The notes under the pieces: model-generated | Database searches by the model: none | Seen by the model: the letters and a program-made list of their open reading frames with translations, nothing else | What the model was told of the DNA's origin: nothing | Made by a program: the position numbers and the translations under genes | In this document: positions 1-64,000 of the stretch, one piece after another | How positions within the stretch are numbered: the first letter of the stretch is position 1 | How the letters are laid out: each line of letters begins with the position of its first letter | DNA from: Streptomyces sp. SCL15-4 | GTDB taxonomy: Bacteria > Actinomycetota > Actinomycetes > Streptomycetales > Streptomycetaceae | Direction of reading: 5' to 3' | Length of the DNA stretch: 64,000 bases | Assembly (NCBI RefSeq): GCF_033366695.1 | Contig: NZ_JAOBTQ010000001.1 | Span: forward strand, 4,836,001 to 4,900,000

Positions 1-446
1 ACGTCGGCCGCGAGGTGCTCCCGCCCGGCCCGCCCGCCGACCGGGCCGCCGAGATCGAGCAGCTGCGCGCGAAGTACAAGGCCGGACTCCGCCGCGCCGA
101 CGCGACCAACAACGCCCTAATGGAGGAAGTACAGCGGTACGCCGCCGGGACGGAACGCCCCGTGCTCTGGTCGGTCTACAACGAGATGCACAAGCGGGCC
201 CTGAACGCCGAGGCAGAGGTGGACCGGCTGCGTCGGCTGGCTGGCGGGCAGCAGGAGCCCGTCGCAGTGGCGGAGCAGCCCGTGGCAGGCCTGACCGTCG
301 ACTCCCTCGCTCGCCTCCTCGCCGGCGCCACCGCCCTCACCGGAGACACACCGCCGTACGACCAGCTCCCGGACGCCGACCGCGAGCGCTACCTCGGCGA
401 GGCCCGCCAGCTCCTGGACCGCGCGGACGGAGGGCAGCAGCCATGA
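1..446 (+). CDS. Conserved phage early protein, 5' truncated by window edge
   Basis: The reading frame is already open at the first base; the preceding codons read VGRE, so the GTG at 15 is internal and the true start lies outside the window. The protein is clearly related to the one at 47901-48449: both have REVLPPGPPADRAA near the middle and a C-terminal YDQLPDA-RERYLG block ending in DGGQQ. I do not recognise a function. Its stop overlaps the next start (ATGA), so it belongs to a translationally coupled string of small early genes. Confidence 0.8.
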   Translation, partial: VGREVLPPGPPADRAAEIEQLRAKYKAGLRRADATNNALMEEVQRYAAGTERPVLWSVYNEMHKRALNAEAEVDRLRRLAGGQQEPVAVAEQPVAGLTVDSLARLLAGATALTGDTPPYDQLPDADRERYLGEARQLLDRADGGQQP

Positions 447-643
447 ACCGCCCGCGCTGCCCCCGCGGCCACTTCCTCCCCGCCAACGCCCCGACGCCCC
501 AGGCAGACACCTGCCGCTGCGCCCCCGCCCGCCGCCGGCGGAAACGCCGCTACCGGCCCAGCTCCGACCTCCGCGGACAGCACGCCACCCTCCGCCAGCT
601 CTACACCGCCACCACCATCCCGCTCACCGGGACGTACCTGTGA
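443..643 (+). CDS. Small basic Cys-containing protein (CPRGHFLP family)
   Basis: A 66-residue, very basic protein. The N-terminal CPRGHFLP and a following CRC could bind a metal; the C-terminus is TTIPLTGTYL. The protein at 48446-48616 has the same CPRGHFLP start and a TTVPLTGSYL end, and again follows the partner of the upstream gene, so this pair is conserved between the two elements. The start is the ATG overlapping the upstream stop by 4 nt, with GGAGGG upstream. Function unknown; a small nucleic-acid or metal-binding role is only a guess. Confidence 0.75.
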   Translation: MNRPRCPRGHFLPANAPTPQADTCRCAPARRRRKRRYRPSSDLRGQHATLRQLYTATTIPLTGTYL

Positions 644-750
644 CCGCCGTCCTCGCCTACGTCGTCCTCGTCGCCAGCACCACCGGCGTCCTCTGCGCCC
701 ACTGGCTCTACCTCCCACGCCCCACTACCCGGAAGGACCCCACCACGTGA
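640..750 (+). CDS. 36-residue single-pass membrane peptide
   Basis: GTG start overlapping the upstream stop (GTGA); its own stop overlaps the next start in the same way (GTGA at 747). The peptide is one hydrophobic segment (about residues 3-25) followed by a short charged tail RPTTRKDPTT. The double overlap with real neighbours is the main support. Function unknown. One of several tiny membrane peptides in this window. Confidence 0.6.
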   Translation: MTAVLAYVVLVASTTGVLCAHWLYLPRPTTRKDPTT

Positions 751-968
751 GCACCACCCGCCAGAACCCCGATGGCTCTTGCAGCCCCGCCACCCCTCTG
801 CCCCTCACCAACGGCCTCGACGTCGAGGTGCACGGCACCGGTCCCTACGTCTGGCAGGCGTGGATCGGTCTCGACCGCATCGCGTCCGGCCGAGCACGGA
901 CTCGCCCGGGCCTCCAGTTCGCCATCTGGCGCGCACGGCGCCAGGCGGCCAAGAGGGCGCAGCGATGA
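747..968 (+). CDS. Hypothetical protein, 73 aa
   Basis: Starts at a GTG overlapping the preceding stop and ends overlapping the next ATG. It contains a compact tryptophan/glycine-rich core (GPYVWQAWIGLDRIASG) and a basic helix at the C-terminus (WRARRQAAKRAQR). No family recognised. Its place in the overlapping chain argues that it is translated. Confidence 0.65.
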   Translation: MSTTRQNPDGSCSPATPLPLTNGLDVEVHGTGPYVWQAWIGLDRIASGRARTRPGLQFAIWRARRQAAKRAQR

Positions 969-1549
969 CCCAGCCGAGCCCCGACGCGCGGGCCGTCGCC
1001 CACGCCATCGACGCCCTGACCACGCAGGTTCGACGCATCGCCGACGCCCTTACCCTCACGGCGCAGCAACGCTCCGACGCTACCGACGGCGCCCCGACGG
1101 CGGCACCCGCAGCGCTGCGGGACATGGCCGCCATCCTGCGGCACATCGACCCCGAAGGGTTCCGCGAGGCCGCCAGCTGCTGCGAGGCACGCGCCTTCGC
1201 CATCGAGCACGGCTTGGCTAAAGAGTCCGACGACGAGCGCCCGGCCCCGGCCGCCGACGAGGAGCAGATGCTCCGCTGGGCCCGCCGCGAGTCCCTCCTC
1301 GTCCTCGTCACCCGTGTCCAGCACGGCCGCACCCTCACCGCGGACGAAGCCCGCATCCTGCGCCAGCACGTGGAGACCGAGATGCGCGAGGCCGAGACCG
1401 CGCGCGCCGAGCTGGAGCAGGCGCAGGCCGCCATCGAGCGGGTGCGCTCCCTCCGTACGCCGTTCGTGATGTGGCGGGACATCGCCACCGCCCTGGACGG
1501 CGCCGAGCAGCCCACCACCACAGCGCCGCAGGACGGAGCCACGCCGTGA
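965..1549 (+). CDS. Helical hypothetical protein, 194 aa
   Basis: The ATG at 965 overlaps the upstream stop; the open frame extends further upstream but would overlap the previous gene, so 965 is preferred. The protein is alpha-helical: an N-terminal amphipathic stretch, then about residues 90-165 rich in E, R and A that could form a coiled coil. No catalytic motif seen. It lies in the coupled early operon; function unknown. Confidence 0.7.
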   Translation: MTQPSPDARAVAHAIDALTTQVRRIADALTLTAQQRSDATDGAPTAAPAALRDMAAILRHIDPEGFREAASCCEARAFAIEHGLAKESDDERPAPAADEEQMLRWARRESLLVLVTRVQHGRTLTADEARILRQHVETEMREAETARAELEQAQAAIERVRSLRTPFVMWRDIATALDGAEQPTTTAPQDGATP

Positions 1550-1692
1550 ACCTCCCCGCCACGCCCGGCGCGCTCGTGCTCGCGGCCCTCGCCTGCGCCG
1601 GCATCGGCAGCCTGTGCTTCCTCGCCGCCGGCATCGCCTGCCTCACCGAGACCCTGCACGGCATCCGGGCACGGCGCCGGAGCGCCCGGTGA
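1546..1692 (+). CDS. 48-residue membrane peptide
   Basis: GTG start overlapping the upstream stop and a stop overlapping the next GTG. About residues 8-33 are hydrophobic (LVLAALACAGIGSLCFLAAG within it), followed by a basic tail RARRRSAR, which predicts a single-pass protein with its C-terminus in the cytoplasm. Function unknown. Confidence 0.6.
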   Translation: MNLPATPGALVLAALACAGIGSLCFLAAGIACLTETLHGIRARRRSAR

Positions 1693-1895
1693 CGGGCCCG
1701 TCCAGCACACCCCGGGGCGACCACACGCCCGCCCCGGGCACCACCTGGACCCACCGCCTCGGCGCCTCCATGGAACGAGCGATCAACGCAGAGCTGCGAC
1801 GGATCGCACGCCGAAGCACGGTGCGCCCGATGCCCGTGCGCCTGCCGACCAGCTCGCCCATCGCCCCGCCCACCGATCAGAACCAGGAGCAGTGA
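1689..1895 (+). CDS. Hypothetical protein, 68 aa
   Basis: GTG at 1689 overlaps the upstream stop. The middle holds a basic helix (MERAINAELRRIARR) flanked by proline- and threonine-rich ends. No family recognised. Kept because its ends mesh with both neighbours. Confidence 0.5.
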   Translation: MTGPSSTPRGDHTPAPGTTWTHRLGASMERAINAELRRIARRSTVRPMPVRLPTSSPIAPPTDQNQEQ

Positions 1896-2584
1896 CCATG
1901 CCAGCCACCGACCAGCACACCCGAACCCACATCAAGGCCCTCGCCGACGAGATGAAGCGGCACCTCGCCGCGCCAGCCGCCGCACCCGCCCAGGTCTTCC
2001 TGTCCGGCATGCTCACCGGCCTCGCCTCGGCCATCGAGATCCTCGATGGGCGCACCGCCGAACAGGCCGCCGAGACCGTGGAGCAGCGACTGGCCGCCGC
2101 CGTCGGCCGCGCATACATCGACGGCAAGCTCGGCGAGCAGCCGGCGCCCGTCGACTGGGAGGCCATCGCCCAGCAGCGCGAGCGCGAACTCCGCGACGTC
2201 GGCGAGGCCCGGCACACCGCCGAGCAGGAGCGGGACGGCGCGTACCGCGAGCGGGCACACCTCGTCGCCCTCCTCGCCGCCCTCACCGACGGCGCGGTCA
2301 TCACCGACGCCCAGGACGTGGACGAGCCCGGCTGGCAGATCGTCTACCTCACCCTCGGCGGCCGGCAGTGCTCCTGGCACATCGCACCCCGGGACACCAG
2401 CCTCTTCCAGCACGTGGAGCGGGTCGACGCCCTGGACGTCCGCGCGCTGTGGGACGGCCACACCACCGAGGCCAAGTACGCCGGGATCGCGGCGTGGACG
2501 GCCGAGCTGGCGCAGCACTGCGGGCCGGTCTGCTCGGAGATGCATACCGAGCGCGGGCGCTGCGAGATCGCGAGGAACCGGTGA
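1892..2584 (+). CDS. Conserved actinophage-type protein, 230 aa
   Basis: GTG start coupled to the upstream stop; an ATG two codons on is an alternative. The N-terminal half is helical, followed by a charged region (VDWEAIAQQRERELRDV) and a C-terminal domain with WDGHTTEAKYAGI and several Cys/His (C near 192, 208 and at the end). Proteins of this layout are common as uncharacterised members of Streptomyces phage early regions (family knowledge, not searched). Function unknown. Confidence 0.7.
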   Translation: MTMPATDQHTRTHIKALADEMKRHLAAPAAAPAQVFLSGMLTGLASAIEILDGRTAEQAAETVEQRLAAAVGRAYIDGKLGEQPAPVDWEAIAQQRERELRDVGEARHTAEQERDGAYRERAHLVALLAALTDGAVITDAQDVDEPGWQIVYLTLGGRQCSWHIAPRDTSLFQHVERVDALDVRALWDGHTTEAKYAGIAAWTAELAQHCGPVCSEMHTERGRCEIARNR

Positions 2585-2901
2585 CCGCACACGGACCGGC
2601 GGCCCGCCGCATCGGCCAACACCTCAAGCGCCTGCGGCAGAAGGCAGGCATTTCGCAGGCCGAGGCAGGACGCCGCATCGCAGAACAGCGCGGCGTACCA
2701 GCGTGGTCCCGTCAGGCGATCAACGCTGCGGAGAGGGGCGGTCGGGCATGGACGGCTGACGACCTGGTGGCGCTGGCTGCCGCGTTCGGCGTGACTCCGG
2801 GCTCGCTGTTCGGTGAAGTACCCACCTGCACGCGGTGCCAGGGCGTGCCTCCGGACGGCTTCAGATGCAACACCTGCGGCGCTGGAAATGGAGAGGGCTG
2901 A
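2581..2901 (+). CDS. XRE-type HTH protein with C-terminal zinc ribbon
   Basis: 106 residues. Residues 8-75 form a Cro/C1-type helix-turn-helix (IGQHLKRLRQKAGISQAEAG, then an AINAAERGGRAWTADDLVAL helix pair). The last 25 residues carry CTRC and CNTC, a likely four-cysteine zinc site. Start is the GTG overlapping the upstream stop; longer in-frame starts would run into that gene. It probably regulates this early operon or its neighbours. The fused zinc ribbon is unusual for such a short regulator. Confidence 0.8.
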   Translation: MTAHGPAARRIGQHLKRLRQKAGISQAEAGRRIAEQRGVPAWSRQAINAAERGGRAWTADDLVALAAAFGVTPGSLFGEVPTCTRCQGVPPDGFRCNTCGAGNGEG

Positions 2902-2903
2902 CC

Positions 2904-3104
2904 ATGTCCGTCTGGCAGATCGTCGCCATCCTCGCCATGCAGATCATCGGCTGGTACCTCGCCAGCCACATCACCGAGACCCGCGCCGCCCGCCGCGAAG
3001 CCCGCCGTGCCGTCCTCGACCAGAAGCTGCACCAGGCCCTGCGGGACCTGTTCGAGCAGCGCGAACACCACACCACCCACCCGCACCGCAGGGAGCACTC
3101 ATGA
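2904..3104 (+). CDS. Membrane-anchored coiled-coil peptide, 66 aa
   Basis: An N-terminal hydrophobic segment (about residues 4-22) is followed by a long charged helix (TRAARREARRAVLDQKLHQA) and a His-rich tail. RBS-like GAGAGG lies just upstream. The topology fits a single-pass inner membrane protein with a cytoplasmic helix. Function unknown. Confidence 0.65.
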   Translation: MSVWQIVAILAMQIIGWYLASHITETRAARREARRAVLDQKLHQALRDLFEQREHHTTHPHRREHS

Positions 3105-3340
3105 AGGACGCCCAGGTCCGCCAGATCCTCCGCCACCACCGCGACGGCGACGGACCCATCCACAAGCTCTTCAGGACCGGCGAGATCACCGAGCACACCG
3201 CCCCGACGCTCCGGGACCGCATGATCCACCTCACCCTCGACGCCCGGGACACGGAGGCCGACCTCATCGAGGACGTCATCGGCTACGTGGTCCAGGTCGG
3301 CGCCCGGCCGCCCGTGACCGGCTGGCGCACCCGCCGCTGA
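3101..3340 (+). CDS. Hypothetical protein, 79 aa
   Basis: Start ATG overlaps the previous stop; GGGAG lies upstream. Acidic and helical (RDTEADLIEDVIGYVVQVGA in the second half). A longer frame exists upstream but overlaps two genes. No family recognised. It is the last gene before a strong hairpin, so it probably ends a transcription unit. Confidence 0.65.
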   Translation: MKDAQVRQILRHHRDGDGPIHKLFRTGEITEHTAPTLRDRMIHLTLDARDTEADLIEDVIGYVVQVGARPPVTGWRTRR

Positions 3341-3350
3341 CCATGCGACA

Positions 3351-3388
3351 GGGGCGCGCCCACGATCTCCCCAGACCAGGCGCGCCCC
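3351..3388 (+). terminator. GC hairpin, terminator or attenuator
   Basis: A perfect 10-bp inverted repeat GGGGCGCGCC / GGCGCGCCCC with an 18-nt loop lies between the genes ending at 3340 and starting at 3437. There is no T run, as is usual in actinomycetes. Confidence 0.6.
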
Positions 3389-3436
3389 CTCGGTGCTGAT
3401 CACCGTACCGCCCCGCAGCACCACAGGAGCCTCACG

Positions 3437-4192
3437 ATGAGCACCGCCGCCACCCACCTCCGCACGATCGCCCTGCACTGGGCCGACCTCGCCGAAGCCG
3501 CCGGCCAGCCCGTCACCGTCGGCGCCTTCGGCCTCGGCCTCCGCGGCTACCTCGCCCGCCTCGACCAGGCCGACGCCGACCAGATCGAGTACGACCGCCT
3601 CCAGGCCGCCTACCTCCGCTCCCTGGAGCGCGACCCGATTCAGCTCGGCGACCGCCCCGTCCCGGTCCGCCTGCACATCCTCGACACCATGCGCGTCATC
3701 GAGGCCGCCCTCGTCGCCTGCGCCGACGACATCGCCCACGCCGCCCAGCGCGCACCGATCACCCAGCCGACCGCCCGACGTACCGCCGTCGCCCCGTACG
3801 CCAGCCAGCGCGACGCCGACATCGCCGCCGCCGACCGGCGCCGCCGCGAGCAGCTCGCGCTCGCAGACCAGCGGGACCCGCGGCGCTGGCGGTACACCGG
3901 CCACCGGACCGCGCCGTACGCCGCGCTGTGGCTCCTCGCGCGGGTCGAGCGCGCGCCGGGCCCGTGCCGGCGCCTGACCGAGGCCGAGGAGCGGCGGATC
4001 GGCGCGGTCGCGGCCGGCGCCGCCGAGCGCCTGGAGCGCGCCCTCGACATCGCCGCGCAGCGCCGGACCCTGGAGCAGCCGCACGAGTGCGGTGGGCTGA
4101 TCGACGTGCACGGTGGGGAGGGCCGGGTGCCGGTCGCGCACTGCACGGGGTGCGGGCGGGTCTGGGCGGAGGGCGGGGTGATCGCGGCATGA
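3437..4192 (+). CDS. Hypothetical protein with C-terminal metal-binding-like motif
   Basis: 251 residues, start ATG with AGGAG upstream. The first 120 residues are helical; the middle is Arg-rich. The last 30 residues hold C-GGLIDVH and HCTGCGRVW, resembling a small zinc ribbon of the kind found in several phage early proteins. Its stop overlaps the next start. Function not recognised; DNA or nucleotide handling would fit a zinc ribbon but is inference. Confidence 0.75.
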   Translation: MSTAATHLRTIALHWADLAEAAGQPVTVGAFGLGLRGYLARLDQADADQIEYDRLQAAYLRSLERDPIQLGDRPVPVRLHILDTMRVIEAALVACADDIAHAAQRAPITQPTARRTAVAPYASQRDADIAAADRRRREQLALADQRDPRRWRYTGHRTAPYAALWLLARVERAPGPCRRLTEAEERRIGAVAAGAAERLERALDIAAQRRTLEQPHECGGLIDVHGGEGRVPVAHCTGCGRVWAEGGVIAA

Positions 4193-4416
4193 GGCTGGCC
4201 TGCCTCCGGGTTCGCCTGTATGCGCGGGCAGCGCTCGGCATCCGTGACGTTCGGCAGTTCACGCTGCGGCGACGCATCGAGGCGCTGAAGGCGAGGCGCG
4301 GACGCATGAGGCGCGAGGAGGCTCGTGACCGGAGGCGGATCGCCTTCCGGCTGACCGGCTGGTGCCTGTTGCTGGCCAGTTTGGCGGTCGTCGCATGGGT
4401 GACCGTGACATCCTGA
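4189..4416 (+). CDS. Small basic protein with C-terminal membrane segment
   Basis: 75 residues, ATG overlapping the upstream stop. Residues 1-50 are strongly basic (RRRIEALKARRGRMRREEAR); residues 52-72 are hydrophobic (LTGWCLLLASLAVVAWVTV). The layout fits a tail-anchored membrane protein with a nucleic-acid-like basic domain in the cytoplasm. Function unknown. Confidence 0.65.
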   Translation: MRLACLRVRLYARAALGIRDVRQFTLRRRIEALKARRGRMRREEARDRRRIAFRLTGWCLLLASLAVVAWVTVTS

Positions 4417-4534
4417 TCGCACGGCATCCGGGTGCAACGCCCGGCGCGGAGCGGCAGTCCTAGGTGCACTGCTCTGTGAAGGGCCCGCCTTCCGGCCGGA
4501 GGATGGGGACCCTTGTGCCGCCCGAGCAGCACGC

Positions 4535-4565
4535 GGCCCGCCGTCCCTCAGGATCGGCGGGCCGT
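4535..4565. terminator. Hairpin terminator between convergent genes
   Basis: Perfect 9-bp stem CGGCCCGCC / GGCGGGCCG with a 13-nt loop, lying between the rightward gene ending at 4416 and the leftward gene ending at 4633. Could serve both strands. Confidence 0.55.
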
Positions 4566-4632
4566 CGCGGAGGTGCCCCTCCCGGTGTGCAGCCGACCGT
4601 ACGCCCGACGGGGGCCGAGAGGCGCTGGTGCC

Positions 4633-4971
4633 TCACCCGTCCAGGTAGCCGAGCGCGCTGTCGGGCCGGCAGTGCGGGCAGGCGGGGACGCCCTCGACCA
4701 GGGCCCGGAGCGCGGCGGCCCGGGACACCCCGCGCGCCCGTTTCCCGGTCGACCAGCACCCGCCTTCGTGGACGTAGACCGGCGGCGAGTCCCGGCCGAT
4801 GCCCAGCTCCAGCAGCCAATCCGGGGCCGGCGGCCGGGCCTGTGCGCCCTGCTGCCGTTCCTGCTCCTGCCGCTCCAGCTCGCCGATCTGCCGCCGCACC
4901 CGATTGAGGGTGTGGGCGAGCCACGTCTCCAGGGTGCGGAGACGGGGCAGGTCAGGCGGCAAGTCGTTCAC
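4633..4971 (-). CDS. DUF6233-like conserved actinomycete protein
   Basis: 112 residues on the minus strand. It starts LPPDLPRLRTLETWLAH, has a coiled segment (RVRRQIGELERQEQERQQ), then PPVYVHEGGCW and a C-terminal ACPHCRPDSALG. That combination matches the uncharacterised family I know as DUF6233 from Streptomyces genomes and phages. The GTG start is preferred because longer frames overlap the divergent gene. Cys/His pairs suggest a metal site. Function unknown. Confidence 0.75.
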   Translation of the reverse strand: MNDLPPDLPRLRTLETWLAHTLNRVRRQIGELERQEQERQQGAQARPPAPDWLLELGIGRDSPPVYVHEGGCWSTGKRARGVSRAAALRALVEGVPACPHCRPDSALGYLDG

Positions 4972-4986
4972 ATGTTCGATAATAGG

Positions 4987-5202
4987 ATGGTGGCCGTGAC
5001 GAGCACGCCGTGCCCCGGGCGCTACCACCTCCTGCTGACCAACGGTGGTCGGCCGGTCCAGCACGGCTGGTGGAACGACGAGTCGACCGCCCGACGGAAG
5101 CTGTCCCGGTGGGTCGGCTCCTGGGGCTGCCCCGGCGCCCGCATCACCCTCACCGACGAGGACGCGGGCGAGCTGTTGACGAGCTGGCCCGAAGAGCCGT
5201 GA
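4987..5202 (+). CDS. Small conserved hypothetical protein (PCPGRYHLLLTNGGRPVQHGWW type)
   Basis: About 71 residues with a conserved-looking N-terminus (TPCPGRYHLLLTNGGRPV) and an acidic end. Possible starts are ATG 4972, ATG 4987, GTG 4990 and GTG 4996; AGGATGG fits GTG 4996 best, so the N-terminus is uncertain. It is divergent from, and nearly overlaps, the DUF6233-like gene, so the two promoters must overlap. Function unknown. Confidence 0.65.
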   Translation: MVAVTSTPCPGRYHLLLTNGGRPVQHGWWNDESTARRKLSRWVGSWGCPGARITLTDEDAGELLTSWPEEP

Positions 5203-5223
5203 CCGTCTGCCATCCTGAGCACC

Positions 5224-5394
5224 ATGGCCCACCGCCCGTACCCGCGCCTCGACCGCGCCCGCCGGCAGGTAGACCGGCACAGGCCCACTCCACCGTCTGC
5301 GTCGCAGCCCTCCGCGGCCGAGGCGGGGCAGCGCCTGGCCGCCTTCTTCCGCGTGATGCCGCGGGTCGGGGAGTACCGCATCTCGACCCGCTGA
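5224..5394 (+). CDS. Small conserved protein, 56 aa
   Basis: The ATG frame encodes MAHRPYPRLDRARRQVDRH at the N-terminus and ends FRVMPRVGEYRISTR. The basic start and Phe/Arg-rich end recur in small Streptomyces phage proteins (recalled, not searched). It follows the upstream gene by 21 nt and is convergent with the gene ending at 5414. Function unknown. Confidence 0.6.
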   Translation: MAHRPYPRLDRARRQVDRHRPTPPSASQPSAAEAGQRLAAFFRVMPRVGEYRISTR

Positions 5395-5413
5395 CCCAGG
5401 GCTGGCCCCAGCG

Positions 5414-5587
5414 TCACCCTGCCGGGTCCTCCTCCGCGTGCACGGTGATCGCCGCCTGCACCGCCTCGGCCGCCGTCCGCCAGGCCCTGCGCTGCCCTTC
5501 GTACTCCTCGCCGTCCAGGCCGGCCATCTTCGCGCGCTGCTCCTCGGCGGCACGCTCCAGTGCGATCAGATCATCGGGTAGGTCCAC
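5414..5587 (-). CDS. Small helical protein, 57 aa
   Basis: Minus-strand frame from a GTG; the protein begins MDLPDDLIALERAAEEQRAK and is a single charged helical domain of E/A/R repeats. Convergent with the 5224-5394 gene. It sits in the leftward cluster 6612 to 4633. Function unknown. Confidence 0.6.
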   Translation of the reverse strand: MDLPDDLIALERAAEEQRAKMAGLDGEEYEGQRRAWRTAAEAVQAAITVHAEEDPAG

Positions 5588-5617
5588 GGCGTGGATCTTA
5601 GGCCCGGGCGTGACGAA

Positions 5618-5646
5618 GCCCCCGTCTCGGCGCGCGTGACGGGGGC
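5618..5646. terminator. Hairpin terminator
   Basis: Perfect 9-bp stem GCCCCCGTC / GACGGGGGC with an 11-nt loop, placed downstream of the leftward gene ending at 5663 and upstream of the one starting at 5587. Confidence 0.6.
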
Positions 5647-5662
5647 TGACGGGGTGCGGAGG

Positions 5663-5845
5663 CTAGTCCTCCCAGCTCATCTCAGGTACGGCGGGCAGCC
5701 CGGCGGCCTCCCGGCGGGCCATCTCGCGGCGTACGGCGTTGGCCGACTCCTCGCTGAGCCCGGCGAACTGGCGGCCGAGGAGGGTGTCGTGGTGCGCGTC
5801 CGGCTCCTCGTCGCTCTCGAAGGTGGTGGCGGTGTCGTGGGTCAT
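5663..5845 (-). CDS. Small acidic protein, 60 aa
   Basis: ATG start with AAGGAG upstream. Acidic N-terminus (FESDEEPDAHHDT), then FAGLSEESANAVRREMARRE and a short end. The second half looks like a helical interaction motif. No family recognised. Leftward, probably from a promoter in 5846-5942. Confidence 0.65.
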   Translation of the reverse strand: MTHDTATTFESDEEPDAHHDTLLGRQFAGLSEESANAVRREMARREAAGLPAVPEMSWED

Positions 5846-5891
5846 GGCGATCTCCTTCGGTCGGGGTTTCGATGACTACGAGCCGTGGTGG

Positions 5892-5918
5892 CTACTGGCC
5901 ACTGGTGGCGCCTACTGG
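5892..5918 (-). promoter_or_regulatory. Repeated CTACTGG motif upstream of leftward gene
   Basis: Three copies of C(T/C)ACTGG at 5892-5898, 5899-5905 and 5912-5918, about 45-75 bp upstream of the start at 5845. Looks like a tandem operator; no regulator can be assigned. Confidence 0.35.
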
Positions 5919-5942
5919 ATAGAAGGTGGCCAAACCTGATGC

Positions 5943-6320
5943 CTACGGCCGCCACTCTTCGCGGTAGCCGGGCCGGCCCGCGTAGGACCGGGCCATCTCC
6001 CAGACGGTCTGCGTGGCGAAGTGCACGAGCATCGGGTTCGCGGCGAGCATCGCTTCCTGGCAGCGGATCAGCGTGCGCCGCTTGGCGTCGATCTCGCCCA
6101 GCACCCGGCGCGGGTCGTACTCAGCGACGTGCGCACCGAGACCGGCCGGCACATCGGGGATGAGGTCGTAGCCACGCGCCGAGACCACCTTGCCGCCCGT
6201 CGGGTCCTCCGGCTGGTAGACCCAGTCCAGGTTCACCTTGCCGAGCGAGTCGTCGGCCGCGCGGGCGATCCGCTCATCTCGGTCGAGCTGTTCGCCGAGC
6301 CACCGCACCAGCTCATCCAT
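5943..6320 (-). CDS. DUF6221-like protein
   Basis: 125 residues. Starts MDELVRWLGEQLDRDERIAR, has HVAEYDPRRVLGEIDAKRR in the middle and ends YAGRPGYREEWRP. The gene at 56595-57032 in the other element has the same three blocks, so both belong to one family, which I know as DUF6221 in Streptomyces. Function unknown; the basic middle and the conserved C-terminus suggest a compact binding domain. It overlaps the upstream HTH gene by 8 nt, so the pair is co-translated. Confidence 0.8.
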   Translation of the reverse strand: MDELVRWLGEQLDRDERIARAADDSLGKVNLDWVYQPEDPTGGKVVSARGYDLIPDVPAGLGAHVAEYDPRRVLGEIDAKRRTLIRCQEAMLAANPMLVHFATQTVWEMARSYAGRPGYREEWRP

Positions 6321-6612
6321 CCGACGCCTCCGTGGCCCGGGGCCGGTTCTGGCCCGACCCCTTGTAGCCCCGCAGCAGGTCCTGCACCGTGCTCGGCGTC
6401 ACCCCGAGCCGCCGCGCGATACCCCGCACCGACTCCCCCTCCTCATCGCGCAACCGGTGCGCCAGCTGAGCGCGTTCCGCAGCCCACCGAGCCGCCCGTT
6501 CCCGGGTCGCCGCCGTGATCTGAACCTGCGCCCGCGAGCGCTCCTCCGGATCAGCGATGCGTTCTACCGCGTCAAGAGCGTCGAACACCCGCCGCACCTC
6601 CTCGTCTGACAC
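6313..6612 (-). CDS. Small HTH regulator of the leftward operon
   Basis: 99 residues. Helical N-terminus, then a helix-turn-helix near residues 65-90 (GESVRGIARRLGVTPSTVQD), similar to homeodomain-like resolvase tails. The GTG at 6612 is preferred because AGGAAGG sits just upstream; the longer frame runs into the operator. Divergent from the membrane cassette beginning at 6803, with a palindrome between them. It may repress both directions, as small regulators of Streptomyces mobile elements often do; this is inference. Confidence 0.75.
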   Translation of the reverse strand: MSDEEVRRVFDALDAVERIADPEERSRAQVQITAATRERAARWAAERAQLAHRLRDEEGESVRGIARRLGVTPSTVQDLLRGYKGSGQNRPRATEASDG

Positions 6613-6651
6613 GCCCGCACCTTCCTGAATCGGCGGGCCTCCCCAGAGCGC

Positions 6652-6690
6652 TGTATGGTGACCGCACATCTAGTGTATGGTCACCATACA
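6652..6690. promoter_or_regulatory. Palindromic operator between divergent operons
   Basis: TGTATGGTCACCATACA at 6674-6690 is a perfect 17-nt palindrome (one central base). TGTATGGTGACC at 6652-6663 repeats the same half-site 22 bp away. It lies between the leftward HTH gene (start 6612) and the rightward cassette, and resembles GntR/XRE-type operators. Confidence 0.7.
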
Positions 6691-6727
6691 GTGCGGGAGT
6701 TGAGACCCGCGCCGCACAACAACAAGA

Positions 6728-6763
6728 CCCCCGGCCGGAGTTGCAGCTCCACATGGCCGGGGG
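6728..6763 (+). other. 5'-leader hairpin
   Basis: Perfect 9-bp stem CCCCCGGCC / GGCCGGGGG with an 18-nt loop, between the operator and the first rightward gene. Could be an attenuator. Confidence 0.5.
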
Positions 6764-6802
6764 CGGACCCACCCACAACCGCGACGAAGGAGCAGGTCCG
6801 CC

Positions 6803-6958
6803 ATGGAGCGTACCGACCAGCCCGAGCAGCAGCCCACCCCACCGCAACCCCAGCCCAGCCGGATCATCGCCGAGCCCGCCACCGTCCAGGCGTGCCAGCA
6901 GGACTACGCCCAGGCCGCCGACGTCCGCGAGCGCCTCGGCTGGAAGGCCCACGCATGA
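6803..6958 (+). CDS. Small proline/glutamine-rich protein, 51 aa
   Basis: ATG with AAGGAG upstream. N-terminus MERTDQPEQQPTPPQPQ is low complexity; the C-terminal half (ACQQDYAQAADVRERLGWK) looks helical. First gene of the rightward cassette after the operator; its stop overlaps the next ATG. Function unknown. Confidence 0.55.
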   Translation: MERTDQPEQQPTPPQPQPSRIIAEPATVQACQQDYAQAADVRERLGWKAHA

Positions 6959-7035
6959 TGCGCGCCCTCTGCATCTTCGCCATGGCCTGGCCGCTGATCC
7001 TCGGCGCCTTCCTCCTCGGCCGCCACCTCCACTGA
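6955..7035 (+). CDS. 26-residue membrane peptide
   Basis: ATG overlapping the upstream stop. Almost the whole peptide is hydrophobic (ALCIFAMAWPLILGAFLLG) and it ends in RHLH. Very short, supported only by coupling and the clean transmembrane pattern. Confidence 0.45.
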   Translation: MMRALCIFAMAWPLILGAFLLGRHLH

Positions 7036-7047
7036 CCCACCAGACCG

Positions 7048-7088
7048 CCGGCCCCCGCACCCCAACCAACCCCGTCCGCGGGGGCCGG
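7048..7088 (+). other. Leader hairpin before Spd-like gene
   Basis: Perfect 11-bp stem CCGGCCCCCGC / GCGGGGGCCGG with a 19-nt loop, just before the GGAGGAG ribosome site of the gene at 7112. Confidence 0.55.
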
Positions 7089-7111
7089 CCCCCTGCTCCC
7101 GGAGGAGCACC

Positions 7112-7984
7112 GTGAAGACCCGCACCATCGAGCGGACCCGCCTCGTCCCCCTCACCGTCGACGGCCAGACGGAGATGGTCCTCGACCGCGAGAAGATCGA
7201 GGTCCCCGCACCGCCCCGCGACTGGGACCAGCTCATCCGCACAGCCGTCACCCTCGGCGCCGGCCTCCTCGTCACCGTCTCCCTCACCTGGACCACCGCC
7301 TCCATCGGCGCCCTCCTGGCCATGTCCGTCGTCGCGGCCGTCGCCTACGGGGCCGCGGTCGCCTTCGACGCCGCATGGATCATGTGCATGGGCGTCGAGT
7401 GGCTGCTGCGCTACGACCCCGATCGCGCCGCGCTGCCCCGCCGCGTCGGGCACGTCGCCCTGCTGATCTCGATGGGCGCCGTCTTCGCCGACGGCTACCT
7501 CGTCACAGAGCAGTGGGTAGTCGGCGCCGTCGGCGCGCTCGTCTCCGCGCTCGCCAAGGGCGGCTGGACCATCGCCATGCGCGTCCACGCCCGGCCGCTC
7601 GACCCACTCACCCAGCAGTGGGTGGCCAAGCGCCGCGCCGCAGTCGACGGGCAGCTCGCCATGATCCCGATCCGGCGCGAACTCCAGCGCGGCCAGGCCC
7701 TCGTGGAGGCCGAGCAGCGCAGCCTCGCCGGAGCCACGGAGGAGAACGGATCCGCGGATCCGGAGCCCTCCGGAGTTCCGGAAGGTGCCTCGGAGGATCC
7801 GGAAGCCACGGTCAGCCCGATCCGGTCCGGCCGCGTGACCACGCAGGAAGCCGTCCGGAATGCCTGGGACTCCGGAATCCGGGAGCCGGAAGCAGTCCTC
7901 CGGACCGTCCGGAAGGCCACCGGCAAGGACGTGCCGCAGAGCAGCGTCGACCGCTACCTCCGCGCCCTCAAGGTCGGCGCCTGA
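7112..7984 (+). CDS. DUF2637/SpdB-like membrane protein with HTH-like tail
   Basis: 290 residues, GTG start with GGAGGAG upstream. Hydrophobic segments fall at about residues 45-66, 68-95, 112-130 and 135-155. A charged cytoplasmic part follows, and the last 50 residues (TTQEAVRNAWDSG, then SSVDRYLRAL) look like a replication/HTH-type helical DNA-binding tail. DUF2637 proteins occur in Streptomyces plasmids and ICEs near spread (spd) genes. First of four genes with overlapping ends (7112-9736); the positional counterpart is at 50437. A role in intercellular or septal DNA movement is inference from that context. Confidence 0.75.
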   Translation: MKTRTIERTRLVPLTVDGQTEMVLDREKIEVPAPPRDWDQLIRTAVTLGAGLLVTVSLTWTTASIGALLAMSVVAAVAYGAAVAFDAAWIMCMGVEWLLRYDPDRAALPRRVGHVALLISMGAVFADGYLVTEQWVVGAVGALVSALAKGGWTIAMRVHARPLDPLTQQWVAKRRAAVDGQLAMIPIRRELQRGQALVEAEQRSLAGATEENGSADPEPSGVPEGASEDPEATVSPIRSGRVTTQEAVRNAWDSGIREPEAVLRTVRKATGKDVPQSSVDRYLRALKVGA

Positions 7985-8637
7985 TGGCCGCGCAGCCGTC
8001 GCCCGGCGGTGACGAGCTGCGCGCCCGCCACCACCTTCGCCGCCTCGGCGCCCGCCCCATCGGCCACCAGGAGCCCACCGTGTCGATTCCCGAGCCCCGC
8101 CGCCCGGTCACGCCCACCCGCGTTATCCCCGCCGGCGCCCCGCTGCCGCCGCGCCCGCCCGAGCCCGGCGAGGCCCCGCCGTGGCGCACCCCGCCCCCGC
8201 CCCCGCCCGTCGTCACCAGCCCGCCCCCGGCCGCACCACCGCCTCCACCGCCCGCCGAAGTCGTCCTCCACCGCCACGTTCACGAGGTCATCCTCGTCCC
8301 CGTGGAGGATGAGCGCCCGCCGCGCCTGTGGGAGCGGCTGTGGGACGCCTTGGTCACCTGGCGCATGCTCGTCGCGCTCCTCGCCGCCCTCGTGCCGTGG
8401 GTTGTCGGCCGGAGCCCGGTCGGAATCTGGGCGCATACGCTGCACCAACTCCGCACGGAAGGCGGCATCCTCGCCGCCTACGTCGTGGCCGGCGTCGCGC
8501 TCGCCGCCGCCTGGGCCCTGGACCGGCGTACCGGCCGGGCCGTACCCCGAGCCCTTCTCGTCACCGCCATGCTCGGCGCCTTCGGCGTCTTCAGCTGGTG
8601 GGACCCGTTCCAGTTCCTCACCGGAGTCCACCGATGA
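7984..8637 (+). CDS. Proline-rich N-terminus, membrane C-terminus (TPTRVIPAG family)
   Basis: 217 residues, start overlapping the previous stop (TGATG). It contains RRPVTPTRVIPAGAPLP, then a long proline-rich stretch (about 55-85), a histidine/valine-rich segment and two to three hydrophobic helices from about residue 125. The protein at 52697-53275 shares the PTRVIPAG motif, the proline tract and the membrane end, and has the same neighbours. Topology suggests a long cytoplasmic proline arm. Function unknown. Confidence 0.75.
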   Translation: MAAQPSPGGDELRARHHLRRLGARPIGHQEPTVSIPEPRRPVTPTRVIPAGAPLPPRPPEPGEAPPWRTPPPPPPVVTSPPPAAPPPPPPAEVVLHRHVHEVILVPVEDERPPRLWERLWDALVTWRMLVALLAALVPWVVGRSPVGIWAHTLHQLRTEGGILAAYVVAGVALAAAWALDRRTGRAVPRALLVTAMLGAFGVFSWWDPFQFLTGVHR

Positions 8638-9146
8638 CCAGCACCACCACCCTCACCCTCGGCGGCCTGCTCGTCGCCCTGCTCATCCTGCTCGCCAACC
8701 TCCACCCTTGGTGGAAGGGCGGCCGAGAGATGAAGCAACTGGCTCCGTTCGGCAAGGGTTTTGGCGCCGCTGCGTGCGCCGCGGCCTGCCCGGGCGGGCT
8801 CCTCGGCTGGACCCACACCCACACCGGAACCGCCGCCAACGGCGCAGGAGCGCGCACCAGCGTCGCAACCAGCGGCACAACGTCGGGCAGTGGCCTCACC
8901 ACCGGCCAGCTCGTCGGGCTCGGCATGACCGGCGCGGTCATCGCGGTCTTGGCCGTCTTCCTCGTCGTCCTGGAGTACAAGGCAGCGGCGAAGAAGGACA
9001 GGCGCAGGATACTCGGTGGAGCGTTCGTGGGCAGCAACTTCCTGCTGACCGCGGGGGTGGCCGGCATGCTGGCGTGGTTGCCGGGCGCGCTGAACGGCGC
9101 CGGGGACGCGGTCGTCGCCGCCTTCCGGGGAGCGGGTGTCCTGTGA
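8634..9146 (+). CDS. Membrane protein of the conserved cassette, 170 aa
   Basis: Start overlaps the upstream stop (ATGA). Hydrophobic helices at about residues 8-22, 38-55, 84-106 and 128-150, with a Gly/Ser/Thr-rich loop between the second and third. Same position, size and topology as 53272-53853 in the other element; there is little residue identity by eye, but both have a CPAGFLG / CPGGLLGW-type segment. Function unknown; probably acts with its three neighbours. Confidence 0.7.
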   Translation: MTSTTTLTLGGLLVALLILLANLHPWWKGGREMKQLAPFGKGFGAAACAAACPGGLLGWTHTHTGTAANGAGARTSVATSGTTSGSGLTTGQLVGLGMTGAVIAVLAVFLVVLEYKAAAKKDRRRILGGAFVGSNFLLTAGVAGMLAWLPGALNGAGDAVVAAFRGAGVL

Positions 9147-9736
9147 GCCGTCTCGCCCGCCCCGCCGAGCGACTCGCCACCGGCTCCGTCACCGTCACCC
9201 GCCGCCTCGGTCGGCGCGCTGCCGCCTGGGTCAAGCGTGGCTACCGGTACGACCTGACCGGCTTCGCCGCCGTCATCGGCTGCTGGGTCCGCGCCGCCCT
9301 GCTCGTCCTCGGCCTGTACCTGCTGTGGCGTCTGGTCCGCGCGGCGCCCACCCTGCTGTGGCTCCTATGCGGTGCCTGGGTGGTCGCCGCCTGGCGCGCC
9401 AGCAAGTCCCCCTCCGAACCGGCCGCCGACACCCCCGTGGAGCTGGACGCAAGCGCGGTCCGGACCATGCTGCTGGACCTCATGGGAGAGGGCGACGCAG
9501 TGCACCTGCGCACGGTCCTCGCCCACCTCCACGGGCTGGACCTCGCGAGGGGCTGGACGGTGAGTGACCTGAGGGTGCGTCTGGAGGCACTGGGGATCAC
9601 CGTCCATCCCAAGGTGAAGGTGGCCGGCAGTAAGAGCCCCACGCGGGGCGTCCGGAGGGCGGATCTGCGGGTCGATCCGACCCTCTCCCGGCGGGCCACC
9701 ACTGAGACGTCTACCGAGGCATCTACCGCCGCCTGA
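9143..9736 (+). CDS. Membrane protein with C-terminal winged-helix-like domain
   Basis: 197 residues, GTG overlapping the upstream stop. Basic N-terminus, hydrophobic helices at about residues 40-62 and 66-84, then a cytoplasmic domain (about 100-165: AVRTMLLDLMGEGDAVHLRT, VSDLRVRLEALGI) that reads as a small helical DNA-binding fold. Equivalent to 53850-54674. The domain order (membrane then DNA-binding) recurs in the first cassette gene. Its 3' end is made of CTACCG repeats that continue past the stop. Confidence 0.7.
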   Translation: MSRLARPAERLATGSVTVTRRLGRRAAAWVKRGYRYDLTGFAAVIGCWVRAALLVLGLYLLWRLVRAAPTLLWLLCGAWVVAAWRASKSPSEPAADTPVELDASAVRTMLLDLMGEGDAVHLRTVLAHLHGLDLARGWTVSDLRVRLEALGITVHPKVKVAGSKSPTRGVRRADLRVDPTLSRRATTETSTEASTAA

Positions 9737-9796
9737 CCTGCGCGTCTACCGGCTCATCTACCGCGACCTACCGCCCGTCTACGTGCCCGTCTACCT
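9711..9796 (+). repeat. Helically phased CTACC repeat array
   Basis: CTACC or CTACG occurs at 9711, 9723, 9746, 9758, 9768, 9779 and 9791, spaced 12, 23, 12, 10, 11 and 12 bp, i.e. about one DNA turn (or two). Starts inside the end of the membrane gene and covers the gap to the next gene. Could be an iteron-like protein binding array or an operator for 9809. Confidence 0.6.
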
Positions 9797-9808
9797 CTGG
9801 AATGCCTC

Positions 9809-10045
9809 ATGCCTACGCGCTACGCCTACATGATCACCCGCCTGGACACCGGCCGCAGGATGAGCAGCGGAACGCTCGTCCTCATCGGTGACGACACGGC
9901 CAAGCTCGCCGACTCCCTGCTCACGCAGAACCGCGTCGAGCACTCCTACTACGCCGGATCGCGACGCTGCTCGGTCTGGCCGCAACCGGCCGACGTGCCG
10001 ATGCCGGACACCGCTCCCGTCACGGCCGAGCACTACGACGGCTGA
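9809..10045 (+). CDS. Small conserved hypothetical protein, 78 aa
   Basis: ATG right after the phased repeat array. The sequence begins MPTRYAYMITRLDTGRRMSS and contains an aromatic-rich HSYYAGSRRC. No hydrophobic segment. No family recognised. It sits between the membrane cassette and the conserved hairpin/tiny-gene unit. Confidence 0.6.
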   Translation: MPTRYAYMITRLDTGRRMSSGTLVLIGDDTAKLADSLLTQNRVEHSYYAGSRRCSVWPQPADVPMPDTAPVTAEHYDG

Positions 10046-10054
10046 CGCCACATG

Positions 10055-10097
10055 CCCCGGGGCGGCCGTCCGCCTGGCAGCTAGCCGGCCGCCCCGG
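10055..10097 (+). other. Conserved 43-nt hairpin leader, copy 1
   Basis: The 43 nt are identical to 54885-54927. The core is an 11-bp perfect stem CCGGGGCGGCC / GGCCGCCCCGG (10057-10067 / 10087-10097) with a 19-nt loop GTCCGCCTGGCAGCTAGCC. Similarity continues through the following ~33 nt to the start codon at 10130. Likely a functional RNA leader, attenuator or protein-binding site; identity of the loop as well as the stem argues against a plain terminator. Confidence 0.75.
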
Positions 10098-10129
10098 TCC
10101 CATCCCAACCACGAGATAGGACCGCCATC

Positions 10130-10291
10130 ATGGCCTTCCGCCGATCGATCTCCCAAGATGAACTGCGCGCACGGCTGTCCCCCGAGCAGCGGGCCCAGCA
10201 CGAGACGACGTACCAGGCGTCCCGCGGCGGGCACTTCCCCACCCCGCCGAAGCCGATCCCCGGAACGCCGAAGACGGAGCAGAACCGATGA
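10130..10291 (+). CDS. Tiny protein of the ETTYQxSRGG family, copy 1
   Basis: 53 residues. Central HETTYQASRGG and the end KPIPGTPK match HETTYQSSRGG and RPVPGTPKK in the 45-residue product of 54963-55100. Both genes follow the identical hairpin and share the leader up to the ATG. Basic, with no hydrophobic segment. Function unknown. Conservation of the whole leader-gene unit in two elements supports it as a real gene. Confidence 0.75.
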   Translation: MAFRRSISQDELRARLSPEQRAQHETTYQASRGGHFPTPPKPIPGTPKTEQNR

Positions 10292-10371
10292 TCACCACCT
10301 GCCACGCCACCCGCGAGGGCACCGCCGAGGAAGGCACCGTGGGCGCCGCCGTGATGATCCGGACCGGGTAG
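10288..10371 (+). CDS. Possible 27-residue overlapping peptide
   Basis: ATG overlaps the upstream stop (ATGA) and the frame ends in TAG before the terminator. Product MITTCHATREGTAEEGTVGA plus seven residues. Only coupling supports it; the equivalent position in the other element also has an overlapping gene, but of different sequence. Confidence 0.35.
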   Translation: MITTCHATREGTAEEGTVGAAVMIRTG

Positions 10372-10400
10372 CCGGACATCTCACCTTCGGACCGATCCGT

Positions 10401-10438
10401 GTCGGCCCCGCCGTCCCCCTCGTGGCGGCGGGGCCGAC
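10401..10438 (+). terminator. Strong hairpin terminator
   Basis: Perfect 13-bp stem GTCGGCCCCGCCG / CGGCGGGGCCGAC with a 12-nt loop. Ends the early/membrane block before the separately transcribed lipoprotein gene. Confidence 0.7.
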
Positions 10439-10572
10439 GCATCTGCACGGACCTCAACCGCACTTGACGTTCCGGCGATCATGCCGCACCATGGCTCGCA
10501 GATCTGGCATGCCCGGAAACAGGAGCACCAGATCCGGCATCATGGCCCCTCAGCCACCGTCCTAGGGGGGAC

Positions 10573-10998
10573 ATGAACACCCGCATCACCGCAGCCGCCG
10601 TCAGCGCCGCCGCGCTCCTCGCCCTCACCGCCTGCTCCAGCAGCGACGACAGCGCGAAGAACGACGCGAAGCCGAAGCCGTCAGCCACTGCACACGACCT
10701 CACCCAGCAGCAGAAGGACGAGATCGCCCGGAAGGCCGGCATGCCGCCCAGGCCGACCGGAGAGACGCGACAGCAGCTCCTTGACGCGCTGAAGCAGACT
10801 GCGCCCGACGTGGTCCGGTACGAGGACAAGGCCGTCGACGCCGCCCGTAACCAGTGCTCCGCGATCAACGGCGAGGGCGTGAAGCGGATCGACTGGCTGG
10901 CCGCGCAGCGGTTCACGTACAAGGACGTCACCACCACCGAAACGCAAGGCAAGCAGATCAACGCAACGCTGAAGCGCATCGGGTTCTGCAAGGTCTGA
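10573..10998 (+). CDS. Secreted lipoprotein placed just before the packaging operon
   Basis: 141 residues with a clear lipoprotein signal: positive start MNTRITAAAV, hydrophobic core and lipobox LTAC with the modified Cys near residue 20, followed by a Ser/Asp/Lys spacer. The mature part is helical with two Cys (CSAI and FCKV) that may pair. AGGGGGG lies upstream of the ATG. Hairpins on both sides isolate it from the early block and from the terminase genes. Phage lipoproteins in this kind of position can act in superinfection exclusion or lysogenic conversion; that is inference. Confidence 0.8.
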   Translation: MNTRITAAAVSAAALLALTACSSSDDSAKNDAKPKPSATAHDLTQQQKDEIARKAGMPPRPTGETRQQLLDALKQTAPDVVRYEDKAVDAARNQCSAINGEGVKRIDWLAAQRFTYKDVTTTETQGKQINATLKRIGFCKV

Positions 10999-11013
10999 CC
11001 ACCGGCACCACAC

Positions 11014-11039
11014 AGGCCCGGCCCAGCGAGGCCGGGCCT
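11014..11039 (+). terminator. Hairpin terminator after lipoprotein gene
   Basis: 9-bp stem AGGCCCGGC / GCCGGGCCT with an 8-nt loop, 16 nt past the lipoprotein stop. Confidence 0.65.
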
Positions 11040-11062
11040 TCGCATGCTCCGAGGAGGTGGCC

Positions 11063-11632
11063 GTGCCCACTCCGCCGCGCAAGAACGGCCTCCGCAAGGA
11101 CCAACGGCCCGTCACCGAGGCCGACTACGACGAGGTCCGCCGCCTCCACGCTCAGGGCCTCGGCCGCAACGCCATTGCCCGCGAGATGGGCCGCGGCCCC
11201 CGCACCGTCTCCGTCATCGCCGCCGAGCTGGGCCTCGTCTTCGACGTCACAATGACCGAGGAAGCCACTCGACACCGCGTCGCCCAGCTCGCCGCACTGC
11301 GCGCCGAGACCGCCATCGACCTCCACCTGGACGCCCTCAAGCTCACCCAGTCCATGTGGGAGCCCGCCGTCATCTACAACTTCGGTGGCAAGGACAACAA
11401 CTACAACTCCAGGCACGTCGATGAACCGCCTGCGATGGACAAGAAGAACCTCATGGCTGCGGCCGGCATCGCCTTGGAGAAGTCGCTGAAGCTCGTACCG
11501 CCGGCCGAGGACTCCGGCGCCGAGGACGCGCGCTCGATGCTTGGCCAGCTGATGGTCGGCCTGAAGGCGGCGTACAACCTCGCCGTCGCCGAGGAGGCCG
11601 GCGGCGAGGAGGCGGAGGGTGAGTCTCCTTGA
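11063..11632 (+). CDS. Terminase small subunit
   Basis: 189 residues. GTG 11063 is chosen because GAGGAGG at 11051-11057 is correctly spaced; GTG 11057 overlaps that site. Residues about 15-55 form a resolvase-like HTH (EADYDEVRRLHAQGLGRNAI, then PRTVSVIAAELGL), as expected for the DNA-recognition domain. The remainder is helical with an acidic C-terminus that may contact the large subunit. It directly precedes and overlaps the large terminase gene. Confidence 0.85.
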   Translation: MPTPPRKNGLRKDQRPVTEADYDEVRRLHAQGLGRNAIAREMGRGPRTVSVIAAELGLVFDVTMTEEATRHRVAQLAALRAETAIDLHLDALKLTQSMWEPAVIYNFGGKDNNYNSRHVDEPPAMDKKNLMAAAGIALEKSLKLVPPAEDSGAEDARSMLGQLMVGLKAAYNLAVAEEAGGEEAEGESP

Positions 11633-12896
11633 TGCGCTGCCGCTATCCCGGAAGCAGATCATCTCGGTGGTCGAGGCGACGGCGCGCATCAACGCATGGG
11701 AGGGCTCGGTCCGGTCCGGGAAGACGATCGCCTCGCTGATCTGCTGGCTCGCGTTCGTCGCGGACGCCCCGGCCGGCGGCGAGCTGGTGATGGTGGGCCG
11801 CACCCGCGACTCGCTGTACCGCAACGTGATCCAGCCGCTCACGAACCCGGAGATCTTCGGAAGTCTCGCGAAGCAGATCAAGTACAACCCGGGCGCGCCG
11901 ATCGCGCACATCATGGGCCGCATCGTGCACGTCCTTGGGGCGAACGATGCGAAGGCCGAGCCGAAGGTCCGGGGTATGACCTGCTCGGGCGCCTACGTGG
12001 ACGAGGCGACGACGCTGCCGAAGACGTTCTTCGACCAGCTCCTCGCTCGCTGCTCCGTCCGCGGTGCGCGGCTCTACACGACGACGAACCCGGACAACCC
12101 CGCGCACTGGTTCCGCAAGGAGTACCTGAAGCGGCCGGCCGAGACCGGGCTGCGGTCGTGGCACTTCACCCTGGACGACAACCCGTACCTCGACCCGCAG
12201 TACGTCGCCTTCCTGAAGACCACGTACACCGGCCTGTTCTACCGGCGGAACATCCTCGGGCACTGGGTGCAGGCCGAGGGCGCCATCTACGAGGCGTTCG
12301 ACCCGGAGCGACACGTCACCGCGGACATCCCTCGGATCGACCGCTGGCTGTGCGACGCCATCGACTACGGCACGACCAACCCGTACGCTGACCTGCTGCT
12401 CGGCATCGGAGCCGACCAACGGCTGTACGTGGTGTCGGAATACCGGTGGGACTCCCGGGCTCAGCGGCGCAAGATGACCGACGCCGAGTACAGCCTGGCG
12501 CGGCGCCGGTGGCTGGCCGCAGTTCCGCAGCCGACCACGAACGTGCTGGGTGTGCAGCCGGAGTGGACGATCGTTGACCCGTCGGCCGCGTCGTATATCG
12601 AGCAGCTGCACCGCGATGGCGTGTCAGGGGTGACGGCGGCTGACAACTCGGTTGTGGACGGGATCCGCACGGTGTCCTCGCTGTTCGCTGGCGATCGGCT
12701 GCGCATCCACCCGTCGGCCACCGGCCTGATCGAGGAGATCCCGGGCTACTCCTGGGACGACGACGCGGCGGAGAAGGGCGAGGACAAGCCCATCAAGCAG
12801 GACGACCACAGCTGTGACGCGCTCCGATACGGGGTGCGGACGACGGAGGCCCTGTGGCGCCCGTACCTGCCGACCCAACTGGAGGTGGCCGCATGA
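11619..12896 (+). CDS. Terminase large subunit (PBSX/XtmB-like)
   Basis: The ATP-driven DNA packaging motor and headful/cos nuclease. 425 residues, normal length. Walker A GSVRSGKT at 29-36, Walker B GAYVDE at 124-129. The RNase H-like nuclease domain has aspartates in DAIDYGTTNP (about 247), IVDPSA (about 316) and DDHSCDALRYG (about 394). Layout matches the Terminase_3/PBSX family. GTG start overlaps the small subunit gene. Unlike the right-hand element's enzyme, which is of a different family. Confidence 0.92.
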   Translation: MSLLDALPLSRKQIISVVEATARINAWEGSVRSGKTIASLICWLAFVADAPAGGELVMVGRTRDSLYRNVIQPLTNPEIFGSLAKQIKYNPGAPIAHIMGRIVHVLGANDAKAEPKVRGMTCSGAYVDEATTLPKTFFDQLLARCSVRGARLYTTTNPDNPAHWFRKEYLKRPAETGLRSWHFTLDDNPYLDPQYVAFLKTTYTGLFYRRNILGHWVQAEGAIYEAFDPERHVTADIPRIDRWLCDAIDYGTTNPYADLLLGIGADQRLYVVSEYRWDSRAQRRKMTDAEYSLARRRWLAAVPQPTTNVLGVQPEWTIVDPSAASYIEQLHRDGVSGVTAADNSVVDGIRTVSSLFAGDRLRIHPSATGLIEEIPGYSWDDDAAEKGEDKPIKQDDHSCDALRYGVRTTEALWRPYLPTQLEVAA

Positions 12897-13105
12897 CCGG
12901 GCCGATCGTGCGCCTGCCCGTCTACCTCCAGGTCGGCAGCACCGCCGAGCCCTGCCTGGCCGGGTGGGTGGAATTCGAAGTAGGCAAGGACACGGAGACT
13001 TCGATCAGGCCGGCCGTGGCCGCGCTGCTGCGCGAGGCTGCCGACGGACTGGACAGCCTGCCCACGGACGACGAGGAGGTGCCGGATGCCGCTGCCCACG
13101 GGTGA
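12893..13105 (+). CDS. Small protein between terminase and portal, 70 aa
   Basis: ATG overlaps the terminase stop and the 3' end overlaps the portal start by 20 nt. The sequence starts MTGPIVRLPVYLQVGSTAEP and has an acidic end. Small proteins at this position are frequent in actinophages, but no role is known to me. Confidence 0.65.
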   Translation: MTGPIVRLPVYLQVGSTAEPCLAGWVEFEVGKDTETSIRPAVAALLREAADGLDSLPTDDEEVPDAAAHG

Positions 13106-14600
13106 CACGGTCTGGCCGCCGCCGTACCTCGCCCCGGCCCTGGACGCCATGCACACCTGGGACACCTGGTGGTCCGGCGACCCCGACCGCCTGGAGCAGC
13201 TCTACGGCGGCAGCAGCGGCGGCGCCCCCGACCCCAAGCGCCTCCAGTACGCCGGCGGTGTTGTCGGCCGGATCGCCCGCTGGTGGTGGGGCACGCCGAT
13301 CGCACCTGGGGAGCGCCGGACCAAGCTCCACGTGCCGATCGCCGGGGACCTGTGCGGCGGCAGCGCCGACCTGTTGTTCTCCGAGCCGCCAACGGTGGCC
13401 GTGGACGACGAGACCACCCAGACCCGCTTGGACCAGCTGACGGACGACGGCATGCTCGCCACCCTCCAGACCGCCGCCGAGATCGGCGCCGCGCTCGGGG
13501 GCGTGTACCTCCGCCCGGTCTACGACACCGACATCGCAGACCGGCCGTGGATTGACGCCGTCCACGGTGACCGCGGCATCCCCGAGTTCCGGTGGGGCCG
13601 GCTCGCCGCCGTGACCTTCTGGAAGGTCGTCGGCGAGGAAGACGGACAGGTCTGGCGACACCTGGAGCGCCACGAGCGGGGCGTGATCCTGCACGGCCTG
13701 TACCAGGGCACCGAGGACCGTCTCGGCCGGCCAGTACCGCTGGAGGACAACCCGGCCACCGCCGGCTTCGCCACCGCCATCAACGAGGAGGGCGCGATCC
13801 CCACGGGATACACCGGCCTCGACGTCGCCTACATCCCGAACCAGGCGTCCCGCCGGTGGCGGTCGAAACCCCGCCTTCAGGATCTGGGCCGCAGCGACCT
13901 CGACGGCGTCGAGCCGCTCATGGACGCTCTGGACGAGACCTACTCCAGCTGGATGCGGGACATCCGCCTCGGCAAGGGCCGCGTCATCACACCGAACGCC
14001 TACCTCCAGTCCAACGGGCCCGGCCGCGGCGCCTCATGGTCGCCCGACCGAGAGGTGTATGCCGGGCTGGACATGCTGGCCCGGGCCGACGCCAGCAACC
14101 AGCTCACCGCGGTCCAGTTCGCCATCCGCGTGCAGGAGCACCGGGACACGGCCGAGGATCTGGTGAACCAGATCCTCCGCAGCGCCGGCTACTCGGGCCA
14201 GACGTTCGGCATCGGCGGGGACGTCGCGGTGACGGCCACCGAGGTGACCGCGCGGGAGCGCCGGTCGATGACGACGCGCGGCAGGAAGGTCTTGCGCTGG
14301 CGGCCGGCGCTGGCCCACGTGATCGAGGCGCTGCTGGCCGTCGACCAGACCGTCTTCAACAGCCGCGTCGTGCCGCAGCGGCCGACGGTTGAGTTCGCCG
14401 ACAGCGTCCAGGAAGATCCGCTGTCGCTGGCGAACACGGCGGAGGTGCTGCGCCGGGCGCAGGCCGCGTCCACGGACACGCTGGTGCGGATGGTCAACCC
14501 GGAGTGGGACGACGCGCAGGTGGCCGCCGAGGTGGAGCGCATCCAGCAGGAGAACGGCATCGCGGTGCCGGACCCGATGCAGACCGGCGCGCTGCCATAG
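13086..14600 (+). CDS. Portal protein (SPP1 gp6-like)
   Basis: Forms the dodecameric ring through which DNA enters the head and to which the tail attaches. 504 residues, usual for the SPP1 gp6 group. Recognisable parts include a tryptophan-rich N-terminus, KLHVPIAGDLCGGSADLLF (about 78-97), a central clip/stem region and a helical, acidic C-terminus. Followed by a Phage_min_cap2 protein, the order typical of SPP1-like heads. Confidence 0.88.
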   Translation: MPLPTGDTVWPPPYLAPALDAMHTWDTWWSGDPDRLEQLYGGSSGGAPDPKRLQYAGGVVGRIARWWWGTPIAPGERRTKLHVPIAGDLCGGSADLLFSEPPTVAVDDETTQTRLDQLTDDGMLATLQTAAEIGAALGGVYLRPVYDTDIADRPWIDAVHGDRGIPEFRWGRLAAVTFWKVVGEEDGQVWRHLERHERGVILHGLYQGTEDRLGRPVPLEDNPATAGFATAINEEGAIPTGYTGLDVAYIPNQASRRWRSKPRLQDLGRSDLDGVEPLMDALDETYSSWMRDIRLGKGRVITPNAYLQSNGPGRGASWSPDREVYAGLDMLARADASNQLTAVQFAIRVQEHRDTAEDLVNQILRSAGYSGQTFGIGGDVAVTATEVTARERRSMTTRGRKVLRWRPALAHVIEALLAVDQTVFNSRVVPQRPTVEFADSVQEDPLSLANTAEVLRRAQAASTDTLVRMVNPEWDDAQVAAEVERIQQENGIAVPDPMQTGALP

Positions 14601-14613
14601 GGGGTGATCGGCC

Positions 14614-15729
14614 GTGCCCGTCTCCCCGGCCATGGCCGAAGACCTCGCCGCAGCGGTCGCCGACCTGTACGAAGCCGCCGAGGGCGTCCTCATCGAGCGA
14701 GTCCGGCAGGCCCTGGCGGCGGGCATCGACTCGCCCGCCTGGGTCCAGATGAAGCTGGCCGCGGTCGGCAACCTCCAGACCGCGATCGAAGCGGTCATCA
14801 CCGCGCTCCAGGCCGACGCCGCCGGCGCGATCCACCAAGCCGTCGCGGAGGCGTACGACCGCGGGCAGCAGGCGGCCGTCGCCGAACTGGGCGCCCTGCC
14901 TCCCGGCCGAGTGCTCGCCGTGGCAGAGGCCGTCCCGACCGCCCCGGTCGTGGACCGGCTCGCCCGCGCCGCCGTGGCCGACACCGGCGCCGTCCACCTG
15001 CGAATCCTGCGGACCACGCTCGACACCTACCGGGACGTGATCACCCACGCCGCCGCGGCCCCGGCCCTGGGCGTGCAGACCCGCCGGCAGGCCGCGCAGT
15101 CCGCGCTCGATGCCTTCGCGAGCCGGGGCGTCACCGGGTTCATCGACCGCTCCGGCCGGGCGTGGGACATGCGCTCGTACACCGAGATGGCGATGCGGTC
15201 GGTCCTGGGCCGGGCCGCGATCGAGGCGCACACGGACCGACTCGGCGCGGCCGGGGTGGACCTGGTGATCGTGTCACAGGCCCCGGAGGAGTGCCCGGTG
15301 TGCCGGCCGTGGGAGCGGCAGATCCTCGCCCGGACCGGCGCGCCGGGCGCGCGCGAGGTCCGGATGGAACACGCCGTGGAGGACGGCCGCACGGTCAGGG
15401 TGCGGGTGGCCGGGTCGCTGCCGCAAGCGCGGGCGGCCGGACTGATGCACCCGAACTGCCGCCATAGCGTGAGCGCCTACCTCCCGGGCGTATCACGGGT
15501 CCCGGAGGCGCAGCCGTCGCGCGGCACGTACGAGGACACCCAGCGGCAGCGGTACCTGGAGCGGCAGATCCGGAAGTGGAAGCGGCTGGAGACCGCTGCC
15601 CTGGACGATGCCCGGCGTACGGCCGCGCGGGCGCGGGTGCGTGCGTATCAGGGGCGGGTGCGTGAGCTGGTCACGGAGACGGGCCTGCCGCGCAAGAGCC
15701 ACCGAGAACAGCTCACGACGAGTCGCTAG
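14614..15729 (+). CDS. Minor capsid protein (Phage_min_cap2 / MuF-like)
   Basis: 371 residues, GTG start. Helical N-terminal half, then TRRQAAQSALDAFASRGVTG and a C-terminal part with CPVCRPWE (about 229) and HPNCRHSVSAYLPG (about 280), which is the conserved end of Phage_min_cap2/MuF head-morphogenesis proteins. Such proteins are few per virion and are thought to be ejected with DNA or to aid assembly. Its 3' end overlaps the antisense gene at 15726. Confidence 0.87.
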   Translation: MPVSPAMAEDLAAAVADLYEAAEGVLIERVRQALAAGIDSPAWVQMKLAAVGNLQTAIEAVITALQADAAGAIHQAVAEAYDRGQQAAVAELGALPPGRVLAVAEAVPTAPVVDRLARAAVADTGAVHLRILRTTLDTYRDVITHAAAAPALGVQTRRQAAQSALDAFASRGVTGFIDRSGRAWDMRSYTEMAMRSVLGRAAIEAHTDRLGAAGVDLVIVSQAPEECPVCRPWERQILARTGAPGAREVRMEHAVEDGRTVRVRVAGSLPQARAAGLMHPNCRHSVSAYLPGVSRVPEAQPSRGTYEDTQRQRYLERQIRKWKRLETAALDDARRTAARARVRAYQGRVRELVTETGLPRKSHREQLTTSR

Positions 15730-15899
15730 ATGGGGCGGAAGCGTCCCGGTCCTTCCGCCTTCTTCTGCGCGGCGACCCTCTCCACCTCGCGCTCCAAGCT
15801 CGGCAGCACGTTCTTCAGCGCCTCGTGCCAGGTGTTGTGACGGGCGTAGTTGGCAACGGCAGCTCCGCATACGCGGCATTCGGTCAGCTTGTCGCTCAT
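15726..15899 (-). CDS. Antisense small zinc-finger-like protein inside structural operon
   Basis: 57 residues on the minus strand. The N-terminus ECRVCGAAVANYARHNTWH has two Cys and two His in zinc-finger spacing, followed by a charged helix (SLEREVERVAAQKKAEG). Starts with ATG; GGAGGGAT lies upstream. It fills the only gap in the head operon and overlaps the end of the minor capsid gene by 4 nt. A small regulator or moron expressed against the structural transcript is likely; target unknown. Confidence 0.7.
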   Translation of the reverse strand: MSDKLTECRVCGAAVANYARHNTWHEALKNVLPSLEREVERVAAQKKAEGPGRFRPI

Positions 15900-16040
15900 G
15901 ATCCCTCCCTCTGCTGGGAGCCCAACCGTACTTCCCACCTCGGACAGCCGGGGCGGGTGGCCCGCCGGGTGCGGGCCGGATCGCACAACCCCCGCCAGGC
16001 GCGGGGCAGAACACCCCCGACGCGCACCAGGAGTGCACGC

Positions 16041-16835
16041 ATGCAGAAGCGAACCCTCCCCAGGCTCCAGCTCGCCGGTGGCGGCTGGGCGCACCCCTAC
16101 GCCACGGGCCCTTTCGCCCCGTACCTGTACGCCGACGGCGGGGACGGAGACGACTCCGGATCCGACAGCGGCGACAGCGGTGACGACGACGGCACCCACG
16201 AGGACCAGGACGGCGACGCCGGCGGGACCGGTGATGACGACACCTCGGACGGCGACGCGGGCAAGGTCGACGGCAAGCCGAAGCCGAAGCCGCCAGCGAA
16301 GAAGGACGAGGACCCGGCCGCCGAGCTGGAGCGGCTCCGTAAGGAGCTGAAGCAGGCGAACGCCGACGCCGCGAAGGCCCGCACCACGGCGAAGAAGAAC
16401 GCCGCCGAGGAGGCCAAGGCCGAACTCGTCCAGCAGATGGGCCGCGCTCTCGGCCTGATCAAGGACGACAAGGACGAGGCACCCGACCCGGCGAAGCTGA
16501 CGGCGGAGATCGAGCGCTCCACTGCGGCACACCGGGAGACGGCGATCGAGCTGGCCGTGTACCGCAGCGCAGGCAAGCACGGCGCGGATCCCGAGGCGCT
16601 CACCGACAGCCGCGCCTTCCTGGCGTCGATCAAGGATCTCGACCCGTCCGATGAGGGGTTCGCGAAGGCCGTGTCCGCCGCCATCAAGGCCGCGGTCGCC
16701 GACAACCCCAAGCTCAAGGCGCAGGGCCAGGCGCCCCCGCGCAGCAACGGCGACTTCTCCGGCAGCTCTGAGAAGCCCAAGGACAAGAACAGCATCGAGG
16801 CGCAACGCGAGGCGTACCGCAAGGGACGCCGCTGA
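16041..16835 (+). CDS. Scaffolding protein
   Basis: 264 residues, ATG with CAGGAG upstream. Short N-terminus, then a very acidic Asp/Gly/Ser stretch (about 33-75), a Lys/Pro tract, a coiled coil (AAELERLRKELKQANADAAK, about 90-135) and a basic end (EAQREAYRKGRR). This acidic/coiled-coil/basic-tail design and the position just before the coat gene mark a scaffold that binds coat through its basic end and leaves before maturation. Confidence 0.85.
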   Translation: MQKRTLPRLQLAGGGWAHPYATGPFAPYLYADGGDGDDSGSDSGDSGDDDGTHEDQDGDAGGTGDDDTSDGDAGKVDGKPKPKPPAKKDEDPAAELERLRKELKQANADAAKARTTAKKNAAEEAKAELVQQMGRALGLIKDDKDEAPDPAKLTAEIERSTAAHRETAIELAVYRSAGKHGADPEALTDSRAFLASIKDLDPSDEGFAKAVSAAIKAAVADNPKLKAQGQAPPRSNGDFSGSSEKPKDKNSIEAQREAYRKGRR

Positions 16836-16860
16836 GCCTCCGACCCGATGGGAGGCCCTT

Positions 16861-17808
16861 GTGGCCAACACCTTCCTCACCCCCGAACAGATCGCCACGA
16901 GGGCGCTCGCCACCCTGTACGAGACGACCACCATGGCGCAGCTCGTCCACAGGGACTTCGAGCCGGACTTCCAGGGCCGGCAGGGCGACACCATCACGGT
17001 GCGCAAGCCCGCGGTGTTCACCGCGACCGAGTTCAACCGGGCGACCGGCATCGTCACGCAGAACGCGACCGAGACCGGCTTCCCCGTCACGCTGAACCAC
17101 TTCGCGGACGTCTCGGTGCCGGTGACGACCGAGCAGCTCACCCTGGAGATCAACGACTTCGGCGTCCAGCTGCTTGACCCGATGATGAAGGCGATCGCGG
17201 AGAAGATCGACCGCGACCTCCTCGCCCTGCGCGACGACATCACCCAGGAAGTGGGTGCGGTCACCGAGAACGCGGACGGCGAGAACCACAACTACGGCGG
17301 CGAGTACCCGTGGTCCGACTCCCGCGTCCTCATCGAGGCCGGCGCCGTCCTCGACACCAAGAACGTCCCGCAGGACGAGCGGCGTGTCGTCGTGGGCCCG
17401 CGTACCAAGGCCCGGTGGATGGCGGAGAAGATCTGGCGCGCGGCGAACGAGCGCGGCTCCACGGTGGGGCTCACGCAGGCGCAGTTCGGCGCCGACGCCA
17501 GCGGCTTCACCCCGTACATGTCGCAGAACATCGCGGGCCCGGCGGCGTCCCCGGCCGCCGGCCAGCCGACCACCGAGGTGGATCTCGCTTTCCACCGCAC
17601 CGCGTTCGCCCTCGTCACGCGGACGCTGGAGGTCCCCCCGGGCGCCCAGGACGCGACGATCATGGACTTCGAGGGGTTCGCCCTCCGCGTCGTCTACGAC
17701 TACGACATCAAGTACAAGCAGAGCATCGTCAGCATCGACTGCCTGTACGGGACCAAGACCCTCGACGCCAACCGCGCCGTCCTGATCAAGGGAGCTGACG
17801 CCGCATGA
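16861..17808 (+). CDS. Major capsid protein (P22 gp5-like)
   Basis: 315 residues. GTG 16861 is chosen: GGGAGG lies just upstream, and the longer frame runs through the scaffold gene. The start MANTFLTPEQIATRALATLY, the FADVSVPVTTEQLTLEI segment and the C-terminal KQSIVSIDCLYG fit the P22 coat protein (gene 5) family with the HK97 fold. Differs clearly from the right-hand element's coat, which is HK97-type and comes with a protease. Confidence 0.88.
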   Translation: MANTFLTPEQIATRALATLYETTTMAQLVHRDFEPDFQGRQGDTITVRKPAVFTATEFNRATGIVTQNATETGFPVTLNHFADVSVPVTTEQLTLEINDFGVQLLDPMMKAIAEKIDRDLLALRDDITQEVGAVTENADGENHNYGGEYPWSDSRVLIEAGAVLDTKNVPQDERRVVVGPRTKARWMAEKIWRAANERGSTVGLTQAQFGADASGFTPYMSQNIAGPAASPAAGQPTTEVDLAFHRTAFALVTRTLEVPPGAQDATIMDFEGFALRVVYDYDIKYKQSIVSIDCLYGTKTLDANRAVLIKGADAA

Positions 17809-18179
17809 TCCGCTACCGGAACGAGAACACCGGCGACGTGGTCGAGCGCGACGCCGAGGACGCCCGTCTGGAGGCGCTGCCGAACTGGACCCGCCTCCGC
17901 GACGACGAGACGCCCGGCCCAGTCCGCCCCGACGGCGTCCTGTCCCGGCCGCAGGCCTCCCCGGGTACCGCGCCGACGGACCCGGACAGCCCCCGCGCGC
18001 GCGAGCAGGCGGAGGCCGAGGAGCAGCAGGAGGACGCCGGGGACCCGCCCGCCAAGAACGCGAACAAGGACGTGTGGATCGACTACGCGCTCAAGCGGGC
18101 CGTGTCCGACGAGGAGCGGGAGGAGATCCCGCAGCTGACGAAGGAGCTGCTCATCGCCAAGTACGGCGAGGAGGCGTAG
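17805..18179 (+). CDS. Head-associated acidic protein, 124 aa
   Basis: ATG overlaps the coat stop. N-terminal segment MIRYRNENTGDVVERDAED, proline/acid-rich middle, C-terminal helix with LTKELLIAKYGEEA. The tail resembles the short helical ends of head proteins that dock to partners. No named family. Sits between coat and the next head protein. Confidence 0.7.
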   Translation: MIRYRNENTGDVVERDAEDARLEALPNWTRLRDDETPGPVRPDGVLSRPQASPGTAPTDPDSPRAREQAEAEEQQEDAGDPPAKNANKDVWIDYALKRAVSDEEREEIPQLTKELLIAKYGEEA

Positions 18180-18182
18180 CAG

Positions 18183-18692
18183 ATGCCGCTCTCCAGTACC
18201 CTCGCCGTCTCCGCGGTTACCGAGCTGTCAGCTGACTCCGGGCTGGGCACCGCCCGCGTCCCGGCCGGGCTGTCCCGGGCGGTGACGCTCGCCTCCGGAA
18301 CCGGCGCCGGCCAGGCCGACAGGGTCTACACCGCGCGCCGGACCATCGCCGCGTCCGGGTCGGAGGATCTCGACCTTGCGGGCGCACTCCTCGACGCCCT
18401 CGGCGGCACGATCACCTTCGCCCGGATCAAGGGCCTGGTCATCGCGGCGGCACCCGGGAACACGAACAGCGTCGTCATCGGCAACGCCTCCTCCAACGCC
18501 TGGGCCCCGCTGCTGACCGCCACCGGCACCATCACTCTGCGCCCGGGCGCCGTCCTCGCCGTGGTCGCCGGCGGAGCCGACGCCACGGCGTACGCGGTGA
18601 CCGGGTCGACGGGCGACATCCTCAAGGTCGCCAACTCCGGTGGCGGGTCCGCGGTGACGTACGACATCTGCATCGTCGGCGCGTCCGCCTGA
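18183..18692 (+). CDS. Probable head decoration or fibre protein
   Basis: 169 residues, nearly devoid of charged residues in its second half and rich in Ala/Gly/Thr/Val with beta-strand character (GTITLRPGAVLAVVAGGADA). Similar Ala/Gly beta proteins follow coat genes in actinophages. Decoration is the best fit from position and composition; no motif proves it. Confidence 0.55.
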   Translation: MPLSSTLAVSAVTELSADSGLGTARVPAGLSRAVTLASGTGAGQADRVYTARRTIAASGSEDLDLAGALLDALGGTITFARIKGLVIAAAPGNTNSVVIGNASSNAWAPLLTATGTITLRPGAVLAVVAGGADATAYAVTGSTGDILKVANSGGGSAVTYDICIVGASA

Positions 18693-18721
18693 CCATCCCG
18701 GCACCCCCGAGAGGAGGCCGT

Positions 18722-19141
18722 ATGGCGCGCGTGTACGCGACGGTGGAGGAGTACGCGGCCTACCCCGGGGCGCCGCCGGCCACGTCCCAGACGCCCGGCC
18801 TGCTGCTGCGGGCGTCGCGGATGCTGGAGCGGCTGGTCCTGCGGTACTGCCAGTACGACGTCGACCCGGCTGGCCTGCCTACCCACCCGCTGGTGGTCGC
18901 CGCGCTCCGGGACGCGGTCTGCGCCCAGGCGGCCTGGTGGGATCAGGTCGGTGATCCGTCCGGCGCGGACGCGGTCGGCTGGGGCTCGGTCGCGATCGGC
19001 TCGGTGCAGCTGGGCCGGTCGGTGACCGCGGTCACCGGGGAGGACGCCCCGGCCCGGCAGCTGGCACCTGAGGTGTGGGACGCGCTGGGGGACCCGGCGC
19101 TCACGCCGGACATCTTCCGGATAGGCGCGGTGACGTGCTGA
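18722..19141 (+). CDS. Head-tail connector (HK97 gp6-like)
   Basis: 139 residues, ATG with GAGAGGAGG upstream. Begins with a helix (VYATVEEYAAYPG), then LLLRASRMLERLVLRYCQYD, the typical bundle of adaptor proteins that bind below the portal. Position after the decoration gene and before three more small connector genes supports this. Confidence 0.75.
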   Translation: MARVYATVEEYAAYPGAPPATSQTPGLLLRASRMLERLVLRYCQYDVDPAGLPTHPLVVAALRDAVCAQAAWWDQVGDPSGADAVGWGSVAIGSVQLGRSVTAVTGEDAPARQLAPEVWDALGDPALTPDIFRIGAVTC

Positions 19142-19449
19142 TTCCGCGCGTGCTCCTGCGGCACCAGATCACCATCGAGCCGTACCTCGGCGACACCAGC
19201 AAGGGCCCCAAGTACGGGCCGGCCACGACCGTGCGCTGCTTCCTGGACGAGCAGACCCGCAGTGTGCGGAGCCCGGGCGGTGAGGACGTCACCTCGACGT
19301 CGACCGCGTACGCCGACCCGGGTACAGCCGCGCCCACGCTCTCGCGGGTGACGCTCCCCGGCGGCCGGGTCACCAGGGTGATCCAGACCAAGCAGCGTGA
19401 CGGCGGCGGCCTGCCCACCCCGGACCACGTGGAGATCCAACTCGAATAG
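19135..19449 (+). CDS. Head-tail joining (stopper-like) protein
   Basis: 104 residues from GTG 19135, overlapping the adaptor stop by 7 nt; no better start exists. Beta-rich (VLLRHQITIEPYLGD; TLSRVTLPGGRVTRVIQTKQ), as in SPP1 gp16/stopper proteins that plug the connector. Assigned mainly by order and size. Confidence 0.65.
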   Translation: MLIPRVLLRHQITIEPYLGDTSKGPKYGPATTVRCFLDEQTRSVRSPGGEDVTSTSTAYADPGTAAPTLSRVTLPGGRVTRVIQTKQRDGGGLPTPDHVEIQLE

Positions 19450-19461
19450 CGGGAGGCCACC

Positions 19462-19812
19462 GTGCCGCAGGGCTTCCGACTCAGCTTCAACGGCGGACCC
19501 GCGGCACGGGCGCTCCGCGAGAGCGCCGCCCGCGGGCTGTTCCTCGCCGCCGAGTACGTCCTCGGCGAGGCGGACCAGGTCGTGCCGCTGGACGAGGCCG
19601 CGCTCCAGCGGTCCGGGACGGCGTCCGTCGATGCGCCGTCGCTGACCGCGATGGTCAGCTACGACACCCCCTACGCGGTCCGCCAGCATGAGCAGCTGGA
19701 CCTGCGGCACGCGCCGGGCCGGACCGCGAAGTACCTGGAGACGCCCCTCAACGCCGCCCGCCAGGAGGTGGCCGCGCTCATCGCCGCCGAGATCCGGCGG
19801 GCCCTGCGGTGA
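19462..19812 (+). CDS. Tail completion protein (HK97 gp10-like)
   Basis: 116 residues, GTG with GGGAGG upstream. Contains ALRESAARGLFLAAEYVLGE, DTPYAVRQHE and GRTAKYLETPL; the PYA-xx-HE and KYLE patterns are seen in the HK97 gp10 / minor-capsid family that joins head and tail. Overlaps the tail terminator gene by 4 nt. Confidence 0.8.
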   Translation: MPQGFRLSFNGGPAARALRESAARGLFLAAEYVLGEADQVVPLDEAALQRSGTASVDAPSLTAMVSYDTPYAVRQHEQLDLRHAPGRTAKYLETPLNAARQEVAALIAAEIRRALR

Positions 19813-20243
19813 GCACCCACGATGTCGACCTCCTGACCGGGATCGCCGTCCTCCTGGCCGCCGAGGGCGTCGGCGTCTACTCGCCCGACGATGTCCTGCC
19901 GGCCGACGGCACGGGCATCGTCCTCGGCCGGGTCCCGGACGGGCCGGACAGGGTGATCGGGCTGACGCCCTACCCGGTGGCCGACGACGACACCACCGAC
20001 GCGATCACCGGGATCCAGGCACGCATCCGCGCGGGCACGGACCCGGCCGACGTGGTCCAGCTCGCTGACGACGTGTTCGCCGCGCTGCACAACCGCCGGC
20101 ACTACGAGGCCGGCGGCGTCCATGTGGCGCTGTCGTGGCGGCAGTCGCAGGCGTGGATCGGCCAGGACGAGCGGGGCCGCCTGGAACTGAGCAGCAATTA
20201 CTACTTCCGGACGACCAGGTCCGGGCCCTACCTGATCGACTAG
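19809..20243 (+). CDS. Tail terminator / tail completion protein
   Basis: 144 residues, GTG overlapping the previous stop. Begins with a helix (DLLTGIAVLLAAEGVGVY), then DGPDRVIGLTPYPV and QARIRAGTDPADVVQLADDV. Size and fold pattern fit the ring protein that caps the tail tube (minor capsid PF12691-like). Immediately precedes the major tail protein, as expected. Confidence 0.75.
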   Translation: MSTHDVDLLTGIAVLLAAEGVGVYSPDDVLPADGTGIVLGRVPDGPDRVIGLTPYPVADDDTTDAITGIQARIRAGTDPADVVQLADDVFAALHNRRHYEAGGVHVALSWRQSQAWIGQDERGRLELSSNYYFRTTRSGPYLID

Positions 20244-20253
20244 GAGGACGCCC

Positions 20254-20733
20254 ATGTCCACCCCCACACCCACCACGGCTCTCGCCCGCCGCTGGCGGCT
20301 CCAGATCGACATGAGCGCCGACCAGGACGGCACCGACTGGCAGACCGTCTTCGGGGTCACCGACTTCAAGCCGCCCATGCCGGACCCGAACATCGAGGAC
20401 AGCTCGGACTACGAGTCGGCCGGCTGGAACGGCAACACCAAGACGGCCCAGGAATGGGAGCTGACCGTAACGATCAACCGTAAAATCAACGACAAGACCA
20501 AGACCTACCACCCCACGCACGAGAAGCTGCGGGTGGCTGCCTACTCGTTCGGTTCCGCCTCCATGGCCCACCTGCGCTGGTTCGACCGGGACGGGCTGCC
20601 GGAGGCGTACGAGGGCACTGGCGTAGTCAAGTGGGAGTACTCCGGCGGCGAGCACACGGCGCTGGACCAGGTGGAGATCACGGTCACCGGCGACGGCGAA
20701 CTGAAGCTCATCGACAACCCGGTCGCGGCGTGA
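20254..20733 (+). CDS. Major tail (tube) protein
   Basis: 159 residues, ATG with TAGGAGG upstream. Beta-rich: ARRWRLQIDMSADQDGTDW, SSDYESAGWNGNTKTAQEWE, a strand-rich middle and a C-terminal Ig-like end (EITVTGDGELKLI). Order between tail terminator and frameshifted chaperone makes the assignment firm. Confidence 0.87.
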   Translation: MSTPTPTTALARRWRLQIDMSADQDGTDWQTVFGVTDFKPPMPDPNIEDSSDYESAGWNGNTKTAQEWELTVTINRKINDKTKTYHPTHEKLRVAAYSFGSASMAHLRWFDRDGLPEAYEGTGVVKWEYSGGEHTALDQVEITVTGDGELKLIDNPVAA

Positions 20734-21272
20734 GCGGCGGCAGCAGCGAGCTTGAGCCCCTCGACTTCGAGGCCCTCGACCGCTTCCTGGAGGACCACCT
20801 GGAGTTGCCCGTCCCGGGACGCGACGGGAAGATGCGCGTCTACCGCATCGAGGATCCGTCAGCCGAGGACGGAATCCGCGTCGAGCGGATCACGACGCTC
20901 GCGGCCCGGCTCGCCGCCGGGGGGAAGGCCCCGGACGCGCCGGTCCTCGGCGACACCGAGGAACTGGACCTCTACCGGATGTGCCTCGGCAGTGCATACG
21001 AGCGGATGAAGACGGAGCTGGGCTGGAGCGCCTTCAAGCACTGCGCGCTCACCGCCATGTTCTGGATCACCACAGACCGTGAGACCGCTGCCCAGTACTG
21101 GAAGACGGGCCAGATGGGAAAAGCACCGAATCGGGCGGCCCGTCGGCAGGCGTCGCGCGGCTCCTCGGCGTCGGCTGCGGCGAGTACGACCCCGTCACAG
21201 GCCTCCATGAGTGGTACGAGGGCGGCATCCCCGCGGCGAAGCAGGGGCCGAAAGGGTCGGCCGCAGACCTGA
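20730..21272 (+). CDS. Tail assembly chaperone, unshifted form
   Basis: 180 residues from a GTG overlapping the tail tube stop. Residues 1-130 form a helical domain (LDFEALDRFLEDHLELPVPG; LGWSAFKHCALTAMFWI). After the slippery site at 21116-21122 the unshifted tail becomes Ser/Arg-rich and low complexity, i.e. it reads like non-evolved sequence, while the -1 frame stays protein-like. Equivalent of lambda gpG. Confidence 0.85.
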   Translation: MSGGSSELEPLDFEALDRFLEDHLELPVPGRDGKMRVYRIEDPSAEDGIRVERITTLAARLAAGGKAPDAPVLGDTEELDLYRMCLGSAYERMKTELGWSAFKHCALTAMFWITTDRETAAQYWKTGQMGKAPNRAARRQASRGSSASAAASTTPSQASMSGTRAASPRRSRGRKGRPQT

Positions 21273-21475
21273 CCTGGGACCGCCTCCTCGCCCAGTGGGC
21301 TCTGATCGAGGCCGACCTCCACGAGATCTACGGCATCGACGTGGAGGCGGGCATCCTCCAGCAGCGCACCTGGCGCTGGCTCCAGGTCCGTATCCTCGGT
21401 CTGCTCTCCACCGAGTCCCGCCTCGCGCGGTACGTCGCGCCTCCCCCTGACGATCCGCAACCTGCCAGGAGGTGA
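20730..21475 (+). CDS. Tail assembly chaperone, -1 frameshift fusion (gpGT-like)
   Basis: The unshifted frame is read to 21122, then -1: GGG AAA followed by AGC from 21122. The extension continues without a stop to TGA 21473-21475 and encodes about 117 further residues, including EYDPVTGLHEWYEGG, LAQWALIEADLHEIYGID and RTWRWLQVRILGLL. No credible independent start exists for this part. It ends 7 nt before the tape measure gene, whose ribosome site lies in its last codons. This is the classic siphovirus G/GT arrangement. Confidence 0.88.
21116..21122 (+). promoter_or_regulatory. -1 slippery heptamer GGGAAAA
   Basis: Canonical X XXY YYZ heptamer in the right phase (codons GGA at 21117, AAA at 21120). 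It lies where the unshifted frame loses protein character and the -1 frame gains it. Confidence 0.9.
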
Positions 21476-21481
21476 GCCGCT

Positions 21482-24400
21482 GTGGCGCTGACCGTCGGTG
21501 AGCTGAATGCCATTCTCAGCGTGGACGACCGCGCGGTGGAGCCGGCGCTCCGCCGCGCCGAGCAGGCGCTGCGGCAGACCGGCCAGCAGATGGCCAGTGA
21601 CGCCGAGCGCGCCGGACAGCAGGGCGGCGAGCAGCTCGGGGGCGGCTACGTCCGCGGCGCTGATAGCCAGTGGCGCGACATGCGCGGAAACCTCGTGGAC
21701 GCCGTCACAGCAGCCGCACTTGAGGCGGAAGCGCGAGCCCGCCGCGGCGGTCAGGACGCCGGGGAGGCACTCGGCGACGGTCTGGTCGACGGCGCGGAGG
21801 AAGGCGGAGCCGAAGCCGCGGATGCTGCCGGGACGGGACTGTCCAAGCTGAAGACGCTAGCCCTGGGCGTAGGGGCGGCCGCCGGCGCGGTCCTCATGGA
21901 CGCCTTCGGGCAGGCCATGGAGCAGGGGCAGATCACCGCGGTGATGGGCGCTCAGCTCGGCGCCACGGGACCGCAGGCCGCCCGGTACGGCAAGGTGGCG
22001 GGCGCCCTCTTCAAGGACGCCGTCGTGGCCGACTTCCAAGAGGGCGCGGACACCATCAAGGCCATCGCGTCGGCTGGCCTGTTCAAGCCGGACGCGACGA
22101 TCCAGCAGATGCAGTCCATCGCCACGAACGCATCCGACGTGGCGAAGCTCCTCGAAGTGGACGTCTCGCAGGCCGCGAACGCTGCGGCCACGATGATCCG
22201 CAACAAGCTGGCGCCGAACGCCACCGCCGCGTTCGACTTGCTCGTGGCCGGCTCGCGCGGCCTGGGTGCCGCCAGCGAGGATCTGCTGGAGACGTTCACC
22301 GAGTACGCGCCCGTCTTCAAGGCCGCCGGTATCTCCGGCCAGACCGCGATGGGCCTGATCCGGCAGGGCATCCAGGGTGGCTGGGGCAAGGACACCGACA
22401 AGATCGCCGACGCCTTCAAGGAACTGAGTTTGCGTCTGGTCGACGGCTCGAAGACGACGTCGGACGCGCTGAAGTCGATCGGCCTGGACGCCGGGCAAGT
22501 CGGCACGGACATGGCCGCCGGCGGGAAGCGCGGCGAGAAGGCCATGGACCAGGTTCTCGACGCGATCCGGAAGGTCGGGCCCGGCACGGACACGGCCAAG
22601 CAGGCTGTGCAGAACCTGTTCGGCGGCCCGGGCGAGGATCTTGGCGCGGCCCTTTTCTCCCTGAACGTGGGCGCTGCGGCCAAGGCGATGGACGGTGCGA
22701 AGGGCAGCGCGGACAGGCTCGGCGACGGGATGCGCGACAACGCAGCATCCAAGGTCACCGCGTTCCGGAACTCCCTCCAGCAGGGGGTGGTGGACTTCCT
22801 TGGCACCACCGTGATCCCCGGCTTCATGAACTTTTACAGCTTCCTCCAGCAGCACCAGGGGGAGGTGAAGGCCGCGGCGGCGGTGATCGCCGCTGTGCTC
22901 GTGCCGGTGCTCGTCACCCTCGGCGTGCAGGCGCTGATCGCCGGCGGCCGGATGGCCGCAGCCTGGGTGATGGCGCTCGGCCCGATCGGCTGGGTCGGCC
23001 TGGCGATCGGCGCGCTCGTCGTGCTGGTGATCAGCTACTGGGACCAGATCAAGGGCGCTACGGTCGCCGCCTGGGACTGGATCAGCGGCAAGGTGGACGA
23101 GGCGAAGAACGCCGTCATCGCCTCGATCTCGCTGCTGGGCCAGATCCCGGGCATGGTGAGCACCTACTTCGGGCAGGCCCGGACGTGGGCGGTCACGCAT
23201 CTCGTGGCGCTGATCTCGTGGGTGTCTGGGCTGCCCGGTCGGCTGCTCAGCGCTCTGGCCGGGCTCGCTGGGAGCCTGGTCGGAGTGTCCAGTGCTGCCT
23301 GGCAGGCATTCAAGACGGCAGCAGCGACCAAGGCGGTCGAGTTCATCACGTGGGTGCAGGGGCTGCCCCAGCGCACGGCATCGGCCATCGGGGACCTGTC
23401 GGGTTTGCTGGTGTCCAAGGGCGTCGCCATCGTCCAGGGCTTGTGGTCCGGCATCCAGTCCATGGGCGGCTGGCTCCGGGACCAGATCGTCGGCTGGGCC
23501 AAGGACGCGATCCCCGGCCCGATCGCGGACGCTCTGGGCATCCACAGCCCGAGCCGTGTCACCAAGGCACAGGGCCAGTGGATCGCGCGCGGTCTGATCG
23601 AGGGCCTGACCGGGTCGACAAAGCAGGTCAAGGCGGCGTCGGCGAAGTTGGCCGACATCATCGCCGACGCGCTGCGCCCGGGGAAGGCCCGTTCGCGGGC
23701 GCTCGGCACGGTGTCGGCCGGCACGAAGCAGCTGCTGAAGCTCGCGTCGCAGGAGGAGCAGGTCGCCGCGCGGCTGAAGGACGCGCAGAAGAAGCTGTCC
23801 GGCCAGATCGCCGCCCGCGACAAGCTGGCGTCGGACGTGAAGAAGGGCATCCTCGACTCCGGCGCGATCACCGGGCAGAGCGGTAGCCAGAGTCCTGAAG
23901 GGATCCTGGCGCGCCTCCAGCGTGACCGGAAGGCCGCCGAGGCGTTCGCGAAGCACCTCGCGGCGCTGAAGAAGCGGGGCGTCCGCGCGGACCTGCTGTC
24001 GCAGATCGCCCAGGCCGGCGTGGACCAGGGCGGCGCCGTCGCAGCGTCGCTCGCCTCGGCCACCCCGGCGCAGATCAAGGCGATCAACGCCGAGCAGGCC
24101 AAGCTCGCGTCGGCCGCCGGGAGCGCAGGGAACGCCGCGGCGGACGCTATGTACGGGGCGGGCATCCGCGCCGGGCAGGGCCTCGTGGACGGCCTGAAGA
24201 AGCAGCAGCGCTCGATCGAGGCGCAGATGCTGCGGATCGCCAAGGGGATGTCGAAGAGCATCCGGAAGGCGCTCGGGATCAAGTCGCCTTCGCGGGTGAT
24301 GGCCCGGGTCGGTGCGTACACGGCGGAGGGTCTGCGCCGGGGCATCGAGTCCGGCCGCAAGGCCGTCAACCGGTCGATGGCCAGCCTCGTGGACACGCCG

Positions 24401-24571
24401 ACGCCCACCCAGGTGGCCGTCAACACGGCGGCCGGGGCCACCCCGCGCCGGGTGGTGAACCAGACCACGAACACCACCTACAACCTCCAGCACAGGTCCA
24501 TGACGATCCGCGACCTGGAGACGCTCCAGCGCCGCCAGGACGCACTCGCGCGAGTGGGGAGGCCCCGGTAG
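21482..24571 (+). CDS. Tape measure protein
   Basis: 1029 residues, GTG with AGGAGG upstream. N-terminal VGELNAILSVDDRAVEPALR, long Ala-rich helices, a PhageMin_Tail/TP901-type core (about 120-330), hydrophobic helices at about 460-520 (AAAVIAAVLVPVLVTLGVQA, then PIGWVGLAIGALVVLVISYW), and two copies of an IHSPSRV / IKSPSRV motif (about 698 and 937) each followed by an ARG/EGL helix. It sets tail length and helps DNA entry. The huge antisense frame over it is a codon-bias shadow. Confidence 0.93.
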   Translation: MALTVGELNAILSVDDRAVEPALRRAEQALRQTGQQMASDAERAGQQGGEQLGGGYVRGADSQWRDMRGNLVDAVTAAALEAEARARRGGQDAGEALGDGLVDGAEEGGAEAADAAGTGLSKLKTLALGVGAAAGAVLMDAFGQAMEQGQITAVMGAQLGATGPQAARYGKVAGALFKDAVVADFQEGADTIKAIASAGLFKPDATIQQMQSIATNASDVAKLLEVDVSQAANAAATMIRNKLAPNATAAFDLLVAGSRGLGAASEDLLETFTEYAPVFKAAGISGQTAMGLIRQGIQGGWGKDTDKIADAFKELSLRLVDGSKTTSDALKSIGLDAGQVGTDMAAGGKRGEKAMDQVLDAIRKVGPGTDTAKQAVQNLFGGPGEDLGAALFSLNVGAAAKAMDGAKGSADRLGDGMRDNAASKVTAFRNSLQQGVVDFLGTTVIPGFMNFYSFLQQHQGEVKAAAAVIAAVLVPVLVTLGVQALIAGGRMAAAWVMALGPIGWVGLAIGALVVLVISYWDQIKGATVAAWDWISGKVDEAKNAVIASISLLGQIPGMVSTYFGQARTWAVTHLVALISWVSGLPGRLLSALAGLAGSLVGVSSAAWQAFKTAAATKAVEFITWVQGLPQRTASAIGDLSGLLVSKGVAIVQGLWSGIQSMGGWLRDQIVGWAKDAIPGPIADALGIHSPSRVTKAQGQWIARGLIEGLTGSTKQVKAASAKLADIIADALRPGKARSRALGTVSAGTKQLLKLASQEEQVAARLKDAQKKLSGQIAARDKLASDVKKGILDSGAITGQSGSQSPEGILARLQRDRKAAEAFAKHLAALKKRGVRADLLSQIAQAGVDQGGAVAASLASATPAQIKAINAEQAKLASAAGSAGNAAADAMYGAGIRAGQGLVDGLKKQQRSIEAQMLRIAKGMSKSIRKALGIKSPSRVMARVGAYTAEGLRRGIESGRKAVNRSMASLVDTPTPTQVAVNTAAGATPRRVVNQTTNTTYNLQHRSMTIRDLETLQRRQDALARVGRPR

Positions 24572-25570
24572 ATGCCGCTCATCACAGCGCCGGTCGTCAC
24601 CCCGCCGGACACCGGGCAACCCCCGGCCGGGGGCGGCGGCATCGTCCTGCCGGACCTCGGGCGGGCCGTGGTCACCTACTACGACCCGGCCGGCGGGGTG
24701 TGGCCGCTGACCACGCGCTCCCTCGGATGGAAGACCCTGGCCGAGGGCGTCTCGGGGCTCGGCGCGGTGCCGTACGAGCTGACTACCGACCAGCGGGCGC
24801 GCGGCGGCGCCACCCTGCGGCACGTCCAGGCGCAGCCCCGGCAGATCGTGTGGCCGATCCAGGTCCGCGGCGACACTCACATGCAGTTCATCGAGCGCTG
24901 GCGCGCGCTGGCGACCGCGTGGACCCGGACGCTCCGGGACGGGCCCGGCGTGCTGGAGATCGCCCGCCCGGACGGCTCCCGCCGGCAGATCGAGGTCATA
25001 TACCAGGAGGGCTGGGAGGGCCGCGGCACGGCGGGGTCCGGGTGGATCGTGGACACCGCGGTCATGACGCTGTTCTGCGAGGACCCGTACTGGATCGACC
25101 CGGTGCCGGTAGTGGTGCACCGCGAGCAGGCCGCCAGCGGCAGTTTCTTCGCGCCCTTCCCGACCGTGTCGTCCTCCCAGGTGCTGGGCGCGACCACGGT
25201 CACGGTCCCGGGCGACGTCGCCGTGTGGCCGACCTGGACGGTCACCGGCCCCGCGTCGCTGGTCACCTTCTCAGTGAGCCGGACGACCCGCTCGGGCCCG
25301 GTCACCGAATCCTTCGTCCTCGACCCGACGGCCGTCGGGCACGGTGCCCTCCTCCCCGGCGAGCAGGTCACCGTCCGCACGGACCCGCCGCAGGTGCGCT
25401 ACCTGGACGGCTCTCCGGACGGCGTGAACTGGATCGGCGCGCTGAACTGGCCGGCCGCCACGCTGTGGAGCTTGCAGCCCGGCGACAACGCCGTGACTTT
25501 CACCCTGGCAGGCAGCGGCCCGGGGTCGGCCGTGGACCTCTCCTTCTATCCGCGGTACGAGACCGCCTAA
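24572..25570 (+). CDS. Distal tail protein (Dit, Sipho_tail)
   Basis: 332 residues, directly after the tape measure stop. Central block QARGRGGATLRH-type segment, then MQFIERWRALATAWTRTLRD, GWEGRGTAGSGWIVDTAVMT and FCEDPYWIDP, characteristic of siphovirus tail component proteins (PF05709 group). The C-terminal half is a beta-rich galectin-like extension. It forms the hub linking the tube to the receptor-binding device. Confidence 0.85.
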   Translation: MPLITAPVVTPPDTGQPPAGGGGIVLPDLGRAVVTYYDPAGGVWPLTTRSLGWKTLAEGVSGLGAVPYELTTDQRARGGATLRHVQAQPRQIVWPIQVRGDTHMQFIERWRALATAWTRTLRDGPGVLEIARPDGSRRQIEVIYQEGWEGRGTAGSGWIVDTAVMTLFCEDPYWIDPVPVVVHREQAASGSFFAPFPTVSSSQVLGATTVTVPGDVAVWPTWTVTGPASLVTFSVSRTTRSGPVTESFVLDPTAVGHGALLPGEQVTVRTDPPQVRYLDGSPDGVNWIGALNWPAATLWSLQPGDNAVTFTLAGSGPGSAVDLSFYPRYETA

Positions 25571-25583
25571 GGAGGTGGGGCCG

Positions 25584-26738
25584 GTGGCCGTCCAGCTCCT
25601 CATCACCGACCGGGACCTGGTCGTGCAGGGGGACCCGCTCACCGACTGGTCCAGCCTCGACGTCACCCAGGTCTTCAACGAGCCGGGCACCGGATCGGTG
25701 GACTTGACCGCGCACGCCGAGGTGATGGCCCAGCTCCAGCCCGGCAACCGGCTCATGGTGATCCGGGACGGCCAGGTCTGGATGGCCGGTCCGATGGAGG
25801 TCCCGCAGGACTACAGCTGGGGGATCGCCGGGGACGGCGAGCCGCCGCCGGGCAAGGTGACCGTCACCTTCACCGACGACCTGGCGCTCCCAGCCGGGTA
25901 CCTGACGTGGCCGGCGCCCGGCTCGGCGTGGTCCGCACAGCCGGACACGTCCAGGAAGATCACCGCGACGAATGCCGAGCAGGTCATCAGGCAGCTGGTG
26001 AACGAGAACTGCGGGCCCGGCGCGCTCGCGGCCCGCCGCATCCCGCACTTCGCCCTCGGCCCCGTGGCCGGTGTGGGTACCACCGTGTCCGTCGACACCC
26101 GCCTGGAGCGGCTCCTCGACGTGTGCCGCCGGGTGGCCACCGACGGCGGAGGACTCGGCATCCGGGCCCGCCAGGCCGGCTCCCAGATCCTCTTCGAGGT
26201 GTACCAGCCGGTGGACCGCACCGCGACGGCCCGCTTCTCGGCCGGCCTCGGCAACCTCCGCAGCTTCACATTCCGGCGGTCCGCGCCGACGGTCACCCAC
26301 GCCCTCGTCACCGGCGCCGAGCAGGCATTCCCTCGCCCGTACGTTGAGGTCTCCGACACGGCCGCCGCGTCCGCCTGGTGGCGGGTGGAGCAGCTGGTCG
26401 ACTCCAGCGCCGACAGCAACGACGGCGGCCAGCTGACCCAGGAGGGGAAGCAGGCGCTCGCCGAGGGCGCGGCTCCGGTGGAGCTGGCCACGGTCACCGT
26501 CGACACGGAAGACCTGCGCGCCGGCCGGGACTTCGCGCTCGGCGACCGGGTCACCGTGGCGCTGCCGACCGGCGTGGAGGTGGCCGACCTGGTGCGGTCG
26601 ATTCGTCTCCAGGCGTCCCCTGAGTCCGGTGAGCAGGTCACATCGCTGATCGGCTCGCCGGACGCCACCACAGACCCGCAGATGGTGCGGATCGTACGTG
26701 AGCTGAGCCGCAGGCTTGGCCGGATCGAAGCGAGGTAA
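25584..26738 (+). CDS. Tail hub protein (ReqiPepy6 Gp37-like)
   Basis: 384 residues, GTG with AAGGAGG upstream. Begins MAVQLLITDRDLVVQGDPL and has GTGSVDLTAHAEVMAQLQPG, ARFSAGLGNLRSFTF and a helical C-terminal end (VRELSRRLGRIEAR). This pattern matches the siphovirus ReqiPepy6 Gp37-like family found after Dit in actinophages; it plays the Tal/gp27-like hub role. Assigned from recalled family features. Confidence 0.8.
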   Translation: MAVQLLITDRDLVVQGDPLTDWSSLDVTQVFNEPGTGSVDLTAHAEVMAQLQPGNRLMVIRDGQVWMAGPMEVPQDYSWGIAGDGEPPPGKVTVTFTDDLALPAGYLTWPAPGSAWSAQPDTSRKITATNAEQVIRQLVNENCGPGALAARRIPHFALGPVAGVGTTVSVDTRLERLLDVCRRVATDGGGLGIRARQAGSQILFEVYQPVDRTATARFSAGLGNLRSFTFRRSAPTVTHALVTGAEQAFPRPYVEVSDTAAASAWWRVEQLVDSSADSNDGGQLTQEGKQALAEGAAPVELATVTVDTEDLRAGRDFALGDRVTVALPTGVEVADLVRSIRLQASPESGEQVTSLIGSPDATTDPQMVRIVRELSRRLGRIEAR

Positions 26739-26740
26739 GC

Positions 26741-27682
26741 GTGGCCGACGATTCATGGCCGTCCCCGGCACACGGGGCCAGGGTCATCACCGACATCGAG
26801 TACGAGAAGGTGGCCGCGCGATTCTCCGACGACGGCGTGTACGGCAGCCCGGCCGACGCTGCGGTGGTGTCCGCCGGGACAGGCCTGTCGGTGACCGTCC
26901 GCCCCGACGTCTACGCCAGCGTGCGCGGCCACGCCTGGTACTCCGGCACGTCCACCATCACCCTCCCGATCGCACCGAACTCTCTGGGGGCGACGCGTCG
27001 GGACTGGGTCGTGCTGAGGCTGGACCGGTCCGCGTGGACCGTCCGGGTGGCCGTCCGGCAGGGGATCATCGGTCCGATGCTCCCGCCTGTCGTGCAGCAG
27101 ACCGGGGACACGGGCGTCTACGAGATCCCGCTCGCCGTCGTCGCTGTGCAGGCTGGCGCCGGCACCGTGTCCGTGACCCGGGCCGAGCTGTACGCGGGCG
27201 CCCGCTGCCGTCCCTGCACCTCGACGACCCGCAACCCGAATCCCGTCCCTGGTGAGCTGGCGATGGAGACCGACACCGGTCGTGTCCGCGTCTGGACCGG
27301 CACCTCCTGGGTGGCGATCTACGACAGCAGCGGCGTCATCTCGGTCGACAAGGCCACCCCCAACTGGGAGATCATCACCAGCTCAGTGCTGGAGACCCGG
27401 GCCGGAACCACACACCTGCGCCTCGGCACCTTCCGGCGTACCAACAGCGCCCTCGCTGCGGCAACGGCCGCCAGCCTGCCGCTCATCGTCCCGCTCGACT
27501 ACACGCACCCCTCGCGGGACCAGTACGGCGTGGCCTACGTCACGGGCGTGCAGATCGCCCGGATCACGGTCTGTGCCGCATCCTCCGACACCCCAGGGCA
27601 GGTCTTGCTGACGCAGCACCCGGTCATCGGCACCGGCGACGTCGTCTACCCCGAGAGCATGAGCTGGGCGGTGAGCACCTGA
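26741..27682 (+). CDS. Baseplate / tail-tip protein, 313 aa
   Basis: GTG 3 nt after the hub gene. N-terminal half reads like baseplate proteins of actinophages (RVITDIEYEKVAARFSDDGV; NSLGATRRDWVVLRLDRSAW). A short GELAMETDTGRVRVWTGTSW segment is typical of a tail-attachment beta repeat. The C-terminus is beta-rich. It ends where the spike gene starts (TGATG). A connector between hub and spike is the likely role. Confidence 0.7.
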   Translation: MADDSWPSPAHGARVITDIEYEKVAARFSDDGVYGSPADAAVVSAGTGLSVTVRPDVYASVRGHAWYSGTSTITLPIAPNSLGATRRDWVVLRLDRSAWTVRVAVRQGIIGPMLPPVVQQTGDTGVYEIPLAVVAVQAGAGTVSVTRAELYAGARCRPCTSTTRNPNPVPGELAMETDTGRVRVWTGTSWVAIYDSSGVISVDKATPNWEIITSSVLETRAGTTHLRLGTFRRTNSALAAATAASLPLIVPLDYTHPSRDQYGVAYVTGVQIARITVCAASSDTPGQVLLTQHPVIGTGDVVYPESMSWAVST

Positions 27683-29190
27683 TGCGCTACGAGTACGGTC
27701 GCGGCATCGGCGACTACGTGGTCCGCCCGGCCGATGGCCTGTGGAGCGTGGCGGCCGGCCAGGTGATCACGCTGTGGGATGCCGCCGACGGCGGCACCCA
27801 GTACACCGACCTCCAGGACGCGAGCGGCGCCGCCGTGACGGAGGTCCGCGCGGACGAGTACGGTGCGCTGCCGCGCTGGCTCGGCCCGGACGGTGTGACC
27901 GGGATGTGGGCGGACGCGGGCGGGCCCGCCCGCGTGTGGGTGGAGGCGCACGCCGTCACCGCCGGCAGTGCCAGCAGCACGCCACCCGACTGGCTGAACG
28001 TGAAGGATGCCGGCGCCCGCGGCGACGGTGTCACGGACGACACCGCGGCGATCCAGACCGCGATCAACGCCGCTGGCACCACCGGGGGTGGGACGCTGTA
28101 CTTCCCGGCGGGCCGGTACATCCTGACCGCAGCGCTCACCTGGGCCAGCGGCGTGAACGCGGTCGGCGCGGGCCCGCGCGCAACCATCCTCCAGTCCACC
28201 GACCCGAACAAGGACTGCATCACCGGCACGGACGTCGGCAGCATCACCCTTGAGCGGCTGCAACTGTCTGGTCCGGGCAGGGGCTTCGGCTCTGGCATCC
28301 GGTTCACACGGTTCAGTGCGCCGTCGACCCCGAGCGTCAGCGTGCGGGACGTGCTCATCCAGTCGTGGGGCGGCGACGGGATCTTCTGTCACCAGCTCGC
28401 CGGCGCGGTCCTGCACCGGGTCCGGGTGCGGACCTGCGGTGGCGTCGGCGTCCACGCGCAGGCGCCGCAGGACACGGTCCTCGGCGGTGCGTCCGTCTCC
28501 ATGACCGCCGTCTCGGTCGAGGGCTGCGTCACCGGCGGGATCTGGCTGGAGGGCATGGCGTACAGCAGCCTGTCCGCGTGCGCGGTGCAGGGCGCCCCGG
28601 TCGGCTACCGGCTGGACACCTGCACCGGCGTGAGCCTGACGAGCTGCGGCGCCGAGCAGTGCACGACCGGGCTGGAGGTGTACGGGGGGAAGGGCGTCAC
28701 GGCCATCGGCTTCACGACGAAGGGGAGCGACGGCACGAGCGTCTGGCTGACCAACGGGGCGGTCGGCGTCGTCCTGGCTGGTGTCACCGAGGTGGCGCCC
28801 GGGTCCGGCGCGACGACGTGCCTGCGCACAGACACCGGCACCGTCTCGACCGTGCTCGGCCTGTCCGGGTCGAAGCCGAACGCGCTGTCCGGCACGGTGA
28901 ACAGGCTGGACCCGGGCGACGGGTCGATCGTCCTGGCCGGCCGGTCCGTCGTCCCCAGCGGCGGCACCGCGGCCCGGATGGGGACCGCGGTCCTCGCGGC
29001 CGGCACCGTCACCGTGAACACCACGGCGGTGACCGCGACCAGCGTGATCATGCTGGCGATCCAGACACCGGGCGGCACCGTCGGCGCCCCGTACGTCAAC
29101 GCGCGCACGGCTGGCACCAGCTTCACGATCAAGTCCACGTCCGCCTCCGACGCGAGCACGGTCGGCTGGCGCATCCTCGACCCGTCCTAA
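27682..29190 (+). CDS. Tail spike with pectate-lyase-type beta-helix
   Basis: 502 residues. Residues 1-100 form an attachment domain (YEYGRGIGDYVVRPADGLWS). From about 108 the motif WLNVKDAGARGDGVTDDTAA opens a right-handed beta-helix (Pectate_lyase_3 family), followed by regular Gly/Thr-rich coils to about 400 and a beta-rich end. Such spikes bind or cleave surface polysaccharide and set host range. No clear catalytic Asp/Glu pair could be assigned by eye. Confidence 0.85.
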   Translation: MRYEYGRGIGDYVVRPADGLWSVAAGQVITLWDAADGGTQYTDLQDASGAAVTEVRADEYGALPRWLGPDGVTGMWADAGGPARVWVEAHAVTAGSASSTPPDWLNVKDAGARGDGVTDDTAAIQTAINAAGTTGGGTLYFPAGRYILTAALTWASGVNAVGAGPRATILQSTDPNKDCITGTDVGSITLERLQLSGPGRGFGSGIRFTRFSAPSTPSVSVRDVLIQSWGGDGIFCHQLAGAVLHRVRVRTCGGVGVHAQAPQDTVLGGASVSMTAVSVEGCVTGGIWLEGMAYSSLSACAVQGAPVGYRLDTCTGVSLTSCGAEQCTTGLEVYGGKGVTAIGFTTKGSDGTSVWLTNGAVGVVLAGVTEVAPGSGATTCLRTDTGTVSTVLGLSGSKPNALSGTVNRLDPGDGSIVLAGRSVVPSGGTAARMGTAVLAAGTVTVNTTAVTATSVIMLAIQTPGGTVGAPYVNARTAGTSFTIKSTSASDASTVGWRILDPS

Positions 29191-29203
29191 GCAGGGAGGT
29201 CCC

Positions 29204-30001
29204 ATGGTCGCCGCGATCACCCCGCAGACGATGATCGAACTGGGGACGCAGGAAGCCGCGATCCACTACCAGGAGGACCGGTCGGGTTCAACCTGGACGA
29301 ACATCAACAAATACGCCGCCGAAACGCCGGGCATGTCGCCCTACCAGGGCCAGAGCTGGTGCGTCATCGGACTGCTGTGGCTCGCGCACCGGGCCGGAGA
29401 CATCAGCATCATGCCGCAGACCCCGGCCTGCGACGTCGCGGTCAGCACGTACACCTCCTGGGGCCGCTGGAGCTGGAAGCCGGCGATCGGCGCGCAGGTG
29501 ATGCTGGGGTCGGGCGGCACAGAGCACACCGGTCTGGTCTGGAAATTCGATTCCACCAAAATCTGGACGATCGAATTTAATACCAACCTGACCGGATCAC
29601 CGGAGGGCGATGGCGTCTACCTGCGGGAACGCAACCGAAGCGACACCGCCGTGTACGGGTACGGCTACCCCAAGTACGCCTCGCCGATGGTGACTGCGGA
29701 CACGTCTTGGGTGGACGACCCGGCCCTGATCAAGACGTCCAGCGGCACGGCCGCCGCGTACGCGCCCTACCCGGGCCCCGATTTTTTCCGGATCGGGCGC
29801 ACCTCGCCGCTCGTCCTCGCCGCGGCCAAGCGGCTCATCGCCGTGGGCGCCGGCAGCTACACGCCGTCCGCCGACATCGGCTCGGCCGACCTCACCGCCT
29901 GGGGCAACTGGCACACCGCGCAGGGCTCCCCGGGCGGCGCCTACGCCGGATACCCCAACGAAACGATCTGGCGAGCGTTGCAGGTCCCCCACAGCCACTG
30001 A
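29204..30001 (+). CDS. CHAP/NlpC-like peptidoglycan hydrolase with wall-binding tail
   Basis: 265 residues, ATG with GGGAGG upstream. Candidate catalytic residues: Cys53 in GQSWCVIGLLWLAH, His108 in GTEHTGLVWKF and Glu124/Asn126 in IEFNTN, the order of a papain-like CHAP peptidase. The C-terminal 75 residues (from YPGPDFFRIG, with AAKRLIAVGAGSY and WRALQVP) match the end of the amidase at 30667. It lies between the spike and the lysis genes, so it may be virion-borne or a second endolysin. Confidence 0.75.
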   Translation: MVAAITPQTMIELGTQEAAIHYQEDRSGSTWTNINKYAAETPGMSPYQGQSWCVIGLLWLAHRAGDISIMPQTPACDVAVSTYTSWGRWSWKPAIGAQVMLGSGGTEHTGLVWKFDSTKIWTIEFNTNLTGSPEGDGVYLRERNRSDTAVYGYGYPKYASPMVTADTSWVDDPALIKTSSGTAAAYAPYPGPDFFRIGRTSPLVLAAAKRLIAVGAGSYTPSADIGSADLTAWGNWHTAQGSPGGAYAGYPNETIWRALQVPHSH

Positions 30002-30027
30002 GTCTGCCGCTCGGCCGCCTCACTCCC

Positions 30028-30052
30028 GCCCCCGCGCCGCTCGGCCGGGGGC
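30028..30052 (+). terminator. Hairpin terminator
   Basis: 7-bp stem GCCCCCG / CGGGGGC followed by TTCCTCT, just after the hydrolase gene. A direct repeat GCCGCTCGGCCG (30006, 30036) surrounds it. Confidence 0.5.
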
Positions 30053-30077
30053 TTCCTCTATGCCCCTTGGAGGGCCC

Positions 30078-30392
30078 GTGCCCCAACAACAGCCATCCGT
30101 CGGCCGGATCGTCCACTACCAGCTCACGGAGCAGGACGCCACCGACATCAACCGCCGGCGCAAGGACTTCCACGAGAGCCGCGGCGCCGAAGACCGAACC
30201 GGCTACATCGGTCACGTCGGCAATCGAGTCGCCGAGGGCGACCAGTTCCCCGCAATCATCGTGCGCGTGTGGGACGAGAGCACCGTCACGTGCAACCTCC
30301 AAGTTCTGCTGGACGGCAACGACACCTACTGGGCCACCTCGCGCGCCGAGGGCGCTGAGCCGGGCCACTGGACCTGGCCGCCGCGTCACTGA
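30078..30392 (+). CDS. Conserved hypothetical protein in lysis region, 104 aa
   Basis: GTG 30078 is preferred because TTGGAGGG lies just upstream; ATG 30060 is an alternative without a ribosome site. N-terminal GRIVHYQLTEQDATDINRRR, then GHVGNRVAEGDQFPAIIVRV and a Trp-rich end. This beta-rich layout is common in uncharacterised Streptomyces phage proteins near the lysin. Function unknown. Confidence 0.7.
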   Translation: MPQQQPSVGRIVHYQLTEQDATDINRRRKDFHESRGAEDRTGYIGHVGNRVAEGDQFPAIIVRVWDESTVTCNLQVLLDGNDTYWATSRAEGAEPGHWTWPPRH

Positions 30393-30408
30393 CCTTCCCC
30401 CCCAGCCA

Positions 30409-30433
30409 CGCCCCGTGCCGCCCGGCCGGGGCG
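30409..30433 (+). terminator. Hairpin terminator
   Basis: 7-bp stem CGCCCCG / CGGGGCG with an 11-nt loop, followed by TTCGTC, between two small genes of the lysis region. Confidence 0.5.
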
Positions 30434-30454
30434 TTCGTCATGTCTGGAGACCTC

Positions 30455-30670
30455 ATGCCCCAGCACTCCCTGAGCGACCTCGGCCAGGTCGCCTACCTCG
30501 CGTACAGCGAGGCGACCGGCGGCCTCACCCACGACGGCCGGCCGATGCCCGCGTGGGACGACCTCGGCGACACCGTCCAGGGGGCCTGGATCGCCGCGGC
30601 GGCGGCCGTCGCCGCGCACACCGTCGACGACCAGGCCGCCGCCGACGACAAGCAGGAGGCCAGCCGATGA
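30455..30670 (+). CDS. Small conserved phage protein, 71 aa
   Basis: ATG 30455 is chosen over 30440 because CTGGAG is spaced correctly. Contains LAYSEATGGLTHDGRPMPAW and IQAAW-like VQGAWIAAAAAVA, a pattern repeated in small uncharacterised phage proteins that usually sit near lysins. Overlaps the amidase start by 4 nt. Function unknown. Confidence 0.7.
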   Translation: MPQHSLSDLGQVAYLAYSEATGGLTHDGRPMPAWDDLGDTVQGAWIAAAAAVAAHTVDDQAAADDKQEASR

Positions 30671-31470
30671 GACTCGTCACCCGCAAGGCGCTGGGCTGGC
30701 CGGCGTCGGCCGCCCCGCTCCAGGCGACCACCCGCGGCGTGAAGGTCCACTACGAGGGCACGCCGGTCAGCCGGACCCTGCTGACCGACCACGCCGCGTG
30801 CATCGCGGAGTGGCAGGCGATCCGCCGCTCCCACCTGGCGAACACCAAGGAGAACTACTCCGACATCGCCTACAACTACGGGGCCTGCCCGCACGGCTAT
30901 CTCCTCGAGGGCCGCGGCATCGGCCGGCGGACCGGCGCCAACGGCAACCAGCCGCTGAACATCGCGCACTACGCGATCGTCGGCCTGGTCGGCGACGAGG
31001 GCCTGACCGAGCCGACCGACGAGATGCTCGGCGCGATCCGCGACGGCATCGAGCTGCTGCGCGCACACGGCGCCGAGGACGAGATCCTGGGCCACCGCGA
31101 CGGGTACGCGACCGAGTGCCCGGGCGGCCCGCTGTACGCGTGGGTGAAGAAGGGTGCGCCCTGTCCGGCCGGGACCGGCGGCGGCCCCGCCCCGGCGCCG
31201 AGGTACGAGCCGTTCCCGGGCGCCCAACTGTTCATGGCCGGGAGCAAGCCCGCCATCGGCCGCTCCTCGAAGATCTTCACCGCGATGGGGAAGCGGCTCA
31301 TCGCGCGCGGCTTCGGCCGGTACTACCGGGTCGGTGCCGGGCCCACGCTCGGAGAGGCCGACGTCAAGGCGTACGAGGCGTACCAGCGGTCCCTCGGCTA
31401 CAGCGGCGCGGACGCCCGGTGGCCGCCCGGCCCCACGTCCTGGGCCAAGCTCCACGTCCCCAACGTCTGA
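30667..31470 (+). CDS. Endolysin: N-acetylmuramoyl-L-alanine amidase with wall-binding domain
   Basis: 267 residues. A PGRP/Amidase_2 fold with zinc ligands His28 (VKVHYEG), His143 (LGHRDG) and Cys151 (TECPGG). It should cut the bond between muramic acid and the stem peptide. After a Pro/Gly linker (about 167-180) comes a C-terminal domain (PFPGAQLFMAG, KRLIARGFGRYY, WAKLHVPNV) homologous to the tail of the hydrolase at 29204. No signal peptide, so release depends on the holin 20 nt downstream. Confidence 0.9.
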   Translation: MRLVTRKALGWPASAAPLQATTRGVKVHYEGTPVSRTLLTDHAACIAEWQAIRRSHLANTKENYSDIAYNYGACPHGYLLEGRGIGRRTGANGNQPLNIAHYAIVGLVGDEGLTEPTDEMLGAIRDGIELLRAHGAEDEILGHRDGYATECPGGPLYAWVKKGAPCPAGTGGGPAPAPRYEPFPGAQLFMAGSKPAIGRSSKIFTAMGKRLIARGFGRYYRVGAGPTLGEADVKAYEAYQRSLGYSGADARWPPGPTSWAKLHVPNV

Positions 31471-31490
31471 CCTGAGAGGACCGATCCACC

Positions 31491-31757
31491 ATGTCCCAGC
31501 TCCACCTGCCCAGCAACGAGATGGTCGTGAAGACGGCGAAGACCTACACACGCGACCTCGCCGAGCGCGTCATCTGGACATTCCTCGGCGCCGCCGGGGC
31601 CGTCGCGCTCGCGGGCGGCCCGGCCGACATGCTGTCCGTCTCCTTCTGGGAGGGCGCCGGCACCGCCGGCCTGGCCGCCGTCGTGACCCTCGTCAAGGGA
31701 ATCGCGGCCCGGCTCATCGGCCCGAAGAACAGCGCGTCCACGGCACCGGGCGTCTGA
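31491..31757 (+). CDS. Holin
   Basis: 88 residues with a charged N-terminus, hydrophobic helices at about residues 27-45 and 51-70, and a short basic tail. Size, topology and position right after the amidase fit the r1t/HHH-type holins of actinophages that open the membrane for the lysin. Confidence 0.82.
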
Positions 31758-31774
31758 CCGGCTAGGAGCGGCAC

Positions 31775-32125
31775 GTGCCCGACGAGCTGAGCGTCGGCGA
31801 ACTCGGGCGCACCGTGGACGCCCTGCGCGAGGAGATCCGAGCCATGGGGCAGGGCATCAACGCCCGCCTCGACAAGGTCGTGAGCACGGAGGTCTACACC
31901 CTCCAGTCCGCCTACACCGACCAGCGCATCACCGCTCTGGGCCAGGACGTGCAGAAGGTCGCGGACGCCCGGGACGCCCTGGAAAACGCGTTCGAGCAGT
32001 ACCAGCGGGACGAACGGGACCGGCGCGAGCGCGAGCGGCAGGCCCGGCTCTACCAGATGGTCCTGCCCGTCATCATGGGGCTTCTGTCCGCGGCGATTGC
32101 TGTGTGGGCGGTGGTGGCACGGTGA
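31775..32125 (+). CDS. Coiled-coil protein with C-terminal membrane helix, 116 aa
   Basis: GTG with TAGGAG upstream. Residues 1-90 are a charged coiled coil ([20 protein letters not shown]), residues 95-114 are hydrophobic ([20 protein letters not shown]). A tail-anchored protein in the lysis cassette: second holin, holin regulator or spanin-like helper are possibilities. Overlaps the collagen-like gene start (GTGA). Confidence 0.75.
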
Positions 32126-32790
32126 GCGTCGCACGCAGAGCCCGCAGGGCGCATCGGCGGTTGCCCCGGGCCGAGTGGTTGATCGCGGCGACCGGCGTGA
32201 TGGTCGTGCTCTTCATGGGCTGGCTCGCCGTCCAGGTGGTGGCTCTGTCACGCGATCTGCACGCCGCGAACGGCGCCCGTGACGCGCTGGCCCGCCAGGT
32301 GGAAGGCATGGGCGGGACGCCGGTCGCCGGTCCGCCCGGGAGCCGCGGCGAGCGAGGAGCCTCAGTGACTGGGCCCCGCGGCCCGTCCGGTCCGCCCGGC
32401 GATTCTGGTCCGCCTGGGAAGCCCGGCCCGTCTGGTTCTCCAGGGCCGGCCGGATCGCCGGGGAAGAAGGGTGCCGATGGTGTAGACGGCGCTGACGGCG
32501 CGGTGGGCGCGCGGGGTACGGACGGAGAGCCGGGGTCCGCCGGCGCCGTTGGCCCCACTGGGCCGGCTGGTCCTGCGGGTCCGGCGGGCCCGCCGGGCGA
32601 AAACGGGAAGGACGGAGAGGACGGCCGCGACGGGCAGACGTGCCCGGACGGGTACAGCCTGCAGACCCCATCGTGGGACCCTGACGCGCTCGTCTGCCGG
32701 CGGGACGGCGCACCGGAGCCGAGTGATCCGTCGCCGAGCCCGTCGTCGACGCTGCTCGGGCTGCCCGCCGAGCGCCGCCGCATCACATGA
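32122..32790 (+). CDS. Membrane-anchored collagen-like protein
   Basis: 222 residues. Basic N-terminus, one hydrophobic helix (about 19-41, [19 protein letters not shown]), a short coiled linker, then an uninterrupted-looking Gly-X-Y tract from about 68 to 165 rich in GPP, GPSG and GKDG triplets. A small C-terminal part has two Cys (TCPDGYS and VCRRDG). GTG overlaps the upstream stop; GTG 32104 is a weaker alternative. Collagen repeats are frequent in phage fibres, but here the domain is tethered to the membrane and encoded with the holin. Confidence 0.85.
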
Positions 32791-32796
32791 ACACCT

Positions 32797-32832
32797 GCGC
32801 CCCTGTCTGGCCTCGCGGCCGGGCAGGGGCGC
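32797..32832. terminator. Bidirectional hairpin terminator
   Basis: 9-bp stem GCGCCCCTG / CAGGGGCGC between the convergent collagen-like gene and the leftward regulator. Marks the end of the late operon. Confidence 0.65.
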
Positions 32833-32852
32833 GTTCGTGCGTTCGGGGCCGA

Positions 32853-34196
32853 CTACGCGCCGAGCGAGTCGATCAGGTGGTCGTCGAGGTCGGCGAACCA
32901 GTCCTCGCGGCGCCACGGCCGCAGGTCGCTGCGGGCCCGACGCAGTCGGATCGAGGCGACCCGGCCGCCGGTCGCCGAGGCGGCGTTGATGCAGCCGTGC
33001 AGCAACTCGGCCGCCGACTCGGGCTCGTCGAGCCGGATGCGGGCGAGTGCCTGATCGGTGGCCACGATCGCCCGCTGCACCTGCTCGCGCGGTGCCTGTA
33101 GCGCCTCGGCGGACCGGGCGAAGTAGTCGTGCGCCTCGGCGGGGTCGCCGACGTACAGCGAGGTGACGCCCTCGAACCCGCGCAGGTGCGCGGCCGAGAA
33201 CGAGGTTGAGGCCGGATCGCCGTCACGGTCGCTGTCTATGTCGTACCAGGCGAGGGCGAGCGCCGCTCGCGCGCTCCGCTCGGCACCGGCGCGGGCGGCG
33301 ATCTCCGCTTGCAGGGCGTGCGCTCGGGCTCGGACCGTCACACTCTCACCGGCGCGGGCGTCGCGCACCGCGGCGTCGACGAGCTGCTGCGCTGCCTCGA
33401 TGCCGGGCGTCGAGTACAAGGTGACCAGGGCGTGACTCATATGGACAACTGCGCGCCGCCACGACGAACCAGTGCCCCCCGCCGCGGCGGTCGCCTCGGC
33501 GTACAACGCCCGCGCTGCGGCATCGTCGCGTGTCTCGAACGCCGCCCGGCCGGCAATGGTGAACGCCTGGGCTGCGACCGCCTGGAGGTCGGGCAGCAGC
33601 GGCTCGGGCACGGCGGAGTCGAGCAGCCGGCGGCACGACTCGACGATCGGTGCGAGCAAGAGCTGCACCCGCACGAATGGAACCGAACCGACTTGCCGGT
33701 TCACGTCGCCGACGGCGAGCCGCATGTCGGCGAGCACCCCCTCGTTGAGGCGGGCGGGATCGGCGAGGGCGGCAGAGAGTGCGTGCTGCGTCGCCGGGCC
33801 GAGCAGCGCGAGCAACCCGCCGCCGCTGTCGGTCGCCGTCCGCACGAGCAGCGTGCGCAGCTCGTCGAGGCGGTACTCACTCTCGCCGAGGTGCGCGAGC
33901 GCGTTGAGCAACTCGTCGAAGTCCGAGCCGACACCGAGCAGCACATGCCCGTCGGCGTCGCGGGCGTACAGGTGCGCGAGCAGCAGTTGATACCGCTCGC
34001 CCGGCAGGATCGGCGCCTTGCTGGCTTCCCACCGTGCGACGGACCGCTGCACACTCGTGACAGTCGCGTCGAGCGGCTGCCCGAGTTCAGCAGCCTTAGC
34101 GACGAGGGCGCGGGCGAGGCCGGCGAGCGACCAGCCGCGGGCGAGCCGTAACCGCTTGAGTGTGGCAGCGCCGACGAGTCTGTCGTGCGTGCTCAT
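32853..34196 (-). CDS. XRE-family regulator with TPR-like C-terminus
   Basis: 447 residues from ATG 34196 (GTG 34211 is an alternative). N-terminal HTH at about 8-70 (ATLKRLRLARGWSLAGLARA ... QRSVARWE), then about 370 residues of helical repeats rich in Ala/Leu/Arg resembling TPR arrays. Large Streptomyces regulators of this design often sense a peptide or partner through the TPR part. 25 nt downstream of the SLOG gene on the same strand, so probably one operon. Target unknown. Confidence 0.8.
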   Translation of the reverse strand: MSTHDRLVGAATLKRLRLARGWSLAGLARALVAKAAELGQPLDATVTSVQRSVARWEASKAPILPGERYQLLLAHLYARDADGHVLLGVGSDFDELLNALAHLGESEYRLDELRTLLVRTATDSGGGLLALLGPATQHALSAALADPARLNEGVLADMRLAVGDVNRQVGSVPFVRVQLLLAPIVESCRRLLDSAVPEPLLPDLQAVAAQAFTIAGRAAFETRDDAAARALYAEATAAAGGTGSSWRRAVVHMSHALVTLYSTPGIEAAQQLVDAAVRDARAGESVTVRARAHALQAEIAARAGAERSARAALALAWYDIDSDRDGDPASTSFSAAHLRGFEGVTSLYVGDPAEAHDYFARSAEALQAPREQVQRAIVATDQALARIRLDEPESAAELLHGCINAASATGGRVASIRLRRARSDLRPWRREDWFADLDDHLIDSLGA

Positions 34197-34221
34197 GTCC
34201 TCATGATGCACGCTCCGTCGT

Positions 34222-34680
34222 TCATATGGGCACGATCAGTCGTGGTTTCCCCTGCGAGGCTGCATAGTTGATCGTCTGCCATGTTCCCGACGTCCCCTCG
34301 GGCCCGCCGAGCGGGAACCCGAGCACCATCTGCGCCCGGTCGACCATGTGCCGGTTGCGAGCGTGGTAGGCGGGTGTGCGCAGCTCGGCGGCGCCGAGTT
34401 CGACGATCTCGGCGATCCGGTCGCGACACCGCGCGATGGCCTGCCGCGCCTCGGCCGGCTGCTGCGTCACCGTGCCAGGAACGACGATTGTGATCCGGCT
34501 CTGCGTATGCCCAGCAAGCCACAACAGGGTAAGGCTGTCGATCCCCTTCGCGCCGCCGATGTAGAAGTGCGCGTCATCGGCCGCCCATGGAGCGAGGTAG
34601 GTGCGGAACAGGTAACCGAACCAGGCGAGTTCTCGGTGCCCGGTTTGCCGCGTTCCGGTAATCGCCGCAGCTAGAGGCAT
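34222..34680 (-). CDS. SLOG/DprA-like Rossmann protein
   Basis: 152 residues, ATG with GGAG upstream. Starts AAAITGTRQTG, then HFYIGGAKGIDSLTLLWL, YHARNRHMVDRAQMVLGFPL and GTSGTWQTINYAASQGKPRL. The TGSR, GGAxGxD and RN-x-x-GT elements are the hallmarks of the SLOG superfamily (LOG/DprA/YspA type), which binds nucleotides or nucleotide-derived ligands. Members occur in phage-defence systems and as nucleoside-ligand sensors. Co-transcribed with an HTH-TPR protein; a defence or signalling pair is inference. Confidence 0.75.
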   Translation of the reverse strand: MPLAAAITGTRQTGHRELAWFGYLFRTYLAPWAADDAHFYIGGAKGIDSLTLLWLAGHTQSRITIVVPGTVTQQPAEARQAIARCRDRIAEIVELGAAELRTPAYHARNRHMVDRAQMVLGFPLGGPEGTSGTWQTINYAASQGKPRLIVPI

Positions 34681-34744
34681 TGATCAACTCCGTGTCATAG
34701 GTTGTCAGATCCTGCGAGCGCGCGAGCTGCTGTGGGATCGAAGC

Positions 34745-35029
34745 ATGGACGCGATGACTGCCTCGGCCATTCTGGCCGATCACCTGGCAGCCCGTGGGCT
34801 GTCTGTGATGAATCAGGAACAACACACTGTTATCGTGGCAAACCCTCTGCATCCGGGACTCGGCGAGACCGTCACCGCGTACGGCGGCCGGTACGTCACC
34901 GACTACGGGTACGAGATCGGCGAGCACGGAGACGAGTTGGCCACCGCCGAGCGCGTTGCGTATCTGCTCGGCCTGCCCCGCGTGAGCATCCCCCAGCAGC
35001 CGACGCCTTGGCCGGAGGTCGTGCGGTGA
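34745..35029 (+). CDS. Hypothetical protein, 94 aa
   Basis: ATG start; divergent from the SLOG gene. Begins MDAMTASAILADHLAARGLS and has TAYGGRYVTDYGYEIGEHGD. Alpha/beta in appearance, no motif recognised. Its last codons overlap the ATPase start (TGATG), so it heads the 34745-36849 operon. Confidence 0.65.
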   Translation: MDAMTASAILADHLAARGLSVMNQEQHTVIVANPLHPGLGETVTAYGGRYVTDYGYEIGEHGDELATAERVAYLLGLPRVSIPQQPTPWPEVVR

Positions 35030-35445
35030 TGGCGATGGGAGGCAGGCACCTGCCGCAGGTCCGCGTACTGCCCCGGGAACCGGGCGCCGCGCCGGACGCG
35101 CGGCACTTCGTGGTCGACGTCCTGAAGCAATGGGGTCTGCTCGGCGTGCTGGACGATGCCGCGCTGGTCGTGACGGAGCTGGTGACCAACGCGGTCAAGT
35201 ACACCGAGACACCGACCGTCCGGATCATCGTGCGCCGGCTGCCGCCGGACGCCGTGCGGCTCATCGTCATCGACAGGCGCCCTGACGCCTGGCCCGAACT
35301 CCGGACCGCAGGCCCCCTCGACACTGCCGGGCGCGGCCTGGCGGTCGTGGACGCCATCACCAGGCGCTGGGGCTGCACCCGCTGGCCCTGGGAGAAGCTG
35401 GTGTGGGCCGACCTGGAGGTTGCTACCGATGGGGGTCCGGCATGA
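35029..35445 (+). CDS. RsbW/SpoIIAB-like ATP-binding protein
   Basis: 138 residues. HATPase_c_2 features: N box DDAALVVTELVTNAVKY (E and N near 46-50), a degenerate G1 region DRRPDAWP and a G2 box GRGLAVVDAI (about 104-113). Such short ATPases are numerous in Streptomyces and may act as anti-sigma factors or partners of a neighbouring regulator. Coupled to the previous and the next gene by overlaps. Confidence 0.8.
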   Translation: MAMGGRHLPQVRVLPREPGAAPDARHFVVDVLKQWGLLGVLDDAALVVTELVTNAVKYTETPTVRIIVRRLPPDAVRLIVIDRRPDAWPELRTAGPLDTAGRGLAVVDAITRRWGCTRWPWEKLVWADLEVATDGGPA

Positions 35446-35690
35446 CGACTTCGCCGGCCAGGACCGTGGCCCGCATCACCGCCGATCTGCGCCCGCTGCT
35501 CCCCCTGCCGCCCCTGAACAGCCTCCCCGCCGCCAAGGCGCGCGGAGCCGAATGCACCTGGTGCACCCTGCGGGCCGCGGCCCAGGCGTACATCGCCCAC
35601 CCCGGCCCCTGCCCGCAGTGCGTCTACGACCTGAAGCCCTGCCCGGTCATGCAGGCGCTGCTGACTCTGCTTCTGGAGTTGCCCCGATGA
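35442..35690 (+). CDS. Small Cys-rich protein, 82 aa
   Basis: ATG overlapping the ATPase stop. Contains CTWC and CPQC plus one more Cys, the spacing of a zinc ribbon. Leu/Pro-rich elsewhere. It probably forms a functional set with the two following proteins, which also carry Cys pairs. Function unknown. Confidence 0.65.
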   Translation: MTTSPARTVARITADLRPLLPLPPLNSLPAAKARGAECTWCTLRAAAQAYIAHPGPCPQCVYDLKPCPVMQALLTLLLELPR

Positions 35691-36160
35691 CCGTACAAGT
35701 CCCCGAAGAACTGGCCCGACTGCACCAGCTCGTCTCCTGGTACGAGCTGCCCCGCTGGCTGCCCGAGGCCGCCCGCGCCGGCAAGGCATGCGTCTGGTGC
35801 GCCGACCCGGCGGACGTCACCGCCGTGGAGCTGGAACCGTCGGCCGGGCTCCCGCGCCGGGCCTGCACGCGCTGCTACTCGGCCCAGCTCGCCTGGTACA
35901 TCACCTGGTACGACTGGCACCTGCACTTCTCCGCCTGCACCACCTGCAAGCAGCAGGGGACCTGCTACGTCGGCCACGGGCGCCGCCTCCAGCACGAGCA
36001 GACCAGGCTACCGATCGAGAAGAAGGCCGTGTGCCTGTCCTGCCCCGCCCCGCTGCTGGCAACGGAACTGGTCGCCCCCGTGCGCTGGGAGGGAAGCGAC
36101 GGTTTCAACCTCGGGTACGCCCACCTGCGGTGCCTAGCCAGGAGGGCGAGCACCCGATGA
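35687..36160 (+). CDS. Multi-CxxC protein, 157 aa
   Basis: Start overlaps the previous stop. Four Cys pairs: CVWC, CTRC, CTTC and CLSC, with further Cys/His between, and an aromatic block (YITWYDWHLHF). Likely two zinc-binding modules. No enzyme motif. Co-encoded with the ATPase and 36157; function unknown. Confidence 0.7.
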   Translation: MTVQVPEELARLHQLVSWYELPRWLPEAARAGKACVWCADPADVTAVELEPSAGLPRRACTRCYSAQLAWYITWYDWHLHFSACTTCKQQGTCYVGHGRRLQHEQTRLPIEKKAVCLSCPAPLLATELVAPVRWEGSDGFNLGYAHLRCLARRASTR

Positions 36161-36849
36161 CCACCGCCACCAGCCCCATCCGCCCCGTCCGCTACTGGAA
36201 CGGCCGCCCCGTCCCGTTCATCACCGCCTGGACCAAGGAGGCCACCCCGCCTCAGCCGATCGACGTCATCGAGGGGCACGGCGGTCGAGGACTGGGCTTC
36301 CGGGACGAGGTCAGCCACTTCGACCGGCACTACGGCGTGCCCTGGGTGCGCATGCCGGCCGTGCGGGGCGGCCGGCCCGACTTCGTGGTCGTCCACGCCC
36401 TGCGGCAGCGGCAGGCGATGAGCCGCCTGCTCTGCCAGGTCTGCGGCGGGCCCACGGTCGGGACCCGGAAGGACGAACGCACCTTGTTCTTGGCCGGTTC
36501 GTCGGGCGGCCGGCCCATCACCGTCGGGGAGCAGACGATGTCTCCGCCCGTGCACGCGGTCTGTGCCCGCCTCGCCGTCCAGGAGTGCCCGCCGCTGCGT
36601 GACCGCGGTTGGGCGGCGGCACTCGTCGGGCACACGCCGGTCTGGGGCGTGGCCGGTGTGCTCTTCAATCCGCGCACGCTGAAGGCGCTGGCCGCCAAGG
36701 ACCTGCATCGCGTCCCGTTCAGCGACACCAGGCGTATCCGCTGGGTCCTCGCCACCCGTCTCATCATCACTCTGGAGGACGTCACCCCCGTGACCGACCT
36801 CGACGCCCTGGCCGAAGAGGAGACCGCGATGATCCGGGCGATGAGATGA
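36157..36849 (+). CDS. Hypothetical protein with a CxxC pair, 230 aa
   Basis: Start overlaps the previous stop. N-terminal RPVRYWNGRPVPFITAWTKE, middle LLCQVCGG and later C residues near 164 and 171, C-terminal RIRWVLATRLIITLEDVTPV. Last gene of the 34745-36849 operon, which ends in two hairpins. I do not recognise the family. Confidence 0.65.
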   Translation: MTTATSPIRPVRYWNGRPVPFITAWTKEATPPQPIDVIEGHGGRGLGFRDEVSHFDRHYGVPWVRMPAVRGGRPDFVVVHALRQRQAMSRLLCQVCGGPTVGTRKDERTLFLAGSSGGRPITVGEQTMSPPVHAVCARLAVQECPPLRDRGWAAALVGHTPVWGVAGVLFNPRTLKALAAKDLHRVPFSDTRRIRWVLATRLIITLEDVTPVTDLDALAEEETAMIRAMR

Positions 36850-36852
36850 GCC

Positions 36853-36891
36853 CCGTGCCCGGCAGCCGCCGCCAGCCGCGGCCGGGCACGG
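36853..36891 (+). terminator. Hairpin terminator
   Basis: Perfect 11-bp stem CCGTGCCCGGC / GCCGGGCACGG immediately after the operon's last stop codon. Confidence 0.7.
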
Positions 36892-36944
36892 TCAGATCTC
36901 CAGCGCGGTGCCTCGGACGACGGCGCGGGCCCAGCGCTGGAGAC

Positions 36945-36982
36945 GAGCGGCCGTCCCTGCCCCCCGTCGGGGACGGCCGCTC
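36945..36982. terminator. Second hairpin, bidirectional
   Basis: Perfect 13-bp stem GAGCGGCCGTCCC / GGGACGGCCGCTC between the rightward operon and the leftward XRE gene (stop at 36996). Confidence 0.7.
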
Positions 36983-36995
36983 ACAGGGGCTGGAG

Positions 36996-37244
36996 CTATC
37001 TCGCAGCGTCGTCACCGAAGAGGTCGCTCGGGCGGACCCCTAAGGCATCGGCGAGGAGCAGCAGGTCTTCCAGCGTGGGGACGCGCTGCGCGTACTCCCA
37101 GCGGTGGATGGTCCGGTTGTCTCGGCCGATGCGGTCACCGAGCTGTATCTGGGTGAGGCCGGCGTGGTGGCGCGCTGCTCGGATGCGTGCCCCGATCTCC
37201 CGGCGGCGGGTGAGCACCCAGTCGGGCATCGGGTCGAGTGGCAC
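36996..37244 (-). CDS. XRE-family regulator, 82 aa
   Basis: A compact Cro/C1 HTH: IGARIRAARHHAGLTQIQLG, then RIGRDNRTIHRWEYAQRVPT and LEDLLLLADALGVRPSDLFG. GTG 37244 or ATG 37229 could be the start. A perfect palindrome lies about 35-50 bp upstream, so autoregulation is likely. It is the last gene before the integration junction. Confidence 0.8.
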   Translation of the reverse strand: MPLDPMPDWVLTRRREIGARIRAARHHAGLTQIQLGDRIGRDNRTIHRWEYAQRVPTLEDLLLLADALGVRPSDLFGDDAAR

Positions 37245-37277
37245 CTACCCACGCTGTAACGATCTTGCTCGCTTGTC

Positions 37278-37295
37278 TTTGCCTGGTCAGGCAAA
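37278..37295. promoter_or_regulatory. Palindromic operator upstream of XRE gene
   Basis: TTTGCCTGGTCAGGCAAA: 8-bp perfect arms with a 2-nt spacer, in an AT-richer stretch upstream of the leftward XRE gene. Typical size for a Cro/C1-type dimer site. Confidence 0.7.
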
Positions 37296-37483
37296 TTTGA
37301 TGATCTTGCGGTGAACGGCTTCACAGACACCGCCGGCTCCCGTGGCAGTGGGTGCAGGCGGCAAGGAGCGGTCGGTGGGGCGTTACGCGTCTCCGCCTCT
37401 TCCGGCCGTTAGACGCCACGACTTGGTCAAGGCGTCCCGCCCCGGGTGCAACAGCGCCCGGGGCGGTCTACGTTGTACGAGAA

Positions 37484-37514
37484 GGGCCCCCGTCGACTAC
37501 TGCGACGGGGGCCC
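37484..37514. terminator. Strong hairpin terminator
   Basis: Perfect 12-bp stem GGGCCCCCGTCG / CGACGGGGGCCC with a 7-nt loop, in the gap left of the att site. Confidence 0.65.
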
Positions 37515-37777
37515 TCCGCCTGCTGGGCCGGCCTCCCCGCCGGACACCACGCAGGTCCACGGAGCGCGCGTCTCAGGCGCGCGTGGGGAGACGCACCTGC
37601 CCGCTCCGTTGCCCTCACTGTACGTGGCATATGCAAGAAGTCCAGTCACTCGAACGGGTGACTTCAAGCAAGATCACGTGGGGGTGTGGATTCCATGTGG
37701 ACTCCGAGCGCCAAACAGGCCCGCCGTTCGAACAGAACGACGGGCCTGTGCGCCCTCTGACCTGCTGCGCAAGCCTG

Positions 37778-37824
37778 TGCCCCCGGCAGGATTCGAACCT
37801 GCGACACCCGCTTTAGGAGAGCGG
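37778..37824 (-). tRNA. 3' half of tRNA-Arg(CCU): attachment site core
   Basis: On the minus strand: anticodon arm CCGCT-CTCCTAA-AGCGG (37824-37808, anticodon CCT), 5-nt variable loop, T arm GCAGG-TTCGAAT-CCTGC (37802-37786), acceptor 3' strand CGGGGGC and discriminator A (37778). The expected 5' acceptor strand GCCCCCG and a D arm are absent upstream (37825-37890). A tRNA 3' half beside an integrase is the signature of one end of a tRNA-inserted element. The shared core may extend slightly past these ends. Confidence 0.85.
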
Positions 37825-37882
37825 TGTTGTAGGCCGTAATCCCTGCTGATCAGGATCGCTGTGGTTGCACGACCGGTGATCG

Positions 37883-37903
37883 TTTAGTCGATATTTAGTC
37901 GAT
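37883..37903. repeat. Tandem 10-bp direct repeats at integrase 3' end
   Basis: TTTAGTCGAT at 37883-37892 and 37894-37903, 11 bp apart, overlapping the integrase stop and 60-80 bp from the tRNA core. Placement fits arm-type integrase or excisionase binding sites. Confidence 0.5.
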
Positions 37904-39199
37904 GAACCCTGTGGGGTGCTTCCTCAGGTCCACCCGGCCCCACATCGCCCTGAGTCCCACGTTACGCATCGCCCTCCAGAATGTCTCCTCCAGCCCGTCA
38001 AGGCGCTCCGCGCGCATCGCGGCCGTCGGCTTCTGGTAGTGCCGCTTGATGCCCGGGCGCCGGTGGCCGGCCGCCTCGAACGCCAGCGGCTCCTTCACCC
38101 CCAGCTCGGACTGCAGCGTGTCGTGCAGCGCGCGCAGGGCCCGCATGTCCAGGCCCGGCAGAATCGGCTCCCACGCCCCCCGGTAGCTGACGCCCTGCCG
38201 CTTCTCCCGGGCCGGCCGACCGTCACAGGCCGGGCGGAACATGCGCGACCAGTTGCCGCGCAGCCAAGGCCGCCCGGACGGTGTGCAGAACACCCGCTCG
38301 TGCGGCCAGTCCTGAAGGTGGTGGCGCAGCAGCTGCGCGAGGAACGGGGGCACGTCCACGTCGCGCGTCGAGCCGTCGTTCTTCGTCGGCTCCAGCCGGA
38401 CGACGTACCCCGTCTTCGTGCCCGTGTCATCCCGCTCGGTGTACTCGGCGTATTCCTCAACGATCCGTAGGATCGGGCACTCGAAGGTCCCCGAACCCCA
38501 GGGCTGGCGCCGCATCAGCAGCGTGTTGTCCCGGTGTAGCCCGAGGCCCTCGCCCCACCGCAGCCCCCCGAAGGCCGTGGTGAGGACGTGTACTCCAATG
38601 GCCGGCCCGAGCCGCTCCGCCAGGAGGATCGCATCCTCCGGCCGTGCACCCCCGTCGCGCCGGATCTTCGGCGGCTTCGGCCTGGCCGCGTCGCCGGACG
38701 TGTCCGTCGTCCGGCGCCGGCCGAACAACGGGTTCACCGTGATGTAGCCGGCGTCCTGGGCAGCAGTCATGATGCTGGACATCAGGCTGACGCAGTGCCC
38801 GCGGCTGACGTCCGCGATACCCATCGTCTGCTGCCAGGTGTCGACGTCGAACCATGTGATCTTGCGCAGCGGCACGCCGTCCCAGCGCGGCAGGATGTGA
38901 GTCTCCAGCTTGTCCCACCGGGTGCCGACCGTCCGTCCGCGCTTCTTTCGCGACGCCATGAAGATGCGTGCGAACTCCCCGAACGTCGTACTGCTCTTGT
39001 CCGGGTCGATCCACGTTCCCTCACGGATCAGCCGCTCCTGCTCCGCGCCCCAGTCCTCCGCCGTCTTCTTCGTCGGGAACCCAGACCTGGACAGCCACGG
39101 CGGTACGTGCCCCTCCGGCGCCTTGTACTTGACCCGCCAAGTGAACTGCTTTGTCTTCTTCCCGTCCTTGACCTTGTAGACCTTCTGCGTGTGGGCCAT
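37895..39199 (-). CDS. Tyrosine site-specific integrase
   Basis: 434 residues. N-terminal arm-binding beta region (QFTWRVKYKAPEG), SAM-like core-binding domain (about 70-155: TFGEFARIFMASRKKR), catalytic domain from about 185. Catalytic residues: Arg214 in GGLRWGE, Lys273 in EPTKNDGSTRD, an Arg in DMRALRALHD (about 353-356; the usual HxxR box is altered), His379 in AAGHRRPG and Tyr388 in RHYQKP. It transcribes toward the tRNA fragment 70 bp away, as in many Streptomyces tRNA-integrating elements. It should recombine attP with the 3' end of tRNA-Arg(CCU). Confidence 0.9.
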   Translation of the reverse strand: MAHTQKVYKVKDGKKTKQFTWRVKYKAPEGHVPPWLSRSGFPTKKTAEDWGAEQERLIREGTWIDPDKSSTTFGEFARIFMASRKKRGRTVGTRWDKLETHILPRWDGVPLRKITWFDVDTWQQTMGIADVSRGHCVSLMSSIMTAAQDAGYITVNPLFGRRRTTDTSGDAARPKPPKIRRDGGARPEDAILLAERLGPAIGVHVLTTAFGGLRWGEGLGLHRDNTLLMRRQPWGSGTFECPILRIVEEYAEYTERDDTGTKTGYVVRLEPTKNDGSTRDVDVPPFLAQLLRHHLQDWPHERVFCTPSGRPWLRGNWSRMFRPACDGRPAREKRQGVSYRGAWEPILPGLDMRALRALHDTLQSELGVKEPLAFEAAGHRRPGIKRHYQKPTAAMRAERLDGLEETFWRAMRNVGLRAMWGRVDLRKHPTGFID

Positions 39200-39222
39200 G
39201 CTCCGCCCCTCCTTCCCGGCGA

Positions 39223-39633
39223 CTACACGGTCGGGCAGCTGACCTGATAGCGGGCCGGAGTGCGCTCCCAGTATGGCGAGCGCTCCGACTGCGTCTGCGT
39301 GATGTACTTGGCGCCGCGCTCGCTGATCAGGTCAGCGCGCACGGTGTAGGCGATGTACGCGGCGCGGTCATCAACCGCCACGGCAGCGCCGTGCTCCATC
39401 ACGGTACGCCGCTCCATCGTGATGGGTATGCGAGGGCCTACAGGCCTCCCGGGCGGGCGCGGGTGCCAGCGCCGAGCCTGCTGGTTGAACAGCTCGGCGA
39501 AGACTCCAACGCCTTCGTCGCTGATGTCGTCCCAGTGGAAGTGGAACGTGCAGCCGTCTTCGTGATCCTCGATCCAGGGCTTGAAGTACTCCGTACCCTG
39601 GGCATGCCTCTTCACCTCGATCTTGAGCAACAC
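39223..39633 (-). CDS. Hypothetical protein upstream of integrase
   Basis: The frame is open from 39723, but GTG 39633 gives a cleaner start (KIEVKRHAQGTEYFKPWIED); about 136 residues. Contains GCTFHFHWDD and a C-terminal YTVRADLISERGAKYITQTQ. No family recognised. 23 nt upstream of the integrase on the same strand, so likely co-transcribed with it. Confidence 0.6.
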   Translation of the reverse strand: MLLKIEVKRHAQGTEYFKPWIEDHEDGCTFHFHWDDISDEGVGVFAELFNQQARRWHPRPPGRPVGPRIPITMERRTVMEHGAAVAVDDRAAYIAYTVRADLISERGAKYITQTQSERSPYWERTPARYQVSCPTV

Positions 39634-39721
39634 AATGCCCCGTTCCGCCGAGTGGTGCCCCCTCCCGGTGACGGTGTGTATGCATGCAACCACACGAGTG
39701 GCGGTAACGCACCTACCTTGC

Positions 39722-39738
39722 ATATGTCAGTCACATAT
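39722..39738. promoter_or_regulatory. Small inverted repeat
   Basis: ATATGT-cagtc-ACATAT, in an AT-rich spot between the repressor stop and the following leftward gene. Possible operator for the integrase transcript. Confidence 0.35.
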
Positions 39739-40231
39739 CTGCAACCTCGTCCGGCTCGGCGGCGAGACTCTGCACGTAGCGCCTGACCTTCCGGTAGCGC
39801 GCAGCGATCCGAGCCACCTCGTCCGGCGTGGCGCCTTTGCGGCCCTGGAGAACAACGATCACGTGTCCGTCATCCTCGTCTGGGCCGAGGCTGATCACGG
39901 TGGAGTCGAGCGTCTCGTTCGTGCGTAGCTCGTACTCCACTGCCGGCGGTAGCAGCGGCTCGCCTGCGCGCGCCTCTTCCTTCACCTCGGTCTCCCCCTG
40001 GACCGAGCCGCCGGCGGCTACCCGTTCGACCGCGCCGTCCGGCCAGCCAAGCAGGGCTGCGTACTGGCGCACCGTTTGGCTGATCTTGCTGAACCGGCCC
40101 GCCTCGATGTTCTGGACTGTGCTACGGCCAACGCCGAGCTGCCTTGCCGCTTCGGGTTGGGTGAGCTTCGGCCGGCGCCCTTCGCGCGCTGCTTGCAGCG
40201 CTTCCCCCAGCCTCTTGGTCATCTCATCCAT
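39731..40231 (-). CDS. XRE-type repressor (CI-like)
   Basis: 166 residues from ATG 40231 (AGGATG upstream). HTH in the first 65 residues: KLTQPEAARQLGVGRSTVQN, then IEAGRFSKISQTVRQYAALL. The C-terminal part (about 85-165) is acidic with a beta segment (HVIVVLQGRKGATPDEVARI). No LexA-type Ser/Lys protease motif seen. Divergent from a small Cro-like gene across a 200-bp gap: a lambda-like immunity layout. Likely keeps the right-hand element silent. Confidence 0.8.
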   Translation of the reverse strand: MDEMTKRLGEALQAAREGRRPKLTQPEAARQLGVGRSTVQNIEAGRFSKISQTVRQYAALLGWPDGAVERVAAGGSVQGETEVKEEARAGEPLLPPAVEYELRTNETLDSTVISLGPDEDDGHVIVVLQGRKGATPDEVARIAARYRKVRRYVQSLAAEPDEVADM

Positions 40232-40307
40232 GAGTCCACATCCTGGCACAGGCTGGTTGCAGGCACATAGCTCAGATCCGGCGCGTTGACCTGGGCATTA
40301 CTAGGCA

Positions 40308-40341
40308 CTTCAACGGCTCATGGTTGCACAGTCCGTTGAAG
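40308..40341. promoter_or_regulatory. Immunity-region operator
   Basis: Perfect 9-bp inverted repeat CTTCAACGG (40308) / CCGTTGAAG (40333), centres about 25 bp apart, midway between the divergent repressor and Cro-like genes. Confidence 0.55.
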
Positions 40342-40436
40342 CTCTGCCTAAAGGGTGCGTGCTGCGCTGATGAGCGGCTCAAAAAAGTAGGCAGACTGCT
40401 TGCATCGCGTACTCAACGTGTGGTGAGAATGTAGGC

Positions 40437-40649
40437 GTGAAGCCCAAGGGAAGCATGATCAGGGGCATCCGGCAGGGGCGTGGTCTGAGCCTTCGTAAGC
40501 TGGAAGCCCAAACCGGCCTGAACCGGGGATACCTGTCTCGCCTCGAACGGGGCCAGGTTCGGGAGGTCGGCTCTGAGCAGCTCCGAAGGGTGGCCGCCGC
40601 CCTCCACGTGCCGGAGGGCCTGATCCTCGACGAGGAGACGACACCGTGA
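40437..40649 (+). CDS. Cro-like small HTH protein
   Basis: 70 residues. HTH GSMIRGIRQGRGLSLRKLEA, then AQTGLNRGYLSRLERGQV; the rest is a short helix-rich end (AAALHVPEGLILDEE). GTG start without an obvious ribosome site; a GAGAAT -10-like box lies 7 nt upstream, so a leaderless transcript is possible. First rightward gene opposite the repressor; overlaps the excisionase-like gene. Confidence 0.8.
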   Translation: MKPKGSMIRGIRQGRGLSLRKLEAQTGLNRGYLSRLERGQVREVGSEQLRRVAAALHVPEGLILDEETTP

Positions 40650-40900
40650 CCGCCAAGGCCACGAAGACGCGCAGCCCCAACACCCGCCCGGCCACGCAGA
40701 GCGAGGCCGAATTCCGCCGCTGGAGCCCCGAACAGGTGGTCGAACACCAGCTGTTGCCGTACTCCAGCGTCCGCACGCTCAAGGAGCGCTGCTACCGCCG
40801 AGCCCTGTGGCACCACAACGACGGCGGACGCATCACCTTCACGGCCGAAGACCTGCGCCGCAACTCCCAGCTGGGCGCCGTCGAGCCGCAGATCGCCTGA
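40646..40900 (+). CDS. Excisionase-like DNA-binding protein
   Basis: 84 residues, GTG overlapping the upstream stop. The core RRWSPEQVVEHQLLPYSSVR, CYRRALWHHNDGGRITFTAE and DLRR reads as the winged MerR-like fold of excisionases (HTH_17 type). In an element with a tyrosine integrase this is the best candidate to steer excision. Its separation from the integrase by the immunity region is typical. Confidence 0.75.
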   Translation: MTAKATKTRSPNTRPATQSEAEFRRWSPEQVVEHQLLPYSSVRTLKERCYRRALWHHNDGGRITFTAEDLRRNSQLGAVEPQIA

Positions 40901-40987
40901 CCCCCTGACGCGCCGAAGGGCCGCCTGACTTGCCCGGCCCGGCGACCCCCGACTGGCGCCCCCACCACAGAGAAAGCAGAGGTCACC

Positions 40988-41578
40988 GTGACCATTGAGC
41001 TTACCGCCAACACCCCGCCATCGACCTCCGAGCAGCGCGCGCAGCTCGCCGAGCTGATCGGCGACGCGCAGCCCGCGACCAACCGTCTCCTGGAGCAGCT
41101 CGCCGAGTCGATTCGGGACCGCCGCGAGCACGACCACCCGACGTGGGAAGACCTGTACTGCCTCAACCTCGTCTCCTGGATGGGCGAGCGGATGGGGCCG
41201 GTGCTGCGCCGGGTGCTGGACGCCGAGGCCCGGATCGCCGAGCTGGAAAGCCAGGACGAGCGGCGCCGTGTCCGGCTCGCGGCGGCCGAGGCCGACCTGC
41301 TGGCCGTACGGGGTCTGCTGTCCCCGGCCGGGGGGCCGCGCCGTGTCCCGGCCGAGATGGAGATCCACGAGCGGGTGGCGCCGGCGGTCGAGTGGCTGTT
41401 GACCCGGGTCGCCGACCTGGAGCAGCTGCTCGCCAGCAAGAACCGGCCGGTGGACGAGGACCCGATCGCGTACTCGCTGACCCCGAAGGCCGCGGCGTCG
41501 GTGGACCGGCTGACACGCCTGTTCGCGCCGACGCAGGCCCTCCGCGAGGACGCGAATGGCGAGGCGGGTGGCCGCTGA
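40988..41578 (+). CDS. Helical hypothetical protein, 196 aa
   Basis: GTG start with AGAGGTC upstream. Long helices (RRVLDAEARIAELESQDERR) suggest a coiled coil at about 70-105; the C-terminus has VDRLTRLFAPTQALRED. No motif recognised. Lies between the control genes and the replication genes; possibly an accessory replication factor. Confidence 0.65.
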   Translation: MTIELTANTPPSTSEQRAQLAELIGDAQPATNRLLEQLAESIRDRREHDHPTWEDLYCLNLVSWMGERMGPVLRRVLDAEARIAELESQDERRRVRLAAAEADLLAVRGLLSPAGGPRRVPAEMEIHERVAPAVEWLLTRVADLEQLLASKNRPVDEDPIAYSLTPKAAASVDRLTRLFAPTQALREDANGEAGGR

Positions 41579-41685
41579 CCTTCTGACTGCCCCGGGCACG
41601 CCGTCTTTCTCAGGGCGGGCCCGGGGCCCGCACGAGGGCGCCTTGAGCAGCCCGATTCACCAGTACGCACAGAACGGAGCCGCTC

Positions 41686-42153
41686 ATGCAGCAGCAGCCC
41701 ACGGAGTTCGAGCCCTCCCCCGCGGTCGCCCGCACCTTGGTCCAGATCGAGGCCGCGAAGCTGGTCGTCGGCCAGGAACTGGCTCCCGTCCTTGACGCCC
41801 TCGGTGACCTGATCCGGATCAACGGTGCTCCCAGCTCCAGCATCGCCTGGGTCTCGGACATCCTCGCCCGCGAGCAGCTGCGCGCGTACGCCGCGCAACA
41901 CGACATCACGGTGCACACGTCACGCGACGACGAAGTCTTCCGGACGATGATCATCTGGACGGCCGGCGGCGGAGGCATGGCCATCGTCCCGGCCGGACAG
42001 CGGCCGGCCCGCACTCTCGTCCTGCTGCGCGAGGAAGTCGCGCAACGCGACGAAGCCGCTGCGCGCGGGGCCGCCTTCCAGGCGTCCGTCGCGGCCGGCC
42101 ATGTGGAGGACATCGACGGCTGGCACGCGCGCACGTCCCGGACGGCACCGTGA
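41686..42153 (+). CDS. Hypothetical protein, 155 aa
   Basis: ATG start. Alpha/beta in look: helical N-terminus (TLVQIEAAKLVVGQELAPVL), then VLLREEVAQRDEAAARGAAF. No catalytic motif. Overlaps the next gene by 4 nt, so part of the replication operon. Function unknown. Confidence 0.65.
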   Translation: MQQQPTEFEPSPAVARTLVQIEAAKLVVGQELAPVLDALGDLIRINGAPSSSIAWVSDILAREQLRAYAAQHDITVHTSRDDEVFRTMIIWTAGGGGMAIVPAGQRPARTLVLLREEVAQRDEAAARGAAFQASVAAGHVEDIDGWHARTSRTAP

Positions 42154-42428
42154 CGGCTGACGCCCCGCGCGCCCGGGACACTCCGGGTCGCGCGGATCCA
42201 CTCCCGTTCGACGGCGCCCTGTTCGTCGACATGGACAACCTCCGCGCCCGCTACGAGTGCTTGCGCCCCGACTGCCCCCACCGCCTCGAAGGTCCCGTCT
42301 GCGCGAGCGACCGCGTCGCCGATGCCGCCGGGCGCCCTACCCGCCGCGGGCCCGCCGGCGTCACCGCCTTCGTCGCTGGCGTCAGGGACTACCACCTGGC
42401 CCAGTACCACCACCGGAGCACCCCTTGA
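42150..42428 (+). CDS. Small protein before the primase gene, 92 aa
   Basis: GTG overlapping the upstream stop. FDGALFVDMDNLRARYECLR, then CPHRLEGPVC and a basic end with several His. Cys/His content hints at a zinc site. Overlaps the TTG start of the replication protein. Function unknown. Confidence 0.6.
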   Translation: MTADAPRARDTPGRADPLPFDGALFVDMDNLRARYECLRPDCPHRLEGPVCASDRVADAAGRPTRRGPAGVTAFVAGVRDYHLAQYHHRSTP

Positions 42429-45085
42429 CCGACACGCAGCCCGCCGACCTCCGGGCCGCCGCCCGCGAGCTGCACGACGCCGGCCTGTGCGTCATCCCCA
42501 TCAAGGCCGACGGCAGCAAGGCACCGTCCCTGCGCTCCTGGACCCCGTACAAGGTCGAGCGCTCCACCCCCGCCGACCACGACCAGTGGTTCGGCGAGGA
42601 CCGGGGGGGCGGCATCGCCGTGGTCTACGGCGCCGTCTCCGGGCATGTCGAGCTGATCGAGATGGAGGGCCTCGCCCTCCGCGAGGGTCTGCTGGACGAG
42701 GTCACGGAGATCATGGGAGCGTCCGGCCTCGGCGAGCCGTGGTCGGCAATCCTGAACGGCTGGGTGACCGAGTCCCCGTCGGGCGGCAGGCACTACCGCG
42801 TGCGCATCGACGGTGGCCCCGTGCCGCCCAACCGCAGGCTGGCCTCTCGTCTCGCACGGGAAGACGAGTGGGACGCCTCGGAGCGGCAGCGCGTCGCCGA
42901 GAAGCCGAACACGAAGATCAGGCGCGTCCTGATCGAGACGCGCGGTGAGGGCGGGTACGGCCTGGTAGAGCCGTCCGGCGGCGCAGTGCACGAAACGGGC
43001 CGTCCGTACGTTCGGCTCGCCGGGTCCCCCGCCACCATCCCCGTCCTGGACGCCGACACCGTGGACGCGATCCGGGACGTCTGCCGGATGGTCGACCAGA
43101 TGCCCGTGCCCGAGGCACCGAAGACCGCACCGCCCCCTCGCGAGCCGCTGCCCGACGGCGGTCTGCGCCCCGGCGAGGATTTCGAGGCGCGAGCCGACTG
43201 GGCGGACATCCTCGGGCCGGCGGGATGGACGCTTATCACCCAGCGCGGCGCCACTCGCTACTGGCGTCGCCCTGGCAAGTCCCAGGGAGCCTCCGCAACG
43301 ACCGGCCACGCCCCCGACCGGGATCGGCTGTTCGTGTTCACGACATCCACCGAGTTCACCGCTGAGGTGCCCTACACCAAGTTCGGGGCCTACGCCCTCC
43401 TCCATCATGGCTCCAACCACAAGGCCGCGGCCGCCGCCCTGCGCAAGAAGGGATACGGCACAGAGCCGACCCGTCGGCGCCTTTCCCCGGTCCCTGCCCA
43501 GCCGCAGCACTTCGCCGATGGGTCCTCCGCGCTGGACCCCGACCACGCCCCGGACTCGGGTGACGGGTTCGAGGGCGGTCCCCAGCTGCGCGCCGTCTCG
43601 TCCCGTCCCGAGCTGGACATCACCAACGAGGCCGACGCCATCGACGGCGTCTTGGCGCTCATGGCCAACGGCCGGCTGCCTGACCTCTACAAGCGCTCGG
43701 GTGGCCCGTGCTGGGTGTACCGGGACGAGAACGACGACCCGGTGGTGCAGCAGCTGCGGACGGACAACCTGCGCGCCTACCTCGCCGACCACGTCAGCAG
43801 CTACATCGTGAAGCGGAATCCGATCACCGAGCAGCTGGAGGAGCAGCGCGAGCTGCTCATGCCCAAGAGCTGCTCGACCATCCTTGGCCGGAAGGACTGG
43901 CCACTGCCTCCCCTGCGCGGGGTCGTCACCTCGCCCGTGATCCGGCCCGACGGCAGCCTCTTGGAGGCCCCGGGGTACGACCGGGCAACCGGCCTGTACC
44001 TGGAGCCGCGGGTCCCCCTCCGTCGTCTCCAGCCGCAGGTGACCCGCGAGAGTCTCGCCCGAGCGAAGGACATCGTCCTCGACCAGGTGCTCGCCGACTT
44101 CCCATGGGTGGCCGCCAGCGACCGGGCCAACTACCTGGGTGCGCTGCTCACCCCGATCCTGCGCGCGTACTTCCACGGGCCGACCCAGATGGTGGCCATC
44201 ACCGCCACTGCGATGGGCAGCGGCAAGACCCTGCTCAAGGACATCTTCAAGTACTGCTACGGCACGGCGGACACGGCCTGGCCCGAGAACGACACCGAGC
44301 TGCGGAAGTCGATCACCACCCAGCTGTATGGCACCGGCAGTCCGGTCGTCGTGTTCGACAACCTGCCGAACGGCTTCGTACTGAAGACGCCGATCCTCTC
44401 CGCCCTACTTACCGGTGAGCACTGGGGTGACCGCATTCTGGGGGCCACCGGCAAGGTCACCATGCGCAACGACCGGCTGTGGCTCGTCACCGGCAACGCT
44501 CTGCGGACCGGCGGCGACAACGGCCGCCGCGTCCTCTGGGTGAAACTCGATCCCGACTGCCCCGACCCGGACCAGCGCGATGGGTTCCGCGTCGGGGACC
44601 TCCGGCCCTGGCTACGCGACAACGCGTCGACTCTGGTCGCTGCGCTGGTCACCCTCGTCCGAGCGTGGTTCGCCGCCGGGGCACCCACCGTCCGCGTCCG
44701 CAAGGGCGACTACAGCGAGTGGGCCTCCATGATGGCCGGCCTGCTCAACTTCCTCGGCGTCGAGGGGTGGATGGCCGACAGCGCCAACACCCGTGACCAG
44801 GACGACGAGTACCAGGAGTGGGCTCTCTTCCTGGAAATGTGGCGGGAGACCTTCGGCGCCGAGCCGGTCCAGGCCGGTGCCGTCATCAAGAGCCTGCCCA
44901 ACCACGTGCCCCGCAAGGGCGACGATCCACCGAGCGCGAACCAGCTGGGCATCTGGCTCAAGGCCCGTGCTGGCCGCTACTTCGGCACCCACAAGGCCGT
45001 CATGGTCGTCGACAGCCACAAGAAGCAGAACCTGTGGCGAGTCGACGTCCACGGGGACCGCGGCACCGGGCGGCACGAGTCATGA
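42425..45085 (+). CDS. Prim-Pol/ATPase replication protein
   Basis: 886 residues from TTG 42425, overlapping the previous stop; the longer frame would cover that gene. N-terminal about 215 residues look like a bifunctional primase/polymerase domain (LHDAGLCVIPIKADGSKAPS; DRGGGIAVVYGAVSGHVELI; SPSGGRHYRVRIDGG). A middle linker follows, then an AAA-like ATPase with Walker A MGSGKT at about 597-602 and DNLPNGF / TGNALRTGGDNGRR further on. This Prim-Pol plus ATPase design is the usual replication initiator of Streptomyces prophages and integrative elements. The following repeat block is its likely origin. Confidence 0.85.
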   Translation: MTDTQPADLRAAARELHDAGLCVIPIKADGSKAPSLRSWTPYKVERSTPADHDQWFGEDRGGGIAVVYGAVSGHVELIEMEGLALREGLLDEVTEIMGASGLGEPWSAILNGWVTESPSGGRHYRVRIDGGPVPPNRRLASRLAREDEWDASERQRVAEKPNTKIRRVLIETRGEGGYGLVEPSGGAVHETGRPYVRLAGSPATIPVLDADTVDAIRDVCRMVDQMPVPEAPKTAPPPREPLPDGGLRPGEDFEARADWADILGPAGWTLITQRGATRYWRRPGKSQGASATTGHAPDRDRLFVFTTSTEFTAEVPYTKFGAYALLHHGSNHKAAAAALRKKGYGTEPTRRRLSPVPAQPQHFADGSSALDPDHAPDSGDGFEGGPQLRAVSSRPELDITNEADAIDGVLALMANGRLPDLYKRSGGPCWVYRDENDDPVVQQLRTDNLRAYLADHVSSYIVKRNPITEQLEEQRELLMPKSCSTILGRKDWPLPPLRGVVTSPVIRPDGSLLEAPGYDRATGLYLEPRVPLRRLQPQVTRESLARAKDIVLDQVLADFPWVAASDRANYLGALLTPILRAYFHGPTQMVAITATAMGSGKTLLKDIFKYCYGTADTAWPENDTELRKSITTQLYGTGSPVVVFDNLPNGFVLKTPILSALLTGEHWGDRILGATGKVTMRNDRLWLVTGNALRTGGDNGRRVLWVKLDPDCPDPDQRDGFRVGDLRPWLRDNASTLVAALVTLVRAWFAAGAPTVRVRKGDYSEWASMMAGLLNFLGVEGWMADSANTRDQDDEYQEWALFLEMWRETFGAEPVQAGAVIKSLPNHVPRKGDDPPSANQLGIWLKARAGRYFGTHKAVMVVDSHKKQNLWRVDVHGDRGTGRHES

Positions 45086-45444
45086 CCGGCGGCTTCCCTG
45101 CGGGGACTGCGGGGACTCTGCGGGACCTTCGCAGGGACTACGCCAGGTCCCGGCACAGGCGCCGACCTGCACGGAGGCGGGGACGCGGGGGCCTGCGGGG
45201 ACCCCTCACCTCCTCTCGTACAGCGCGCGCGTCCCACGCACATCGCGCATCACATGCGCCGCCTCCATCGCATGGAGGTTCCGGCGTCCTCCGGCATCAG
45301 GGGATTCCCCAGCTCCCCGCAGGTCCCCGCGTCCCCGCAAAGTCACTGATCAGGGCCGTACTGGGACCGCGCCTGAGTCCCCGCAGGACATCCGCGAGGT
45401 CCCCGCACTCCCCGCAGAAGCCCAGCAACCGAATCGAGGTGACC
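45086..45444. repeat. Candidate replication origin: opposed GCGGGGAC arrays
   Basis: Non-coding 359 bp between primase and helicase. Forward (T)GCGGGGAC copies at 45099, 45108 and 45194, with near copies at 45119 and 45177. Reverse copies GTCCCCGC(A) or CTCCCCGCA at 45313, 45323, 45331, 45377, 45399 and 45408. The forward copies cluster left and the reverse copies right of a 110-bp centre. Iteron-like, and able to fold into a large interrupted stem. Confidence 0.65.
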
Positions 45445-47052
45445 ATGTCCTTCACACCACGCCCGTACCAGCTCGACGCCATCGAGGCGCTACGCCAGGG
45501 CTGGGCCGCCGGCCAGCAGCGCCTGGCCGTCGTCCTGCCGACCGGCGCCGGCAAGACCGTCATCTTCTCCCACCTGGCGCACCAGATGCTCGACAGCCTC
45601 GACGGCCGCCGCGTCCTGGTGATCGCCCACCGGGAGGAGCTGATCGAGCAGGCCGCTTCCAAGCTGCTCTCGGTCGACCCGATGCTGCGGGTCGGCATCG
45701 TCAAGGCCCAGCGCGACGACCACGCGGACGCCGACGTGATCGTGGCCAGCGTCCAGACCCTGGCCGTGCCCCGCCGGCGGGAGGCCATCCGGGACATCGG
45801 CCTGATCATCGTGGACGAGTGCCACCACGCCGCCGCCCCGACCTACATGGAGGTCCTGAGGCACTTCGGCGCCTGGGACGGCGGTGTGCCGGTGGCTGGC
45901 TTCACCGCCACCATGGCCCGCGCAGACGGCGGCTTGGCCGAGGTCTGGCAGGACGTCGTGTACCGCCTGGACATCCTCGACATGATCAGCGACGGCTACC
46001 TGTGCGACGTCCGGGGCAAGGCGATCAGGGTCGATACCCTCGACCTCAACAAGGTGAAGACCAGGGGCGGCGACCTAGTCGACGGACAGCTGGGCAAAGC
46101 GCTGGAGGACTCCGGCGCGCTGGAGGCCATCGCCAAGGCCTACGTCGACCACGCCGCCGACCGGGCCGGCGTCGTCTTCACCCCGACCGTGGCCACCGCC
46201 CAGGCCGCCGCCGAGTCGCTACGCGCGGTCGGCATCACCGCGGCCCCGGTGTGGGGCGACATGGGCCGCGACGAGCGGCGCGCGGCCCTCGCCCGGTACG
46301 GGGCCGGCGACGTCCAGGTGCTCACCAACTGCATGGTCTTGACGGAGGGCTTCGACGCGCCCCACACCTCGTGCATCGTCGTCGCCCGGCCGACGAAGAG
46401 CGCCGGTCTGTACGTGCAGATGGTCGGCCGCGGCCTGCGCCCGGCGCCCGGGAAGCGCGACGCGCTGCTCCTGGACGTCATGGGCGCGGCGACCCGCCAC
46501 AAGCTCGCCTCAATGGTCGACCTCACCGAGCGGGACATCGGCCAGGCGACGGCCGGAAAGAGCCTGCGGCAGATCGCCGAGGAGCACGCGGCCACCGAGC
46601 GGCGGCGCGCGCTCGCCGCGCGGGTCGAGGCCGAGGAGATCAACCTCTTCGGCGAGTCGGCGATCCGATGGCTGCGCACCGAGGCCGGCACGTGGTTCAT
46701 CCCGCTGACCGGCGCCATGTTCCTGTTCCTTGTCCGGGACGGTGCCCGGCTGTACCGGATGCGCCGCTGGACGCAGACGGACGGCGTGCAGCCGCCCCGG
46801 GACGACATCGCCCGGCCGCTGCCCGAGGCGCTGGCGTGGCTGGAGCAGCAGGCCAAGGTGCTTGCCCCCGGCGCGTTCGTCGCCCGGCAGACCCGCTGGC
46901 GTCAGGGCAAGCCCACGGACAAGCAGTGCGCGCTGGCCCGTCGCCTCGGCATCCGGGTACCGCCCGGCAGCACCGCCGGCGACGTCGCCGACCTCATCGA
47001 CCAGGAGCGCGTCGGCCGCGTCCTGGGCCAGTTGATCCTTCCCGCCGCGTAG
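45445..47052 (+). CDS. SF2 DEAD/DEAH-box helicase
   Basis: 535 residues from ATG 45445 (GAGGTGACC upstream); the in-frame extension to 45082 passes through the repeat block and is not credible. Motif I PTGAGKT at 32-38, Ia VIAHREELI, motif II DECHHA (about 123-128), III GFTATMARADGG, VI QMVGRGLRPAPGK (about 326-338). RecQ/UvrB-like two-domain helicase with a C-terminal extension of about 120 residues. It likely unwinds the origin or forks with the Prim-Pol protein. Confidence 0.88.
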   Translation: MSFTPRPYQLDAIEALRQGWAAGQQRLAVVLPTGAGKTVIFSHLAHQMLDSLDGRRVLVIAHREELIEQAASKLLSVDPMLRVGIVKAQRDDHADADVIVASVQTLAVPRRREAIRDIGLIIVDECHHAAAPTYMEVLRHFGAWDGGVPVAGFTATMARADGGLAEVWQDVVYRLDILDMISDGYLCDVRGKAIRVDTLDLNKVKTRGGDLVDGQLGKALEDSGALEAIAKAYVDHAADRAGVVFTPTVATAQAAAESLRAVGITAAPVWGDMGRDERRAALARYGAGDVQVLTNCMVLTEGFDAPHTSCIVVARPTKSAGLYVQMVGRGLRPAPGKRDALLLDVMGAATRHKLASMVDLTERDIGQATAGKSLRQIAEEHAATERRRALAARVEAEEINLFGESAIRWLRTEAGTWFIPLTGAMFLFLVRDGARLYRMRRWTQTDGVQPPRDDIARPLPEALAWLEQQAKVLAPGAFVARQTRWRQGKPTDKQCALARRLGIRVPPGSTAGDVADLIDQERVGRVLGQLILPAA

Positions 47053-47111
47053 CGGTCCGGGCCTGTCCCTATCAGGCCCGGACCTCCCCACATCTCATCA
47101 CGGAGGACCCC

Positions 47112-47477
47112 ATGCGCATGACGCCCGCCCAGGCCGCCTGGGTGCAGGAGCACGTCCTGGCTCCCCGCCAGATCCCGCCCGCCGACCCGGAATGCCCCTG
47201 CCAGGGCGTTTCCGACGCCTGCCAGCACGGCGAGCACGCTGACTGCGGCCACGACCAGTGGGTCGCCTGGTGGGGCACCGAACCGGAAACCGTCATCGGC
47301 AGCGGCTTCAGCACCTCCCCCTGCCGAGGCTCCTCCGGCCTCGACCGCGGGCAGGCCACCGTCTACCTCGCCGACCGCGAATGCCACACCCGCTGCAACT
47401 GCCACTGCCACCAGCCCATCCCGGCACCCAGCGCAGCACCGGAGCACGCCGAGCAGCTCGGCCTCTTCGCGGCGTAG
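47112..47477 (+). CDS. Cys/His-rich protein, 121 aa
   Basis: ATG with GGAGG upstream. Cys/His clusters CPCQGVSDACQHGEHADCGH and CHTRCNCHCH suggest two metal sites. The end EQLGLFAA is a plausible clamp-binding-type QLxLF peptide (Q-L-G-L-F), seen in proteins that dock on the DNA polymerase sliding clamp; that reading is inference. After the helicase, so a replication accessory is possible. Confidence 0.7.
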   Translation: MRMTPAQAAWVQEHVLAPRQIPPADPECPCQGVSDACQHGEHADCGHDQWVAWWGTEPETVIGSGFSTSPCRGSSGLDRGQATVYLADRECHTRCNCHCHQPIPAPSAAPEHAEQLGLFAA

Positions 47478-47535
47478 CCCTCTCCGCGCCAATCCGGTTC
47501 CACCGGCCCCCGCGCGATACAGCCAGGAGACCCAC

Positions 47536-47820
47536 ATGACCGACCAGCAGCTCACCCCCGCTGAGATCCGTCTCGCCCAGTACGGGCAGCGCACCAGCAC
47601 CTGGTCCACCGCCACCTACAACGACGGCACCGAGAAGGCGCTGAACGAGATCGCGCTCGGACTGAAGGCCGAGGTGGACCGCCTCCGTGCCGAACTCGCC
47701 CGCCGCGTCCAGTGCAACGACTGCGGCGCCGTCGGCGAGGTCTTCACCGCCGTCGACGGTCTCGCCTACCTCGCCCCGTCCGGCCAGATCGGGCACCACG
47801 GCGCCCCCGCGTCCGCGTGA
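47536..47820 (+). CDS. Small protein with one Cys pair, 94 aa
   Basis: ATG with CAGGAG upstream. N-terminal AEIRLAQYGQRTSTWSTATY, helical middle (NEIALGLKAEVDRLRAELAR) and a short CNDCGAVGE segment. Function unknown. Followed by a strong hairpin. Confidence 0.65.
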   Translation: MTDQQLTPAEIRLAQYGQRTSTWSTATYNDGTEKALNEIALGLKAEVDRLRAELARRVQCNDCGAVGEVFTAVDGLAYLAPSGQIGHHGAPASA

Positions 47821-47838
47821 GCTGGTCCAGCACGACGA

Positions 47839-47869
47839 CGGCCGCCCGGAGTCGAGTTCCGGGCGGCCG
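47839..47869 (+). terminator. Hairpin terminator/attenuator
   Basis: Perfect 12-bp stem CGGCCGCCCGGA / TCCGGGCGGCCG with a 7-nt loop; separates the replication genes from the early block that matches the left element. Confidence 0.65.
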
Positions 47870-47900
47870 CCAGCCCCGACCCTACCCACCTGGAGCGACC

Positions 47901-48449
47901 ATGACCGACCGCACCACCACCGCCGAACCCGACCTCACCGAGCTGGTCCCGCTCCTCCGCGTGGTCACCGACGCCCTGCGCGAGACCCCGCTCACCCTCG
48001 GCACCCCGGCCGGCATCGCCGACCTCGCCGCGACCATCACGGTGCGCGTCGCCGCGTACGTCGGCCGGGAGGTGCTCCCGCCCGGCCCGCCCGCCGACCG
48101 GGCCGCCGTGCTCCGGGAGGCATACGAGATCGCCTACACCGAGGGCATGCGGCTGAACGCCCTGGAGGCCGAGATCGGCGCCGGCCCCTACCGCGGGGCA
48201 CTCGCCGTCGCGCATCTGCTGCGCAAGGCCATCTCCGAGGCGCAGCCCGCCGCCGAGGCGACCACTGGCGAGGCGCAGCAGACCACGCCAGGACTCACCG
48301 TCCCCGCCCTCGCTCGCCTCCGCGCCGGCACCGCCGCCCTCACCGGAGATGCGCCGCCCTACGACCAGCTGCCGGACGCCGAACGCGAGCGCTACCTCGG
48401 CCAGGCCTGGCAGCTCATGGCCCGTGGCGACGGAGGGCAGCAGCAGTGA
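47901..48449 (+). CDS. Conserved phage early protein, full-length partner of 1-446
   Basis: 182 residues, ATG with TGGAGCG upstream. Shares REVLPPGPPADRAA (about 57-70) and the C-terminal YDQLPDAERERYLGQAWQL block with the truncated protein at the left edge; the segments between them differ. Helical, no motif. Its start predicts how far the left copy extends beyond the window (about 55 residues). Function unknown. Confidence 0.8.
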   Translation: MTDRTTTAEPDLTELVPLLRVVTDALRETPLTLGTPAGIADLAATITVRVAAYVGREVLPPGPPADRAAVLREAYEIAYTEGMRLNALEAEIGAGPYRGALAVAHLLRKAISEAQPAAEATTGEAQQTTPGLTVPALARLRAGTAALTGDAPPYDQLPDAERERYLGQAWQLMARGDGGQQQ

Positions 48450-48616
48450 CCGCCCGCCGCCGCTGCCCCCGTGGCCACTTCCTCCCCGCCGCCGGCGCCT
48501 GCCGCTGTACGCGCCGCCGCCGGACCTACTGGGGCGGCGACCTGGACGGCCAGGGCCTCGACCGCCGCAGCAAGACCAGCATCACCACCGTCCCCCTCAC
48601 CGGGAGCTACTTGTGA
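48446..48616 (+). CDS. Small basic CPRGHFLP-family protein, 56 aa
   Basis: GTG overlapping the previous stop. RRRCPRGHFLPAAGACRC at the start and TTVPLTGSYL at the end match the product of 443-643. The same gene order in both elements supports both calls. Possible metal site (Cys6, His10, Cys18, Cys20). Function unknown. Confidence 0.75.
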   Translation: MTARRRCPRGHFLPAAGACRCTRRRRTYWGGDLDGQGLDRRSKTSITTVPLTGSYL

Positions 48617-48879
48617 CCCGCCAGCGCTACACCGCCGACACGATCACCGACGACGCCTTGGACGAGCTGTACGAGACCGCGAACCACGGCTGGCGCCGAG
48701 GCGACGAGTGGAAGGACCGCGCCTTGAAGGCCGAAGCCGCCCTGGAGCGGCTGACCAAGTGGTGCGACGAACTGGACACCTACGCCCGCGTGGTGCTCAA
48801 GGACGACAGCGCTGAGAACCCGGTGGCGGCCAACATCCGCGCCAGGATCGCCGAGCCCAAGGAGACCAGCACGCCGTGA
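48613..48879 (+). CDS. Hypothetical protein, 88 aa
   Basis: GTG overlapping the previous stop. Contains ELYETANHGWRRGDEWKDRA and a helix LKAEAALERLTKWCDELDTY. Acidic, soluble. Function unknown; coupled to the next gene by ATGA-type overlap. Confidence 0.65.
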   Translation: MTRQRYTADTITDDALDELYETANHGWRRGDEWKDRALKAEAALERLTKWCDELDTYARVVLKDDSAENPVAANIRARIAEPKETSTP

Positions 48880-49532
48880 ACACCTGTGGCCTGTGCGAGC
48901 GACAGCTGGAGCACGGCTACCTGTGCCCCGGCTGCACGCTCGCGACCACCGAGCGGCTCGACCGCATGCCCCGGCTGTGGGCCGCGCTCTCCGCGTTCCT
49001 CGCCCCCGCCAGCGGCACCCCCCAGTACGGGCGCACCAGCCCGGCCGAGGCGCCGCTGCCCGTGCGCGAGACCGTGCTCAGCCTCCGCGCCGCCGGCGGC
49101 ATCGCCGGTGTCTTGGAGGACTGGCGGTCCGCGATGCAGGCGGACCGCGGCTGGGGCCGCCCCGTCGTACCGACCGCCGTCGAGCGCCGTGTCCTCGTCG
49201 CGGCCCGCGCACTGTCCCTCAACATGGAGTGGATCGGGGGCTCTTGGCCGATGGCCGGCGTCATGGCGACAGAGGTCCGCGACCTGGAGCGCGACGTCCT
49301 GTCGATCGTGGACCCTGAGGACCCGGACGAGCGGCGGGCCCGGCGCGGCACTCACCTCGGCTACTGCGTCGCCCAGGTCGAGGCTGGCGACGGCGAGGAC
49401 CCGGTGGTGTGCGGGGCCGCCCTGCGGTCGTACCCCGGCCAGGCGGTAGTCGCCTGCCAGTGGTGCGGTACGGCGTACGGGCCGGCGGACTACCTGCTGC
49501 TGAAGCGGCTTCAGCCGGAGATAGCCCAGTGA
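48876..49532 (+). CDS. Protein with two zinc-ribbon-like ends, 218 aa
   Basis: GTG start. N-terminus CGLCERQLEHGYLCPGC is a four-Cys metal site; the C-terminus has C-VAQV, CGAALRSYPG and ACQWCGTAYG, a second one. The middle is helical (RRVLVAARALSLNMEWIGGS). The same N- and C-terminal zinc layout occurs in uncharacterised Streptomyces phage proteins that also carry HTH-like cores. Its stop codon is the first base pair of a long palindrome. Confidence 0.75.
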   Translation: MNTCGLCERQLEHGYLCPGCTLATTERLDRMPRLWAALSAFLAPASGTPQYGRTSPAEAPLPVRETVLSLRAAGGIAGVLEDWRSAMQADRGWGRPVVPTAVERRVLVAARALSLNMEWIGGSWPMAGVMATEVRDLERDVLSIVDPEDPDERRARRGTHLGYCVAQVEAGDGEDPVVCGAALRSYPGQAVVACQWCGTAYGPADYLLLKRLQPEIAQ

Positions 49533-49573
49533 GTATCACATCCTCCCTTGTGTATAAGGGGGGATGTGATACT
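49532..49573. promoter_or_regulatory. 42-nt near-perfect palindrome over a promoter
   Basis: Arms AGTATCACATCC-T-CCCTT and AAGGG-G-GGATGTGATACT with a 6-nt centre GTGTAT: 18 positions per arm with one mismatch. The centre and right arm contain TGTGTATAAG, an extended -10-like box. Ten bp upstream of a small HTH gene, so likely its autoregulatory operator/promoter. Confidence 0.8.
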
Positions 49574-49582
49574 CTCGGAGAG

Positions 49583-49792
49583 GTGGAAACGCCCCCCTGG
49601 CGGGAGCGCATCCGTATGGAGGACGAGCTGCTGGAACAGCTCGAAGCCCAGAAGGAGGCGTCCCGCAGACGACGAGCGGAAGCCCTGAGAGAAGGGGCCG
49701 ACGAACTCGGCAGCGTCTACGCCGTGGCGAAACAGTTGGGCATCAGCTGGACAGCTGCGGCGAACGCGATCAAGAAGCACACAACCGCATAA
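49583..49792 (+). CDS. Small HTH regulator next to the palindrome
   Basis: 69 residues from GTG 49583 (ATG 49616 is possible). A charged helix (LLEQLEAQKEASRRRRAEAL) precedes an HTH (VYAVAKQLGISWTAAANAIK). Plays the same genomic role as the HTH protein at 6313-6612 in the left element: a tiny regulator beside a palindromic operator ahead of the membrane cassette. Probably autoregulated. Confidence 0.75.
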   Translation: METPPWRERIRMEDELLEQLEAQKEASRRRRAEALREGADELGSVYAVAKQLGISWTAAANAIKKHTTA

Positions 49793-49922
49793 CGAACGAG
49801 GGCCGGACAGCAGCTCTCCGGGTGCTGGAACACCTGGAGGCGCGCGCGCCATCCGACCCTCTACGCCCCCGGTGCGCAGCCACGCCCCGGGCACTTGATC
49901 ACGAGAGAGAGCAGACCTCCTC

Positions 49923-50111
49923 ATGACCCAGCGGAACCTTACCGCGCAGGCGGGCGCCGACGACCGCGCCGCCCGCCTCGCCGAGCTGCACAGCCTGTGC
50001 CGTGCCGACTACGACGGCGCCGCCGACACCCGCACGGCCGCCGCCGGCCGCGCCCGCGACCAGCTCGCCCTGGCCCGCGCGCACGCCGCCGAGAGCGCGG
50101 GCGCCCGATGA
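49923..50111 (+). CDS. Small helical protein, 62 aa
   Basis: ATG 49923. Ala/Arg-rich helices (DDRAARLAELHSLCRADYDG; RARDQLALARAHAAESAGAR). Stop overlaps the next ATG. Start of the cassette transcript after the HTH gene; 130 bp upstream are non-coding with no clear feature. Function unknown. Confidence 0.6.
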   Translation: MTQRNLTAQAGADDRAARLAELHSLCRADYDGAADTRTAAAGRARDQLALARAHAAESAGAR

Positions 50112-50440
50112 GCGCGCCCGACATGCCCGAGTCCGTACGCGACCTGCTCACCGCCGTGCTGGAGGCGATCGACCTCCCGGCCCCGGCAACCTACGGCGGC
50201 TCCCAGGTGCACGACCGGCTGCTGGCCGACCGCGTCATCCACGCGAAGATCGCCCTGCGCAACGCCCTCGACGCACGCCGCCCCTACCTCGGCGCCGACT
50301 GGGACGCGCGGTACCTGCGCGAGCGCCTCGCCGAGCACCCGATCACCGGCTACATCACCGCCGACCAGGCGCACGCCGCGCTCGACGCCGGCGCCACCTG
50401 GACCGAGGCGGTCGCGCTCCCGGAAGGGGAGGACCGGTGA
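50108..50440 (+). CDS. Hypothetical protein, 110 aa
   Basis: ATG overlapping the previous stop. MPESVRDLLTAVLEAIDLPA, then VHDRLLADRVIHAKIALRNA and ITADQAHAALDAGATWTEAV. This fold-like pattern is common in Streptomyces phage and ICE genes close to DUF2637 genes (recalled). Function unknown; overlaps the membrane gene start. Confidence 0.7.
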   Translation: MSAPDMPESVRDLLTAVLEAIDLPAPATYGGSQVHDRLLADRVIHAKIALRNALDARRPYLGADWDARYLRERLAEHPITGYITADQAHAALDAGATWTEAVALPEGEDR

Positions 50441-51627
50441 CCACCAGCACTCTCACCACGTGGGCGCAGACCAACCCGGTACCGGCCACTGTCGCCGCCG
50501 CCCTGGCCCTGGCTGGCGTCGTCGCGCTCGCCGTGGCCGGCCGCAAGGCCACCAGCCGGACGCCCGCCGCCGTCCTGGTCGCCTCCCTCGCTGCCATGGC
50601 CTGCACCGCCTACAGCGCGGACACGAGCTGGCGGTTCGCCGAGCACCGTCTCGGTATGGCCTCGGGCGCCGAGCGGAGCGCCATGTTCGCCGCCGCCGAG
50701 CTGGCCTTGTTCGCCTGCGGCCTCATGGCCCGGCAGAACCTCCGCGACCCGAAGAAGGGCGCCCCCGGCGCCCCCGGCATGCTGGTCTGGGTCATCACCG
50801 GCGTGCAGATCATCCCCGCCTACTCCGAGTCGGGCGTCATTGGCGGCACCGTCCGCGCCGTCGTCGGCCCGGTCCTCGCCGCCCTGCTGTGGCACCTCGC
50901 GATGGGGATCGAGCTGCGGCACGCCAAGCCCGGTACGGACTCCAGCAGTCTGCCGGCGCTGCTCGCCCGCGAGGCGCGTGAACGGCTGCTGTCCTACCTC
51001 GGCCTGGCGACTCGCGACCGTACCGCCGAGCAGATCACCCGCGACCGGTGGACCGTGAAGGCCGTCGACCTGGCCGCCAAGCTGGCCGACATGGAGCCCG
51101 GCGCCCGCGGTCGGGCCCGGGTCGCCCGGCGCCTGTCCGTGGCCGTGGGCAAGGCACAGACCGGCGCGAGCGAAGAGCAGCGCACGAAGCTGCTGGAGCT
51201 GCTCGCCGCCCGCCGCCACGCCTCGGCGCTCGCCACGATCGACCTGCCGTCGCCGTGGCAGGACGCACCCGAGGACGCCCAGGACACCCAAGACGCGCCC
51301 GCGTCCCCGGCCGGTCGTCCCTTTCCGATCCCCGTCCCGCCGGGCGCCCGGCTGCTCCCGATCATCGCCCGCCCGGCCCCGGCCGCGCCGACCGCGCAGG
51401 ACGCTCAGGACGCACCCCAGGACGCCGAGGACGCCGAGGACGAGACCCCGCCCGAGCCGCCCCTGATGACGTCCGCAGACGTCGCCCGGCACTACGGCAT
51501 CGAGCAGTCCACCGTGCGCTCCTGGGTGGCGGTGGGACGCCTCACCGTCCACTCCAAGGACCTCCGAGGTCGCAACCTGTTCCACCCGGACGACCTGCCG
51601 CCCGTCCCGGTCGGCGTGCCCGTTTGA
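50437..51627 (+). CDS. DUF2637/SpdB-like membrane protein with MerR-like C-terminus
   Basis: 396 residues, GTG overlapping the previous stop. Hydrophobic helices at about 17-35, 44-60, 82-100, 112-127 and 135-155. Then a helical segment, a Pro/Asp/Gln-rich linker (about 285-345, with repeated DAQDAP), and a C-terminal HTH (ADVARHYGIEQSTVRSWVAV, then RNLFHPDDLP) of the MerR/HTH_17 type. A membrane protein with a cytoplasmic DNA-binding end could tether element DNA to the membrane or septum. Positional partner of 7112. Confidence 0.8.
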   Translation: MTTSTLTTWAQTNPVPATVAAALALAGVVALAVAGRKATSRTPAAVLVASLAAMACTAYSADTSWRFAEHRLGMASGAERSAMFAAAELALFACGLMARQNLRDPKKGAPGAPGMLVWVITGVQIIPAYSESGVIGGTVRAVVGPVLAALLWHLAMGIELRHAKPGTDSSSLPALLAREARERLLSYLGLATRDRTAEQITRDRWTVKAVDLAAKLADMEPGARGRARVARRLSVAVGKAQTGASEEQRTKLLELLAARRHASALATIDLPSPWQDAPEDAQDTQDAPASPAGRPFPIPVPPGARLLPIIARPAPAAPTAQDAQDAPQDAEDAEDETPPEPPLMTSADVARHYGIEQSTVRSWVAVGRLTVHSKDLRGRNLFHPDDLPPVPVGVPV

Positions 51628-51744
51628 AGAGACCGGCCGGCAGGCCCGTCCTGGGCCTGCTGCTGGTGCTCGACCTGGCCGCGGTGCCGCTCTCCGCCGC
51701 ACCGGCCCGCCCCGCCATCTGGACTCCCAGACCCGAGGACTCTC

Positions 51745-52248
51745 ATGATCGCCATCGTTCGTACCCGCACCATGCGCGCACTGCGCGCCGACCTGGCCGC
51801 CGCCGAGTCCGCGGCCGAGACCGCCCGCGCCCTGGCCGAGCAGCACCGACGGGAAGCCGAGTTCGCCACCGACTCCGCGATCCGCGCGGAGACCACGCTG
51901 GAGGACTTGCGCGACGCGCACGCCCGCAGCATCGCCGACGGCGCCCGCGCCGAGGGCGAGCTGAAGGCCCTGCGCGCCCAGGCCCTGCTCGACACCGAGG
52001 ACCGCGCCGCCCTGCGGATGCTGCTCCGTCAGGCCCGGAAGGCCGCCGGCCCCCGGCACGTGTACGTCCTGCTCCAGCGCGACCGGTTCCACAGCGTCCA
52101 CGAGTCCCGGGAGGCCGCCGAGGACGCCGCCGAGCGGGACGGTGCGCCCCGTGACGGCTGGCTCACCCAGGGCGGACCCGGCACCCAGCACCCCGACGCC
52201 GAGGTGCTGTGGCGCATCCAGCCGGTGCCGCTCACGGGCAGCAGCTGA
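51745..52248 (+). CDS. Coiled-coil protein, 167 aa
   Basis: ATG 51745 after a 117-bp gap in which I see no gene. Residues 10-100 are an uninterrupted E/A/R coiled coil (DLAAAESAAETARALAEQHR); the C-terminus has a small alpha/beta part (VYVLLQRDRFHSVHESREAA, WRIQPVPL). The overall design resembles pore-associated helical proteins, but no family is recognised. Confidence 0.65.
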   Translation: MIAIVRTRTMRALRADLAAAESAAETARALAEQHRREAEFATDSAIRAETTLEDLRDAHARSIADGARAEGELKALRAQALLDTEDRAALRMLLRQARKAAGPRHVYVLLQRDRFHSVHESREAAEDAAERDGAPRDGWLTQGGPGTQHPDAEVLWRIQPVPLTGSS

Positions 52249-52394
52249 TGCTGCTCTCCGCCTTCTACGTCGTGTCGGCCGGGGCCGGGCTCATCGGTCT
52301 CGCCCTGGTCGACCTCCGCGCCGTCCCGCCCGCCACCGGGACCTGCGCCCTGATCCTCACCGTCGCCGCGCTCGCCGCGGCCGTCCTCCACTGA
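52248..52394 (+). CDS. Two-helix membrane peptide, 48 aa
   Basis: ATG overlapping the previous stop (TGATG). Hydrophobic helices at about 3-20 and 29-46 separated by a short loop (VDLRAVPPA). Holin-like in shape, but it sits in the membrane cassette rather than beside a lysin. Function unknown. Confidence 0.6.
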   Translation: MLLSAFYVVSAGAGLIGLALVDLRAVPPATGTCALILTVAALAAAVLH

Positions 52395-52406
52395 AGGACC
52401 GGAACC

Positions 52407-52700
52407 ATGCTGTTCCTTGCTCTCTGCCTGGCTGGCCTCGCCCCCGGCGCGGCCACCGCCTGGCTCCTGCACCAGCGCCATGGATGGCTCCCCGCCGTCC
52501 TGGCTGGCCTCGGCGTCACCGCGAGCCTGCCGTGCCTGCTCGTCGCCGCCATGGTGGTCGCCCCGCCGCTGGGCATCTTGGTCGCCATCGGCTCGACCGT
52601 CGCCGCTCTCCGCGCCTACGACGCCGGCCGGATCTGGATCGCCACCACCTGGGTCGCCACCGCGCTCGTCGCGCTCGCCTGCGCGGGGGTGGCGCTGTGA
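52407..52700 (+). CDS. Membrane protein, 97 aa
   Basis: ATG with AAGGAC upstream. Three hydrophobic helices (about 3-20, 27-62, 76-96). Spd-like small membrane proteins of Streptomyces plasmids have this size and topology. Overlaps the next gene by 4 nt. Confidence 0.65.
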   Translation: MLFLALCLAGLAPGAATAWLLHQRHGWLPAVLAGLGVTASLPCLLVAAMVVAPPLGILVAIGSTVAALRAYDAGRIWIATTWVATALVALACAGVAL

Positions 52701-53275
52701 GCGGCCGCCGTCCGATCACCCCGACCCGAGTCATCCCAGCGGGGGAGACGCTGCCCGCCCCGGGCACACCCCCGCCCCCTCCTCCGCCCCGGCCTCCGTT
52801 CCCGCCGGCCCCGCCCGCCCCGGTCCCCGGTCCGGACTGGTGGCGTCACCTTCCCCGCCCGGCCGTACCGCCCCAGCCGATCCCGGTCGACGTCCACGTC
52901 ACCGTGACCATCGACACGGGCCCGCCGGAGCTGCCGCCGGACCCGCGGTGGTGGCGCCGGATCCGCTGGGGCTACCACGCCGTCATGTGCGCCTGCGCAA
53001 TCCCGCTGTCCGGTCCGTGGGCCTGGGTTCTCGCCCACGTCCGCGCCGAGACGTCGCTCACCGGCGCCTGGGTGATGGCCGTCATCCCGCTGGCCACCGT
53101 CGCGTGGTGGGACAACTCCGCCCGCATCCAGGCCCGGCACTCCGACCCGGACCTGTGGGGACCTCGGGTCCGCGCCACCGTCGCCCGGCTCGCGCTGTAC
53201 GCCACCGCCGAGGCCACCGCCCTCGCCTTGCCCCTGTACTCCCTCGTGATCATCCTGACTGGAGTCCGTCCATGA
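52697..53275 (+). CDS. Proline-rich membrane protein (TPTRVIPAG family)
   Basis: 192 residues, GTG overlapping the previous stop. GRRPITPTRVIPAGETLPAP, a long proline tract (about 20-45), beta-like VDVHVTVTIDTG, then hydrophobic helices at about 95-112, 122-137 and 165-188. Clearly related to 7984-8637 by the first motif and the same layout. Function unknown; overlaps the next gene. Confidence 0.77.
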   Translation: MSGRRPITPTRVIPAGETLPAPGTPPPPPPPRPPFPPAPPAPVPGPDWWRHLPRPAVPPQPIPVDVHVTVTIDTGPPELPPDPRWWRRIRWGYHAVMCACAIPLSGPWAWVLAHVRAETSLTGAWVMAVIPLATVAWWDNSARIQARHSDPDLWGPRVRATVARLALYATAEATALALPLYSLVIILTGVRP

Positions 53276-53853
53276 GCACCGTCCTCGCAGCCGAGGTCAG
53301 CCGGTTCACCTCCGGCACCGTCACCACCGCGGGGTTCGCAGTCGGCCTCGCCCTGCTCGGCGTCGAGCACTACCGCTGGTACAAGGCCGGTGGGGGAGCC
53401 GCCGCCGGCGCGGCCGGAGGTGGCGGCAGCCGCGATCCGAAACAGCTCATCCCGTTCTGGTTCGGGATCATCTGCGGCATCCTCATGGTCGCCTGCCCCG
53501 CCGGCTTCCTCGGCACCGCCGCCGGTTTCCTGCGCTGGGGCACCAACGGCGCCGGCGGCATGGCCATGGGCTGGCTCACCGGCAAGGACGGCACCACCCT
53601 CGCCAGCGCCTCCGCCCCGGGCCTGGACGGGTACGGCGCCGTCGTCATCACCGCGCTCACGATGGCGCTGTGGTGGCTGAGGAAGTCGATCGCCAAGGCC
53701 GTGAAGGGGAAGTGGAAGAAGGGCGTGCTCACCGGGTGCGTGCTGTGCATCTCCACCGGCACCGCCGCGGTCATCGCCCAGCAGGTCGTCGGCAGCACCA
53801 ACAGCCTGGGCCACTTCGTCCTCGGCCAGATCGCGACCGGGACCCTGGTATGA
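53272..53853 (+). CDS. Membrane protein of the conserved cassette, 193 aa
   Basis: ATG overlapping the previous stop. Hydrophobic helices at about 16-28, 55-75, 121-135 and 145-165 with a Gly-rich loop (GGGAAAGAAGGGGS) and a basic WLRKSIAKAVKGKWKKG stretch. Same slot and topology as 8634-9146. Function unknown. Confidence 0.7.
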   Translation: MSTVLAAEVSRFTSGTVTTAGFAVGLALLGVEHYRWYKAGGGAAAGAAGGGGSRDPKQLIPFWFGIICGILMVACPAGFLGTAAGFLRWGTNGAGGMAMGWLTGKDGTTLASASAPGLDGYGAVVITALTMALWWLRKSIAKAVKGKWKKGVLTGCVLCISTGTAAVIAQQVVGSTNSLGHFVLGQIATGTLV

Positions 53854-54674
53854 GCGCCCCCACTACCGCGCAGTGGCTCCGCGCGGCCGTCGACCGGGTG
53901 GCCGTCGGCAGCACGCGGCTGGCCGCCGACCGGGGCGGGCGCCTCATCCGGGGAGCGCACAGCCGGTACGCGCGGACCCGGGCGTGGGTAGGTGAGTCGG
54001 CCGGCCTCGACCGGTGGATCCGCGTGGCGCTGCTGGCCGGTGCGGCACTGATCGCCCGGGCGGTTGGAGTGGCCGTCGGCAGGTGGGCGTACGACCGGAT
54101 CCAGTCCGGCGTCTGGTGGCACCTGCTCGTCGCAGCCGTCCTCGCCTGGATCAGCGCGGCCTACCGCGCTGGCCGCGACGACTGGCAGCCGACCCCGGCA
54201 CCGGCGCCCGCCGACGCGACCTCAGCCGAGGATGAGCAGGCCGACACCGAGCAGCCGACGCCGGCCGTCGAGCAGGCCCCCGCAGGGCCGCCGCCCGTCT
54301 CGCCCCGCGCGCTCATCGCCGCGGTCCGGGACATCGGCACCCCGCACGCCCAGCTCGTCCCCCTCGCTGAGCACCTCAGCACGACCACCGACGCGGTGCG
54401 CTCCGCGGCGGCCGGGATGAGGTGGCCGGTGAAGGACGTCCGGATGAAGGGCCGGTCGTCGGCGGCCGGGCTACGCGGGGACGAGGTCCCCTCCCCTCCC
54501 CTGGGAGACCCCTCTTCGGGTGTCGTCGGCGCAGGTCAGACCGCCGACGACAACGACGACGACACCGATCGGGAGGGACCCGAAGAGGGGGTGCGTGTAG
54601 TGCGCACCGATGGCGGGCTGATCGTCTACGACCTCGCCGACACCCACCGCCGGCGCGGCACCGTCCGCGCATGA
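53850..54674 (+). CDS. Membrane protein with cytoplasmic DNA-binding-like domain
   Basis: 274 residues, overlapping the previous stop (ATGA). Basic N-terminus with AAVDRVAVGSTRLAADRGGR (its counterpart at 9143 has PAERLATGSVTVTRRLGRRA), helices at about 55-72 and 88-105, then a cytoplasmic domain (about 150-205: RALIAAVRDIGTPHAQLVPL, TTTDAVRSAAAGM) and an acidic linker before a beta-like end (VRVVRTDGGLIVYDLA). Same order as 9143-9736, supporting one conserved protein type. Confidence 0.72.
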   Translation: MSAPTTAQWLRAAVDRVAVGSTRLAADRGGRLIRGAHSRYARTRAWVGESAGLDRWIRVALLAGAALIARAVGVAVGRWAYDRIQSGVWWHLLVAAVLAWISAAYRAGRDDWQPTPAPAPADATSAEDEQADTEQPTPAVEQAPAGPPPVSPRALIAAVRDIGTPHAQLVPLAEHLSTTTDAVRSAAAGMRWPVKDVRMKGRSSAAGLRGDEVPSPPLGDPSSGVVGAGQTADDNDDDTDREGPEEGVRVVRTDGGLIVYDLADTHRRRGTVRA

Positions 54675-54718
54675 AGCCCCCGGGGCAGCCGCCTCGGATC
54701 GACCGGAGAGGGCCCGTG

Positions 54719-54880
54719 ATGAAGAACTTCGACTACGTGAGCAGCAACGAGATCAAGGCCGAAGTCCAGCGGCTCAAGGCCGAGATCGACCGGCCCGAAC
54801 TGTCCGACGCCACGCGCGACGCCGCGCACTGGGGCATCAACGAGGCCCTGGACGAGCTGGAGAGGCGCGGCGACCTGTAG
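54719..54880 (+). CDS. Small helical protein, 53 aa
   Basis: ATG 54719 with GGAGAGG 9 nt upstream. An in-frame ATG at 54671 overlaps the previous stop and would add 16 Pro/Arg-rich residues. MKNFDYVSSNEIKAEVQRLK, then ELSDATRDAAHWGINEALDE. A single helical domain. Immediately precedes the conserved hairpin. Function unknown. Confidence 0.65.
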   Translation: MKNFDYVSSNEIKAEVQRLKAEIDRPELSDATRDAAHWGINEALDELERRGDL

Positions 54881-54884
54881 CTCA

Positions 54885-54927
54885 CCCCGGGGCGGCCGTC
54901 CGCCTGGCAGCTAGCCGGCCGCCCCGG
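54885..54927 (+). other. Conserved 43-nt hairpin leader, copy 2
   Basis: Identical over 43 nt to 10055-10097, stem and loop included; flanking leader similarity continues to the start codon at 54963. Same 11-bp stem CCGGGGCGGCC / GGCCGCCCCGG. Confidence 0.75.
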
Positions 54928-54962
54928 GTCCCATCCCGATCACGAGACAGGAGACCGCCATC

Positions 54963-55100
54963 ATGGCACTCGGCTGGAAGAAAAACCCGGAGCCCACCGA
55001 CCCTCGGCTGAAGGGGCACGAGACCACCTACCAGTCGTCGCGCGGCGGCTGGGTGAAGCGTGCTGAAAGGCCCGTCCCCGGCACGCCGAAGAAGGGATGA
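54963..55100 (+). CDS. Tiny protein of the ETTYQxSRGG family, copy 2
   Basis: 45 residues: MALGWKKNPEPTDPRLKG, HETTYQSSRGG, then PVPGTPKKG. Related to 10130-10291 in the central motif and the end, while the N-termini differ, i.e. the ETTYQ-SRGG core is what selection keeps. ATG with CAGGAG upstream; stop overlaps the next ATG. Function unknown. Confidence 0.75.
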   Translation: MALGWKKNPEPTDPRLKGHETTYQSSRGGWVKRAERPVPGTPKKG

Positions 55101-55375
55101 TGGGCGTCATGCCTGAGCAGACGGCCGTGCTCCTAGTCGACTCGTACACCACCAAGTGCGGCAGATGCGGGAAGGGAGCGCGCATCAAGGACACCCATCA
55201 CACCCGCCTCATGTCCGGCTGGAGCACACCCGACCCGCGCGACAGGCCCTGTGGCGCCCGCTTCGTAGCGATCTCGACCAGGCGCCTGGAGTACACCGTC
55301 GAGCAGCTCAGCGAGCTGCGCCCGGACCTGCCCGCCTACGCCGCGGGCCGAGTCCCCCGCGACCTCACCACCTGA
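55097..55375 (+). CDS. Small Cys-containing protein, 92 aa
   Basis: ATG overlapping the previous stop. KCGRCGKGARIKDTHHTRLM and a later PCGARFV give three Cys and two His that could bind zinc. C-terminal YTVEQLSELRPDLPAYAAGR. Function unknown; followed by a strong terminator. Confidence 0.65.
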   Translation: MMGVMPEQTAVLLVDSYTTKCGRCGKGARIKDTHHTRLMSGWSTPDPRDRPCGARFVAISTRRLEYTVEQLSELRPDLPAYAAGRVPRDLTT

Positions 55376-55394
55376 CCGTACGCCCACTGATCAC

Positions 55395-55429
55395 AGGCCC
55401 CGCCATCGCACCCACCGATGGCGGGGCCT
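55395..55429 (+). terminator. Strong hairpin terminator
   Basis: Perfect 14-bp stem AGGCCCCGCCATCG / CGATGGCGGGGCCT with a 7-nt loop, ending the membrane/early block. Confidence 0.75.
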
Positions 55430-55437
55430 GTCGCATC

Positions 55438-55647
55438 ATGGTGACCATGGAGCAGCCCATCCGCCCTGGTCACCTCACCGCCGAGCAGACCCGCCACGTC
55501 CTCGGCGGCATCAGCGCCGGCGCCCTCCGCCAGCTGGTCTACCGCGGCCAGCTCGCCCGCTCCGGCGGCACCGCCAGGTATCCCTACTACGCCGTCACCG
55601 ACGTCACCACCCTCGCGCTCAAGCGCCGCGAGCGCGCGGCCGCTTGA
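55438..55647 (+). CDS. Small MerR-like DNA-binding protein, 69 aa
   Basis: ATG 55438 or 55447. TAEQTRHVLGGISAGALRQL, then VYRGQLARSGGTARYPYYAV and DVTTLALKRRERAA: a winged helix of the excisionase/MerR-like type. It stands alone between two hairpins. A late-gene regulator or second excisionase-like factor is possible. Confidence 0.65.
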   Translation: MVTMEQPIRPGHLTAEQTRHVLGGISAGALRQLVYRGQLARSGGTARYPYYAVTDVTTLALKRRERAAA

Positions 55648-55716
55648 CCGCAGGTCAGGCACTATGTGACGATCCCGGTGTACAACTGTGCCCTTCGACG
55701 GCACCCCCAGACGTCC

Positions 55717-55743
55717 AGGCCCCGCCCACCAGCGGGGCCTTTG
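55717..55743 (+). terminator. Hairpin with T tail
   Basis: 9-bp stem AGGCCCCGC / GCGGGGCCT with a 6-nt loop followed by TTTG, just ahead of a small gene. Confidence 0.65.
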
Positions 55744-55760
55744 TCGTACCCGGAGGCATC

Positions 55761-55904
55761 ATGTCCGTCACGAACGACGCGCCCCGGAGCGCCGCCGAGG
55801 CCGCTCACCAACTCGCCGCGCAGGGCCACCACGTGCACATCGTCAGCGAAGGCCAGGGCGTTTGCCTGAAGGGCGAGTGCGACCTGCTGTCCGTGCTGCA
55901 CTGA
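55761..55904 (+). CDS. Small protein, 47 aa
   Basis: ATG with CCGGAGG upstream. APRSAAEAAHQLAAQGHHVH, then GVCLKGECDLLSVLH; two Cys. Function unknown. 130 bp to the next gene are non-coding; no feature seen there. Confidence 0.55.
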   Translation: MSVTNDAPRSAAEAAHQLAAQGHHVHIVSEGQGVCLKGECDLLSVLH

Positions 55905-56032
55905 GCCCGGGCGGGCAGCCGCCAAGGCTTCACCGTTGCTCCTCTGCGTGTCACAAGACGGCCACACCGCCACCGCTCCGGCCGCACACGGCGCATGATG
56001 CCCTCCGAGCATCACCGCACCTTGGGGGGGCC

Positions 56033-56281
56033 TTGAGCAGTTACAAAGACATCCAGACGGCCGTGCGTGTCGAGAAGTTCCGCATCTGGTTCGCCTGGCT
56101 GACCGGCAACGTCATCCTGCTGATCATCGCGGGGGTGACCCAGCACATCCACATCATCAGCGTCATCACCCAGGCGCTGCTCGTCGTCGGCTTTCTTCTC
56201 CTCACCTTCACCGCCGTCCGTATGAGCAACGCCCTCAACCGCAAGGCAGAAGCTCGGCGCCGCGAGGTCCTCGGCGAGTAG
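56033..56281 (+). CDS. Small two-helix membrane protein, 82 aa
   Basis: TTG start after a GGGGGGG tract. Charged N-terminus (SSYKDIQTAVRVEKFRIWFA), hydrophobic helices at about 20-36 and 42-64, basic tail (NRKAEARRREVLGE). Holin-like in size but located before the packaging genes; could be a superinfection-immunity type membrane protein. Function unknown. Confidence 0.6.
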   Translation: MSSYKDIQTAVRVEKFRIWFAWLTGNVILLIIAGVTQHIHIISVITQALLVVGFLLLTFTAVRMSNALNRKAEARRREVLGE

Positions 56282-56299
56282 CACCCGGAGGTGGCGCCC

Positions 56300-56590
56300 G
56301 TGGCCGGCAACCCCCGCAACGGGCGCCCCTACCGCCGCCTGGTTGCCGCACAGCGCGCCCTTGGCCTGCCCTGCTGGTGGTGCGGTGGGCCCATCCGCTA
56401 CGACATCACCGGCCCTCTCGCCGGCCGCCACCGGGACGCCTTCACCCTCGACCACGCCGTCCCCCTCTCCCGAGGCGGCGACCTCCTCGATCCCGCCAAC
56501 GCTCGCTCCGCGCACCGCCGCTGTAACAGCGCACGCGGCAACCGAACGGACGGCACGCGGCAGCCGGTGCGGTCCTCGCGGAGGTGGTGA
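56300..56590 (+). CDS. HNH endonuclease (packaging-associated)
   Basis: 96 residues, GTG 56300 with GGAGG 8 nt upstream. CWWCGGP at about 25-31, LDHAVPLSRGGDLLDPANAR with the HNH His pair region, and SAHRRCNSARGNR. HNH proteins next to terminase genes are common in HK97-like cos phages and assist cos cleavage. Here two genes lie between it and the terminase. Confidence 0.85.
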   Translation: MAGNPRNGRPYRRLVAAQRALGLPCWWCGGPIRYDITGPLAGRHRDAFTLDHAVPLSRGGDLLDPANARSAHRRCNSARGNRTDGTRQPVRSSRRW

Positions 56591-56594
56591 GACG

Positions 56595-57032
56595 ATGCCG
56601 GACATGGATGAGCAGCTGGTGCGGTGGCTGGGCGAACAGTTCGACGTGGACGAGCGGATCGCGCGCGCAGCGTGCTGGGACGAGCAGTCGGACGTCTGGA
56701 CCGTCCGGCCGCCCCAGGAGCCCTGCGAGCGATACACCGTCGTGGACTACCTCGGTGACGGCGTCGTGGCGGTGACCCCAGAGAACGCGGATGCCGACGG
56801 CGTGGGCCAGCACGTCGCGGAGTGGGACCCGCGCAGGGTGCTGCGCGAGATCGACGCCAAGAGGCGACTGCTGGAACTGCACGCGCCTGGCCAGATGGAA
56901 TACGTGGACGGCGACGTATGCATGGTCTGCGACGTCCGGGGCGAGGAGCCGTTCTACCCCTGCGCCACGGTGCGCCTGCTCGCCCTGCCCTACGCGGGCC
57001 GGCCCGGCTACCGCGAGGAGTGGCGGCCCTGA
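56595..57032 (+). CDS. DUF6221-like protein, right-hand copy
   Basis: 145 residues. MDEQLVRWLGEQFDVDERIA, HVAEWDPRRVLREIDAKRRL and YAGRPGYREEWRP match 5943-6320. This copy adds a middle with three Cys (CMVCD, FYPC) not present on the left. ATG 56595 or 56604. Function unknown; conserved across both elements but on opposite strands and in different places. Confidence 0.8.
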   Translation: MPDMDEQLVRWLGEQFDVDERIARAACWDEQSDVWTVRPPQEPCERYTVVDYLGDGVVAVTPENADADGVGQHVAEWDPRRVLREIDAKRRLLELHAPGQMEYVDGDVCMVCDVRGEEPFYPCATVRLLALPYAGRPGYREEWRP

Positions 57033-57049
57033 TCGGTAGGTGACGCAGC

Positions 57050-57493
57050 GTGCTGTACGTGGTCACCGGCCCACCGGCCGCAGGCAAGAGCAGCTGGATC
57101 GAGGCAAGAGCCCGGGCGACGGACATCGTCATCGACCTGGACCGGATCACACTCGCGCTCACCGGCCCGGGCGCTGCGCAATGGTCGCAGCACCCCGTCG
57201 CCATGAAGGTGGCGCACCGCGCCCGCTACGCTGCCATTGACGAGGCCTTCAAGCACCTGGACGAGGTCGACGTCTACCTGATTCACACCATGCCCAGCGC
57301 CAAGTGGCTGGCCCGGTACCGGAGGCATGGGGCCGAGGTGGTCGCGGTGGATCCGGGCAAGGACATCGTGATGCAGAGGATCAGGGACATGCGCGCGCCT
57401 GGACTACAGGCGGTGGCGACGCGCTGGTACGCGCAGCAAGCCAAGCAGCGCGGTGAACGTACCGTCACACGGCAGGCCTCGCGCACCTGGTGA
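57050..57493 (+). CDS. P-loop NTPase/kinase-like protein, 147 aa
   Basis: GTG start. Walker A GPPAAGKSS at 7-15, then IVIDLDRI, a Trp-containing lid region and VDPGKD with an Arg-rich end (RIRDMRAP). Reads like a small nucleotide or polynucleotide kinase of the AAA_33 type. Sits between DUF6221 and the packaging region, so DNA-end processing is conceivable but unproven. Confidence 0.75.
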   Translation: MLYVVTGPPAAGKSSWIEARARATDIVIDLDRITLALTGPGAAQWSQHPVAMKVAHRARYAAIDEAFKHLDEVDVYLIHTMPSAKWLARYRRHGAEVVAVDPGKDIVMQRIRDMRAPGLQAVATRWYAQQAKQRGERTVTRQASRTW

Positions 57494-57812
57494 TCGGCCG
57501 CCGGCGGAGGCGATAGGTGCCTCCTCCACGTAGCCCTGCGCAGTGCCGTCGACCGGGCCTTGGCAGGAAGCCGACGGCCCTTGCCGAGGGTGACGGACCG
57601 CAATGAGGGCAGGCAGAGCAGCGGTCGTTGGCGGATCGGACCGGGTGGGAGGGGGGCTCGACCCCATCGTGAAATCCGCGAGGCTGGGCGACCCAAACGC
57701 CCTTGTCGCCCGATTTTTTGCGCGGCGATTTTTCAAGATCTATTCGCGCGAACTCCGGTCGACCATTTTAGTGGGCCGTCACTCTGCGTGACGTGACTGA
57801 GTGTGACGGGCG
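57494..57812. other. Non-coding block with AT-rich spots, candidate packaging site
   Basis: About 320 bp before the small terminase gene. It holds CGATTTTTTGCGCGGCGATTTTTC (57711-57734) with two CGATTTTT copies, a locally AT-rich stretch to about 57770, and GTGAC repeats near 57788-57805. This contrast with GC-rich surroundings and the position suggest cos/pac or a late promoter. Two short frames cross it, neither convincing. Confidence 0.45.
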
Positions 57813-58097
57813 GTGGTGATCATGGGCGCGGTCGCCGACGCGATCACCGCCGAGATCGAGCAACTCGGCGTCGAGTCGATCTCTCCTGGTCTGGCCGAGC
57901 TAGCCACCAGCCTCGCGCGCTCCGTCGATGAGGCCGATGCCCCCACGGCCCGGGCGGTCGCTGCCCGTGAACTCCGAGCCGTCATGGGCGACCTGCGCAA
58001 GCTCGCTCCCGTTCAGTCGAAGGGGGACGCCGTCGATGACATCGCTGAGCAGCGAGCCAAGCGTCGGGCAGCGGCCCGCCGGGCGGCAGACGGCTGA
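57813..58097 (+). CDS. Terminase small subunit (short type)
   Basis: 94 residues. GTG 57813, GTG 57816 or ATG 57822. MGAVADAITAEIEQLGVESI, then LATSLARSVDEADAPTARAV and a basic end IAEQRAKRRAAARRAADG. Short helical proteins of this kind precede the large terminase in HK97-like actinophages. Overlaps the large subunit gene by 62 nt. Called by position and composition. Confidence 0.7.
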   Translation: MVIMGAVADAITAEIEQLGVESISPGLAELATSLARSVDEADAPTARAVAARELRAVMGDLRKLAPVQSKGDAVDDIAEQRAKRRAAARRAADG

Positions 58098-59616
58098 CGC
58101 TGCCCCGATCGGTTGGCAGGTGCCTCCGATCCAGACTGCTCCGCCCTCGGTGACAAGCGCAGGGCAGGAGGCCATTGACCTCGCGCGCAAGGCGGGCTTG
58201 AAGCTGGACCCGTGGCAGCAGCATGTGCTGCGCGTGGGCATGGGGGAGAGGCCGGACGGCAGTTGGGCGTCGTTCGAGGTGGCGGTGAACGTGCCGAGGC
58301 AGAACGGCAAGGGCGGGATCATCGAGGCTCGGGAGCTGTGGGGCCTGTTCATCGGCGGCGAGAACCTGATCCTGCACTCGGCGCACGAGTTCAAGACCGC
58401 GAAGAACGCCTTCCGACGGATCGAGCGCCTCATTCGTGGGTGCGCTGACCTGCACAAACGTGTCAAGCGGTACTGGCAGACCACGGGCGAGGAGAGCATC
58501 GAGCTGCACGACGGCCGCATGCTCCGCTTCATCGCCCGGTCCAAGGGCTCCGGCCGAGGCTTCAGCGGCGACTGCAACGTGATGGATGAGGACATGATCC
58601 TCGGCGACAACGAGATGGACGCGCTGCTCCCGACGATGGCCGCCATCGAGGACCCGCAGATCTGGTACCTCGGCAGTGCCGGGATCGGGGCTCCGTCCGT
58701 GCAGCTCGGCCGGCTGCGGCGCCGGGCGCTGGCCGCGATCGAGGCCGGCACGCCGGACCCGTCGCTGGCGTACTTCGAGTGGTCCGCGAACCTGCACGTC
58801 AAGGAGTGCCCGAAGGACTGCGACCAGCACGACGATCCGGCCTCCGACGAGGCTGTGCTGAAGTCCAACCCCGCCGTCGGCTTCCGGCTGACCCTGGCGA
58901 AGGTGGCGAACGAGCGGGCCACGCTGAGTAAGGAGGGTTACGCCAGGGAGCGGCTCGGCGTCGGCGACTACCCGTCCGACGAGGCCGACACCTGGCAGGT
59001 CATCGGCCGTGAGGCGTGGGAAGCCCTGGCGGACAGCGACAGCCAGCCGGAGGACCCGGTGGCGTTCGCGATCGACGTCACCCCGGAGCGCTCGCACGCG
59101 AGCATCTGCGTGGCCGGCCGATTCGGTGAGTCCGTGCACGTTGAGGTCGTGGACAACCGACCCGGTACGGACTGGGTGGCCCAGCGCGCGCGGGACCTGA
59201 CGGAGAAGTGGAAGCCGCGCTGCTGGGTCATCGACCCGGGCAGCCCGGCCGGCGCCCTCATCCGGGACGTCACGGACGCACTGAAGGTCGACCCGGACGA
59301 AGAGGTCGAGGACGAGGAAGAGCCGCAGCTGCTGGCCCCGATCGTGCAGACGAAGACCCGGGATGTCGTCCAGGCCGTCGGCCAGTTCTACGACGCCGTC
59401 GCAGCCGGCCGCATCTCGCACCTGGACCAGGCGCCTCTGGCGACAGCGCTGGCGGGCGCCAGGAAGCGGGAGCTGGGTGAGGCGTGGGCGTGGGCGCGCC
59501 GCGGCGTGGGCGTGGACATCACGCCGCTGGCGGGCGTGACGCTGGCGCGCTGGGGCGTCTTCGTGGAGATCGAGGAGCCGGAGGAGGAGGTGGAACCGTG
59601 GGCCGACTACGGCTGA
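58036..59616 (+). CDS. Terminase large subunit (HK97/Terminase_1 type)
   Basis: 526 residues from ATG 58036 (GGGGGA upstream). Deviant Walker A PRQNGKG at 87-93 and Walker B region NVMDEDM at about 180-187, both typical of Terminase_1; nuclease acidic residues in AIDVTPERSHASI (about 339) and VIDPGSPAGAL (about 400). A different family from the PBSX-like enzyme at 11619, so the two packaging systems are not recent copies. Confidence 0.92.
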   Translation: MTSLSSEPSVGQRPAGRQTADAAPIGWQVPPIQTAPPSVTSAGQEAIDLARKAGLKLDPWQQHVLRVGMGERPDGSWASFEVAVNVPRQNGKGGIIEARELWGLFIGGENLILHSAHEFKTAKNAFRRIERLIRGCADLHKRVKRYWQTTGEESIELHDGRMLRFIARSKGSGRGFSGDCNVMDEDMILGDNEMDALLPTMAAIEDPQIWYLGSAGIGAPSVQLGRLRRRALAAIEAGTPDPSLAYFEWSANLHVKECPKDCDQHDDPASDEAVLKSNPAVGFRLTLAKVANERATLSKEGYARERLGVGDYPSDEADTWQVIGREAWEALADSDSQPEDPVAFAIDVTPERSHASICVAGRFGESVHVEVVDNRPGTDWVAQRARDLTEKWKPRCWVIDPGSPAGALIRDVTDALKVDPDEEVEDEEEPQLLAPIVQTKTRDVVQAVGQFYDAVAAGRISHLDQAPLATALAGARKRELGEAWAWARRGVGVDITPLAGVTLARWGVFVEIEEPEEEVEPWADYG

Positions 59617-59777
59617 CGCGTGCGGGCCTGGCCCGCACGGGAGTCCTGACGGGTGGCGCCATGACGGCGTCCGGGGCGGGGCTGGGCTGGGGGCTGGCGG
59701 TGGGCCTCGCCCTGGGCGGGGTGCTGCTGGTGGCGTACTGCCTGCTCCTTGCTGATACGGACGGGAAGGGCCCGTGA
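59598..59777 (+). CDS. Small membrane protein between terminase and portal, 59 aa
   Basis: GTG with GGAGGAGG upstream, overlapping the terminase end and the portal start. Basic N-terminus MGRLRLTRAGLARTG and one or two hydrophobic helices (about 24-50, GLAVGLALGGVLLVAYCLLL). A membrane peptide inside a packaging operon is odd; function unknown. Confidence 0.65.
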   Translation: MGRLRLTRAGLARTGVLTGGAMTASGAGLGWGLAVGLALGGVLLVAYCLLLADTDGKGP

Positions 59778-61126
59778 CGAGTCTGTGGCAGCGCGCACGG
59801 CGGTCTCGGTCGGCCACCCGGGAGATCGGGACGATCGATGACTACGCGGCGGCTCTCGCGCAGTCGCTGGGTTACGGCGGGTTCTCGGCGTTGGGCATCA
59901 CCCAGTCGCAGTCCGGGCAGGCCGCGGAGAAGGCGCCGACGGACCTGCCGGGGTACGCGCAGCTTTTCGCGACGAACCCGGTGATCTGGGCGTGCATGGT
60001 GGCCCGCATGGCGGTGTTCTCCGCGCCGCGGTTCACCTGGCAACGCCTGAACAACGGCGTCCCGTCGGAGATGTTCGGCACGACGGAACTGCGGCTGCTG
60101 GAGCGGCCCTGGGCGGGCGGGACGACACAGGACCTGCTGTCCCGGGTCATCCAGGACGCCGACCTGGCTGGCAACAGCTACTGGACGGAGCACGACGGCG
60201 ACGCGGTGCGGATGCGGCCGGACTGGGTGCAGATCGTCCTGGAGCGGCGCCGGCACCCGCACGGCGGGGATCTGGGCTGGCGCCGGTACGGCTATCTGTA
60301 CCAGGAGCCCGGCGCCGACCCGGTGTTCCTGTGGCCGGAGGAGGTGGCGCACTTCGCGCCGGTCCCCGACCCGCTGGCGACGTACCGCGGGATGTCCTGG
60401 CTGACCCCGGTGATCCGGGAGACGCAGAACGACAACCTCATGGCCGCGCACAAGCGGCGGTACTTCGAGAACGCGGCCACCCCGAACCTGGTGGTGCGTT
60501 TGGCCCGGGAGGTCACCCCGGAGGCGTTCGCCAAGTTCAAGGCGAAGATGGAGGCCGGGCACCGCGGGGTCGAGAACGCCTACAAGACGCTGTACCTGGG
60601 CGGCGGCGCCGACGTGACCGTGGTCGGCAGCGACTTCAAGCAGATGGACTTCAGCGCCGTCCAAGGCGCCGGCGAAACCCGCATCGCCTCGGCGGCCGGG
60701 GTGCCGCCGATCATCGTGGGTCTGTCCGAGGGCCTCAAGGCCGCCACGTACAGCAACTACGGGCAGGCCAGGAGGCGTTTCGCCGACGGGACGATCCATC
60801 CGCTGTGGCAGAACGCGGCCGGCAGCTTCGCCCCGCTGGTCACACCGCCCGGCAGCGGCTCCGGCGCGGTCCGCCTCTGGTACGACGCCCGGCACGTTCC
60901 GTTCCTGCGCGAGGACGCCCGGGACGCCGCAGAGATCCAGGGCATCGAGTCCCGCACGATCCGCGCGCTGGTCGACGCCGGCTACACCCCGGAGTCCGTC
61001 CAGCAGGCGGTACGCGCCTCGGACTGGTCCCTGCTGGTCCACACGGGCCTGTTCTCCGTCCAGCTGCAGAAACCAGGGTCCACCGACGCTCCTGCGCTGC
61101 CCGCACCGACCGAAGGGGGATCCTGA
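59774..61126 (+). CDS. Portal protein (HK97 type)
   Basis: 450 residues, GTG overlapping the previous stop. LFATNPVIWACMVARMAVFS (about 65-84), a central WPEEVAHFAPVPDPLATYRG and VGLSEGLKAATYSNYGQARR (about 316-335), all typical of Phage_portal PF04860. Unrelated by eye to the SPP1-type portal of the left element. Confidence 0.9.
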   Translation: MTSLWQRARRSRSATREIGTIDDYAAALAQSLGYGGFSALGITQSQSGQAAEKAPTDLPGYAQLFATNPVIWACMVARMAVFSAPRFTWQRLNNGVPSEMFGTTELRLLERPWAGGTTQDLLSRVIQDADLAGNSYWTEHDGDAVRMRPDWVQIVLERRRHPHGGDLGWRRYGYLYQEPGADPVFLWPEEVAHFAPVPDPLATYRGMSWLTPVIRETQNDNLMAAHKRRYFENAATPNLVVRLAREVTPEAFAKFKAKMEAGHRGVENAYKTLYLGGGADVTVVGSDFKQMDFSAVQGAGETRIASAAGVPPIIVGLSEGLKAATYSNYGQARRRFADGTIHPLWQNAAGSFAPLVTPPGSGSGAVRLWYDARHVPFLREDARDAAEIQGIESRTIRALVDAGYTPESVQQAVRASDWSLLVHTGLFSVQLQKPGSTDAPALPAPTEGGS

Positions 61127-62073
61127 TGCCCGCACTGCCCGCCGTGACGCGCGACCTGGAGAGGTCGGCGCCGTTCCAGCTGGTCCGCGCCGATGGCACC
61201 GAGGAGGGCGACGGGCGGACCCTGACCGGGTACGCGGCGCTCTTCGGCACCCCCACCGAGATCAACTCGTGGGAGGGCACGTTCACCGAGACCATCCGCA
61301 AGGGCGCCTTCAAGAAGACGATCCGCGAGCAGACCCCGGTCATGCAGTTCGACCACGGCCGGCACCCGCTCATCGGGTCGATCCCGATCGGTGCCATCAC
61401 CGACCTGCGCGAGGACGACCAAGGCCTCTACGTCGAGGGCCGCATCACCGACAACTGGCTGATGCAGCCGGTCCGGGACGCGATCGCGGAGAAGTCCGTG
61501 AACGGCATGAGCTTCCGCTTCGAGGTCGTCCGCGAGGAGTGGCGCGACGTCAACGGCAAGCTGGTCAAGCCCGAAGAGGTCTACGACCTGCTGTGGATGC
61601 CGGGCGACCGCGGCCCGCTCCAGCGGGAGCTGATCGAGCTGAAGTGCCGCGAGCTGGGCCCGGTCGTCTTCCCCGCCTACGCCGGCACGTCCGTGTCGGT
61701 GCGGGCCCGCGACGTCGCCGACGGCCTCGCGCACGACGACGAGATGACCCGCCGCATCCGGCACTCCCTCGCCCGCGACACGGCCGCGCCGTCCGTCCCG
61801 GACGATCCCGAGCTGCGCCGCGAGGTCGCCACCGCGCTGCTCTACCAGCGTGCCGCGCCGCCCGCCCACGGGCACCCGGCCCCGACACGTTCCCCAGGCG
61901 CGCCGCTCGCTGACGAGCACCCGCCACCCCGGCCCACCCCTGACGCGCCGCCCGCCGATGGGCACCCGTCGCCCTCCGACCGCACCGTCCGCATGCGCTC
62001 TCAGCTGGCCGAGATCGGCCAGCTGATGGACGGCGTGCTGGCGTCCATCGACACCCCGAAGGAGACCGGCTGA
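61126..62073 (+). CDS. Prohead protease with proline-rich extension
   Basis: 315 residues. The first 190 residues are an HK97 S78-type protease: FDHGRHPLIGS (His77) and EKSVNGMSFRFEV (Ser124), as in the family that removes the coat delta domain. Then a Pro/Ala/His tail (about 245-290) with repeated P-A-DGHP-like units and a helical end (MRSQLAEIGQLMDGVLASID) that may act as a scaffold. The extension is longer than in minimal family members. Confidence 0.88.
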   Translation: MPALPAVTRDLERSAPFQLVRADGTEEGDGRTLTGYAALFGTPTEINSWEGTFTETIRKGAFKKTIREQTPVMQFDHGRHPLIGSIPIGAITDLREDDQGLYVEGRITDNWLMQPVRDAIAEKSVNGMSFRFEVVREEWRDVNGKLVKPEEVYDLLWMPGDRGPLQRELIELKCRELGPVVFPAYAGTSVSVRARDVADGLAHDDEMTRRIRHSLARDTAAPSVPDDPELRREVATALLYQRAAPPAHGHPAPTRSPGAPLADEHPPPRPTPDAPPADGHPSPSDRTVRMRSQLAEIGQLMDGVLASIDTPKETG

Positions 62074-63554
62074 TGCCGACGCTTCAGCTTTCCCACGGCC
62101 AGGCGGTCATCCGCCTGCGCGACATCCGCGCCCAGCTCGAAGAGCTGGAGAAGCGCGACAGCCTCACCGCCGAGGACGAGCAGACCTTCGATGAGCTGAC
62201 GCGGGAGTTCGCCGAGGTGGACGACCACCGCCGGCAGCTGGAGCGGCGCAGCGCCTTGGAGCGGGTGCGCGCCGCCACCCAGGCCACCGACCGACGACCG
62301 CCCGCCCTGGGCATCGAGCGGGGCACGCCGCAGGGCAGCGGCAGCGCCTACGACCTGGACCCGGTCCTCAACCCCGACTCGGTCGAGGACCGCCGGTTCC
62401 GCAACCCGTGGGACCTCGGCGAGATGCGCACCTTCAACCGGTCCCCCGAGGACCTCGCCCAGGAGCTGCGGGCCCGCGCGCTGTGCGCGGTCGAGAAGAT
62501 GGCCGGCGCCAACGACCGCATCCGGTCCACGGCGACGGACATCATCGAGGCCTGGGACGACAAGAAGGGCACCATCGCCCGCATGTGCCTGGCGACCTCC
62601 TCGCCGGAGTACATGCGGGCCTGGTCCAAGCTGGCCCGGGGCAAGAGCCACATGGTCACCCCGGAGGAGCAGCAGGCCCTGGAGCGGGCGATGTCCCTGA
62701 CGGACAACCAGGGCGGCTACCTCGTGCCGTTCCAACTGGACCCGACGGTCATCATCACGTCGAACGGGTCCATCAACCAGATCCGCCAGGTGGCCCGGCA
62801 GGTCGTCGCCACTGGCGACGTGTGGAACGGCGTGTCCGCCGGTGCCGTGTCGTGGCGGTGGGCCGCCGAGGGCTCCGAGGCCGGCGACAACGCCCCGGCC
62901 TTCGGGCAGCCCTCCGTACCGGTCTGGAAGGCGGACGGCTTCGTGCCGATCTCCATCGAGGCGATGGACGACGCCGACAACGTCACCACCGAAGTCGGAC
63001 GCCTGCTCGCCTTCGGCAAGGACAACCTGGAGGCCGCCGCGTTCATCAACGGCAGCGGCTCCGGCCAGCCCACGGGCATCGTCACCGCGCTGACGGGCAC
63101 GTCGTCCATCGTCACCTCGACCACGGCGGACACGTTCGCGTCCGGCGACGTGTACAAGACCGACACCGCCCTGCCCGGCCGGTACCGCGCCAACGCCGCC
63201 TGGCTGGCCAACCGCGGCATCTACAACGCCATCCGCCAGTTCGACTCCTCCGGCGGCACGAACCTGTGGGAGCGCATCGGCGCCGACGTCCCCCCGATGC
63301 TCCTGGGCCGCCGCGCCCTGGAGGCGGAGGACATGGACGGCACCGTCAACGCCGGCCAGGAGAACTACGTGGCCGTGTACGGCGACTTCGACAACTACGT
63401 CATCGCCGACCGCATCGGCATGAGCATCGAGTTCCTGCCGCACCTGCTGGGCGCCAACCGGAGGCCGACCGGCCAGCGCGGCTGGTACGCCTGGTACCGG
63501 GTCGGCGCCGACAGCGTGAACGACGCCGCGTTCCGGATGCTCAACGTCACCTGA
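62073..63554 (+). CDS. Major capsid protein (HK97 fold, delta domain)
   Basis: 493 residues, ATG overlapping the protease stop. Residues 1-about 110 form a coiled delta/scaffold region (LRDIRAQLEELEKRDSLTAE), probably cut by the upstream protease; then the HK97 core with MSLTDNQGGYLVPFQLDPTV, SGSGQPTGIVTALTGTSSIV and a C-terminal GADSVNDAAFRMLNVT. Longer than a bare HK97 coat because the scaffold is fused. Confidence 0.92.
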   Translation: MPTLQLSHGQAVIRLRDIRAQLEELEKRDSLTAEDEQTFDELTREFAEVDDHRRQLERRSALERVRAATQATDRRPPALGIERGTPQGSGSAYDLDPVLNPDSVEDRRFRNPWDLGEMRTFNRSPEDLAQELRARALCAVEKMAGANDRIRSTATDIIEAWDDKKGTIARMCLATSSPEYMRAWSKLARGKSHMVTPEEQQALERAMSLTDNQGGYLVPFQLDPTVIITSNGSINQIRQVARQVVATGDVWNGVSAGAVSWRWAAEGSEAGDNAPAFGQPSVPVWKADGFVPISIEAMDDADNVTTEVGRLLAFGKDNLEAAAFINGSGSGQPTGIVTALTGTSSIVTSTTADTFASGDVYKTDTALPGRYRANAAWLANRGIYNAIRQFDSSGGTNLWERIGADVPPMLLGRRALEAEDMDGTVNAGQENYVAVYGDFDNYVIADRIGMSIEFLPHLLGANRRPTGQRGWYAWYRVGADSVNDAAFRMLNVT

Positions 63555-63565
63555 CCTACCCCGCT

Positions 63566-63604
63566 CCGACGGCCGGACGACCCCTGTGGTCTTCCGGCCG
63601 TCGG
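63566..63604 (+). terminator. Hairpin between coat and next head gene
   Basis: Perfect 12-bp stem CCGACGGCCGGA / TCCGGCCGTCGG with a 15-nt loop, 12 nt past the coat stop. May lower expression of downstream genes relative to the coat. Confidence 0.65.
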
Positions 63605-63627
63605 CATCCCCTGAAGGGAGTCACCTC

Positions 63628-64000
63628 ATGAGGCAGAGCCTCTACAACGTGGCGCGGGCCAAGGCCACGCTGACGGTCGCGGTGCGCACCAACGGCACGG
63701 TGAACGGCACGTCCGTTGACCTGCACGAGAACAAGGACGCGTCCCGGTCGGCGATGCTCATCGTCCACACCGGCACCATCACCGACGGGACGCACGCGGT
63801 CGTCCTGCAGGAGTCCGACGACAACTCCACCTGGTCGACCGTGGCCGCCGCCGACCTGCAGGGCAGCGCGCTCAGCATCGCCTCGACCGACGACGACACC
63901 GTGTTCGAGCTGGGCTACAAGGGCTCCAAGCGCTACCTGCGGGCCTCGGTGACCACGTCCAGCGCGACGTCGGGCGGCACGTTCGGCGCGACCATCGTGC
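63628..64000 (+). CDS. Probable head decoration protein, truncated by window end
   Basis: ATG with AAGGGAG upstream; frame open to the last base (at least 124 residues). MRQSLYNVARAKATLTVAVR, then NGTSVDLHENKDASRSAMLI and VLQESDDNSTWSTVAAADLQ: beta-rich and Thr/Ser-rich, like Ig-fold proteins that decorate HK97-type heads. Assigned by position and composition. Confidence 0.65.
   Translation, partial: MRQSLYNVARAKATLTVAVRTNGTVNGTSVDLHENKDASRSAMLIVHTGTITDGTHAVVLQESDDNSTWSTVAAADLQGSALSIASTDDDTVFELGYKGSKRYLRASVTTSSATSGGTFGATIV

Follow-up and report, generated by a model that had tools for sequence, protein, structure and literature searches.

A membrane gene cassette shared by two tandem Streptomyces prophages with unlike heads and its likeness to plasmid Spd/clt loci

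Background

The closest described systems are the Spd/TraB/clt loci of the plasmids pIJ101, pSVH1, pJV1 and pWTY27, which, like the cassette reported here, consist of runs of small membrane genes together with an SpdB-like protein. The clt site of pWTY27 extends into the 3'-terminal part of traA and contains 7-bp repeats to which TraA binds (PMC3583192, in excerpt), and SpdB2 is a DNA-binding membrane protein interacting with TraB (PMC4170104, in excerpt). The DNA-binding protein SpdA2 of pIJ101 has its site, sps, inside its own coding region, and sps consists of two to three copies of one conserved palindrome (PMC4170104, in excerpt). Actinomycete integrative and conjugative elements (AICEs) are recognised by Int, Rep and an FtsK-type Tra occurring together within 30-60 kb (PMC3218068, in excerpt). 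In the literature searched, by title and the beginning of the abstract, no phage genes or arrays of the kind reported below are described, which is no proof of their absence.

Two tandem prophages with unlike heads

The window, the whole stretch of 64,000 nucleotides analysed here, holds two tandem Streptomyces prophages having a common membrane cassette and unlike terminases and capsids. Genes were called by our own script, so that some start positions will be wrong, and script E-values were computed against small sequence sets.

11619..12896, + strand, left terminase large subunit (phrog_2, E 1e-41)
13086..14600, + strand, left portal (phrog_533, E 2e-118)
16861..17808, + strand, left major capsid protein (phrog_283, E 1e-64)
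37895..39199, - strand, likely integrase of the right prophage (BLAST cluster c9, with L009:5857-7077)
58150..59616, + strand, right terminase large subunit (phrog_9, E 2.5e-68)
59774..61126, + strand, right portal (PF04860, E 1.5e-34)
61126..62073, + strand, right prohead protease (PF04586, E 2e-25)
62073..63554, + strand, right major capsid protein (phrog_10, E 1e-52)

Terminase, portal and major capsid protein fall in different families on the two sides and the large terminase subunits give no significant BLAST match to each other (43 aa, E 1.3), in agreement with the initial annotation, which had called the heads unrelated and had placed a protease in the right one, found here as the PF04586 prohead protease. 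An integrase-like gene is present in both elements; the likely right integrase showed no Pfam match at E 0.001, and a protein of the same cluster, L009:5857-7077, is a PF00589 protein (E 8e-17).

All seven left/right protein pairs proposed in that annotation were recovered, by evidence of differing type (BLASTP, a common PHROG or profile comparison). Two-sequence BLASTP connects 15 with 47901 (47% identity, E 5e-30), 443 with 48446 (45%, E 5e-11), 5943 with 56595 (46%, E 6e-26), 8634 with 53272 (gene M; 26%, E 4e-7) and 10130 with 54963 (gene c4; 64% over 25 aa, E 1e-10). For the N pair, 7984/52904, BLASTP was not significant (E 0.27) and the pair is accepted because both proteins match phrog_15316 (E 8e-25 left and 1.5e-35 right); the right start at 52904 is that of our script and had earlier been put at 52697. 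The C pair, 9143/53850, was likewise not significant by BLASTP (E 0.31) and its best PHROG differs between the sides (5650 left, 24067 right), the pair being accepted because the left-type and right-type C profiles match in hhalign (probability 97.7%, E 2.4e-12).

The cassette unit consists of gene 1, N, M, C and the small gene c4. Of the block as first drawn, the pairs 15/47901 and 5943/56595 lie outside the unit, their families occurring in only 3 and 8, respectively, of 40 clustered sequences; gene 1, left unpaired there, occupies the same slot on both sides.

7112..7984, + strand, left gene 1 (phrog_35187, E 5e-135; AlphaFold2 mean pLDDT 70.6; linked to SpdB via its family)
7759..7913, + strand, left gene 1 array of eight TCCGGA, in all three reading frames, over the linker and first HTH helices
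7984..8637, + strand, left N (phrog_15316, E 8e-25)
8634..9146, + strand, left M, small membrane protein and cassette marker (phrog_16379, E 3e-56; family alignment)
9143..9736, + strand, left C (phrog_5650, E 1e-36; AlphaFold2 mean pLDDT 86.7)
9710..9795, + strand, array of five same-strand TCTACC copies spanning the 3'-terminal part of C and its stop codon
10055..10097, + strand, first copy of the 43-nt hairpin, immediately 5' of left c4
10130..10291, + strand, left c4 (cluster c4; BLASTP E 1e-10 to 54963)
50437..51627, + strand, right gene 1, membrane protein (HTH_17-like C-terminal domain, PF12728 E 2e-4, below the family cut-off)
52904..53275, + strand, right N (phrog_15316, E 1.5e-35)
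53272..53853, + strand, right M (phrog_16379, E 3e-55)
53850..54674, + strand, right C (phrog_24067, E 5e-78; profile match to left-type C)
54885..54927, + strand, second copy of the 43-nt hairpin, immediately 5' of right c4
54963..55100, + strand, right c4 (cluster c4; BLASTP to left c4)

In the family alignment left N has a proline-rich N-terminus followed by membrane helices and a conserved TGV at the end. The PHROG families 15316, 16379, 5650 and 24067 are listed in PHROG as of unknown function, and NCBIfam has no family for four of the cassette proteins of the window. A homologue search with M gave 248 proteins (7998 candidates scored), and for the 120 of these listed the records say unnamed, hypothetical or uncharacterized, two carrying the label 'Sulphur transport domain'.

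Distribution of the cassette

M was found in 30 of 150 same-genus genomes and, at a stricter cut-off, in 66 of 392, the two samples overlapping, and in none of 14 controls either time. At E<=1e-8 it appeared in one of 236 sampled genera (nine candidates scored per genome) and the cassette marker is therefore not a general trait of mycelial actinobacteria. The host genome itself carries four M copies.

Gene context was analysed for 73 M loci, comprising 33 of the 34 loci of the first survey (two in the window and 31 fetched; G120, on a 3-kb contig, was left out) and 40 of 41 new places (G315 was left out). Near 49 of them lies a terminase belonging to one of five sequence clusters (17 c30, 13 c10, 10 c52, 6 c72 and 3 c122); a single representative was compared for each cluster and matches terminase PHROGs, the best being 2, 9 or 979, and for the six capsids examined the PHROGs matched are 10, 29 or 283. 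The remaining 24 have none of the five clusters in the 7-20 kb fetched, a count that terminases of other clusters or beyond these stretches would escape; 13 of these have an integrase-like gene (nine also with a replication gene, two also with a capsid gene), four an FtsK-like gene and seven neither. At fetched loci, labels such as integrase, terminase and portal denote likeness to a cluster from which one or a few proteins were checked. Since the cassette stands beside five terminase clusters and also beside none, it is not tied to one virion; this is the count against terminase and capsid types that the initial annotation had suggested, and it supports the proposal made there that the block travels independently of virion type.

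On a Kitasatospora plasmid an FtsK/SpoIIIE gene follows directly downstream of M, and both at locus L057 and on a Streptomyces plasmid M is directly upstream of homologues of that gene, the L057 neighbour matching phrog_12531 (FtsK/SpoIIIE-like, E 3e-64).

Gene 1 and its repeat arrays

Gene 1 proteins are laid out as membrane helices, a linker and a C-terminal HTH. The AlphaFold2 model of left gene 1 has four helices taken as membrane-spanning (residues 37-159), a further helix (165-211), a disordered stretch (211-239) and an HTH of type A (244-289). That the left and right copies form a single family is not supported by profile comparison (hhalign probability 0.5%), and gene 1 is a slot occupied by several families. 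Its likeness to SpdB is weak but specific: with pIJ101 SpdB as query against 1181 proteins, the best five matches were all gene 1 (E 1.6e-7, 5.8e-5, 0.0099, 0.019 and 0.026), the two gene 1 proteins of the window not being among them, and in a separate gene 1/SpdB profile match the composition bias exceeds the score. pIJ101 SpdA, KilB and Tra gave no significant match to a cassette protein, and a PDB fold search with gene 1 and C returned nothing at E<=0.001.

Eight of the 31 TCCGGA of the window sit in the left gene 1 array, against 1.28 expected and a maximum of five in 2000 draws from a synonymous-codon null (cluster score p 0.0005). Among 66 gene 1 copies, 37 have a DNA array in the linker/HTH part beyond what protein sequence and codon usage give (p<=0.01) and 29 do not; the set includes the gene 1 copies of L099 and L136, which surfaced among the 214 control genes. 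The replication set, judged at the lowest reachable p (<=0.0034), gave 18 of 33 gene 1 copies against 5 of 214 other genes (Fisher 3e-14), gene 1 not being found by rule in 7 of the 40 new loci. Many arrays span several reading frames, and in some copies 20-32 sites of mixed orientation extend over several hundred bp. pIJ101 spdB has no array (p 0.77). Left gene 1 has a near duplicate at L106, with identical array spacing, which is one reason why the loci are not all independent.

Control genes surpass the nominal rate at p<=0.01 in both sets (12/214, and 9/110 in the second, where three of the nine are C or N genes).

An origin of the repeats as a side effect of low-complexity linkers and of G+C bias would suffice for right gene 1, where the AGGACG repeats (51260-51443) are not significant (p 0.76 and 0.59) because the repetitive protein sequence explains them, and it would fit the 12 of 214 controls over the nominal rate. 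As a general explanation it is highly improbable in view of the 37 of 66 significant copies, the several reading frames of many arrays, and the position of the densest repeat window of the locus, which lies in gene 1 in 31 of the 32 significant copies (of 37) taken for this comparison.

Which repeat a gene 1 copy carries tracks its HTH type, not its membrane domain. Gene 1 pairs with similar HTH have a repeat in common in 45 of 48 cases, compared with none of 31 pairs having a like membrane domain and unlike HTH, and pairs at 30-42% HTH identity in 36 of 65. Pairs of HTH type and motif were fixed beforehand and then replicated in the new loci, with own-motif means of 4.1 TCCGGA for type A, 8.3 GGGTAC/CGGGTA for type B and 17.3 CGGAAC for type C, off-diagonal means being at most 0.67; 5 of the 18 new copies of types A-C have fewer than four own repeats, and the loci are not all independent, several type C copies being close. 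Since the array is next to the HTH codons or inside them, linkage alone could hold the two together.

An HTH and an array in one gene, with a hairpin after C in part of the loci, would also fit an autoregulatory switch, in which gene 1 on its own array represses or attenuates the operon and the membrane anchor tunes it, no DNA being transported. This reading is rather unlikely, as mixed-orientation arrays of up to 20-32 sites over several hundred bp exceed what an operator needs and M adjoins FtsK-like genes on plasmids. A partition system, the array being centromere-like and gene 1 tethering excised or plasmid-phase copies for inheritance with no passage between compartments, would agree with iteron-like arrays having a dedicated candidate reader and with pIJ101 SpdA2, a protein that binds to palindromes in its own coding region and has an effect on stability (PMC4170104, in excerpt). 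It is considered unlikely, since integrase-like genes occur in both window elements and at 13 further loci, so that inheritance does not need partition.

The many different repeats among gene 1 copies and the four M copies of the host would further suit exclusion or incompatibility, a resident membrane-bound HTH capturing the DNA of any element that enters with the same array and blocking that element. Two of these four copies, the right element of the window and host locus L044, look nearly the same in the block (equal M scores, same clusters), which same-type exclusion would disfavour, and this explanation is regarded as improbable.

Gene C, the hairpin and c4

Left C is modelled by AlphaFold2 as a winged helix with two helices taken as membrane-spanning. 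Both in 773 kb and across the 40 new loci, every TCTACC cluster (at least three within 150 nt) was at a C stop codon, the array over that codon belonging to a subset of loci only. C resembles TraB in layout only (two membrane helices, winged helix and 3'-end array); the idea of C as a TraB minus its motor was rejected, hhalign against four FtsK-like proteins giving a probability of 0.9%.

The 43-nt hairpin noted earlier as identical on both sides is so (10055-10097 equals 54885-54927), and its 27-nt core occurs, with up to three mismatches, at these two window sites only (0 of 100 shuffles). With up to four mismatches allowed and the stem assessed by eye, 10 of the 33 discovery loci (those of the window counted) have it near C, and a script detected it in 4 of the 27 new loci having C; in L047, L051 and L064 the loop is inverted. 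As a trait of a subset it was rejected as the key element, and a packaging site is unlikely because it stands beside different terminases; it is perhaps a leader or terminator of c4. The c4 product is small, with RGG and PGTPK as its conserved parts, and its cluster has 13 members, spread over 12 of the 40 sequences clustered. No Rfam match was found in the window at the gathering threshold.

Proposed role and comparison with known systems

At close to even odds (probability about 0.48), the shared block would be a portable cassette resembling Spd/clt and serving to dock the DNA of the element at the membrane, so that it spreads through the mycelium. We infer the binding of HTH to array, the docking and the spread alike. 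The cassette would belong with the plasmid-spread (Spd) genes of Streptomyces, its carriers being phages, plasmids, and satellite-like and integrative elements. The C-terminal HTH of gene 1 would read the short-repeat array, lying within its own gene in about half of the copies, and so mark the element DNA and dock it at the membrane; membrane-anchored C may, through its winged helix, recognise the second array, at the 3' end of its own gene, in the way that TraA/TraB reads clt, while N and M could form or line a membrane complex. The excised circle would be held at, and then passed through, the cross-walls of the mycelium by a motor acting in trans, either host FtsK or a co-resident TraB. This motor is only assumed, since the seven FtsK matches genome-wide are all distant from the window prophages, the nearest at 5.20 Mb.

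With the Spd/TraB/clt plasmids the cassette has in common M adjoining FtsK/TraB-like genes on plasmids, repeat arrays near or over the gene of a winged-helix membrane protein, and the relative of a characterised Spd protein found with pIJ101 SpdB; short direct repeats near the putative transfer genes are present as sequence, though not for right gene 1. It differs in standing mostly beside phage genes, in having no FtsK motor near the window prophages (an FtsK-like gene is found at 4 of the 73 loci and on plasmids), and in that the array is often placed within the SpdB-like gene and matches the HTH type there. In contrast to the few copies of one palindrome in sps, gene 1 arrays have many copies of many repeats, according to HTH type. 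L053 and L055 resemble AICEs in that integrase-like genes, genes judged Xis-like by eye and replication genes accompany the cassette, no c93-type FtsK-like gene being found in stretches of 20 kb, shorter than the 30-60 kb of the AICE definition.

A wider reading, held tentatively and as somewhat less probable than the docking cassette, is a self-addressed DNA gate common to temperate Streptomyces phages, satellites, plasmids and integrative elements, in which the SpdB-like HTH reads an address in its own gene, address and reader are exchanged together, and phages move genomes through the mycelium without particles. If so, phages of a multicellular bacterium would carry a plasmid-style spreading system independent of virions, the 37 array-bearing gene 1 copies would be ready pairs of HTH and DNA site in which protein and site change together, and PHROGs 15316, 16379, 5650 and 24067 would gain a testable role, bearing also on what Spd proteins do.

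The cassette extends to cultured phages. Among tblastn matches of left gene 1, SF3 gp690 has no array (p 0.95) and TurkishDelight gp97 has one of 11 GGGGAC. M and C are present in the Streptomyces phages VWB and Kromp, the latter also having N and gene 1. The records of VWB, Kromp and TurkishDelight list these features as hypothetical or membrane proteins and annotate no repeats. VWB gp24, gene 1 by position only and not by profile, contains 17 GGGTGC, and Kromp gp82, gene 1 by profile (E 2e-18), contains 20 CGGACA.

Two prophages with a common early module

On its ordinary side the window, 4,836,001-4,900,000 on the larger contig in a genome of 8.4 Mb, shows two mosaic prophages that have an early module in common; it covers most of the left prophage and the first portion of the right one. 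The genes that bear on the analysis are:

7112-7984, left gene 1, SpdB-like membrane protein with a C-terminal HTH
7984-8637, left N
8634-9146, left M (phrog_16379), the marker of the cassette
9143-9736, left C
10055-10097, hairpin, 43 nt, just upstream of the small gene c4
50437-51627, right gene 1
52904-53275, right N
53272-53853, right M
53850-54674, right C
54885-54927, second copy of the hairpin

The integrase gene of the left prophage (PF00589) precedes the window (L009:5857-7077), and in the right prophage the gene at 37895-39199 belongs to the same BLAST cluster, with no Pfam match of its own. The initial annotation had paired seven proteins or positions between left and right, together with the hairpin, and all were borne out, two of the seven pairs by profiles and not by pairwise alignment; the heads, which it had called unrelated, do belong to different families. 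The host genome carries four copies of M. When comparing L044 (G000:C1:4498362-4518300) with 48000-64000 of the window, the host appears to have a second, nearly identical right-prophage cassette region, with equal M scores and the same gene clusters. Between the right Prim-Pol gene (42425-45085, PF09250) and helicase gene (45445-47052, PF00270), GTCCCCG repeats in both orientations (45052-45409) are possibly a replication origin of this prophage.

Protein families of the cassette

For the core of the cassette, eight proteins if gene 1, N, M and C are counted on both sides, Pfam gave only weak HTH hits and one YhhN match, in right gene 1, and the four of them that were searched in NCBIfam had no match. 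The best PHROGs families are of unknown function for all except right gene 1, the C-terminal part of which matches HTH families. A model of left gene 1 (mean pLDDT 70.6, six sequences) has four helices at 37-159, which are predicted to span the membrane; after them come a long helix, disorder at 211-239 and, at the C-terminus, a domain of three helices. The model of C (mean pLDDT 86.7) shows two helices together with a winged helix predicted with confidence. When pIJ101 SpdB was searched against 1181 proteins, ranks 1-5 were all gene 1 (E 1.6e-7, 5.8e-5, 0.0099, 0.019 and 0.026).

Occurrence with and without virion genes

M was present in 30 of 150 same-genus genomes of a first sample and, at E<=1e-8, in 66 of 392 genomes of a second sample overlapping the first, and in none of the 14 named controls in either search. 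In a phylum sample of 396 genomes from 236 genera, scored with nine candidates per genome, M reached E<=1e-8 in eight, all of the host genus; a Kitasatospora plasmid also carries it. The one named relative of M in the species-genome collection is from Streptomyces sp. NK08204, and all phages seen to carry M and C infect Streptomyces, which points to this genus for the host as well. The first search gave 36 places, or 34 loci once two pairs of neighbouring places had been merged; the discovery set comprised the two loci of the window plus 31 that were fetched, G120 being omitted, and the replication set consisted of 40 fetched out of 41 new places from the 392-genome search, with C located at 27 of the 40.

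That the block travels independently of virion type, as proposed in the initial annotation, agrees with the counts: 49 of 73 M loci adjoin a terminase of one of five clusters (c30 17, c10 13, c52 10, c72 6, c122 3). Representatives of the clusters have terminase PHROGs as matches, with 2, 9 or 979 as the best, and for the six capsids that were checked the match is PHROG 10, 29 or 283. The remaining 24 have none of the five clusters within a stretch of 7-20 kb, in which terminases of other types would escape. Thirteen of these have an integrase-like gene (L053, L055, L059-L062, L117, L119, L121, L127, L129, L131, L135), accompanied in nine cases by a replication gene and in two by a capsid gene (L061, L062), and four have an FtsK-like gene (L056, L057, L068, L137); neither was found in seven (L042, L049, L071, L072, L113, L116, L136), some of them located at contig ends. 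On plasmids M is located directly upstream of an FtsK/SpoIIIE gene and of homologues of that gene. One unusual side of the module is thus that it is an Spd-like cassette which occurs beside several virion types and also at loci where none was seen. L061 and L062 harbour capsid (phrog_10 in L062) and small-terminase genes (PF05119 in L062), the large terminase of the five clusters being absent from the stretch, and may be capsid-bearing phage satellites.

A repeat array inside gene 1

Clusters of short repeats were found within gene 1 at many loci, and their significance was assessed by keeping the protein sequence fixed and redrawing synonymous codons. In the discovery set 17 of 31 gene 1 sequences reached p<=0.01 with 7-mers, compared with 9 of 110 other genes. 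In the replication set, using 6-mers on both strands, the lowest reachable p (<=0.0034) was obtained for 18/33 against 5/214 (Fisher p 2.6e-14), and two of the five significant controls are themselves gene 1, of L099 and L136. At p<=0.01 the numbers were 19/33 and 12/214, the latter indicating that the null is somewhat lenient; pooled, gene 1 gave 37/66 (16/31 discovery, 21/35 replication). Left gene 1 contains TCCGGA eight times, spread over three frames (p 0.0005 with the codon usage of the window), while the array of right gene 1 fell short of significance in two tests (p 0.76 and 0.59).

The discovery set served to define the HTH types: A goes with TCCGGA, B with GGGTAC/CGGGTA, C with CGGAAC and D with GCTCAG, whereas E has no repeat and F is untested. 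With this scheme 24 of the 40 new loci could be typed, eight as A, six as B, four as C and six as E. Own-motif means were 4.12, 8.33 and 17.25 for A, B and C, with off-diagonal means of at most 0.67, and 13 of the 18 A-C genes had at least four own repeats. Gene 1 of L136, from among the controls, combines an HTH that is D-like by eye with GGCTCA repeats. Among pairs of significant gene 1 genes the repeat was identical in 45/48 with HTH identity >=42% and in 36/65 at 30-42%; it was the same in 0/31 with membrane-domain identity >=42% but HTH identity <30%, and in 60/515 low in both. Since the array adjoins the HTH codons or lies inside them, common inheritance through linkage may also have kept the two together. 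HTHs with an IGQ-type final helix have repeats one or two bases apart (GGGTAC, GAGTGC, GGATAC; GGGTGC in phage VWB), which on our reading looks like co-variation. The other unusual side of the cassette is that a predicted DNA-binding membrane protein often bears an array matching its own HTH type.

Arrays in cultured phages and plasmids were found in VWB gp24, counted as gene 1 by its position only (17 copies), Kromp gp82 (20 copies), TurkishDelight gp97 (11 copies) and a gene of a Streptomyces sp. NBC_01174 plasmid (13 copies), each with p 0.002. SF3 gp690 (p 0.95) and pIJ101 spdB (p 0.77) had none, and in the corresponding genes of two other plasmids the array was absent or marginal (p 0.61, 0.02). 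The neighbouring VWB gp25 (p 0.006) and TurkishDelight gp100 (p 0.002) also have clusters; the latter (L142:5970-7244) has by eye a C-family-like end, its own array being CCTCCG.

Repeats at the end of C and comparison with transfer systems

TCTACC has a density of 0.33 per kb on both strands of 773 kb, in which clusters of at least three within 150 nt occur at eight places, all at the stop codon of C. The new loci gave four more, all on stop codons of C1-type C genes (4/11, against 0/16 for others). Repeats read from the printed sequence occupy the same place in VWB (TCTCCC) and Kromp (TCTACC). Coupling between the two arrays is not strict: in L049 and L101, where C is of type C2, gene 1 has its array but the TCTACC cluster is missing, and L043 has a TCTACC cluster with no significant gene 1 array. 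In L047, L051 and L064 the loop of the hairpin is, by eye, inverted relative to the genes, the direction of the flanking CCCATCCC being unchanged.

The pWTY27 publication (PMC3583192) describes a clt comprising 16 bp of traA and the next 159 bp; TraA, for which two membrane segments are predicted, binds 7-bp repeats in this clt. The TCTACC repeats that end C have a similar layout. SpdB2 is described in PMC4170104 as a membrane protein which oligomerizes, binds DNA and has TraB as an interaction partner, and the SpdA2 binding sites as palindromes within its own gene. The titles and abstract starts listed in the literature searches gave no description of HTH-following arrays inside an SpdB-like gene. 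We infer that a role of the cassette in DNA docking or spread is most likely. On a Streptomyces plasmid TGTCGC is repeated 17 times in the interval from an FtsK-like gene to a ParA gene (L079:16876-17077), which is a possible clt.
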